A stretch of DNA of 64,000 nt from Owenia fusiformis (taxonomy: Eukaryota; Annelida; Polychaeta; Sabellida; Oweniidae), in the NCBI GenBank assembly GCA_903813345.2, contig CAIIXF020000010.1, positions 26,438,425-26,502,424 on the forward strand. Reading direction: 5' to 3'. The translations under genes were made by a program, and so were the position numbers. Shown here piece by piece: positions 1-64,000 of the stretch. The notes beneath the pieces are model-generated. The model saw only the letters and a program-made list of their open reading frames with translations. It ran no database searches and was not told the DNA's origin. Each line of letters opens with the position of its first letter. Position 1 is the first letter of the stretch.

Positions 1-1083
1 GACCCCTTCCTCTTGATTCCCATATCCGCACTTGTAGACTACTGCTGCACTAAAAAGATATATCTAGTATCTGTGTCAAAATGACATAGTTTGCTTCTCT
101 GTTCACGTATACATATTCTGTCAAGAGATATTTCTAACATGTTTAATATCTGTGCTCGAAAGCCCATTGTTTATTGACCAACCTCGTATGTAGGATTAAA
201 TATATGATAGAATAGAATAGAATGATTTAAACGATTACTGACTACCATCGTATTTGGAATCATAACCTCTGACCTCACCACCTTCAAAAAACTTTTATTA
301 TGCATAGGCGTTTAGTGAACTCATTACTAGCAGACTGCAGTACTTATAGGTAAGTCGCTTTGCTTTATTGGAGCTAGAAGTGCTCAAAAATGGGTCAACG
401 TTGACGGGGGCGGTGTCTTTAGTTAATTTTATTTTGAAAGCTTGCACGTTCACGATGAAGTCTAAAGTAAACGTTTATAGTTTGCAAAGAATTCACACAG
501 AAATATACATCATTATTTTTTCGCCTCCTTTCGTACCACAGCTATTTCTTGTTTTTATTATTTTTACGATTGGTAATATTATTTTGATTATGACCTCGTA
601 TCTTAGATTTAGCATATTTGAAAGGTTGCTGATTCCCATCGTATTTGGAATTATAACTTTCGACCCAATTACCTACAAAAGTCTGTTTTGTTGTGTGTAT
701 CGAGCATTTTATAAGTACTGGTGGATAACTATCTAACTGTAAAGGATCTAATAAGCTGTTACCCTTCTATATACATTCATTCTCATTGGTTTGGGCATGG
801 CGTGGCAGTTATATGTAGGCAGATATCACACTGTAAACTTCAGTCATGTGAAACAATAATGGATCAATATGTAGATACCTACTTGCAATGTCTCGAGTGC
901 TGCTTGAAACCATTATCAGACTTGACCTTGCATTTGACCGATACCAAATGAGAACTCATGTATTGAAACATAGCAAAAGTCAGTGTTCGGAGCCCGATGC
1001 AATATTGGAAGAAAACATAAAACCAATGCTGACTGCATCCTTTTCATTCAATGTAACAAAAAGCCAAAGTACTCCTCTTTGCA

Positions 1084-1449
1084 TTAAGGTCAGGGTGCAT
1101 CTTCGGAATTTTGCTGCAACCCTCTATAGGGTCACATGTTATTTTTCAAATTTGAATCACTCCTTCCCCACAATGTCTACATCTCTCACTTTTGCACAAC
1201 GAGTGCACTAATGTTCCTCGAAAAGAATGTAGAGAAGAATGTAGTTTTGATAAAATTTCAGAAAATTTTCACTGAATCTTCTCGTTTTTTATACATTTTA
1301 CAAAACAAATCTTCTCACCAGTCTTTTCTTGTGCACTCTGTGCAAAACTGTAGACAATGTGGGGAAGGAGTGATTCCTATAATTGAAAAATAACATGTGA
1401 CTCAATGTGAGGAATGCAGCAAAATTCCGAACATGCACTCTGGCCTTAA
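1084..1449. mobile_element. palindromic MITE-like element with ~125-bp arms
   Basis: The left arm (about 1084-1212) is an imperfect inverted copy of the right arm (about 1325-1449). Shared stretches include GGAATTTTGCTGCA, TCACATGTTATTTTTCAA, CACTCCTTCCCCACA and TTTGCACA. The outer ends carry TTAAGG. It has no coding capacity. This fits a nonautonomous foldback or MITE insertion. Confidence 0.7.
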
Positions 1450-2395
1450 GGTAACTTATAACTTAATCAAAAAATCCAAGATGGCCGAAACCAGGAAGCA
1501 CATGGCATTTGAGTATAATCTGACCATCAAAATTAACTGTCTTTTGGTTGGATTTTCTCTCAATTTTTTAGTTCCACTTATCATTTATATAACCAGGCTC
1601 ACTGTGGTAATGCAAATAGAAACAGTAAACATTTTGGAATGGGAATTTGAGTCCTCTGAAAATGTGACAGAAAAATTGACAAAAAGAGTAGCACGGCAAA
1701 GGTCCCTGAACATTTTTTTCTAATTTCTCTGAAACATCCCTTTAATATAGCCCAAAATGGAAGGAGAGTTAGAATTTTCAAATCTCTCATACAAATTAAA
1801 AAAAATAGAAAAAAACAATTTGAGAAGTGTACTTTTTTCCTTATTTTGATCCCAATTTTTTTATCGGGTAATTTTTCAAATTTCCGTTGCTCCTTCGTTT
1901 TTGATATATGTTTGAAGTATATTTTCTGAAATGTTCAGATATTTTGAATCAGCGGTTTTTCACGGGCTACTCCTAGAAAAAAATATTCTCAAATTCTTTA
2001 AACGGCACTTTTTTTCTCAAACTAAAGTTTTTTGTTGTTCTTTGATGTCTTTGTAATGATTACAGTGCACAAGCATATGTGAAATAATAAAAACGACTTC
2101 TCAGGAAGAGTTTGAAAATTTCAAGATTGTGAAATTTTCAATTTTTTCTGAAAATCGATTAAGTTAACAGTCACCTTAAGGTACATGTTCAAAACATTTT
2201 TTTAAAAATTGCTATACCTGCACATGAGCGTGTATCACTGTCACATATATTACTTTACTTGAAATATCAAACAATTACCTGCCTAATCCGAACGTCATTG
2301 GGACCAGCTAAAAGCTTTCGGATTAGGAGATGTTCACTTTTCGATGTTTTTGTATGCGCAATATTCTGGATTGTAAACCATCTGTTAGTAGGCTA

Positions 2396-2537
2396 ATGCC
2401 TTGGTCACATTTGCTCCGATTTTCACTACGGCGCCCAGCCGATTGAGTATTTTGTTCAAAATTGAATACAATATTGAACAAAACACTCAATCGGGTGGGC
2501 GCCGGCCGATGGATCGGAGCATATGTGACCAAGGCAT
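2396..2537. mobile_element. palindromic MITE, 142 bp, ends ATGCCTTGGTCACA
   Basis: A near-perfect inverted repeat over almost its whole length: one end reads ATGCCTTGGTCACAT then GCTCCGAT, the other end is its complement, and the centre is short and AT-rich around 2458-2470. Internal GGCGCC and GATTGAGT blocks also pair. Flanking target duplication is unclear (possibly TA). Confidence 0.75.
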
Positions 2538-2548
2538 AAGCTATGAGT

Positions 2549-2616
2549 ACTGGGTTTTATGAAAAGTAATAGCCGAGGGCCTTGGCCCTAGGCTATTAGT
2601 TCTCATAAGACCCAGT
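2549..2616. repeat. 68-bp palindrome next to the MITE
   Basis: Arms of about 33 bp pair around GGGCCTTGGCCC near 2582. The outer ends are ACTGGGT and ACCCAGT, and the inner arms read TAATAGCC / GGCTATTA. It lies only 11 bp from the 142-bp MITE and is likely a second small insertion or hairpin repeat. Confidence 0.65.
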
Positions 2617-3365
2617 GCGAATGGTTTATCTAACTTAAACCCCACACTGAATCTTATGACAGGTAAATGGCCCACAATCAAAAATTAGGAAAATCTGATT
2701 TCTTTTGTATTGACCATGGGGTAAGTGTGTTGAGAAGTGATTGGGTGCTATTAGTTCTGCTTCAGCGCACTGCATGTAACAGGCCATATACAGTTTAAAA
2801 TGAATTTCTATTGTATTTACTCTTTAGCTATTGAATGAGTGAATATGGTGTAATTAGTTCAGCTTTAGTGCACTGCATTTGACAGTCAATCGTTTTTGTG
2901 CCACACTGGTTATGGATAGCTTGGCAAGTGTCAATTCTTAAAATACAATAGAAAAAGAATGTACTCTTTTTTGTTACAAATGTATATTCTTTATATGCTG
3001 CTTCTTAAGTGGTTCTTAATAACAAATAATTATAATTCTAGTTTTATAGCATTCCAGTAATTTGAAAATCCGGTTCAAATGAATTTCGTCATGCTCGCGA
3101 GATTGATTGAGATCATTAAATTTTTATTTTTCAAAAGTTTTATAATCATAACAATTCAGTGTTAAATCGAAAATATTTGAGCAATTTTGTAAGAAACGTG
3201 TGAGGTTTGTTTTTCAAATATGACTTCAGTGGGGGCGGGGGGGGGGGTCGCCAAGTATTTTAAAGTTTCTTCAAGCTTTCAATTTTTAAAGTGTTCAAAT
3301 TGGGAGGGGTTCGAACTAGCCAGGTGTTCGAATATACATTAGTTGATCTGAAACGTAGGAAAAAA

Positions 3366-3580
3366 ATGTGGGCCCCTAAAACCAAAAAGTGGGCCCGAAT
3401 TTTGAAATTTGAGGCCCACTTCCTTCAAAAGTTGGCCTTAAAATAAAAAATAAGTTATGACCAAAAAGGCCCACTTTTGTGGCCTTAAGGCATCTTTTTG
3501 CCCAAATTTTTGGGGCCCAATTTTTTTCTGGGCCCATCCAAGGGGGGGGGCTGCCCCCACCCCACAGATCCGCCAGTGGT
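3366..3580 (-). repeat. GGCCC-rich dispersed repeat fragment
   Basis: Repeated GTGGGCCC/GGGCCCA motifs, in both orientations, end in a G-run followed by CCCCCACCCC and GATCCGCCAGTGG. This G-rich start next to a GGCGGATC-type end resembles the ends of common nonautonomous elements in marine invertebrate genomes. No protein homology was seen. Confidence 0.45.
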
Positions 3581-4139
3581 TTCACTGCGCAAGGAGTCTG
3601 GATGATGTGCTCTTAAAATAGTGATATTTGTATGATATTGGTAACATTATTCAAACTCAAACTACCATCTTAAAGTAATCTATGTAGAAAGTGAATCATT
3701 ATAGCTCTGTACGTCAAGGAGAATATATAAGTACACTGTAACCGTTTTGTGCTACAATGTTCAACTTTATTTCAACTTTTGCTACACTGTTATTGACTTT
3801 TGGAGAATGTGTAGCAAAAGTCAAGGAGAACTGGGTTTATTTTAATTCATGAACTTTTTTGTTCTACTTAAAATAAGTGCTTTCACCCAGAGTTAACCAT
3901 TGTGTTTTATATTAATGTTTGGCTGTCAGCAATAACATGAATCAAGATAATAAACCTGTTCAGTGGGTAATAACCACTAGCACTGAACAGCTTTTGTTTT
4001 CCTTATTAGGGGACAGTGGGCTTATCACCAAAGCATTATATTTTGCCTCCCATATTAGGGTATGATCATACGATCATGCGACTGATGAGTGATTCACATT
4101 ATTCGAACAGATTCGAAGAAATGTTTTGATCACTTCTTA

Positions 4140-4580
4140 GTTGTTTTGAAATATTGCATTACACCGACACTCAACAGACCGAGGTGGCGTTAGTCTGTGT
4201 CCGAGAGACTGATCTTTGTGAACTGTCCTGCTGTGGAAATTGCAGTAAAATACGATTTTCGGGATTCCACTGACATCTGCAGTCTTTTTGGGTTTCGCAC
4301 ATTTTCGTGTAATACACGGATAATACCCCTGTCATGTTCCAAACAAACCCAATTTTCTGCGATATGACCTGGAACGTTGAGAGAACACGTCATGAGACAA
4401 TTTTCGCAGCATCTTTGCACTTTGCCACGTGTGTACCGCGCGTGTACTACGTTCATGAAATGTTATATATTTGAAGTTTTAAAAGTAACCGTTGCACCCT
4501 ACCAGTCCAGCTTTTGGCTCCATTCCAGTCATTATCGAGAGTTTCGAATACCAAAGATGATATGAGAGTTTATAAATTAT
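4140..4580 (+). promoter_or_regulatory. possible CBS promoter / first noncoding exon region
   Basis: This stretch is visibly richer in CG dinucleotides than its AT-rich flanks and lies just upstream of the first recognisable CBS exon. It holds a CACGTG E-box at 4426-4431 followed by a GCGCG stretch at 4436-4441. No TATA box or first exon could be fixed. Placement rests on base composition and position only. Confidence 0.25.
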
Positions 4581-4619
4581 ACTTTCATTGCTCGTAATTA
4601 ATCAACCTCTTTGCTTCAG

Positions 4620-4686
4620 ATGCATTCAAATCCGTAAATTACAAACATCGCTTAGAAAAGAGCAAAGACTAGCTGAAGTAGAAGAA
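4620..4686 (+). other. CBS: 5' UTR part of the first CBS coding exon, with a tiny upstream ORF
   Basis: A pyrimidine-rich acceptor ends at 4619, so this stretch should be exonic leader spliced to an unseen upstream exon. The first triplet after the acceptor is ATG (4620), opening a five-codon frame that stops at 4635-4637, ahead of the CBS start at 4687. The CBS frame is also open backwards to 4588, but the residues there do not resemble the family. Confidence 0.5.
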
Positions 4687-16459
<11,773 letters not shown>

Positions 16460-17021
16460 ATGGAAGAAGAGGCATAAACAGACTGCACATACACTATAGA
16501 ACATCTATCAATATTCTTATTAATTATTAAAAACATGTGTAGACCTACTTAAAAATCTGTTATTGGCATGCAATACCTGAGGCAATACTAAGTAGGACAT
16601 TTACACATAAAAATCTGTTTACCCCTTCTAAACTAAAACAAAAAGCCAGAAATATGTTATTTACAGAAAACATATTATTTATAGAAAACCGGTGCTAACG
16701 TAGTCATCACTTTAAGTGAGTGGAGGATCGAGTGCGTTAGTTAAGTAAATTGCACCTATAGCGGATTTGAAGGAATCAGTTTTTCTTCATATTTATTTGT
16801 CTTTTGACACTTCTGTATTTTGTTAGATGGTACTACGTACTGTTATCTGGTACTGCTTCAAATATAATATGATATACCAAATATATAATGCCGACGACTG
16901 TTTTTTAGACCCATAATGTCTGTTTACCTTATTCAGTCACCCCTGGAGATTTATTAATCCCATTTCAGGAACATTCGCAGAATTGGTTTCTGCATCTCCA
17001 TCAAAAAAATAATATTTCCAA

Positions 17022-17027
17022 AATAAA
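17022..17027 (+). terminator. CBS: candidate CBS polyadenylation signal AATAAA
   Basis: An AATAAA hexamer lies about 560 bp beyond the CBS stop codon on the coding strand, in non-repetitive AT-rich DNA. The hexamer is seen; its use as the 3' end of the CBS transcript is inferred. Confidence 0.35.
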
Positions 17028-18869
17028 GCATTATTAAAAATGTTTTTTTGGGCTCAACATGTATATATTATTACAGCATATCACAGATAGATGTCTCTAC
17101 AGTAGGAATAAATTCTTATAAAACATTAAGGTAGTTCCTATATAGCTGAATAAAGCTGATAAAATAGATGTCACCCTTGTGTTTCTTTGTTTTGGTTGGG
17201 CCAGACTTACCCTGCGCGCAGAATCTAGTTATAAACTAGACGAAACTCTCTTAAAAGAAGTCGAATGAATGCAAAGGGTAGGCCAGACTGCTATTGACTC
17301 CCATGTTGTAAAATTGCAATAATCACTGAATTTCATGATTTATCAAAAAGTGTCGGTTGAATCTGACTCAAATGCCATACTATGGGATGTCCCTGTTAAT
17401 GTACATACTGTGGCTAATTTTGGTTGACGAACGAATAATCCAAGAAATTTAGCATAGCATCAATGGAGATTTGGCCCAAAGGAGCATGTGGGTTATCGCA
17501 AACAATTTCAGAAGGTTATATTTTGGATTATGACTATTTTCTGACAATGAAGACAAGTTTATCTTTTAGATCAATTCATTATCTCAAAGAAAATTATGCA
17601 AAGTAATAATAAATTCAAACAAACTCGGAGATATTTAACTAGCAATTAACCCATCAACACACTTTTTCAAAGATGTTGACCCCATTTTCACCAAAAATGC
17701 AATCATTTTTTACAATGTTTAATGCATTACTATTCTTTATTTTGATGTATCAAATAGTTCTTGAAAGAAAAACTTAATTGGATTAAGATAAGTGTTCCCC
17801 ATCTTATTTCTCCATTGAAAAATCTCGTGCTATCCATTGGTTTCAGTTCATTTTGGTCATCCAAATTGAATATCTTTAAAGTCCCAGGAGCAATCAAATT
17901 TTCCTTTTAGGAAATCGAACATGTCTCAAAGCTAATTATGTATTCAACAATATAATAATAGGTTGCATTTTTTGTGAAAATTAGGTCAACATTTTTGAAA
18001 AAGTATGTTGATTGGTCCATTGCCCCTTCAATATCACTTAGGTCTGATTAACTAAATTATCATTATATAATACTTTTCTTGAAGATAATGAATGGATCTA
18101 AAAGATACACCCATGTTCATGATCAGAAAATATTCATAATTCAAGTTAGAATCGTTTGAAATTGTTTGCGATAACATACGTGCTCCTTTTAGAAAAGTTG
18201 TAAAAGTCATGGAAAATGGCATAACTGTACAAATCAAAGTTATATTGTCGAAAACGTTTCACTGAATTCAAATATGCTATCAAAAAGAAGAAAAGGTGGG
18301 TGACTAGAGGTTTAATGTGCAAATCTCATAAAATCTCACGAAAAAACGAGAACTAGCGAGATTTCAAAGCTATATAGAAACTCCTCTATTGACATATATT
18401 GCATATCAAAGCTTTCAACATTCTTCCAATTGTAGATCAGAGTTTATAAATTGAAGTTGTAGAATTTTAGTCATGTAATTCGACGATACTATCTTGATTT
18501 ATCGTTCCAACGAAGAGCAAATCTCCCATATTTCACGGTTTATTTGACAATGCAATTTTCATTCCTTTTATCCGATTATGATTTAATCAATGGCGAGTTG
18601 TGGTGAATGTGTGTAAAAGGGATATCTTATGCAATTAGCTCGTATTCTCATATTAAAATTTCTCGATAATTATACCATCGAACGAAGTGAGTGGGGATAT
18701 AGAGAACGCGTCAGTTTGTCCATCCGTCCGCCCATTTGAATTATGGCTTAGATAAAAGTATTGGTAAAAACCTGTATACTTGCCCTCTGTGAGTACAAGT
18801 AAATGTATATCCGGATTGCCCTGAATCCCAGAGATCTAGACAATACAAAGGAAGAGTTAAGAGAAATTA

Positions 18870-19045
18870 CTCCAGGCCAGCATCCCCCCCCTCTATTGGA
18901 CAAAAACTTTTTCAAAATCATGCAGTTTTCACCATTCTGCGCAGTTTTCAAGTAATTTTGGCCATTCTAGGAAAAAGTTGTTAAACATGGCCCTCTGGAA
19001 TTTTTAAAAAGGTGATTCCCTCCCTTGGCAAAAGTTGGCTATGGG
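18870..19045. repeat. diverged copy of a C-rich dispersed repeat
   Basis: It shares with 23714-23921 the order: C-run, CAAAATCATGCAGTTTT, CCATT, CAAGT-ATTTT, CC-CTGGAA-TTTTT, then CCCTTGGCAAA and GGCTA. Terminal repeats are decayed. Confidence 0.55.
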
Positions 19046-21214
19046 GCTGTTAATGCTGTAAGGTCTACCACGGGTCTATCGAGTCTATCACGAAATCAGC
19101 TCAGTATAATGATGGCCAAGTGGAGATAATCAATGAGTCTTGGGGAAACTCGTGGGAGAATGCAACACGTCATGGATGTATAAAAAAGGCATGACTCCAA
19201 GACGGATACGAAGGGAAGGAAATCTAGACATTTAATTGAGGGACTTCGTATTGTGCTCCCATCCTCATGAACTCTGCAGACAAGAAGCAGAAAGGTGAGA
19301 GATCTGAAGAATACTAATAGAGGGGAGCACAAGTAAAGACAGTCGTTAAATATGAAACACGCAGTAGAGACACTTGACTTTTATTTGTTGTGTATTATAG
19401 TGTTCATAGTATTCTGTGCGAGGACGAACAATGATGGGGTGTGGGAATTTTAGGAGAAAACAGGGGAATAGGGGAAATGTTTAAATTCTCCCAAAATAAA
19501 AATGGTAGCCATACTTAAAGGCCCTTTATACTTAATTTAGAAGAAAAAAATCATTGAAACATGTTACTCACACACTCGCTCAAATATGACACAAAGTTTG
19601 ATTTGCTTTAATATTGAACCAAGAAAAAATAACTTGCATAGAAAAAATCATTTGAAGTTCAGAGATCATTAGGCATGCATGCACATGTTAAAAAAGTGCA
19701 TTTTTAAATTACTGTTGATTTAAAAAATGGCGACACTTCTATAAAAATGAATGTAATGCAAACAACTTTGCCATCTTTCAATGACATTGATAAAAACTTT
19801 ATATATAAAGCTTGACCGATCGGAAATATTTTTTAATAATTTATTATAAGCTTTGATGTGGTCCGTTTGAGCTGTTGTTGTTGTCAAATGAAAGATAAGG
19901 ATCTTATCAATACATTGGACATACTATGAAATTCAAATGGAAGTCTTTATTTTGCCCAAAAACTTTGAAAATATGCCAAGTGGGCCTTTAAAAACAAATG
20001 AATGCATTATTGTAAAAGTCTATAGTTTTTCCTCAAATAATGTTTACACTTTGGGTATTTTTAGAAAATAGACCTAAAAAGGAATTGAAACATTTTCAAC
20101 AAGGTCATGTTGAAGATGCTTTTAGATCTGATTCTGCCTCAAGAGGAATATATTTTTTCATTTCAGAAACACTGTAAATGATGATCTACTTTGGACTGGT
20201 AATTTGCTTCAATATTCCACTCACATCTTTCCTTTGTCTTCGTATCTGTGTAACTCTGTTTTAATAAGAGATGTTCGTTAAATATGGTAGCATTAAGAGT
20301 GTTTCTCGCTTGTTATTACGCTCTTGGGAGTCAAACATCTCACTTGCTTGCCTATGATTTACATAATGTTCTCTTTTAGCATCAATTTTGCATCAATTTG
20401 AAGAGCAGGAACATAGTGTTGTCATGGTGACAACAGATTCATTAACATGATTAGCAATAATTTTTCTTCACGTGATTTCACATAAGTACTGTCAAGGGAT
20501 TCTGTCCAAACGTTGAACGTCTTCATTTGAACACGAGATCGTAGACTAATATCAATATCGTTCTCTTCTAAAACCTTGATACTGAAGAGGATCAAAATAT
20601 GGTTTTGAAAATTTAGGCCCAATCTTTCAAACATGCGCATTGAAAATAAACTGGGACAAAAAACAGACACACCTCCTCCACCAAGATATCCATCCGTTAG
20701 ATATCGAAACTTTGACTCATAATATGGGCGTTCTTATTGAGTGTTTGGAGTGCATCTAAATAAACGTCCAGTGGGAGAGATCTGCAAGTAAAGGATCCTT
20801 ATGCATTTAAATTGCCTCAAAGCAACTAAAATGTTCTAAATGGTTATTTCCCATTCCATACCTATTTTGCTTTGGTAAATGAAAAACATGATACTGTTAA
20901 ACCTAAAATATCAAAAAACGCTTTGCTGTCGCCTTACTACTCTTTGCGGATCATTTTATTATACGTTGCGATATTTGCCTTTTCTCTTCTCAAAATATCA
21001 AATATGAAACCAAGCCTGTTATTGAAGTAGATCAGGGGTGGAGGGAGTCAGTCTTGAAGCAAGACTAGAACTTTGCATTTTCTGCCCACACCTTGGCTTC
21101 TGTGCGCGCCCTTTGTCGGTCTCAGTTAACAAATCTTTTGATTTTTGTATCCACTTCCCGATTCAAGGAACATTTAGTTCTTTACTTGTTTGACTTGGAT
21201 TATTAAGCCCAGTT

Positions 21215-21440
21215 TATGTATCAATGGGGTAAAATCCCACTTGCCCCATCGAGTCCCACCCTGCCCCTTCGAATCCCACACTACTTGCCCAATCGAACCC
21301 AACCGAGTCCCACATGGGATCTCATGGGACTCGACGGGGCAAGATGAGACAAAATCCGACGGAGTCCCATGGAGCCGCACGGACTCAATGGGGCAAAATC
21401 CCAAGAAGACCCACGAGGTTCCACGCAATGTTAAATCTAT
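21215..21440. repeat. palindromic GGGACTCGA/TCGAGTCCC tract
   Basis: CTTGCCCCATCGAGTCCCA at 21240-21258 is mirrored by TGGGACTCGACGGGGCAAG at about 21326-21344, with further GAGTCCCA and CAATGGGGCAAAATCCCA units outside. The overlapping open frames on both strands arise from this inverted repeat. Confidence 0.55.
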
Positions 21441-22238
21441 GGAGGTCTCAACTTGTCCCATTGGTGTATACTAGGCCGCTTTATCGACACGGTGGATAAG
21501 TGCTAATTTTCCTCGATTGTATACGAACGTCTCCTTTCATGTTGGCGGAAGTGAAGAAAATAAACACACGAACCAATCAAACAAATAAAAGGAGTATAAA
21601 GCAAACATAGAGAAATGCAGTAAACTTGAAATGAATAAGCAATATAAATGCACACTAATATATCGATGGCATATTGCGTGATTATGATTTACGAAGTCAA
21701 GGAATCAATTTTAAAATCTGGCCGGCTCGGAAAAAAATTCCTCATAGTAAACGCTCATCTTCTTGGAAAATCAGTATTTCCCTCTTTATAAAGGCCCGTG
21801 GGCGTTCTTTTAAAGGGCTTCCATAACTAACCCCAGTTCGAAATAAACGTCCAGTGTGTGTATTAGCGAAAATCCCGGTTTAAGATCCGAATGGACCAAA
21901 GGAATCAACGAGACTGACTTTTAAGAACACCACGCTTTTAATAGATGTCGCCTAATGTCTATTGACCCACCTTAGTTTTGAAAAAGTCCATACAAAGTCC
22001 TTTGTCAGATCGTACTGAAATCGTTAAAGTCTGATTCCCATGTTGTATTCAGGCTCAATGTATGTGGATTCTTGAAATTGTCAGTTTGATTCTGATATTT
22101 ACCGAGTTCAAAAGTTTGCGGAGCCTAAGCCTTGGTCAAGTTTAAAATAAAAAACTTTTTGAAAAAAACAAATTTAATTAATAGTTATACATAAACTAAA
22201 ATTACTATTGCATAATCATACGACTGTAGCTTCATTAG

Positions 22239-22370
22239 GAAGTTTAAGCTTGCAATGTTTTTCACAACTTAAACGTGAACGGAAAATATTCAAAGCGATG
22301 CATTTGTATGGGCGATTGGTCATACGTATTGGTTGGCGTTTCGATTTTATATGCAAGCTTAAACTCCCTT
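22239..22370. repeat. small inverted-repeat element
   Basis: GGAAGTTTAAGCTTGCA at the left is complemented by TGCAAGCTTAAACTCCC at the right, about 130 bp overall, with no coding content. Confidence 0.5.
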
Positions 22371-23410
22371 TTATTGTAGGGAACGCTACTTTAAGCCTTT
22401 GTGAGAGTGGGACATGACGGGCATACTGAAACATATAATATATTAAATAGTTTTGTTCCAACTTTGCCCCAAGCGTCTTGCTTCGTGCTCTATGTACTGC
22501 GCTCTCAAGTGGCCAGCATTGTGCGCGAGGGCGGGAGACTCGTTTCAATAGCATCCCCTCTGTATCCCGGTGAAAACATGTGACCCTTTTGTTGACCCCT
22601 ATTTTGAAGAAACACCGCATAAGTTACATTTCAAAACACATTCACACCACGTTCAATATTTCAATGAAGTTTTCATTTACGCGAAAATGCTGTCATTTGA
22701 AAACCTTTGTGCCTACAAGAGCGCATTATTCTATTTCAAATCTTTTCAACGCGTTTAATTTATGAATTATGTTTATTTTGTGTGATATGTTTAGGAAGGA
22801 GATATAGTTTGGAACTGTGGTAAATGTGGGAAGACGATCCCCTGACGCATCATATCGATCGCGGTCAACAATTTGTTCGTAGCTCAGATTGTGATCTGAT
22901 TGCATCTACCTCAGTCTCCATCTGCTCTTAGTTGTCATTCTATATTTTGTTGTTTATTTAGGAGCATCTTCATATCATTTGAAAATGTGTTGTTTTTATC
23001 AGATAAATGCTGTTGTATAGACTATATTGTCTAAATGACATTTCGTGAAAATGTATTGTTTGAGAATTTCTCCATTTTAGAAATATTCCTACAGAAAAAA
23101 CACAAATACTATATGCAGGGTACTATCGCAAATTATATAAGCTCTAAACTGCAGAACTGGACATAGGTTAACAATATGCATGGTCTCTCCAGTCAGTGAG
23201 GGTTTTATGTTAGTCTCAGGTGAGGGTGAGGATGTTCACCCACGTTGAACTTGTTGAAACGATGCACGACTGGTTTAGAACTACCCAAGCGTACATTGAC
23301 ATAAATAACAAGCATTTCAATTTAACATAATTTTGAAAGCAAGATACTGATTCTTGGCGGAAAGATTGTTGAGAGTCTGGTTATTTTGTGTTTTGCTATT
23401 TGTGTTGTTC

Positions 23411-23635
23411 ATTTCATTGCTGATTGCTATTGATTTCATTGCTGATTGCTATTGATTTCATTGCTGATTGCTATTGATTTCATTGCTGATTGCTATTGAT
23501 TTCATTGCTGATTGCTGTTGATTTCATTGCTGATTGCTATTGATTTCATTGCTGATTGCTATTGATTTCATTGCTATTTGTGTTGTTCATTTTATTGCTG
23601 ATTGCTGTTGATTTCATTGTTGATTGAAGCTGTTG
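23411..23635. repeat. 22-bp minisatellite
   Basis: About nine copies of TGCTGATTGCTATTGATTT plus CAT, nearly identical in the centre and diverging at the right end, where TGTTGTTCAT separates the last units. Confidence 0.9.
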
Positions 23636-23713
23636 ATTGTAATACTGGTTGGTCTAAGAACAAGAATCAATGCTTTTTGATTGTGAAATACATCACAAAT
23701 GGATTGCTGTCAG

Positions 23714-23921
23714 GCCCGTAGCCAGGGGGGGTTCGCAGGGTTCGGGCGAACCCCCCCCCCCCCCTGGGCAAAAATTCTTTCAAAATCATGCAGTTTTTGA
23801 CCATTTTGAGCACTTCTCAAGTGATTTTAGCGTAATTTGGGCCAAAATTGTCAAATGTGAACCCCCCTGGAAATTTTTGAAAATTGAACCCCCCCTTGGC
23901 AAATCCTGGCTACGGACCTGT
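23714..23921. mobile_element. nonautonomous element with CAGGYCCGTAGCCAGG termini
   Basis: It begins CAGGCCCGTAGCCAGG and ends CCTGGCTACGGACCTG, giving 16-bp terminal inverted repeats with one mismatch. The interior has C-runs and the block shared with 18870-19045. No ORF of its own. Target duplication is unclear. Confidence 0.7.
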
Positions 23922-24204
23922 CTGTTTCCTAAAGGTTTAAGGCGAGCATGCAATCGACGAGTTATACAAACAGGGATGTCCATAAAGTCTCTATACTTTT
24001 CACAGACTTGTAATAGTAAAGACACTTCATGAACACCCTGTATAGTTTTGTACAGATAATGTGTAAGAGGGCATCAGGTTGTACAGTTTATAACTTTTTG
24101 GTTTGGCTACCTTGTGGAATGATTTTGTGTCATACCTTTTTGTTTCTTTTCTTGACAGCTGACATCAGCCCTTTGTTCTTGATTTTTAACACACTTTTCA
24201 GATA

Positions 24205-24540
24205 CCTGGGGTCGATGGTCGGATTGGTGGATATCTGGGGTTGTTGGTCGGATCTGGGGTTGATGGTCGGATTGGTGAATGTCTGGGGTCGATGGTAGGA
24301 TTGGTTGATATCTGAGATTGATGGTCGGATTGGTGGATATCTGGGATTGATGGTCGGAATGGTGGATATCTGGGATTGATGGTCGGATTGGTGGATATCT
24401 GGGATTGATGGTCGGATTGGTGGATGTCTGGGGTTGTTGGTCGGATTGGTGGATATCTGGGATTGATGGTCGGATTGGTGGATATCTGGGGTTGTTGGTC
24501 GGATCTGGGGTTGATGGTCGGATTGGTGGATATCTAGGGT
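24205..24540. repeat. 29-bp minisatellite
   Basis: Roughly eleven copies of GGTCGGATTGGTGGATATCT followed by GGGATTGAT, with shortened variants lacking the middle. Because 29 is not a multiple of three, the 143-codon minus-strand frame (HQSDHQ repeats) is incidental. Confidence 0.85.
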
Positions 24541-25330
24541 AGGAGTAAAAGAGTTAGACATCTGACATACAATTTAACTACCGTGAATATCTGAAACTTT
24601 TATTAAGTAAACTCTACTTAGGTTAGTTATAGTAGCTTCATTGTTTAGTACCATCAGCCATTTCTCAAGTTTGGAATTGCATTCAATTTTGTATCGATTG
24701 TGATGGAGATCATTTAGAGCATGTCATCGAAAATGACTTTCTCAAGATATGTAACTTACTTTTTATGAATTTTGAACTGTTATTTACAAAAATGGATTTT
24801 AGTTAAAAGTTTTCCCGATGAAGGAAAAACAGTTATTTCGCTCATTTTGGGTACAATTTGTTTGGGACACCCTTTTCACAAGAGGCATGATATGGAATAT
24901 TGTGGGTTTTCTTATGTGCAAAACGTTGATATTTTTCATAGATTTATGTACCAATATACACCGCTACTCATAAATATGGAAAATTAGGCATTTCACAAAA
25001 ATCAGAACTATTGTCTTTACCATAAAAGTTATAAACGTTCTAATTGTATGAAAGTATGTATGAAGGGAGATTGTTCTCAAATGCCCAGTTGAAAAAACAC
25101 CTCCACAGCCACCCTCCCTCCTTGCATCTCCGATTACCAATCCCCTCTCCAGCTTCTCCCATATATCCGGACGAAGTAAAAACATAAATGGGACTAAAGA
25201 ATTAAACACAACTAATAGCTTTGCAACCAAGTTCACACCTTCAGATTGAATGTTACTGCTGCTCAACAAATGTGTTACCATTACATTATATTTGTCAAAA
25301 TAAGTTATTTACGCTCAATTCAATTTTAGG

Positions 25331-25406
25331 CAAGCTTGTTGAGCTTGCTCGGAAGGGAATCGTTGAAATATCATTTCGAGACCAAGTAGACGTTATTACA
25401 AAGTAA
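25331..25406 (+). other. isolated exon-like segment, unassigned
   Basis: After a plausible acceptor (CAATTTTAG, ending 25329) a short open frame reads KLVELARKGIVEISFRDQ and stops at 25404-25406. Its composition looks more protein-like than neighbouring frames. No partner exon, donor or homologue was recognised. It could be the last exon of an unseen gene, a transposon remnant or chance. Confidence 0.15.
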
Positions 25407-28299
25407 TTTGATATCACAAATACACTTGTTAGCAAATCTTGATGCATTTGACATTGACTTTGGCAAAAGCTTAGTTGATAGCATATGAAATAATTGTGTT
25501 ATTATGGAATGGACAACGTTGTTCACCGTCCAGCTGGGTAGAGGCAATTTAGCGTTCAATTTGGACAATCAAAACTGTTGATTCAAACGGAGTATTGAAC
25601 GCTCAAAACAGACTTACATATAAACGCTGCGATTTTCGAGCCTTTTTAAGTGGTGGCTTAGAAATATGTGCCAAAAGCTGTCCGTCCTCAATGGGGATTT
25701 ATTTGATGAAATAAGATGAAGTAGGATTAGTGTACAAGCTCTGGTTTTTACATTGGGTAAATCTACGGCCTCATACTTTAACCGGCGTAACCATGTCCTC
25801 GACATATGGTAATGCTATTACGAGCGAGAAATAGCAAATCTATGCTCAAAAGTCGTGTTTTAATGTTATAAAAAGACATATGTATCTAGTTAAGACCCCT
25901 GTAAACGCAGGTGTTTGAGGGATGGTTAAATAGATGAGCTGAGGATTCAGAGACCACGTCAAGAACCGGCCTTAATCACAACGTCACATTCACACTGTTG
26001 ACTGAGGGATCAGCACGATCGAAAACACTGAACACAGGATTGTTACACAAACATAGAACAGATCGTGGCCCATACAACAAGTTTTTCTCATACTTTTGGA
26101 TATAAAAGGCTTTCACTTACGACAAACGTGACGATTTGTATACATTTCTTGCCCGGGCGTTTGAGTTTGTTTATCTTGTATTGGCAATTGAAATGAAAAC
26201 TTGTCGGCTATTGGAAATTGTTCTTATGCCTTACAATACCAAGTGGCTATATAGATTATTCAGATAATAGAGGTATAACCACCATCAGCCAACCATTCTA
26301 AGGAAAATATCAAACGCAAAAGAACGTGGAACGTTAATATCAAACACATTAGCTGGATTACGTCGGGGAATACAACCTCCTCCAATGTCGGAATTGAGAG
26401 TTATACGCAATGCAACGTAACAGGTAAGGATGCTAACTGCTCGTATATCATTCCTATCACAACGCCGGGTGCTGCGTTTAATTTCGTAAATATCGTTTAA
26501 CTTTTTCTAACACCTTTACTTTATTTAACGGGCTAAATGTAGCCTAGACCAATATTTCATATGAAAGGAACGGCATGCGGTAGCAATTAATTCTATAAAT
26601 GTGTAAGAAACTTCAGCGGAGTAGAACGCTGTATATAGAGACAAAACAAGGTCCTCCACGGGACGCAAACGCTGCACATTGCTGCAGTTTTAAATTAACG
26701 TGAACTTCGACAAAATCGAATGTGACCGAGCTATCAAAACAAGAATTTGTTTAGTTTGAAATCCATCCATTGCCCTATGTTTAAAACTACACCAGTGATC
26801 CGTCCATAACGTACGCGAAACCTGTTAGCCATATGACCTGCTCAAAATATAGTCTTGAAATAATTTTTATATTTCATGACATATTTCCTAACAAAAAAGC
26901 ATCCCTTATCCTAAAAGGTTTGGGATAGAAACATCTTATCCGCATGAATCATTAAATACATTCCCTGTAAAGAAGTGAATAATGGTTTCGGTAGGGACGT
27001 TCTCAAAATGAGGATATCGAAAGGATGTGTGCCGTACTTTAATTGAATTGTATTGGAACTGAAAGTTCCTGTGACTGTCAGCTAAGTGGAGACTTGAGAG
27101 GATTGCCTACTTCTACTTCACAAAGGGGTCGAAGGGGATATTTGCCTACGCCACTTTATTGTGAACGAGCTATTGACACAAGTTCGATCCATTTCTAATT
27201 GTTACCCATATAAACGCAATATCACATATGAATATTGGAATTTTCTTACAACCATGTTCCCTTTCTTATTCACAAACTATTGAGCTGAAAATGTCATACA
27301 TTTGTGTTCTACAGTTCAATTCATCGGGCAACTCGGCCAAATTTTATTAAACAGTTGAGAATAGTTTAAAGCATCACATTTAGTTGTGTATGTGTGAGGG
27401 GAATGGCGTTTTAAAGCGGCTGGATTGTAAAATATAATAACAATTTAACGGTTAACACCTCCAATGAATGGGCCAACCTTTACTCGTATAGATACTACGT
27501 ATTTAAAGTTGGAACACGGTTAACTAAAATCGCTGGCATCCTAGGTTTTACTATCGCAAAATTATTTTGAATCCAGTGACCTAGCAATCGTTCCAGTGTC
27601 TTTATCGTCCCATCGTTTGCCTACATCATCGGAACCATTTCATTATCCTTGTCCGTGTACATGTGGGAGAGGAAATTTTTATAACAACCATTTTCGAGGT
27701 GAATTTTAAAATTACGATAGCATTATCACATAAAGGGGGCGCTGATCGATCATCTTATGGTGACAAGATACTGGTTTTGTTGTGAACCATCATATTTCAA
27801 ACCATATCATTAATTTTCGATAGTTCACGGTAAATGGGGTGGCTTTTCACGCTTTCATAGCTTCAAAAAGGTAATCGTCTATAAACAACAAAGTGAAAAT
27901 GTGATACAATATGAATTTCCTATAAACTTTCTTAAAATTTATGTGGTAAAATAAATTGTCTGTATCTAATAAATGAAATATAATCGTAGTATAGGTAACG
28001 ATTCTAACGTGGAAGCGGGTCTCCCTGGTATAACACTTACACTTGTAAGGGGACAATAAAGCCTGGGTGGACTTATTTTACGAGTTGTGTATTTATTTGA
28101 TATGGAGACAATTTGTTGTCCCGACCCAATCATGAAAGGCCCTATCGCTGACAGGAGCGTTTCCATCTGTTCCCTTCCACCCACTCTACATGGGAATGAA
28201 CATTTACTATATAAGGAGTTCCTCCAATACCTCATGACATTATGTTTGTCATGTTATAGCGGCTTGCCTTGGTGTTGTTATAGTTCAAGTCTTATATTG

Positions 28300-29060
28300 C
28301 GATAGATCAACTCTGATATTGTGATACTATGATCTTGTGATAGTTCAACTCTGATGTTGTGAAAGTTCGATATGATCTTGTGATCTTTTAACTTTAGTTA
28401 TGTGACAGCTAAACCATTGAACGGTGGTGTACTTCGATTCCGATAGTTCAACTTTGGTATTCAAAAATTTCAATTTTGATGAATTTGGATAGTTCAACTT
28501 TGGTATTGTAGGCTAATATTGTAATCTAGTATTCAAAAATTCAACTTTGATTAATTGGGATAGTTCAACTTTGGTATTGTAGGCTAATGTTGTAATTTGG
28601 TATTCAAAAATTCAACTTTGATTAATTTGGATAGTTCAACTTTGGTATTGTAGGCTAATATTGTAATTTGGTATTCAAAATTTCAATTTTGATGAATTTG
28701 GATAGTTCAACTTTGGTATTGTAGGCTAATATTGTAATTTGGTATTCAAAAATTCAACTTTGATTAATTTGGATAGTTCAACTTTGGTATTGTAGGCTAA
28801 TATTGTAATTTGGTATTCAAAAAATCAACTTTGATTAATTGGGATAGTTCAACTTTGGTATTGTAGGATAATATTGTAATTTGGTATTAAAAAATTTGGT
28901 ATTCAAAAATGTCAACGTTGATATTGTGATGGTTCGACTTAATACTGTGACAGTTCAACCTTGGTAAAACATTGCTGCTTCCTAATCAAATTTGCTAATG
29001 TGATAGTTCAACTTTGGATTGTGATGAAATAACCTTAATATTATATCGGGGCTACCTTTT
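28300..29060. repeat. 71-bp tandem repeat array
   Basis: The core at about 28440-28900 has five to six copies of a 71-bp unit containing GGATAGTTCAACTTTGGTAT, TGTAGGCTAATATTGTAATT and TGGTATTCAAAAATTCAACT. Flanks hold more degenerate GTGATAGTTCAACT units. Confidence 0.85.
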
Positions 29061-32000
29061 TGATATCTCAACCTTAATGTTGTAATATTGCAACATTTGG
29101 TGTTGTAATCGGTTGTGCAACTCCGAAGATTGTTGTTAAACTTAGCATATGGGCGTCTATGGTCTATGTGTGATTGGTCACCGTACATCTGAGGTACATG
29201 TAATTAATCTGTGTCACTAGTTACCTGTTGGTACGCCCTATTCTTTTCTACTTCCTGGCGGCTAATTCGAAGATGGGCGGCTACAAATGGAGCATCCCTT
29301 GCTTCTGTACAATCATAGCCGCTTCGATGTTTTCTAGACACATTCCTCATTTCTCAAAGCCAATGTGAAAGCATGTTCGCCTGCTTGTAAAAGGCCAGGG
29401 ATTAATTACTTCGCACCAAAGCTGTTAATCTCGTTAAACGCAGCTCTATTTTTCTCATGTTGTTTTCATCAACTTTTTACTTGTCGACGAAAGATCACAT
29501 TTGAAACTGGGTCACCATTATTACATCTAGGATAGACTACTGATAATAATATTCGCTTGGATCTTTCCCATTTTTCGTTATTGAAGCGATGCAACAACCG
29601 TAACTTTTTGTCAATAATGTTGCTTTTTCGTTGTCATCGAGGTTATTGCCCTTCACAAGACAAAAGATGCTCAGATTACTTTCATGTGTATCCCTTTTTG
29701 TTCTGGACACCATATAACACATTAAGCACAATACCATAACTTAACGTGCATCTTTTCACCCCGATACTTATAATGGAAAGCTATTGGAAAATGATCTGAA
29801 CTATTTCCATATTTAGTGGCAACCTATTCTAATATTCAGAAATAAGGCACAATGGTTGGAAGAATATTGTTTGAAGTGCAATAAAAATTTTGACTTTAAC
29901 TAAACTTAACTTCGCATGTTCAAATATTCGGAATTCTCTCATTAGTTTTGTTGCAAAACCCAAATTCGAATAATTTTGTACCAGTTTGGTCCCGGGAGTT
30001 TGTTCCCCCGGTTTTAGTTTGGCTACGATGTCATACACAGCAAACCATTCTGATAATCATCACATCTCTCTGCTTTTTAACTAGATACGTTTCTAGAAAT
30101 GAACTCATGGAAGGTCGTGCATTCTCATGATGCATACTAGCGGCCCTAAGCAGTTAAGAGTGGGAACAGAGATGTTTTTCACACTTGTTGTCGTAAACTT
30201 GACAAACGATCAACAAACGAACTTATCCATCATTCTATTTTTCCACGGTCAAAACACAAGAGGTTACTCCCCAGAATTATACAATACAATCGGATGTCTA
30301 AGGAAATCCTTCCCAAGCGTAAAGCTACTGTGGGGACCAATGCCCCCCCCCCCCCCCCCGGGACCAATGTCAGAGACAATATCATGCAAGTATTTGCACA
30401 TTTACACAATGTTTAACTGGATGGATAACAAGATTGTGGTTGCCAGTAATCAGTTCGATTGTGCGGCAATGAAACAGCTTTGGAAACAATTCGAATGAGA
30501 CAGGAGTAATCGCATGCGTGGTGTGAAATTGACGCCAAATGTTTACTCCAATTCATTTAATTGAGAATATTGAAGAAAATCAATGGGTCAATTCAAACAC
30601 AGCATGTTGACATAGGACTTTGTAGAACCTCCGGAGTTCAACGTAGCAATAAGATTGACACGTTTCTCCACACTGAACAAGCAAATGAAGCAATAAAACC
30701 AACAGATCCAAACTGCAATCATATATTTTCAGAAAAGATTTTCCAATGCCTGTCCCATAACCATACGAGTCACAGCTGTCCACTTATTCGGTAACAACAA
30801 ACCATGGTTTAGATTTTCATGGCTCGGGTGGTCAGTGCGAGGTGGCCCGCCCATTTCTCTGACCTGCCGAGCGACTGATTCTGTTGATCACTCGTCTCTC
30901 TTCTGTGTACGGAGGATGTTTGGAGAACCACATATATCATTCCCGCTTATTGTTGTCATAATATGTCAGGTCCTTACTTGATTGGTTCTCTCAATACATG
31001 TGACCTCGATGATGCATTTTGGGACACACTACGCGCTGTATCTTTAGGATGAAAAGCAGACGCTGCGTTCACGTAAACATTACAAATAATTTGGTAATTA
31101 CTCACTTACTTGGCAAACAATTAACTACCAACACCCAAACATCCCTTATTACTACTATCCACAGTTTTATAATCAAATCCTTCTGAGTAAGCAGTAAGTT
31201 TTTGGAACTTTTGTCCTTTGCTCACATTTAGAGGTTCACATATTTAACAGAGCTTGGACAATACTACTGTCATACAACATGGCTCTCTTCAGTAAAAGCA
31301 GTGATGCATAGAGTGACTTAGATTACAATATTGAAAAGATTGACAAGTTGCATATCTGAGGTGTTAACTGATTGATCTTCGCTGTAAAGACAACACTCGA
31401 AGCTATTTTCAAGTAGCACTGAGAACATTCTTATGAAGGGGATCGATTCCAGTCTCAATTTTGTTGTTAAATCATTGATTATCAGAAATAGAACAACTGT
31501 TAATAAATAGGCGTTTGATACCATTTTACTGTTTAGCTCCATTCGCTGATGAATTCAATAATAGATTAACCTACATAACAAAATGTTGTTAAATGAATAA
31601 TGATAAAAACCCGGGATAAAAACACCTTTCTATTTATTATTACACGAGGTAAAACATGGCTGTATTTTCCTGATTTGTTTTTTAAGTTCATTTGTTTACG
31701 TTTCGTTTTTCTGTTTGTTGTCAGCCCGTGTTTGTTTGTATATTTGTTTTTATATGCTTATTTGTAGTTTGGTCAAGTAGAAAATAGCTAGGAGATATAA
31801 ACATGAATCATATTTCTCCCAAAGAGAACAACAGGGAAACACCCCAAACTTTTCAGCAAAGTAGAGTACGATTTACAGTTTGGTTGGGCTGTTTATGACG
31901 ATCAGCACCTGATTCTCGATACATTGGATCATTGCTGAAGGATTTATCGTTGCTACACAGAGTCACGAAGTGTACATACACCCATGTTTATACCTTTCGA

Positions 32001-33548
32001 AAAACACGATTGATTTGGCAAAAATGCATGGTGCGATCTAGTCATACAAAACAAGATTTTGTGTTAGCTGCTATGATATTGAAAAGTTCAAATGTAAAAA
32101 GAAAAAAGTCAATGCCAGCTTCATTCAAAGATCCTAATTATACCAACACTTTAATATAATGACATATCTTTTTTAACTAGATGAAAAATTGATCTTAAAT
32201 GAATATAGGGAAGTAATCACATATGATATCTACTGATTCTTATCTCTTGCTTCGGTAATATTACTGCCAAAGTTCTTCGTAATTTCAAAATATTCACGTT
32301 TAAGTTGAACTTTCAACCGCAGAATTTAATGATTTCAACTTTTAATTCATATTAAAATTTAGCACCTCCTGTTCATATTTAATAGCTATATGTATGGTAT
32401 CGCTAAATGCATCACAAGTTTCACACTGTGAAGAAAAGAAAAGATTTGAAGCGTCATTACTTTCTCTCTTCAGCTTTTTATTCAGGCCGATGTTATTCCA
32501 TTCATTCATCACAACTCTCCTTTCAAATTGTCATTTTTTACGAGCTCCACTCCAACCCGTTCACATCTAACGGCGTGCAGGTGTGACCTCGATGAATGTG
32601 AACACTCTGCCCTGCTAGCTCAGGGCTTGAGACGTTGCGAACTGAACTAAAATGAATTATGAAAAGTTTGAATGAATTGCGAAAAATAATTCCAAGTGAA
32701 GAATTTCTAACAACAATTTAAATGATTGCTTCGTGGGCATGATTGTTTTGCTCACAATAATACTTCATTAAATTATCAAACGCCAACCAGAACGACAACT
32801 TACCGATTGTTTTTTGTTTGTTTGTTGGATTGATTGTCCGCTTGCTTTACTGGTATATTTGAAAAATATTAGTTGCTTGAGATAGATACCACATGAGTAG
32901 TATGATAGATGATGAAAAGCAAATTAAAGATAAATAAAATCCCCAATTGGTTTCTGGAAGATGAAGTTCTAAGAATTAGACATAAAGGCTGACATTTGCA
33001 AACAACATTTACAATTCTCCAACCAATGTATCACTTTAAAATATTTGAAAAAGATCAGTTATATTGAATTAGTTATTGAAGATGATATGATCTAGAATTA
33101 ATTGGAGAAGTATACGTAGTTGCTTCATTCTAGCTTCACTTCAGGATATTCACATTAATTTCTAGGAGAAACTTATGTCTGCTAGTATCTTTGAATTATA
33201 TTAATAGTTTGTTTCCTGATTTATAGAGGGCGGTTTTTTCCACCTCATTCATCTTGAAATATATCGCTTTTTAGCTCCGCCCATTATCAAAACATAAACA
33301 TTCACAAATCACCATATCCACACAAAAATGTAGCTCAAAATAATATATACATTTTGCATTGTGACATTTGAAATAGATTAAAACTTTGCTCTTACTACAT
33401 GGCGCAGACTATGCGAAAATATTGGGGAAAATTGTAAAATTGTTTTGATGACGTCACTAGTCTGACAGCTCTAAGCAAGCTGCTATTTGCATGTTTCAGA
33501 TTCATTGAAAGGAAGCCACTAAGAACGAATACAACTCGATGGATTGTT

Positions 33549-36500
33549 ATGGGGGTTAGGGCGCTCTACAGCTCGACTGTGGGACCCCCCTCCTTTCTAC
33601 CCCTGGTGATCGTTACGACAATACTTCTAGCTACAGGTAGGCTATACTTACAAATAATTTTGCCAAATAAATCGTAACAAAAACACCAGTATAGTTTTTC
33701 GAATAACTGGGCCATCTGTGTCGGCCATATTGGATTTCTCCCAAATCGATTTGTAGCAAATTTAGCAACTTTGTCCACTGTTTTCTCTATAAGTTCTCAA
33801 TTTGTAGCGATTAAACTTGATTCGATGTGATCTTGTAGCTAAAATCAAAACATTGTTGCCATTTTCCAGTTCAAAGTTGCCGGCTTGACGATTGTTCGCT
33901 CAAATATTGGATGGCAAGAGAAACTTTAGGAGAGGGGGTACTGGGTGAGCCAAACCAGAATCATATAAAATGTGTCACACTTAGAACATACTACCAATGT
34001 ATAAGAAATATGAAACAGGAATGTTATGGTGATATTCAATTCCATAGTGTACAAAAAATTGTGGAAAACAAAATGAAAGACAATAACTGTACTGTCCAAG
34101 GACAAATTTATACAGAAGCCAAATATGGCTCTCCTCGGCCGAGACCAGCCAACAGTAAGGTCTGTTCATTCCGGCCTGGATCTAGGAGTAAGAATCTACA
34201 CAAACATTGTGGATTATTTGGTGATCCTCATCTCAGGACATTCAATGAAGAATATCAAACGTGTAAAGTACAAGGTGCTTGGCCTCTCGTGGATAATGAG
34301 TTTTTGACTATTCAGGTGACAAATGAACAAGTAGCACGGGATAGCACAGCCACTGCAACAAGCAAGGTAATGTACTATTGCAATACCACATTCATGTTCA
34401 CTACATTTCATTCACCCAGAAATATGCATCAATAGCATGCCAAACCCCATAATGATGTTGAAGGGGTGACCTTGGCACTCAGCATATATAGGTTTAGAGC
34501 CCAACTATTGTACAGCATCAGCATATATACCTATCTATTGTTTGTACATCAAAATCCAAAATTCTTAAAACATGTTATAGCTCTTAGTGTATTTATGAAT
34601 TCTTAATTGCCATTAGCCTTGCCCAAGTCGGTATTTTTTACTTATCTGATCTTGAATTATTACCGCCTTGTACAATACACCTGCGCTGATATTATGCAGA
34701 GTTATTCAACGGTTTCGAGATTTCCATAATACCTATGCTATCAGGGGTATCGCGAAACCTTATTGATAAACAGATATACGCGTGGACACGACGTGTGACT
34801 TCAGGCTGATTGACCAATCAAAACGTCATCAGGTTGACCTGCATAAGCAAAGCAATATTCCCGATTTGAAATTCAATGATCTGATCGATCGTTTCTTTAG
34901 AGTTACAATATATTATGTAATTAAATGTACATAGGGAATGTAAGAGTCATTAATATAAATTAAATCATGCAATAGATTTAAAACTGATTTCGCGATGAAA
35001 ATGCAAGACCGAGTCCAATGTAGCGGGTCATGTAGTCGATCAGTGATTGAATCTCAGCCTACATGTTCATTTGAATTCAGCGATCGTTTCAACGTTTATT
35101 GTTGAAATCTTCTCACCTCCGGTTACCGATCGATGCTCCGGCATCCACTAAACTCTGATTGATATTTATTTGATAAAATATTTGTATTTCCATGATGAAT
35201 TCATGCAAGATTTGTTCGTGAAAAGTCCCGGCGAAAAGTAAAAAGTGTACTTGTTTTTGACCGTGCATAATAATGAGCTAACGCTGCAGGGCTGTCGTTG
35301 ATTGGTCAAATTTTACCGACATAAACATTGAGTCGGTAAAGCATGTGGCTTTCTCTTTGGTACAAGGCGGTCATAATAGAAATCAAGATAAGTAAAAGAA
35401 ACCGACTTGGGCAAGGCTAAATTGCCATAAGAAGAGTATTACTAAGCTAGTAAAATAGGTCAGGGATGATGATGGAAGAACATGAATACTATAAATCCTA
35501 AACCACTGGAGCTTAAAGAGAGCCTCCAAAGGGGATATGTCACACATGTCATGTAGCTCTGTATCAGGAAAACCATCAGGGTAAAGTGTGTTGATAAATA
35601 TGTGTTGACATGCAATACATGCAGTTACATTTTATGAAGTGATTTGCCCTGGCATTTCAGCATACTACAGCAATGTTCATGTCTAACCACACATATTAGC
35701 CCTTATGTTTCATAATATATCAATATACATCAATGCCCTTGTGTTTCAAATAAACTAATACCCCTCCCTGTACTTCAACATATTCTAATACCCATGTCAC
35801 TGTGTTTCATATCCATCAATACCCCTGTGTCTCAGATATACTAATACCAGTTCCTGTGTTACAACATGCACCAATACCCCTGTATGTCAGATATATTAAT
35901 ACCCCTTCCTATGTTTCAACATATATCAATGCCCTAATGTTTCATTTACACCCAGGCAGACACATGAATACCCCTATACTCCTATGCCCTTACATTTCAG
36001 CATATATTGATGCCTGATCCACTTGTGATTGTGACTTAACTCATTTAGCTAGGTGGTTACAAGGAGCACATAATATGTGTGTGTGTGTCTTATCTAGGAT
36101 ATGCTATAGTAAGACTTGTCAAGTTCCTCTAGAAGTACTTTTATCGGTTATGCCATAAATCCTAGCTCTGATATGTGATCAATATGTACAACTTATATAC
36201 ACTCTTTGGATGCCTTCTTTTTAAGTTTACAACATTGCACTATAGGATAAGTTCTGTTCTTTAGTTTCCATTTTGATTGATGAAAATATGTCTGAATTGG
36301 TAGCAGAATGTGTCTAGAATCCTGTGGGCATTAGCAACAATTCGTTATATAAGCTCATATATAGGACTGATATGTTTATTGATGCAAATACAATTTTACA
36401 TTGCGCCATAGAAGATCATAATTTTTAAGGTGGGGGTCAAAACTTATCAAACTAATTCAAAATATGAATTGCTTACTCCTAATAGTTGAAGTGCCACAAG

Positions 36501-39500
36501 ATGTGACCAATCATTTTTGATGAAAATTTATTAGAGAACCTGTTGAGATTTTGTTACCTTGTGTTCGGTGAAGTTACCATGTGTTCATATTAGAGGTTAC
36601 CATGACAAAAAAATAGTTGGAAGTCAATGTTTCATCTGTAGTTATGTGCTCAATCATATAGTTTGAAGCCAACATTTTATAAACACATGAACTTTAGTAC
36701 TCTGAACTGTTGTATATATTATTAACACCCGTTAGGGAATAGTGTTAAAATGTGAGCTCTAACTGACAAGGGACGCTGTGAAATGAATGTAGAATTTTCG
36801 CTGTAATGAACATAGCAGTTGGTGGGAATCCTGCGCTTAAAGTATCATAATATTCAAGTTTTTTACCTGTATTTGTGTGGAAAATAAAGGAATGAAGCAG
36901 TATCTAACATCCATATGTTATCCCCAGATCCATATTGTTAAACGTCTTTGTTATTACTTTGGAGGGTTTATATCTGAACTAGCACGACTAGTAAGAAATA
37001 TTATTAATAAGTCTTCTACTCGAACTAGTAATATGTTCAGGCTTTTGCAAAAAACACCATAAAAACATATGAATTTCCCACAGTTAGAATCCAGCACAGT
37101 ATTCCAATCGCCAAAACAGATGTTTGATCAAAATTAGATATTTTTATGTTAGAATGGTTTCGAAAAGATTTAGCAATAAATACATGCTCATAGGTTTTTT
37201 TAGAGAATTTAAGCTCAGATTTGTACTCCTCGTCCTTGGAAGAAAACTAAGAACTTTATTCTAGCCTAATAATGATTGTTCAGATGATGTTGGAGAAAGC
37301 ATAGTTATATACACAGGTGTATATATGATCGCTGGCATTCCAAGCATATTGGTTTTGGTTAAGCATTCTTTGCAGTAAAATATACAAAAGAGTTTTAAAT
37401 AATTCTAGGAAAAGTTCTAGGGATTTCATTTATTTAACCATTGGCCATACAGAACCTCATCTCAGCCTGACAGTTTCTGCCATTTGCTTTGTCCTCCCTC
37501 TCAAAGGTAAAGAGTATTGAAAGGACCTCCCATACAAACAATTCCATATGAAATGCCCTTTATCTGCAACTTATATCCTAATAAACAGGAAAGAAGAAAT
37601 TAGTTCTGAAAAATATCTAAAAGATATAAGTTCCACAAATATGAAAGTTAGCAAAATTATTTGTTGTTGTTAAAGAGTGAAAGTTAGTGAATTAAGGATG
37701 ACCATTTGAAATTAGGTTGCTAGGGGGGTTGTATTCACCTATTCATGACTGGGGCAGAGGTACACTGTCCAGTAAAGTTTTAGGTTACAGACATTGAATA
37801 GAGTTACTCTTGAACAGTTTTTGGTGTATTTATTAATAATTGCATTTTGATTAGCAAAATCACAGCTATTTGTACTTGAGGTTGGCATCTGAATAGAAGA
37901 GGCTAACTCAACTTTTGAAATATTTCATTATGAACCAGAGTTGTTCCTTTGTAAAAGTTTGGATACAGATTTATTACAGCACTAATGTTAAATTATAACC
38001 AAGCAATTCCATCAGATACAGATTTATTACAGCACTAATGTTAAATTCTAACCAAGCAATTCCATCAGATACAGATTTATTACAGCACTAATGTTAAATT
38101 CTAACCAAGCAATTCCATCAGATACAGATTTATTACAGCACTAATGTTAAATTCTAACCAAGCTATTCCATCAGATACAGCCCCCCTCCCATGACCATCA
38201 CTAAAAAGTGTTTGAAATGATTTCAAAATATTCTTCCCTACAAAATTGAGACCCAAAAATGTACCTTTTCAACCCTGTTCAATGCTCTCTCTCTGATTAT
38301 CTTTCAAACAAACATTATGTTTGGAGGCTTCAAAATTTTCCCTCCATACCATAATAGTTTAAATTCTCTGCTGGTCTACTGTATTCCTTGGTATATCTCT
38401 TGGATTGCACTATTGCTGTATTGTAAGAGTAATGTTTCCAAGCTGCCATTGCTATTTCTTGGCCAGGTAGCTGCTAGCTGGAGTAAGTTACCCAGTTTCT
38501 TGCTCATTATTGCAGCCTAAATCTAGCAATAAATCTGAAACTAGAGCTGGTGTCTGACAAATTGAAATAACATCTGTGGATCTGGAACATTGTTGTTCAG
38601 ATACAACACTCAACCAACAAAAGAACTTCCCGTCTCTGGTCTGTCTTCCAGGCTTACTTATACAGGAACTTACTCGCTTCATCTGGCTGGGTCATCTCTT
38701 TTAGAAAATACCTGTCCAATGGGAGAGACAAAGTTGATGCAATAGTTTCAATAGATGTAAATTTAATGGACAGCTGCTTTCCTAATTCTCTTGTTTTAGG
38801 AAATGTCAGTAAGCAGTGGCTGAGTGTTGCCAGGTCTAACTCTCTTTATATTGGAGACCTGGTTTTACTCATTTTTGTGTACATGTATGGTTCCATGCTT
38901 CAATCAAATTACATTCTGGTTCAGACATGGATAAAGGAATGGGACCATTTCTCATCCAAATGACAATATAATAAAGCCTCTAGATGTATATCTTCTAGGA
39001 CGTTGATTTAGTTAGCCAGGCACAGCTTATTTTTGATTGATCTCAAAAGCTTTGAAATACGGAGATTTAAGCATCAACTTGAAAAAATATATTTTCTATA
39101 TTTCAAAATGTACGTTGGAATAAGGGTTAACATGGGGCCAAATGTCATAAGTATAGTGGCTAAGTCTTTAGTTCCACATATACTTGAAGTCGTCATACCC
39201 AATATTAAAGTTGTGTGAGTTTACACCTTTCTCTGAGCATATTTGTCTTTCTCTCCACTTATTAAGTTTGTTGACAGAATAAACAAAGAGAACTAAATAA
39301 CTGGTTCCTTATATTAATTGAGCCAGGAATACATTTTCTGAACATTAGGGCTTGGTTGGCCATATGATATTTGACAAAATTCAAATGTGTTGTTTATCAT
39401 TTATGTTTGATGTTTCCTGAAGTAAAGCCTGATAAGTCATGTATTTGGTTATATGGTTATCATATTCCTCTCACACTCTAATGTTCTTCTCACACAGGTG

Positions 39501-42500
39501 TTCCTTATAAAATAGATTTTTATTTTCAAGTGTCAAGTTTTGAAGTGACTGGCTGATTGGCCTGCTATAAAGTTCAGACCTTCAGTAGGTTTAATACAAG
39601 ATCCTCGCTAAGATAACCGATATATGTCTAGTATAAAACTACACTGTATAGTATAATGAATTTCACCCATATATTTATGTTGTTGTTTTTTAAATCTGTT
39701 CAACATCTGATGAATGAAAGTAGACTTTTAACATCATAAGCTATAGATGTTAAAGATGCAGTCTCACTATATGGGAGAAAAATCTTCAGATGTACAGAAA
39801 CTTTATGTAATGCTTAGTATACTGCTTGTTAAACTGGTTGTCTGTTATACTCTCTGAGCAAGTCCTTCTTGAAGGAAAAAGCCTATGAGAGCTTCTAAAA
39901 ACTCACAAGATAATGTAGATTTCAAATTTGTCACAAAAAGGCAATAATAAGATAGGCATTGGTAATTTAAATCAAAAAATAGTTGTAAGTGTCTATGAAC
40001 AATCCACAGAATCACTCTTGAATTAATAGTGGAGTGATTTCCCAAACATCAAAACTAAATGTTCTTTGTGATGGCTCATCCAAATATCACTATAGAGTAA
40101 TGAAACAGCAAGGAAATAAAGAATCTGAAATGACTTTGATGAAAATCAGACTGAATGTTTCATTCATAGATTTCCATGATTTCAGTAATGAAACTGGTTA
40201 GCTATATCATCTAGCTAGCTTTCTACTTTGATTGTTGTTCAGTTGCAATCTAAGGCTAAGTATTCCCATAGGGAAATAATTTATCAGCTTTTCTGACTTT
40301 ATCATATTAGAAGTTGATAATTTGACATGGATTCTCTATTAGGAACCCAAGTGAAATATGGGACAATGCTGCCTTGTATCAGGAGAGGATCTAGGATTGT
40401 AATACACTGAAGTAGTATTTTAGTAATGTTATGGAATTACAGTACTGTCAACCCCCAAAGATTTTCTCGCGGGACAGATTTTTTAGACCCAGTGCCCAAA
40501 ATTCGCGGGATTTTGCGGGACATCTACTAAATTCGCGGGATTTCGCGGGACATTTAAGGGATTTGCGTGATTGCGCTTATAGGCCAATTTTATTTATCAA
40601 ATTCGCGTGATTTCGTGGGACCATTCGAGGGACAAACACCCTAATTGCGGGACAGTTAACAGGTTTACCAGCAAAAACTTCATAGAGGGACAGATTTTCT
40701 AGAAAAAGTGCCCTAAATTTGCGGGATTTCGCGGGACATCCACCTAAATTTGCAGGATGTCCCGGGACATTCAAGGGATTTGCGTGATTTGGACTAATGT
40801 AAAAGCGTGTAAAAGTACTTGAATCAAACTTTCAGATACTGATTAATCAAATATAATGCACCGTTACATTGTAACTTAAATAAACGTCAACATAATTTCA
40901 CAAAATACGCATAGAAATATTATTAAACTTCCCAATTGAAAAATAAAACTAATTACCAACTTATTACCAACTAATTTACAACTAATTATCAACAATTCTG
41001 CTGGCAATTGGAATTAAAGTTAAGCGTTAATTAAATCAATGATAATTATGGCCTAATTATCAGTAGCAAGTTCAACGTAAATTAACTTAAAATAATGCTG
41101 ATTTATGATTTTTAGTTGATAATTAAGATATGAAATGTTTGAGGGTGATAGTAAGTGGTAAATTAAAACGCTTTTGTTCTGAAGTAGATTATTGGTTGAT
41201 AGTTAACATATAGGATGATTATAATGATAATTAGTCGTAAATTAGGCCCATGATTTAGAAATACAAACCCCCTAAATTTAATTTCAAGATGGTGGAAAAA
41301 GAAAACATGTGAGAGATATTTCTCTCATAAAATTGAGAATTACAATGCGAATGATGCGTATACTACCATGAAATTTGGTCAACATTATTATAAGGGTATG
41401 TAGAACATGAATACAATGTATGTTAAATCTTATTCACACTTCTGTCTGAAATGTTTATGAATTTAAAAATCTTTTTGAATCAGATCATATAATATTAATC
41501 CTAGAATGCAATTTAGGTACTAACATGGGTTACCTATATTTCACAAGTAATCCAAATGTGCTCTTCTAAATAATGATTGTTAGATCAAAGACATTTCAAA
41601 ACATATTTTTGATTATATCTGTTACGTCCTTATGTAACATTATAGTCTAATGTTTGTGTTCTGATTTTAGTTGTTGATGGCAATAATGATGTTTTCACAT
41701 GCTTTTCATGAATCTTAAAAATTTGCAAAATAGAATAGCTTTAAAAAAGAGGGGGAGAAACCCCAGGGTTCAAAGATGACATACGCTTATAATGTAAATC
41801 TGTATTGAGATGACATCGTCGCTGATTGGTTTAGCGAGTCGATCGTTGATTGGTTTAAATCTAGGTCAATTTGAAAACTTTAAAAACCAAGATGGAGGGT
41901 ACGTTTTCGACAAAAGGAGGTGTGCGAAGGAGGAAATCTTATGTCATCTATTGAATCATGGGGTTTTCCCTCCTCTTGCTGTGAAATTTCAATAGTTCAA
42001 GTTCAATGTTGTCTGTTCTGAAAGATCCTAATTAAGATGAATATTCCGTCACAAAATAGTTCAAGATGAAGCAAAAATCTCCGAGTGAAGGGAAGCAAAA
42101 AAGAAGCGAGTCATTTTTGAGATGTCAAAAATCTGACTTAAACCTAACTTTCAACTAATTATCAATAGTAAGTTAGGTGATAATTAGAGATTAACTTACA
42201 TCAAACTTACAACTAACTTTCAACTAATTTACGTAAATAGCTCATTTGCATATTGATGGTAGTTAATCGTTAATTAAGTTGCAAATTAAGCGTTAATTAA
42301 GTTGATAATTAGCTCATTTGCATGTGAATTTTTACACCTAACTTTCAACTAATTATCAATAGTAAGTTAGGTGATAATTGGAGATGATTTTCCATAGGCT
42401 TTTTTCAATTGGGTTTATTGTAATTTATCAAAAACAAAAACCATGCTTGAGGTGTGAGTATCGTAATCTAACACGAAATTCAAAAATTTGGAACAATACT

Positions 42501-45500
42501 TTGCACTTCTCTGCTTCTGGCGTCGTGACCAACTACTACCATACTGTAGGCATGGGCTTTCACCATGATATAGGGGTTCGATTAATCTACATCAAATTAT
42601 AGGGAATGAGGTTACTTTTCTAGATAGGGTTTGTAGAAAAAACCGGGTACCGGGTAGTAAATCCTCCATGCTGGGTTCAAACTTTTTTTTAATTTTTTTT
42701 TATTCCTTCATTCTTATTTATGTACATGTAAATGTAAATATAAATATGTACATGTAAATGTAATGCAATTAATAATATAAATAAAATTTACGTAGACAAA
42801 CTTGGTACCCGGTCGAAAAACCGGGTAGCCAAAAAACGAAATATACGAATATACAACATAATTAGATCATTAGAAAACGTTTGTTTTGAATTTACAAAAA
42901 TGTAACTTCCTTCAAAATTGAGCTAGAAGCTTCAAATAAAAAGCATTTTAAGCCTCTTTTCTTCCTCTATCATCATGGTCATATTTCCATTGGTAATGAA
43001 GGGGCACCATCACACCCTCTCCTGGCTACGCCAATGACATTTGTGACGATTTGAACAACAAGACAAATCAATTTTACTCTATTTTCAATGAGTTCGTATG
43101 TTGGTACGTGAACATAACCAATGAAAATATGGTCATGACGATAGAGGAAGAAAAGAGCCTTAAAATATGCTTTTTATTTGAAGCTTCTAGCTCAATTTTG
43201 AAGGATGTTACATACATTTTTGTAAATTCAAAACAAATCTTACACGTTTTCTGGTAATCTAATTATGTTATACTCGTATATTCGTATTTTTCATTTTTTG
43301 GGTACCCGTTTTTTGACCGGGTACCGGGTACCAAGTTTGAACCCAGCATGGAGGATCTACTACCCGGTACCCGGTTTTTTCTACAAACCCTTTCTAGATA
43401 TCAGCGTCCATTTATTGTAACTCGCGTTTGCTAACATTTGCTCAGTTCTGAGATGAAGGCCACACGGATAGTAAAAAGGCCAACGTTGGAACTATTTGTG
43501 ACCTACATCCCTATTGTTGTAATTAAAATGAAAGTTGAACCCTTCCTCTTTATTTTGATACCAAACAACAGCATGCTAGGTACTTAAAATTAGGTAAACT
43601 TTACTCCTCAAAAGTGCAAAAACTTAGCTTCTTATATAAGATAAGATAATCACCATATAGGGGATTGCAACAATTTCGGAAATTCGCGGAGGTCGAAAGC
43701 CACATTTGCGGGACTTCGCGGGACATTGCGGGACACGCGAATTAGCCTAATTTTGATCGAATTCGCGGGATAATCCCGCCATTCGCGGGACACTTGACAG
43801 CTCTGGAATTAAACAATGGAGTCTGACTTGTTCTGCCATATTGTATATTGTGTTTATTATATATTCTGTTATATTGCACATATTATCATATTCTCAAGTG
43901 ATCTCTGATTGGCTCGGTGAATTCAGAGATTTATTGTTAACTGAAAGAGTGAAGATGAAGCTCTCTTTTAAGAAGTCAAGCCAAACGAATGCAAAGGGTA
44001 GTATTATGGTCATATGTCAGGAAGAAGCATTGAAGTCAGAGTGGTTCTGTCATAGATGTCTAACCACCAGGTCTTAATGTTTTTAATACACTCCACAGAC
44101 ACCTGGTCTGAGATCCTATTAACATCTTATCTGATAGTATTGAACATGTAGTGGTATTCACCTAAACTTATGAGATAAGATAACAATTTGTTAATCTGAA
44201 ATGTGGCCATCTTTGCGCATTATGCTCATATTAAGCTATCTTTATATAGCAAGTTATGGTATTAATCCTATCAACATGCATTGGCTTTGTTAGTGCACTC
44301 TTTGTTTGGTTGTAAATTATCTAATTCTTTGTCATCCTAGATAGTGATATGTAATACCAACAGTGGGACCATGCATTGTTTTATTGTTAGATAAGTTACT
44401 TCTGTCTAGTAAAATCATGTTATATGGTGGCAGTGGTGTTTCTTACTGGTCCCAGGTGGGTTGTGATGGTTTGAAGGTTGATAAAGTATGGCGTCACATG
44501 TATGACACTATAGCCGTGTTAAACACTGGTGACATTGTTTTCTCTCTTTCATCTAAAAACTTTCAAGTGTTGCATCAACTTCAAAAGAATTTTTTTAGCA
44601 AGTTCTCAATGCATGTCATTGTTAATTTTTTCCTGGGTTACCTTGTTAAAGCTTTCAGGATTCTTACTCACCCATATGGCCACTTTTATAGCACTGGCTA
44701 AGTTGGTATGATGACATACAAAATTGTTTTTACCCCCTAGCCATATATACTACCATCAATCATCCCCAGTGAAAACTAGACAACCAAATATCACATCTCT
44801 GCATTTACACATAATAATGCTTAGTAGTTATAGGAAAATAGAAGGCAAAGATAAAGAAAATGTAATTTAAGACATTTTAACACCTTATTCAACTTTAAAG
44901 AAAAAATTCTTGATATCTGTTGAGAAATATTTTGGTTTGGCTGACATGACATATTAAAAGGATAACATTTCAAATTTTTGTTTTTTTATATTGTAGAATA
45001 AAGTAACTTGTTTGTTTTTTATAATTCATATATTTAAATTGTTAATGTTTCAGGAGATTACTCAGTTCAAATCAGTCCCCAAGAACTACATGTGCAATGT
45101 GCAGTATATTAATCAGTATAACTTATCTCATCCAGAATTTGTCAGTTTAGTTTCTATAGTGACCGCTCTGTTACAGTCATTAACAAGTGAAATTTAAGCC
45201 TAGATTTGGGTCAGTTAGAGTGATAGGGCCTCATTTTGGGCTCATTACACTTTTGAGTTGCTGTTGCTATGGAAACCAACATCTGGTTTCCAGTGAAGAT
45301 TCTATTTATTTGTCAGTTGTCAACCAGCAAGTAAAATGACATGTTTGTAATTGTAGTTCATATGAATGATATTAGGTATTTTTAGAATAAACAAAAAAGA
45401 AAATTTGTACATAGTTTGTTTCTATGAATTTTCTAATTTAATTAAATGTGAGTCCTGAAAGAGTTATTGATGGAAAGGCATGAGGGATGAAATGTTTTGC

Positions 45501-46761
45501 TTGGGATTTAACACAGTCTCAGGAAACATATGTCAAACATATGATAAAATACAACCACAAAACATTATAAACACATTTTTGTATATGATGGTTGGCACAA
45601 AATCAATTTTGACACATTAGGGTCAATTGTCAAATTCAGAAATATCAACTTTGTCAAAGAACTCAGAAACTACATATTATATAGGTAAAGCCATATTCAT
45701 GTTACTGAATACAGTAAAGCTTTGTTTTAACATCAGAAATTGTATTTTGTGGTATTTTGTATGTAGGCAATGTTAGTGTATAAAAATGATAGATTTAGAG
45801 CATCTGTGATTTGTTGAAGAATTTCTGTATATCAAAGTGTAATTTAATGATACCATTGATACCTTGTATGTTGTCAAGTTAAATCTACTCTGGAGTTTCT
45901 ACAGATGATAAAATATGTTAATATTAATTTTTTATGCCTTTTATGAATAACTCTTGAATTTATGCCCAAATAAGAACGAACATTATATTATAAAACAGGT
46001 CTTTGTTGTTGCGATCTCTTACATGTGTTATTTTGTACTTGCAGTTGACTGTCATGATTAAGGCTAATGATGAGTGTGCAGAGGATCGCTACATGCTCTA
46101 CTTGGCCCAGACTGACCTACTTCCCGATGCCTTTGAGGATGGGAGTGAATCATTTGGGCCTGATGACAGTGTTCAACTCGTTGTGGTGCAGGCCAACAAA
46201 CATGTAGAGATATATATGAGATACATTGATACCACTATAATAGTGCGACAAGTAGGACGCTATTTCACATTTGCAATAAAAATGCCTGAAGAAATCGTAC
46301 AATTGACACGTGAATCTCCAGACCCCCTTCAGTTATGTGCGAGAGGGTGCCCCAAGGGGGAGCAAATCAACTATGGGGAGTTTCTAGCACAAAAACATAG
46401 CCATATAAAATCTCTGATTGATAAGAATGTACATGTCATGTCTCGTGAGAATGCCGTGAAAAAATGTAGTGAAAGCCGCGTCGTGGATTTTTACTTTGAT
46501 TCCTGTGTGTTTGACTTAATGACCACGGGGGATACAAACTTTACTAGGGCTGCAAACCTAGCACTTCAGGATGTGTTGCGCCTCCAACCCTCGGCAGCAC
46601 AGTCGCACCATAACAGGACATCACTTCATAACTATGACGTTCAGTATCGACTACACACTAGTGGTGCGTATAGCGTGCGTACATCTCCATCTAACTTATA
46701 CCACAGGACAACATTCTTATTATTAGTCATTCTGACCTATTACATACTGGCACACCGGTAG
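33549..46761 (+). CDS. RGM: repulsive guidance molecule (RGM/hemojuvelin family), 3 coding exons, complete
   Basis: GPI-anchored cell-surface co-receptor family that binds BMP ligands and neogenin. Exons: 33549-33636 (signal peptide), 33870-34366, 46045-46761. They total 1302 nt, phases match at both junctions, and the protein is 433 aa (human RGMA about 450). Residues 1-30 form a hydrophobic signal peptide ending LLATVQS. An RGM N domain begins at C33/C38. The autoproteolytic motif GLFGDPHLRTF has its scissile D148-P149 bond. The partial VWD-like region includes TCKVQGAWPL and, in exon 3, RQVGRYFTFAIKMPEE. Further motifs are CARGCP and FDSCVFDLMTTGD. N-glycosylation sequons NFT and NRT are present. 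A hydrophobic tail (TTFLLLVILTYYILAHR) fits GPI attachment. The vertebrate CRGD tripeptide reads CYGD here. Intron 2 is 11.7 kb and full of transposons. It converges with the CHD1-type gene downstream. Confidence 0.95.
34614..35419. mobile_element. 806-bp inverted-repeat transposon with 9-bp target duplication (RGM intron 2)
   Basis: Termini start TAGCCTTGCCCAAGTCGG and end with its complement. The TIR homology runs about 65 bp, through CTTATCT and CCGCCTTGTAC. The element is flanked on both sides by the identical 9-mer AATTGCCAT (34605-34613 and 35420-35428). No transposase ORF. A 9-bp duplication with long TIRs suggests a Mutator-like or foldback nonautonomous element. Confidence 0.85.
35670..36010. 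repeat. degenerate ~29-bp tandem repeat
   Basis: Loose repetition of units built from TTTCAACATATATCAAT and ACCCCTGTG in RGM intron 2, heavily diverged. Confidence 0.6.
37966..38181. repeat. 53-bp tandem repeat, four copies
   Basis: Four nearly identical units containing GATACAGATTTATTACAGCA, CTAATGTTAAATTCTAACCA and AGCAATTCCATCA. High identity indicates a recent expansion in RGM intron 2. Confidence 0.9.
41748..41980. repeat. inverted-repeat element inside the hAT-like transposon
   Basis: GAGGGGGAGAAACCCCAGGG plus TTCAAAGATGACAT on the left is mirrored by ATGTCATCTATTGAATCATG then GGGTTTTCCCTCCTC on the right. About 230 bp, noncoding. Confidence 0.55.
42130..42382. repeat. AT-rich repeat with duplicated CTAACTTTCAACTAATTATC block
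   Basis: The block CTAACTTTCAACTAATTATC, followed by AATAGTAAGTTAGGTGATAA, occurs twice, about 200 bp apart, at both ends of this stretch; its ends (CCTAAC, GTTAGG) can pair. Related AACTAATTA motifs occur at 40945-41000. Confidence 0.55.
42627..43390. mobile_element. 764-bp foldback element with exact 10-bp target duplication
   Basis: Long inverted arms start GGGTTTGTAGAAAAAACCGG and continue with GGTACCGGGTAGTA, CATGCTGGGTTCAAACTT, TTTGTTTTGAATTTACAAAA and GAGCTAGAAGCTTCAAATAA. They nearly meet in the centre (around 43010-43080). The left arm carries about 110 bp of extra AT-rich sequence (42686-42798). Flanking 10-mers TTTCTAGATA (42617-42626, 43391-43400) are identical. No transposase. 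Confidence 0.85.
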
Positions 46762-49019
46762 CATCTAGCATGCTTGTATAGTGTACAGATTATAATATAT
46801 TTCACATCTGATAGTTTGCTATGTATCACCTCAAAATATACCTAAAATGGGTGTATGTTTTACACCAATCACACCAAGCTTTTCACAAATGTGCTCATAT
46901 GATATGTGTCTATTCCCTCCAGTGGTGGGCATATGGACTTTATATATGTAAAAGCATCATTAGAGGCTGTAGCCATGGTTCAGATAGAATGTGATGGGGT
47001 AATACATAGCAGCTATCACTGGGTCATGACTGCATATCAAGTACACCACAGCTCTTCACAACATTTCAACCAAATTATTCTTTGTTTCACAAGTGAGCAA
47101 CTGAAGTAGTGTCTATTCCAAAGTGTCCTGACTTGTATATCCCTAAGCAAGGTTCCTTGTAATTCAAGATATCACCCTTCCTTTTGAAGCCTTCTTACTT
47201 CACTTCACACTAAGCCTCAAGTTTACAGTAGATCCCAAGTTGTTATTTTATGCATTTCATCTCACAATGACTTGGCTACTGGTGAAATGTACCTCATCTT
47301 TGTTCTATTGTCCCGAAAATCTTGTACAATCACTGAGTATAGCAGAAACCACAAATAGCCAGTTTCCTTTGTTTGTGGGGCTGAAATGTAAAATTGTGAC
47401 TGTGTCTGAACGGTTTACTGATGTGTAGTCATGGTGCTAATTGTAAGATAAATTTGTAAAGATACATATATTTATGAATTCAACAACATACTTCAGGGAA
47501 ATACTTTAGGTGGGGTTCCTTCAAATTACAAAGAAAGATGGTCACATGACATGATTGGCCGACAAAACAGTAAGAAATGGTCATGTGACCCGTTGACTTT
47601 GTGGAATGAATGAATTGTTCCTAGAAACTCTTACCTCAATGTGGAGGATAGAAAATCATTGCTATGGTTACAAGAATTTTGCCAGATTAAAACACAGAAG
47701 TACAATACAACAAACTCCCTAGTATTGGTATCATTACCAATGTGGTCACACTTATTTTTCTAGTCCTCTAGAAACACCAATAGACATGGCCTTGGTCTGC
47801 CATCTGGGGCTTCATTGTACCAAGAGACAGCGAGGAGCTTTAAACAATTTACTGCTGTGGTTTCAATTAACATTCTTATGAGTTCAATGGCAATAACGAA
47901 AAAGTGCAAGGTACAACTAAAATTGGCAGGATTCTTGTAACAATAGTGTTACTCATAAATGTTCAGTTGGAACTGTGTCATGTTCATACAGTGTACATAT
48001 ATACAACATTGGTTTCAATTTGAGACATTTTTCAAAGACCCATTGAGCTTTGAATCAACGTGTGCATTATGGCCTTTCATTTAACATGTTCAAGAATGAA
48101 AGACAAATATTGAGTTTATCAGCTTCACATTGTCACTACACAGGGTCGATCAGGTCTTTATATTCATCATTCTCAGTGTCTTCTGATTCATTGTTTTCAG
48201 TGTCTTCTGATTCATTGTTTTCAGTAACAATGAAGAAGAAAAAGCCTTATTAGGGTTACTGTTTTGATAAAAGTATATTTTTAAGAAAATATCTAAAAAT
48301 GTTTCTCCACTTCTGTTTTCCTGACCCGAAGAGTGCAATATATTGGTGGTTGACTTATGTGAAGCTGTGCATTCCAAGTTGGCATTCAACTTATCAGTAA
48401 TAATTCTATGTTCATGCACACTTTTAGTGGGAAACATGATAATATACAGTGTACATGTTGGTTTGCACATGCTGGGAGGGTACTCATGCATTTTAGTACA
48501 GGTGTCGTGTAGGCTGTTTTCCACATTGTTATCAAGCTAGGTAAGCTTGAAAAACATGCCAGTGTGACAATTTAAGGTATAGAACTCTTTATCCTAGGAA
48601 AATACATTGATCATTTTAGTACAGGTGGTATGTTGACTGTTTTTATTACAAATTTCTATAAAGCATCTGACATGTGAAATAGTAAGAATATGACATATGG
48701 AACGCAAGTACATGTAAATGTTATTTCAGCCACGATTCAATTCACAAATTGTTTGTGAGATCAACAATGGGTCTATATATTGATTATGTATGCAATCTTT
48801 GTCTCCAGTTTACAAATTTTGGTTTAAGTTGCAATAATATCAGACATTCTGGTTTAACATGATCAAATGAGGTTCTGTTACAAACATTATAGTGTTGTGT
48901 GCCTTTGCTCTGCAATTTATGGTCAAGTTAGGTTGATACAACATTGCAATGAGAAAATAACTTACTTTATCAGCGTAATATTTAATCACACAACTCAGTA
49001 TGATTTCAATGGTTCCCTC

Positions 49020-49570
49020 TTTCAGGATGATGTACCATTCACCTCAAATTTGCATATTGTGAAAGGATGATGTACCATTATTCACCTCAACCTCACATAG
49101 TGTGTCAGGATGATGTACCATTATTCACCTCAACCTCACATAGTGTGTCAGGATGATGTACCATTATTCACCTCAACCTCACATAGTTTGTCAGGATGAT
49201 GTACCATTATTCACCTCAACCTCACATAGTGTGTAAGGATGGTGTACCATTATTCACCTCAACCTCACACAGGATGTAAGGATGGTGTACCATTATTCAC
49301 CTCAACCTCACATAGTGTGTAAGGATGGTGTACCATTATTCACCTCAACCTCACACAGGATGTAAGGATGGTGTACCATTATTCACCTCAACCTCACACA
49401 GGATGTAAGGATGGTGTACTATGTTCACCTCAGCCTTACATAGTGTGTCAGGTACCATTATTCACCTCAACCTCACATAATGTGTCAGGGTGATGTATCA
49501 TTATCTTCACCTCAACCTCACATAATACGTAAGAATAATATACCATTATTCACATCAACCTCACATAAAA
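49020..49570. repeat. 43-bp minisatellite
   Basis: About twelve copies of AGGATGATGTACCATTATTC joined to ACCTCAACCTCACATAGTGT and GTC, with diverging units at the right end. Confidence 0.9.
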
Positions 49571-49712
49571 ATGTTATAAGTAGTTTCTTGATTCATTGTC
49601 AACCCATTATGTACATGGTACACTCAATGCCAACAATCCTGATACATCAGCTCTTAGGTTAAAGAGGTATACAGAATACTGAATTATTGACAGTAAAGAA
49701 TTTTTAACTGGA

Positions 49713-49743
49713 AATAAAATGAATATTTTTGTTACAAAATAAA
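49713..49743 (+). terminator. candidate RGM polyadenylation signals (two AATAAA)
   Basis: AATAAA occurs at 49713-49718 and 49738-49743. They are the first clear hexamers I found downstream of the RGM stop at 46761. If used, the 3' UTR would be about 3 kb and would include the 43-bp minisatellite. This is inference from position. Confidence 0.2.
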
Positions 49744-51054
49744 AACTGTATTTTTTGTGTCTTCTTTGAAAGAATTTTTACTTAAAAGGTACATTTAAGT
49801 GACAAGGGTCGTGATTTTTAGTACCAGAAATTTTTAAATCACAAATCTTAGGCCAGGGACAAAGAAACTACATGCCTTTTTATTCTGATTCTAAAATACA
49901 TTGAAGTTGAAATAAATACTGAATAACCTGTGACTTTCACCATCAATAGACACTGTTACATTTTCTGTAAAAAATGTATTATATTTTAGAAACTATAATA
50001 GATCCTTGCATCCTTTGTGATTTGTACATATGACACTTCACACTTATAACATGAGCAATCTGTTCAAGCTTTGGCAAGGGAAGAAGCTTTGATTTATTTT
50101 TAAGTTTCAAAACTTTTGATTATCGGTTTTCCTATTTTCAAATTCAATAAACTCATCTGTTTTATCCTTGAATTTATCCATAGTAGGGACATATGAAGGT
50201 TGGTGGAAGGGAGGGGGCAGTTCAATAATGTAAAACAGATGGGAAACTCATGTTTCTTTTGTTTATATAAGCATAAAAATAAAATAAAATGTGCCGGAAA
50301 GTCTATATTATTCAGTGGAACTGTTCTGACCGAAGACTCCAAAGATGCCAGAAACATGTGTTTTTGGAAGAACTGAGGCAGAATGAGATATTTTATTGAA
50401 AAGTTCTGCTAGTCTTGAGTATAGTTGCAAGTACGAAGTGGCACCCCCTCCAGGTACAACTAGCTCAGTCTAGAAGTGGCATGTCAGAGTCTCATGCCCC
50501 CCACTGTTCTCTGACACTTCTTAACAAACCAACATCTAACCCTAATATTCACATGGCCTGGCTCCACTTAGATTCATGCTGAAGTTGAATATTCACTTTT
50601 GAACATTTTTAGCTTCATGTATTTCTTAGAATATCACAATGGGCATATATTGATCTCATATTTTGTCAGAAAGATTTTATTGAAGTGTCTGATTTAGAGT
50701 TAAAATTCACAACTTAACTTTACCCCTACTATGACTAGTAATACTCCAGTTTACATTTAAAAAGTGGCTGCCATGATGCTAGATTTGCAGGGGGTCTGCC
50801 TATATTCAGGGCTGCTTGTCTTGCTTGTGTTTATATAGTATCAGCTATACACACCTAATACACACCATATGTTGTGCACAGTAATGTGGAAATTGCTCTA
50901 AAGAAATCCTGTTGGTGAACCAGGATCTTTAGTTTGCATAGTATCTATCAACTTATAATTGTTTGTATTAAGCATTTTCACTAATTAATTGCTTGATGAA
51001 TGTCTGCTTTCGTTGTTTGTTGTTTAGTCAACATAATACATTCCATTGTCTCCA

Positions 51055-52275
51055 TACTGCCCAGTGACAATGTACCATGCCTGCATTCTCTAGTGCCCAG
51101 TGACAATGTAACAAGCTTGCATACTCAAGTGCCCATTGACCATGTTGACAATGTAACAAGCCTGCATAGTCTAGTGCCCAGTGACAATGTACAAAGCTTG
51201 CATTCTCTAGTGCCCAGTGACAATGTACCAAGCTTGCATATCTAGTGCCCAGTGACAATGTACCATGCCTGCATTCTCTAGTGCCCATTGACAATGTACC
51301 ATGCCTGCATACTCTGAGCCCAGTGACAATGTACCATGCCTGCATTCTCTAGTGCCCAGTGACAATGTACCATGCCTGCATACTCTAGTGCCCAGTGACA
51401 ATGTACCATGCCTGCATACTCTAGTGCCCAGTGACAAGGTACCAAACCTGCATACCCTAGTGCCCAGTGATGTAACAAGCCTGCATACTCTAGTGCCCAG
51501 TGACAATGTACCAAGCTTGCATACTCTAGTGCCCAGTGACAATGTAACAAGCTTGCATACTCTAGTGCCCTGTGATGTACCAAGCTTGCATACTCTAGTG
51601 CCCAGTGACAATGTAACAAGCTTGCATACTCTAGTGCCCAGTGATGTACCAAGCTTGCATACTCTAGTGCCAAGTGACAATGTAACAAGCTTGCATACTC
51701 TAGTGCCCAGTGATGTACCAAGGTTGCATACTCTAGTACCCAGTGACAATGTAACAAGCTTGCATACTCTAGTGCCCAGTGACAATGTAACAAGCCTGCA
51801 TACTCTAGTGCCCAGTGCCAATGTAACAAGCCTGCATACTCTAGTGCCCAGTGACAATGTACCAAGCTTGCATACTCTAGTGCCCAGTGACAATGTAACA
51901 AGCCTGCATAGTATAGTGCCCAGTGACAATGTACCAAGCTTGCATTCTCTAGAGCCCAGTGACAATGTAACAAGCCTGCATACTCTAGTGCCCAGTGACA
52001 ATGTACCATGCCTGCATACTCAAGTGCCCATTGACAATGTAACAAGCCTGCATACTCTAGTGCCCAGTGACAATGTACCATGCCTGCATACTCAAGTGCC
52101 CATTGACAATGTACCATGCCTGCATACTCAAGTGCCCATTGACAATGTAACAAGCCTGCATACTCTAGTGCCCAGTGACAATGTACCAAACCTGCATACT
52201 CTAGTGCCCGGTGACAATGTATCAAGCTTGCATACTCCAGTGCCCAGTGACAATGTACCAGGCCTGCAATCCTGC
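51055..52275. repeat. 36-bp minisatellite, about 33 copies, open in several frames
   Basis: The unit is AGTGCCCAGTGACAATGTAA then CAAGCCTGCATACTCT. Because 36 is a multiple of three and the unit lacks stops in three frames, frames of 339 (+), 341 (-) and 264 (-) codons result. The plus frame would encode a 12-residue repeat VPSDNVTSLHTL. Several units lack one CAA, a 3-nt loss that keeps frame, but single-base changes near 51240 and 51313 break the frame at the left end. No initiation, splice or family evidence supports translation. Confidence 0.9.
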
Positions 52276-52539
52276 ATACACAAAAACGGGAGAGGAGATA
52301 CAACTGCTAGATTTAGATAGCGTTGATAGACATGAGATCAACAATATAAATCTCTCTAGAATTTGTTTAGCTTTCCCTTTTCTAAAACTAAACAGCCAGT
52401 ATACACTCCAGCTTTTCCCTATATAACCAGGCTGAGCCAGGTGCTGTAGGTAGAAAATGGGGCAGAATATTAAACTGCCAATGGATGTCAGACATATTGA
52501 ACTTGCAATGTATTCACAAGAACAAATTGGATGTATGAG

Positions 52540-52990
52540 AATTCATTGATTGTATGAATTGATTGAGACTGTTGATTGTATGATGTAACATTGATTTGGT
52601 AATTGAGTCCATTGATTGTATGATGAACCATTGCTTTGGTGTTTTGAGTTCATTGATTGTATGATGAAACAGAGATTTTGGTGATTGAGTCCATTGATTG
52701 TATGATATACCAATTATTGTATGATGAAACATTAAGTGTATGATGGATCATTGATTGTATGTTGAACCATTGATTGTGAGATGAACCGTTTCTTGCTGTA
52801 TGTATGGTGAATTATTACTTTGGTTATGGGTTGTATGATTTTTTAATGAACTATTGGTTGCTTGATATTGTTGATTGTATGATGTACAGTTGCATTGCTT
52901 GTATGATGAACCATTGCGACTAGTTATTTGAGGAATCATGATTTTATGATGGGCCGTTGATTGTTAGATGAACCTTTTCTTGTTGGTTAT
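52540..52990. repeat. degenerate TTGATTGTATGATGAACCA tandem tract
   Basis: Irregular repetition of CATTGATTGTATGATGAACC, with spacing of roughly 20-60 bp, directly after the 36-bp array. The minus-strand frames rich in Gln/Asn here come from this repeat. Confidence 0.65.
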
Positions 52991-55900
52991 ATGATGCACC
53001 ATAGGTTTATGATGCACTATAGATTTTATGTTGGAATTCGATAAACAAATGATTGTTTTTTAACTATTACTTGATTATATGAGGAAATATTGATGGAACC
53101 GATGAGGCAACAATTTATTTCTAAGGAATATACTGATATTCAGCCACAAGTGTGACCCATTTTCCTCACAGCTGAAGAAAGATCGAGTTTCAATAGCATA
53201 TCAGTACTTTTTCCTCTTCGTTTTATCATACATGCTCCGTTTATTCCAATTTTCCTACTTGGCCCTAACTCTGTGTGAGTTGAAGTGTTGAGTGAAAAAA
53301 TGTCCATGTTGAAGTGGAGAATTAACAAGATAGGAGAACTCTGCTGGAAACCTCTGCCACTGTACAAGAAACATCACATCTACCAGATTGTAGAGATAAT
53401 CTCACTGTTCCTCTATATAACACAACCTAAAGGTAGATACATCATAAAGAGAATGAAAAATTGCAGGCAATCTATTTAACAAACTACGCAATCCCAACAA
53501 TTACACCTTTATCGGATCTGAGAAAGCACCATGGTATCTATAAAACATGACATTTTCAATTTAAATTCAGAATTGTAACACAAAATATAGTATGTGTTAT
53601 AACTTTCTGAATGTTTCGTATGTATGCACGATAACATCATCAACATAGGCATCGAGATAGGGATGACAACATCAGGAATCAAACGGGGTTCCTCAATTTT
53701 TGAGGAGGATGGAAACCGATTAAAGATCATCAAAATATTGATCTGCATGGTCAAAAGTAATTTTGAAAAGAAGGCTGGGTGTGGATTTCCTACATTCTGA
53801 CATTATGACATGATGTAGTTAAATAAAAATTCATAGAATTTCTCCTTCCTATGTCGTATTGTGAACTTTGAATGCAATCAACTCACATTCACAAGTTGAA
53901 TAGCAAGTGCTTCATTGTAGGCCTTTCAAGTACCAGGTTTTAAAATTCCAAAATTTAATTTGTGGCAGCTTTAGGCTTGAAACACACTTGAAACTGAATT
54001 CCTATATTAGATTTAACGAGTTTCCATTGAAGCCCAAAATTTTTCATATGAATGAAGTGTTTTTATTTGGATTTAAAGCAGGTATGGAACCAATGTAAGC
54101 CCTTGTTGTTGAAGAAATACAAATTCAAAGAATTATTCTTACATTTTTCAACCTATTCATTCACCTCACAATAAGCTCCATAAAATCAATGGGCTAAGTT
54201 GAAGTATTCAATCAGTTTTCGGTAAAGGTGTTTGAATAATGCCAATTTCCCCATTTCTCTCTCAGTTTGTTTTAAATCACCCGAAGGTAGAAAAATAGAG
54301 TGTTCTATTATAACCTCTGCTTCATGTCACCCGAGACCATGTTAAAACATTCAACTTTTAAATCTTATCAAAACAAAAAATAAATCCTTGGATAAACAAA
54401 TCTATGTTTATCATATTGAGAGAATTCGGCAATATAAGCAAGAACAATGTTCGCAATGTTAATTTCCCATGGCAAATAAACCACGCCGTTTCTTTTGTAA
54501 TTAAATAGTTTCAGTATGAGTGTGAAATATCAAGGAAAACATGAGTACTTAGCATGGTATATCTAATATCAAACTAAATTAATGAATTAACATGATATCA
54601 GTGAAAAGGCAAGGAAAGATGTGATATAATGTAAATGTTGATATGACTTTCCAAGTAACGACATTTTCAAACTGAAGATCAATGATAGCAAAAACGCATA
54701 ATTTTATTTGGGCCTTCCATGGAACACAAGAAATATGGTCAATTCAAACAAAAGAACAGAAATTGGTGCTATATATTCAAATATCTAAATGATCAGTTGG
54801 CAATCGTAATCAAATATCCTTGGATGAGTTAATAATTAGTTTGAATAAAAAATGATGTGTCAATTGCTAAATGATTTATTCTCACGAGGTCATGCAATTT
54901 ACAACTGTCTACTGGATGTAGAATCAACTCTCCTATTTCCTAGTAAAATGAATATTAATGCATTATTAAATATGATAAATTGAATGTATTATGTTTATTT
55001 TTTGAATAAATACGTCAGCGTGTCCTGAACATTATAAATCAATTTCCATGTTTTTCATGAAAATAAAGATTATACGTTCATTGAAATTCTTAACAATGGA
55101 AAATATTGTATTCAAGGACTATTCATAAAACACTCCGTAAAACACTAAGATTTCATGGGATACCATTAATTTTATCTTGTACCTTACACGTCAACATATT
55201 TATATATATTTGACAATTAATATTTTACAACATTTTGGGACACTCTCAAATGTTTTAAATGTTATTGAACATGTTGTCTATTTCATGGACAACCCGACCA
55301 GGAAGTGTTCAAATCCCCCTAAAGCTGTTCATAAAATTCTGACACTACCTAATATACACTTAGCGCACATTAAGAATTATTAAATCAGATTATCATCAAG
55401 GTTGTATTTTTCAATTATTGGAATCCAAAAATCCCAAAGCTGCAATTGTTGGTAGTGTTACAATAATCGCTTTAAGTTGCTTCAATAACATTGTAATGTT
55501 CAGTGTGTTGCCAAATGGTGTTGTAATGCAATGAAAATGTCAAATGTATGATTCCAAACATAATATATAAGTCAGTGAAGCCATCCTTGTTGGACTTGTA
55601 ACACTTCCATTATTTCAACCCTTCTTACTTCATCCGGGCCATTAGGGGAGGGTCCTGTAGCATCATCCGAAGCACGATTGCTCCTAATTGAGCATAGCAC
55701 TTTGCTAATTACCTAAATAGATATACACAACTGTTACATAAAGATTGGTAAGGCATCTAAGATTATATGCTCCCAATGGAAAATATGATACCCTCGATAA
55801 AGCTATGTTCAGAAAACTTGTGAGACAAGTCTCGGAATTATTCATCCATAAATATTTTGCAGTGAAGAGCGTATTCCAAAGATGAGGATGTAGAGCCCCC

Positions 55901-56019
55901 AGCAAATGAAGTCATCCAGCAGGAGATTTAAGATGACAAAGAAACGAGAACAGAGGTCATAATGATAGAGGAATTACAAAGTGTTAGCCACCTGGAACAA
56001 TGTACTAGGATCGTCAAAC

Positions 56020-56084
56020 TTAACGCCGTCAAAATGTGTTAAATAATTTTTCAACGGCGTAAATAGTCGTTTTGACGGCGTTAA
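56020..56084. repeat. 65-bp hairpin bounded by TTAA
   Basis: TTAACGCCGTCAAAA at the left is exactly complemented by TTTTGACGGCGTTAA at the right, with a second inner AACGGCGT. TTAA ends recall piggyBac- or Kolobok-type nonautonomous elements, but the size is very small. Confidence 0.6.
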
Positions 56085-57812
56085 AAGTACTATGCATATA
56101 ATCCGATATTTTCCCGATAATTGTGTTTTTAATGCAAATTAAATTGTATTTGCGGTATATGTGTTATTCAATGTAGAGCGAGTGTATTCATTTAATATTT
56201 TCCACTTTAGAGTGTGGTAAAGGGATGTGATCTTAGCTGTATATCTAAGAGTTACTTTCACACCTCCCTTCCTCTGATTGACAGCAACAGACGCAAACCA
56301 AACATTAATCATCTGGAGATATTACACAGGGGTCCGTTTCTCATATTATTGACGGGAAACGAGTGACTTGATCGATACAATTACAAAGGCATTTATATAT
56401 CGTTATAAATTTTTAAGCAAACATGAGGTACATGATTGGTCAATATTGTTCTGAATAAAGCTATCTTCAGTACTCATCATATATGTCATAATGTTTTGAT
56501 ATTTTGATAATATATAATATTGTCAGCAACCAATAAAATTAAATTAAATTAATTCCTCAAGTTTATAGGCATTTTTATTTTGATGAATTTTTAAAAAATG
56601 AGAAATACCAGAAAGGTATCAAAATTGTGTTATTTTTATATCTCTGTATGTTGAGAAACGTCTCCCTGAAATGAGTGTTGGGAACAGACAGCAAAACACA
56701 TTGCAACAGAAATATATGCTGACCTTATCACTGCAATTATAAGAACAAAGAATAATTGTGAAACATCTTTCTCACATGTATAACATAGCACTTCCAGGTG
56801 TAGACTAAGACAGATTAAATGTAATATGTTATATAAAGTTTTACAAATATTTCATGGGGAACAAAACCTGAACAGTTCATATTACATTCTTGCTAATCAT
56901 TGATATTCGACTAAACTGTTCTATAAGGATGCTAAACTGATAACACCTTGTGTAGCTCATATTTTATTTTGAGAATGATCAACTTGTTTAAAGCGACATC
57001 TTTTAATTCTCATTTAACCAAATGCGCGTCCTGTTCTTTTCTCTGAAACAAGACGGGGGCAATCTCTTTTATCGTATTGTCAATCTTTAAGCAATGATTT
57101 CTAATATGACTGAAGCCAAGAAATAAGATAAATGTAAGTATTTATTCAATTGAACTGGATTGGGATGGATAAAACTTATCAACACAAAAATTGTTTTAAG
57201 GTTTTATATTTTATTTTTCTTATCTCCGATTTTATTTCATGAACCAATGTATCTTCAGAAGATTGGCAGAAATTCTTCAATTATTTATCATAAATAAGGT
57301 TAATAAATGTTCAAATACAGTACAAAATACTCCCTCACATAACTCGAAATATTAATGTTTGACTAGGTCACATATTTACTGAGAAATATCATTAAGCAAC
57401 TACAAGTTGGCAAAATAATGATTAGGCAAACATATTGCAACCAAATATTACTGGGAGCACACTGCAATACCAGAAAATTGTAAATTGTATTGCATACAAC
57501 AATGCAATGAACAGAAGTAGAAACTGATTCAAGATCACAAATCATTTATTTATATACTGCCAAATAAACACAATCTTCTTTTACTTCTGCTGATCATTGC
57601 ATTAAACCTTTGCCAACTATCTCTCAGATTTTATTAAACAATGAGCATAGACATTCCTTTTTAGTAGTACCTAAATGATGGTGTCCAAATGACAACACAT
57701 AATTTTGTAAAGGGGATGGGGCGAATGGCACATTTACTAGGAAACATTTATTTCACACTGGCCGATCTGGGGGAGGGGGTTAAAACATTTTAGGGCCCCT
57801 TGAATTTTCATA

Positions 57813-58809
57813 TACAGGGTGACCGGAAAAAAAGGAGACCATTGAAATAGGCAATATCTCCTAAAATAGACTAGTGTCATCAATGAAATTTTGCATACAT
57901 CAGGACAGTTCTATGGAAATTTGTTCCTGAAAGTGTCAATACAAGCAGTCAACTGGTTCAGGAGCTATGATCATTTACATAACATGCTCCAAATAGGCGC
58001 AATTGAGACCAACGCAGAGCTGGATACATTTGGCAAATACCCTTACATATTCCGACCTTGTTATGGCATTACATTTAGCATTTATTGCCACCTTTAGGTC
58101 AGCAATTGTCTCAGGATTGTTTTGGTACACATTGTCTTTCAAATTGCCCCACAAAAAGAAATCAGGTGGATTCAAATTTGAGGTGTATGGAGACGAAGCT
58201 TATCTGACCTATGGCTTCTGACTCAGTGGTCCCACTCAGTTACAGTATCATCCTAAGGAGGTTTTGGGCAGCCCTTGGTTTTCATATGGGATTTAATTGT
58301 GCCATATAGTGGTTTTAGTAACATGGCACTATGCCCAATACCTAAAGTGACTCTTAAGATTTGGTAAATCAGCACTTTGGCAACAGGATGATGAACCACA
58401 TGTCAGATAACCCTTCATTGCCATTACAGCCTAGACTTGAATCCTGCTGATTTCTTTTTGTATGGATATTTGAAAGACAATCTATACCAAAACAATCCTC
58501 AGACTATTGTTGACCTAAAGAAGGCAATCACTGCTATATGTAATGCCATAATAATGCCATAGAGGGCAGAACATGTAAGGGTAGTTTGCCATATGAATCC
58601 AACTCTGCGTTGGTCTCAATTGTGCCTATTTGGAGCATGTTATGTAAATGATCATAGCTCCTGAACCAGTTGAATGCTTGTATTGAAACCTTCAGTAACA
58701 AATTTCCATATAACTGTTCCAGTGTATGCAAAATTTCATTGATGGCACTTGTCTAGTTTAGGAGAAATTGATTACTTCAATGGTCTCCTTTTTTTCCGGT
58801 CACCCTGTA
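57813..58809. mobile_element. palindromic Tc1/mariner-type remnant with two inverted transposase 3' ends
   Basis: Both ends start TACAGGGTGACCGG-AAAAAA-GGAGACC, inside a TA at each side (57813-57814, 58808-58809). Inverted homology extends about 250 bp. On the minus strand at 58175-57975 a frame reads NPPDFFLWGNLKDNVYQNNP; on the plus strand at about 58435-58540 its sister reads DLNPADFFLYGYLKDN. This is the C-terminal DDE-transposase motif of Tc1/mariner relatives. Both fragments point outward, so the element is an inverted duplication of one transposon 3' end. Incapable of coding a full transposase. Confidence 0.8.
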
Positions 58810-59477
58810 TTTTTTGAACAACTGCTGATATTTGGACAACATACTGTACCTTTACAAACAATTGGAAATAACAAGAATGATAAATAAAATAAAACAATGA
58901 ACCAATGGCATATTGTTGGCATGTACATTTAAATGTATGGATAAAATTAACTCCAACAAAGTTTTTTAAACTTATAGAATTTAACGCTATCCATTACATA
59001 ATAAGTTCAACTTATCGGCCTACTACATCTAAGTCTCCACTTTAAACTTTAGTTCAATAATTAAATCTTATTTTTCTTTGCAATCTGCCCAATATTTACA
59101 TACATGTACAGGTATTGTACATTAACATATACAGTCCTTGTATTAAACAACTATACACAAGTTTACAGTCATGTACAAAATATATTACAATGTAGACATA
59201 TATACATCAAAGTGAATGAAAAAATAAAGTCATGCAATGTATTTGTCTATGTCATTATTATCTGTATATTGATTGTAGTTCCTTTTGATTTCAGGAAAGG
59301 AGTGTTGCATTGTCAGACATTTGTCTAACCAGGACAAATCTGTCATTTAATAAATGAATGGTTTCTACTATATACCCATGTAAAGGCAGTCAGTAAACTT
59401 TGTAATGGAGTCGCTGACATTGCCTAGGATGACACTGTTGCTGAAGATCTATTCACTAAACCAGGAAGAGACTCTTG

Positions 59478-62400
59478 TCAGTGATCTACTGAGGGTGCAT
59501 GTGACTGAGCTTGAAGTCGAGGATCACGGGGAATTTCCTGTAAGCGAGGTTCTTTATATGGACGTTTTTCCCTACTGGGACTGTCTGTTCGTCGTTTACG
59601 CTCACTGTGATATTGAGTACTATATCTGGAATAATCAAATTTAGAAAATAATAATTTCAAAATTACACGGTAACAGTTGCAACTAAGTTATCGGAATTTG
59701 TAAGAATTTTTTACAGATGCCGACCTCTGAATACCAGACACCAGCCACCGAACATCGTCCACAAAAATGAGACTGTAACAATATGTCACTGGCAAAATAA
59801 TTGCCTGACAACCAATCAGATTACAGTTAAGTTCATATAATGTTGAAAGTGCTCTATTGTTTAAAAGTCTTTCTTACCTATCATCTTCAGGCTGTCTTGC
59901 AGGATGGGAAGCTGCTGGGAAGTCAGTTCTATGTGTTCCATAGTGGTCTCTATTCCACACATCCCGATCCCTGGAATCTCTTGGATCTCTACTTACATTT
60001 GGATTGGATCTATGATCTCTGTTGTTATAATCTCCACGGTGATCTGGTCGATGTGACCTATCACGACTAAAGTCTTTGTGATCACCACGGGAACTGTGGT
60101 CACCCGCTAAATCCGGTTTATGGTACCCGTAACCCCCTCTATCTCTATTATAGGAACTAAAGCTGCCTTTTTGGTCATGGTTAAACCTGAAAAGAATTAA
60201 CTTGAACTCAGTTGTTGCTTGTATTAATGTTAAATTCCTAAAATGATAGATAGAACATTGATGTTTTTTGCCTATTTCTATCATTTTTTATTTCTCTATA
60301 CATCCATTTTAATTTTTCCCATCACTTGAGAACAACCAACTGCCAAACTTATAGATCGATTTATATAATATTAATTCTATGATGTAAATACTCTTGAAAA
60401 TGCTGGGAGTTTACCTGTTACCATCTTGTGGATATTTTCTATGTACATCTGTGTTTGGGGGCCTGTTGTAGGCATCATATGGCCGGTTCCTCTGCTCCTC
60501 AGGCCTGGCCAGGGGACTGCTGAGATTCCAGCGATCTGTAGCAGACTCTTTCACCCCAGGAGGACGGTTGTAGGAGTTGTAGGCATTATTGTTGAAGTGA
60601 CGTGGCCCATTGGGAGCACTGAAATGATGACATCATTAATGAAAGATAATAGGTATTATTGATGAAGTGACATGGCCCATTGGGAGCACTGAAATAATGA
60701 CATAATTTAGGTGTTTTATTGTAATAGTTGGTCCAAGTAGTTAACATACCTGTCCCCTCTGTTCCTACTGTCTGAAGTGGAAGGTTTAGACTTGTGTGCT
60801 TTCTCCCCACTATGCTTGTGATCATGCTTCTTCTTCACAGGGGAACCCTTGGAATCATTGCTAGTTTTCTGCTTGTGTTCATGTTTATGTTCATGCTGAA
60901 ACAATACAAAAAGTAGTGAGGTTAATACCTGCTTTCACTGGAGTTTGATACCTGCTTTCACTGGAGTTTGATACCTGCATTCACTGGAGTTTGATACCTG
61001 CTTTCACTGGAGTTTGATACCTGCTTTCACTGGAGTTTGATACCTACTCTCACTGGAGTTTGATACCTGCTTTCACTGGAGTTTGATACCTGCTTTCACT
61101 GGAGTTTGATACCTGCTTTCACTGGAGTTTGATACCTGCTTTCACTGGAGTTTGATACCTGCTCTCACTAGAGTTAATTTCTGCTCTCCCTAGAGATCAA
61201 TACCTGCTCTCACTAAACTGATTTCACTGGAGGTAAAAACCAGTTATCAATGGAGTTTGATACCTGCTCTCATTAAAAGTGATTAGCTGCTATCACTGTA
61301 GGTAAGCTGTCAAGTAAGTTTATTTATCCAGATGAAAGGATGAGCTAGGATTTAGTTTTAATTTATAGTGGAATTAACATTATTCTATTTTTGTAACAAA
61401 TGATCATTTTCTCTTTATCTCCACACAACTAAAACTCAAAACTAAGACATATACATCTAATATAACTTGAACCCAAAATTAAGACATCTACACATAACTG
61501 AAACACACAACATGATGACTATATCCCACTGGTGCTGTGATAAAAAGTAAAACATCTACATACAACTTTTATAAATATATCCAATAAATCCATGCCAACA
61601 GGTCAGGGAACTACATGATAACAAATGCTGTTCTAAACTTGTACTCTAGCAACAAAAATATCTACAAACAAGTGATTGATGAGTACATGCAGACAGGCAG
61701 ATAGAGACAGACTGAAATGTAGGTTTCACCCACCACCTTGCGGTCTCTTGGCCTCTCCCTGTCACTGCTGGTGTCTCTAGTTGACATGCCTTCATATGCT
61801 AGTGTATGCAGTCCCTATAGCCACAGACAATACACACCAATGTTAGTATTAGAGGAGACCTTCAACTTCACACAATCAACCAACTTTGATTTCTCATTCA
61901 GAATAGATTATAAAGCACAAGTTTGGGATGTAGACCATGGTGCTGAGAAACTAGATGATATTATCACTTAGAAGATGTCAACACAAATCTTTAACTTACC
62001 GAATGTTTTTCACGTTCACTATCACGTTTTTTTACTGCATGTTTGTAGAGTTTGTGGAGCTTTCTGGCATCATGCTCTGTGAACTTAGAGACAAACACCC
62101 ACAGAAAACTGAAATAATACAATCACTTTTTCTTGCTGGTAAATTAGCAATAGCACTATACAACATGAGTTAGTTGCAAATCTCGACAAACTATGTGGCT
62201 AATGGCTTTGAATTGAATTTGAGTTACCGCCGAGACAAACACAAAGAAAATCTTCTTTTTCATATGACTATTTCATTAATTACATTGTATGCTTGTTTGT
62301 TTTTCATTGTTATACAATATATTAATACATAAAATCTTGATTTTTGTAAGCATATATCACAGTTATGGATTCAATTACCTTCTCCACTCCTTGATCTTCT

Positions 62401-63764
62401 CTGGATCTTTAGCTTTAGTGAGACATTCATTGATTCTATCTCCTATCTTGAGAAGACATTTCCTAGTGTGGTCCAGTTGGTCCCTTTCAGAGAGGCCAGC
62501 CTCAGGGTTGTCAAGCTGCTTCAGGGCCTTCTTCACTGGACGCATCTGCTCTTTGCACTGGAGACGGAGAGAACAGAATCAGGTGGGGCAAATGATATAC
62601 GTAATATTGCAGTGAAATGGAAGTTGCCCATATATCTTAGAATTTGTTATAAATCCAAATTTCATATTGTTTCTACACAGACTACACATTGCCTCAGAGC
62701 CTTCTTACTAGACGCATCTGCTCTTTGCATGTAAAAGGGCAAATCACATACGTAATATTGCATTGAAATGGGAGTTGCCCATGTATCTAAGGCGACATGT
62801 ATAATCAATAAAATACAAATCTTAGCAGACACAACAAACAAGAGATAATAATTTCATGTTTTACCTTTTTAAATACTGCAGGGTCAAGGTCAGTGCTCAG
62901 GTCGCCATCAAGACCTATGGCAGTAGGTTCAGTAATGGCAGTGAAATGCATGGGACCATCCTTTCCTCCCTTCTGAAACACAATAAGGGAAAAATATATA
63001 TACATGCGTCGTCTTTATTGCACATATGGAGCAAAGATAGCTAAATGTCTACATTGAATCTGTAGTAAAGAACCAATGTTCAGTGATAAAAGTATCCTTG
63101 TATATTGTGGTACACTAAGTCATACATGTACAAGTACATTGTAAATTGCCAGTGAATTGCAGAGAAACCAAAACACAAGCTCCATCTTACCTTTTTCTCT
63201 TCCTTTCTCTCTTTCTTTTCCTTCTTTTCTTTGGCTTTCTTTGCTTTCTTGAACTCATGTGGATCCATGGAGTTCTCATCATGAATCTCACCATCACTGA
63301 GATCAGGCTCATCTTCTATAATCTCTTTAGACTTGAACACTTGCTTCTTCTCTTTCTTCTCTCTCTTCTTTCTGGGGGCCTTAGACACCAAGTCCTTTAA
63401 TAGCAACAATAGCAACTATTCATCCAACTTTAATTACTCTTCCACGATAATTGTGCAAATTCTTGATTACCGAAACAACAACTATTCATTTATCTTTGAA
63501 GACTTTTATCTTTTTTCTATCACTTGAACCATAATTGCGCTCATATTAACCTATTCTTGATTTTTTACACTACAAAAATACACTAAAAAGAGCATTGCTA
63601 TCCAATCTGAAATATCTGACCACTAATGTGTTTCATGAATGCACTGTTTTGTAACTGACCTTCCCAGTCTTGGCATTGTACTGTTTGAGCAATATCCTGA
63701 GCAAGTAGTCTGTGCGGGTCTGGAGGTGTTTGGTCTGAGGCTTCAAGTCTCCATCTGGCAAAAT
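59478..63764 (-). CDS. CHD1: CHD1/CHD2-type chromodomain helicase, C-terminal 529 aa (5' part outside window)
   Basis: ATP-dependent nuclear chromatin remodeler; only the region after the motor and DNA-binding domains is here. Exons in coding order: 63764-63660, 63394-63191, 62972-62865, 62557-62379, 62108-62000, 61814-61737, 60895-60750, 60618-60415, 60186-59878, 59625-59478 (1590 nt, all phases consistent, TGA at 59480-59478). The visible part begins [20 protein letters not shown], the family's KILP...KPQ.KHLQTR.DYL segment. A Lys/Glu-rich linker with an acidic [10 protein letters not shown] patch follows. Next comes the CHD1 helical C-terminal domain (CHCT, DUF4208) around fragment residues 128-225: [51 protein letters not shown]. 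The tail is low-complexity, rich in His, Arg, Asp and Ser-Tyr, ending SHAPSVDH, as in vertebrate CHD1. The preceding exon (WELIK segment) was not found before 64000, so the gene continues off the edge. CHD1 versus CHD2 cannot be decided; an invertebrate gene would be co-orthologous to both. Confidence 0.94.
60651..60710 (-). repeat. tandem copy of a CHD1 exon edge and acceptor
   Basis: This copies 60581-60640 at a 70-bp offset. It includes the acceptor and the first ~38 bp of the exon at 60618-60415, with few mismatches. The copied acceptor (CAG at 60691-60689) is intact. Splicing there and reading through would shift the frame (70 is not divisible by three) and stop early. Confidence 0.75.
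60925..61290. repeat. 23-bp minisatellite in a CHD1 intron
   Basis: About ten clean copies of TACCTGCTTTCACTGGAGTT plus TGA up to ~61160, followed by decayed units to ~61290. Confidence 0.9.
62690..62793 (-). pseudogene. decayed duplicate of the CHD1 CHCT exon start
   Basis: Matches 62519-62640, which covers the first ~40 bp of the exon at 62557-62379 and its upstream intron. The copy has lost the acceptor (ACATGCAAAG instead of CCAGTGCAAAG) and has a 1-nt deletion in the coding part, so it is a dead pseudo-exon inside the intron. Confidence 0.7.
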
Positions 63765-64000
63765 CTACAATATAAACACACCATCTCAGTCTTTAGTATA
63801 CATTAAGGTTGGTAGCTTATGGTTTAGATCTAGCTTTAGGTTATATTTTGTTAACATAATCATATTGCTTTATTATTGCAGATTGTACATGATATTGGTC
63901 ATCATCAATACCTCCCTATCTCTTCCCTTGGTAAAAGCTAAGAGAGGATGACTCTGGACAGAATAATCAATAGTGAAAGCACAATAATTACAAGCCAAGA

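Follow-up and report, generated by a model that had tools for sequence, protein, structure and literature searches.

In vertebrates, RGM and CHD genes are found side by side. RGM (repulsive guidance molecule), which serves in nerve guidance, is a BMP co-receptor and a neogenin ligand, CHD1 is a chromatin remodeller, and the doubling of the RGM–CHD pair belongs to the vertebrate genome duplications. The arrangement itself has been described repeatedly. CHD2-RGMA and CHD1-RGMB are reported to be paralogous convergent neighbours that arose via segmental duplication (PMC6370684, citing Severyn et al., 2009); the convergence of both human pairs, which an earlier sequence-only reading of the present locus had named, is stated in that text. 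A conserved position of chd genes next to RgmA and RgmB has been noted for vertebrates (PMC10605842, citing Camus and Lambert, 2007), and in trout fam174b, chd2, rgma, and nr2f2a are placed in one paralogon (PMC7693511). Outside the vertebrates, RGM of the hemichordate Saccoglossus kowalevskii has been described as clustered with chd genes (PMC10605842). For Ciona, the same paper gives a link with Dnajb5, and the sole mention of chd in its main text does not name Ciona. CHD1 is also listed on a coral linkage map, where the text accessible to us makes no mention of the pair (PMC3091320).

Gene neighbourhoods of bilaterian age have been studied more generally. Whole linkage groups common to amphioxus, vertebrates, and scallop have lasted for such a time span (PMC7269912). 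According to the text available to us, gene density is high in most of the non-paralogous blocks of bilaterian age that lophotrochozoans have kept, and denser microsyntenic blocks are more coexpressed; regulatory blocks have been suggested for low-density vertebrate blocks, and the old Wnt5-7 block is among the low-density ones discussed (PMC8851819). Within the open-licence literature, supplements being outside the scope of the search, no report of an RGM–CHD1 pair in any protostome was found in the texts accessible to us, and CHD1 and RGM have zero occurrences in PMC8851819, PMC12407938, and PMC10719294.

In this study, an RGM–CHD1 pair was found in the annelid Owenia fusiformis. The vertebrate pairs and the hemichordate cluster, data that imply linkage before the duplications, are already in print; the spiralian instance is new. 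Like the vertebrate RGMB-CHD1 and RGMA-CHD2 pairs (PMC6370684), the Owenia locus has adjacent, convergent RGM and CHD1/2 genes; it differs in being a single copy where vertebrates have two, in its spiralian host, and in the cystathionine beta-synthase-like gene 5′ of RGM. It shares with the Saccoglossus cluster a single invertebrate RGM that lies with chd; however, for the hemichordate the text accessible to us states only clustering (PMC10605842), whereas in the spiralian both orientation and spacing were read. A developmental gene long linked to a widely used neighbour also resembles genomic regulatory and bilaterian microsyntenic blocks (PMC8851819).

Layout of the Locus

The window, that is, the whole stretch of 64,000 nucleotides that was analysed, lies on contig C10, which accounts for 37.46 Mb (7.5%) of the 498.3-Mb, 525-contig assembly. 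RGM and CHD1 are immediate neighbours that converge tail to tail, with no recognised gene between them (Table 1). The 174 kb surrounding the pair are free of N bases, which shows that the two genes were not brought together by scaffolding. The pair is real and was correctly described by the sequence-only reading, which had placed RGM on the plus strand and a CHD1/2-type gene on the minus strand, about 12.7 kb apart: Pfam domains confirm both genes, and 12,716 bp lie between the stop codons. A small codon model, trained on the RGM and CHD1 exons, served to rank open reading frames (ORFs), and Pfam was given selected ORFs only, which leaves the list of neighbouring genes incomplete.

Table 1. 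Coordinates of the window and of features of the RGM–CHD1 locus and contig C10; positions without a contig name are those of the window.
Feature	Position	Strand	Remarks
Window	C10:26,438,425-26,502,424	forward	contig C10 of the Owenia fusiformis assembly
RGM exon 1	33549-33636	+	ATG; hydrophobic signal-peptide-like stretch; GT donor after 33636; read from sequence
RGM exon 2	33870-34366	+	RGM_N, start of RGM_C, GDPH motif; splice sites read
RGM exon 3	46045-46761	+	remaining RGM_C; hydrophobic C-terminal tail; stop 46759-46761
Spacer	46762-59477		12,716 bp between RGM and CHD1 stops
Minisatellite, 43-bp unit	49024-49567		12.8 copies
Minisatellite, 36-bp unit	51058-52268		33.8 copies; explains long ORFs there
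Minisatellite	52,560-52,787		third larger tandem repeat of the spacer
Inverted-repeat transposable-element-like unit	57812-58810		226-bp left arm repeated elsewhere
CHD1 3′ part	59478-64000	-	stop 59478-59480; gene runs past window end
CHD1-like_C (CHCT) exon ORF	62378-62578	-	59.6 bits vs cut-off 28.3
HOMER	C10:1.16 and 1.17 Mb		family search matches
MEF2	C10:9.37 Mb		identified by reading exon
NR2F	C10:9.60 Mb		best match, 96% identity
AP3B	C10:14.30 Mb		two matches
FAM174	C10:21.89 Mb		two matches
IQGAP	C10:26.65 Mb		one match, three internal stop codons; ~0.13 Mb from most upstream identified CHD1 exon

RGM and CHD1 Genes

The three-exon RGM model gives a protein of 433 aa. Its ORF at 33839-34432 matched Pfam RGM_N (6.8e-15) and RGM_C (3.3e-28), and the ORF at 45994-46758 matched RGM_C (8e-54), all above the cut-offs. 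Among solved structures (PDB), the top match of the last exon was RGMB (1.4e-40). GDPH, the RGM autocleavage motif, was found in the predicted protein, together with a hydrophobic stretch, read by eye, at each end, where a putative signal peptide and a putative GPI anchor would lie. The second intron is 11.7 kb long. In a search of the whole assembly, RGM_C matched solely the two exons in the window.

For CHD1, nine minus-strand exon ORFs, taken from the window and from 60 kb next to it, were run against Pfam, and all nine match families expected for this gene: Chromo (two), SNF2-rel_dom (three), Helicase_C (two), the SANT-helical linker (one), and CHD1-like_C (one). One SNF2 exon had CHD1 as its top match among solved structures (2.6e-54). 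The CHD1/2 linker match, in one partial exon, reached E 7.6e-7 and 30.2 bits, under the Pfam cut-off of 34.4. The acidic part of the same ORF also matches Milton, barely over the cut-off of that family (23.1 against 22.3), and this was put down to composition. The gene extends at least to position 80,277 of the extended numbering (~C10:26,518,701), where the most upstream exon ORF (79,993-80,277) is serine-rich and was taken as N-terminal by eye. CHD1-like_C matches once in a search of the whole assembly.

Beyond the window, at extended positions ~73,742-74,945 (L003:9742-10000 and L004:1-945), a minisatellite with a 75-bp unit was observed in ~16 copies. It is apparently built from the second-chromodomain exon of CHD1. 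A GGTRAG splice-donor-like sequence stands at 15 of 16 copy ends, and the copies share a reading frame, in which two stops occur.

The Spacer

Nine stop-to-stop ORFs of at least 90 aa were counted in the spacer, four of them inside a minisatellite. Pfam was run on the other five and on three shorter ORFs, leaving out the four in the minisatellite; none scored above cut-off, and one gave a weak match (E 0.02). Rfam at gathering thresholds gave no match anywhere in the 64-kb window, in which no tRNA was found either. The left arm of the inverted-repeat element occurs in at least 39 other places on ten contigs with 100% rounded identity (40 scored of 510 candidates), which suggests that the element has spread recently. 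Since minisatellites and a recently spread repeat have been accepted there, the spacer is not inviolate.

Chromosome-Scale Linkage

FAM174, MCTP, MEF2, AP3B, IQGAP, NR2F, and HOMER are families whose human members are paired on 5q and 15q. These seven, chosen on that ground, were searched for in the assembly. Six of the seven were detected, and all six (FAM174, MEF2, AP3B, IQGAP, NR2F, and HOMER) are on C10. Under independent random placement this would have a probability of ~2e-7 (arithmetic, with C10 as 7.5% of the assembly). A search for MCTP, run without a positive control, gave no match in the assembly or in its controls, which is no proof of absence. Weaker nuclear-receptor matches in the NR2F search fell on C10 and nine other contigs.

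Two controls were available. A homeobox search gave 139 matches among 150 scored of 218 candidates, and just seven of these 139 (5%) were on C10, so this contig is no general gene collector. Besides MEF2, there is one further MADS gene; it reads as SRF and lies on C8. The order along C10 is HOMER, MEF2, NR2F, AP3B, FAM174, RGM-CHD1, IQGAP, with the tested genes ~0.13 to 25 Mb distant from the pair, and it is not the one found in human, either on 5q or on 15q.

Human Islet genes are on 5q and 15q, and Orthopedia is on 5q. Homeoboxes that read as Islet (C10:15614677-15614844) and as Orthopedia (C10:17520469-17520606) were observed on C10. They were excluded from the six-of-six count because only the C10 homeoboxes were read for them.

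Spiralian Status

Eleven homeobox stretches on C1 were read by signature residues. Ten of them, at 17.97-18.47 Mb, are at the Hox cluster, and we take them to be Post2-type, Lox2, Lox4, Antp, Lox5, Scr, Dfd, Hox3, pb, and lab; the Lox5-like stretch carries KLTGP. The eleventh, at 18.96 Mb, presumably is Gbx. No Post1 homeobox was among the eleven. Lox2, Lox4, Lox5, and Post2 are spiralian markers, so these readings, made from signature residues, identify the animal as a spiralian. A COX1 family search of the assembly, intended for determining the mitochondrial code, gave no match, and the phylum was therefore judged by the Hox homeoboxes. At the end of the Hox cluster (C1:17970300-17971100, L017), two posterior-type homeobox exons lie ~350 bp apart within 801 bases; they are perhaps a tandem duplicate of Post2.

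Age and Origin of the Pair

The simplest account of the RGM–CHD1 pair in Owenia is that of a linkage inherited from early bilaterians, and its tail-to-tail arrangement probably arose before vertebrates parted from worms or molluscs. RGM and CHD1 are each single-copy in the assembly, the gaps of which could hide further copies. Extra copies, which the sequence-only reading had named as a sign of a secondary arrangement, were not found, RGM_C and CHD1-like_C each marking one gene. The same reading had held that the linkage predates the vertebrate duplications. In view of the single genes, the linkage of six paralogon families on C10, and the spiralian host, this very probably stands, and the linkage is very probably older than the bilaterian ancestor as well; the hemichordate case agrees. 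These statements draw on one newly examined genome, with six of seven families detected.

With high confidence, we infer an ancestral linkage and not one that formed a second time. That RGM and CHD1 came together again by chance in the Owenia lineage has its bare possibility in its favour and is extremely improbable. A given convergent 3′ neighbour would be acquired by luck at a rate of ~2 in 100,000 genome-wide (arithmetic, for a pair picked post hoc among the few gene pairs in the window), if the gene number is set at ~27,000, a stand-in from the Owenia annotation, which has 26,966 genes (PMC9977687); in addition, all other detected paralogon families are on the same chromosome. It is highly probable that the Owenia pair represents the RGM-CHD1/2 convergent pair before its duplication, handed down from a bilaterian ancestor and later doubled in vertebrates, where duplication of the ancestral pair would have produced RGMB-CHD1 and RGMA-CHD2. 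Unlinked genes in other invertebrates had been named as evidence against an old linkage. As judged from the literature, the one hemichordate cluster agrees with an old linkage, and Ciona may differ (PMC10605842). On the basis of the Ciona passage, the pair may have been broken in some lineages.

The spiralian instance shifts the likely origin of the human CHD2-RGMA and CHD1-RGMB neighbourhood back to the bilaterian ancestor. It also provides an unduplicated point of comparison for assigning linked enhancers to the gene that they control.

Why the Genes Stayed Together

RGM is developmentally regulated, and CHD1 is a widely used chromatin gene. A developmental gene beside such a neighbour fits a regulatory block with RGM as the target and CHD1 as a bystander. 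Control elements of RGM would sit in the spacer, in the RGM second intron, and in the CHD1 introns, and a chromosome break would sever RGM from them. That elements so placed have kept the pair together is a tentative proposition that falls only slightly short of even. Somewhat less probable is the stronger form in which putative RGM enhancers in the spacer and the CHD1 introns have locked the pair since the bilaterian ancestor; the locus would then be a regulatory block with an age of more than half a billion years, and vertebrates would have duplicated it in its entirety. Geometry rules out a shared promoter, since the RGM and CHD1 promoters sit at the two far ends of the pair. Set beside a rough figure of 18 kb per gene (arithmetic), a spacer of 12.7 kb is not a large one, and a regulatory block is weakened as an explanation by the mostly gene-dense nature of the bilaterian blocks kept in lophotrochozoans, as far as described (PMC8851819).

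The pair could also be ancestral and kept only by slow rearrangement, with no function holding the genes together, a reading to which we give appreciable weight while judging it somewhat less than an even prospect. The persistence of whole linkage groups in amphioxus, vertebrates, and scallop agrees with it (PMC7269912), as does the retained gene content of C10. However, the order of C10 is scrambled against the human order, and the other tested genes lie ~0.13 to 25 Mb from the pair, whereas the pair is still adjacent and convergent in Owenia and in both human copies, and clustered in the hemichordate, as far as these are described. Linkage kept and order shuffled, with adjacency and orientation unchanged, favours constraint over a mere lack of shuffling. 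Constraint through the 3′ ends (overlapping 3′ UTRs, antisense read-through, or shared termination) would account for the convergent orientation reported for human and observed in Owenia, but is quite unlikely with the stop codons so far apart and with minisatellites and an inverted-repeat element occupying the spacer. A spiralian pair would also make it testable whether the CHD1 introns carry RGM control elements.

Neighbouring Sequence

Two features with scores below cut-off were observed past the CHD1 end of the window: an ORF resembling reverse transcriptase (L005:8848-9891; RVT_1, E 6.6e-4) and a GST-C-like exon (L008:7860-8156; GST_C_6, E 3.8e-4). On the other side, 5′ of RGM, a plus-strand gene at 4576-16234 reads as cystathionine beta-synthase; one exon ORF matches PALP (8.4e-19), and the rest was read by eye. 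Farther upstream, between ~26 and ~3 kb outside the window (L011-L013), there is a long collagen-like gene on the plus strand with GATGPSG-type repeats over many ORFs. One of its ORFs matches Collagen (1.7e-27), and the gene has a 5′ MAM domain (5.9e-16) and a membrane-spanning-like end.
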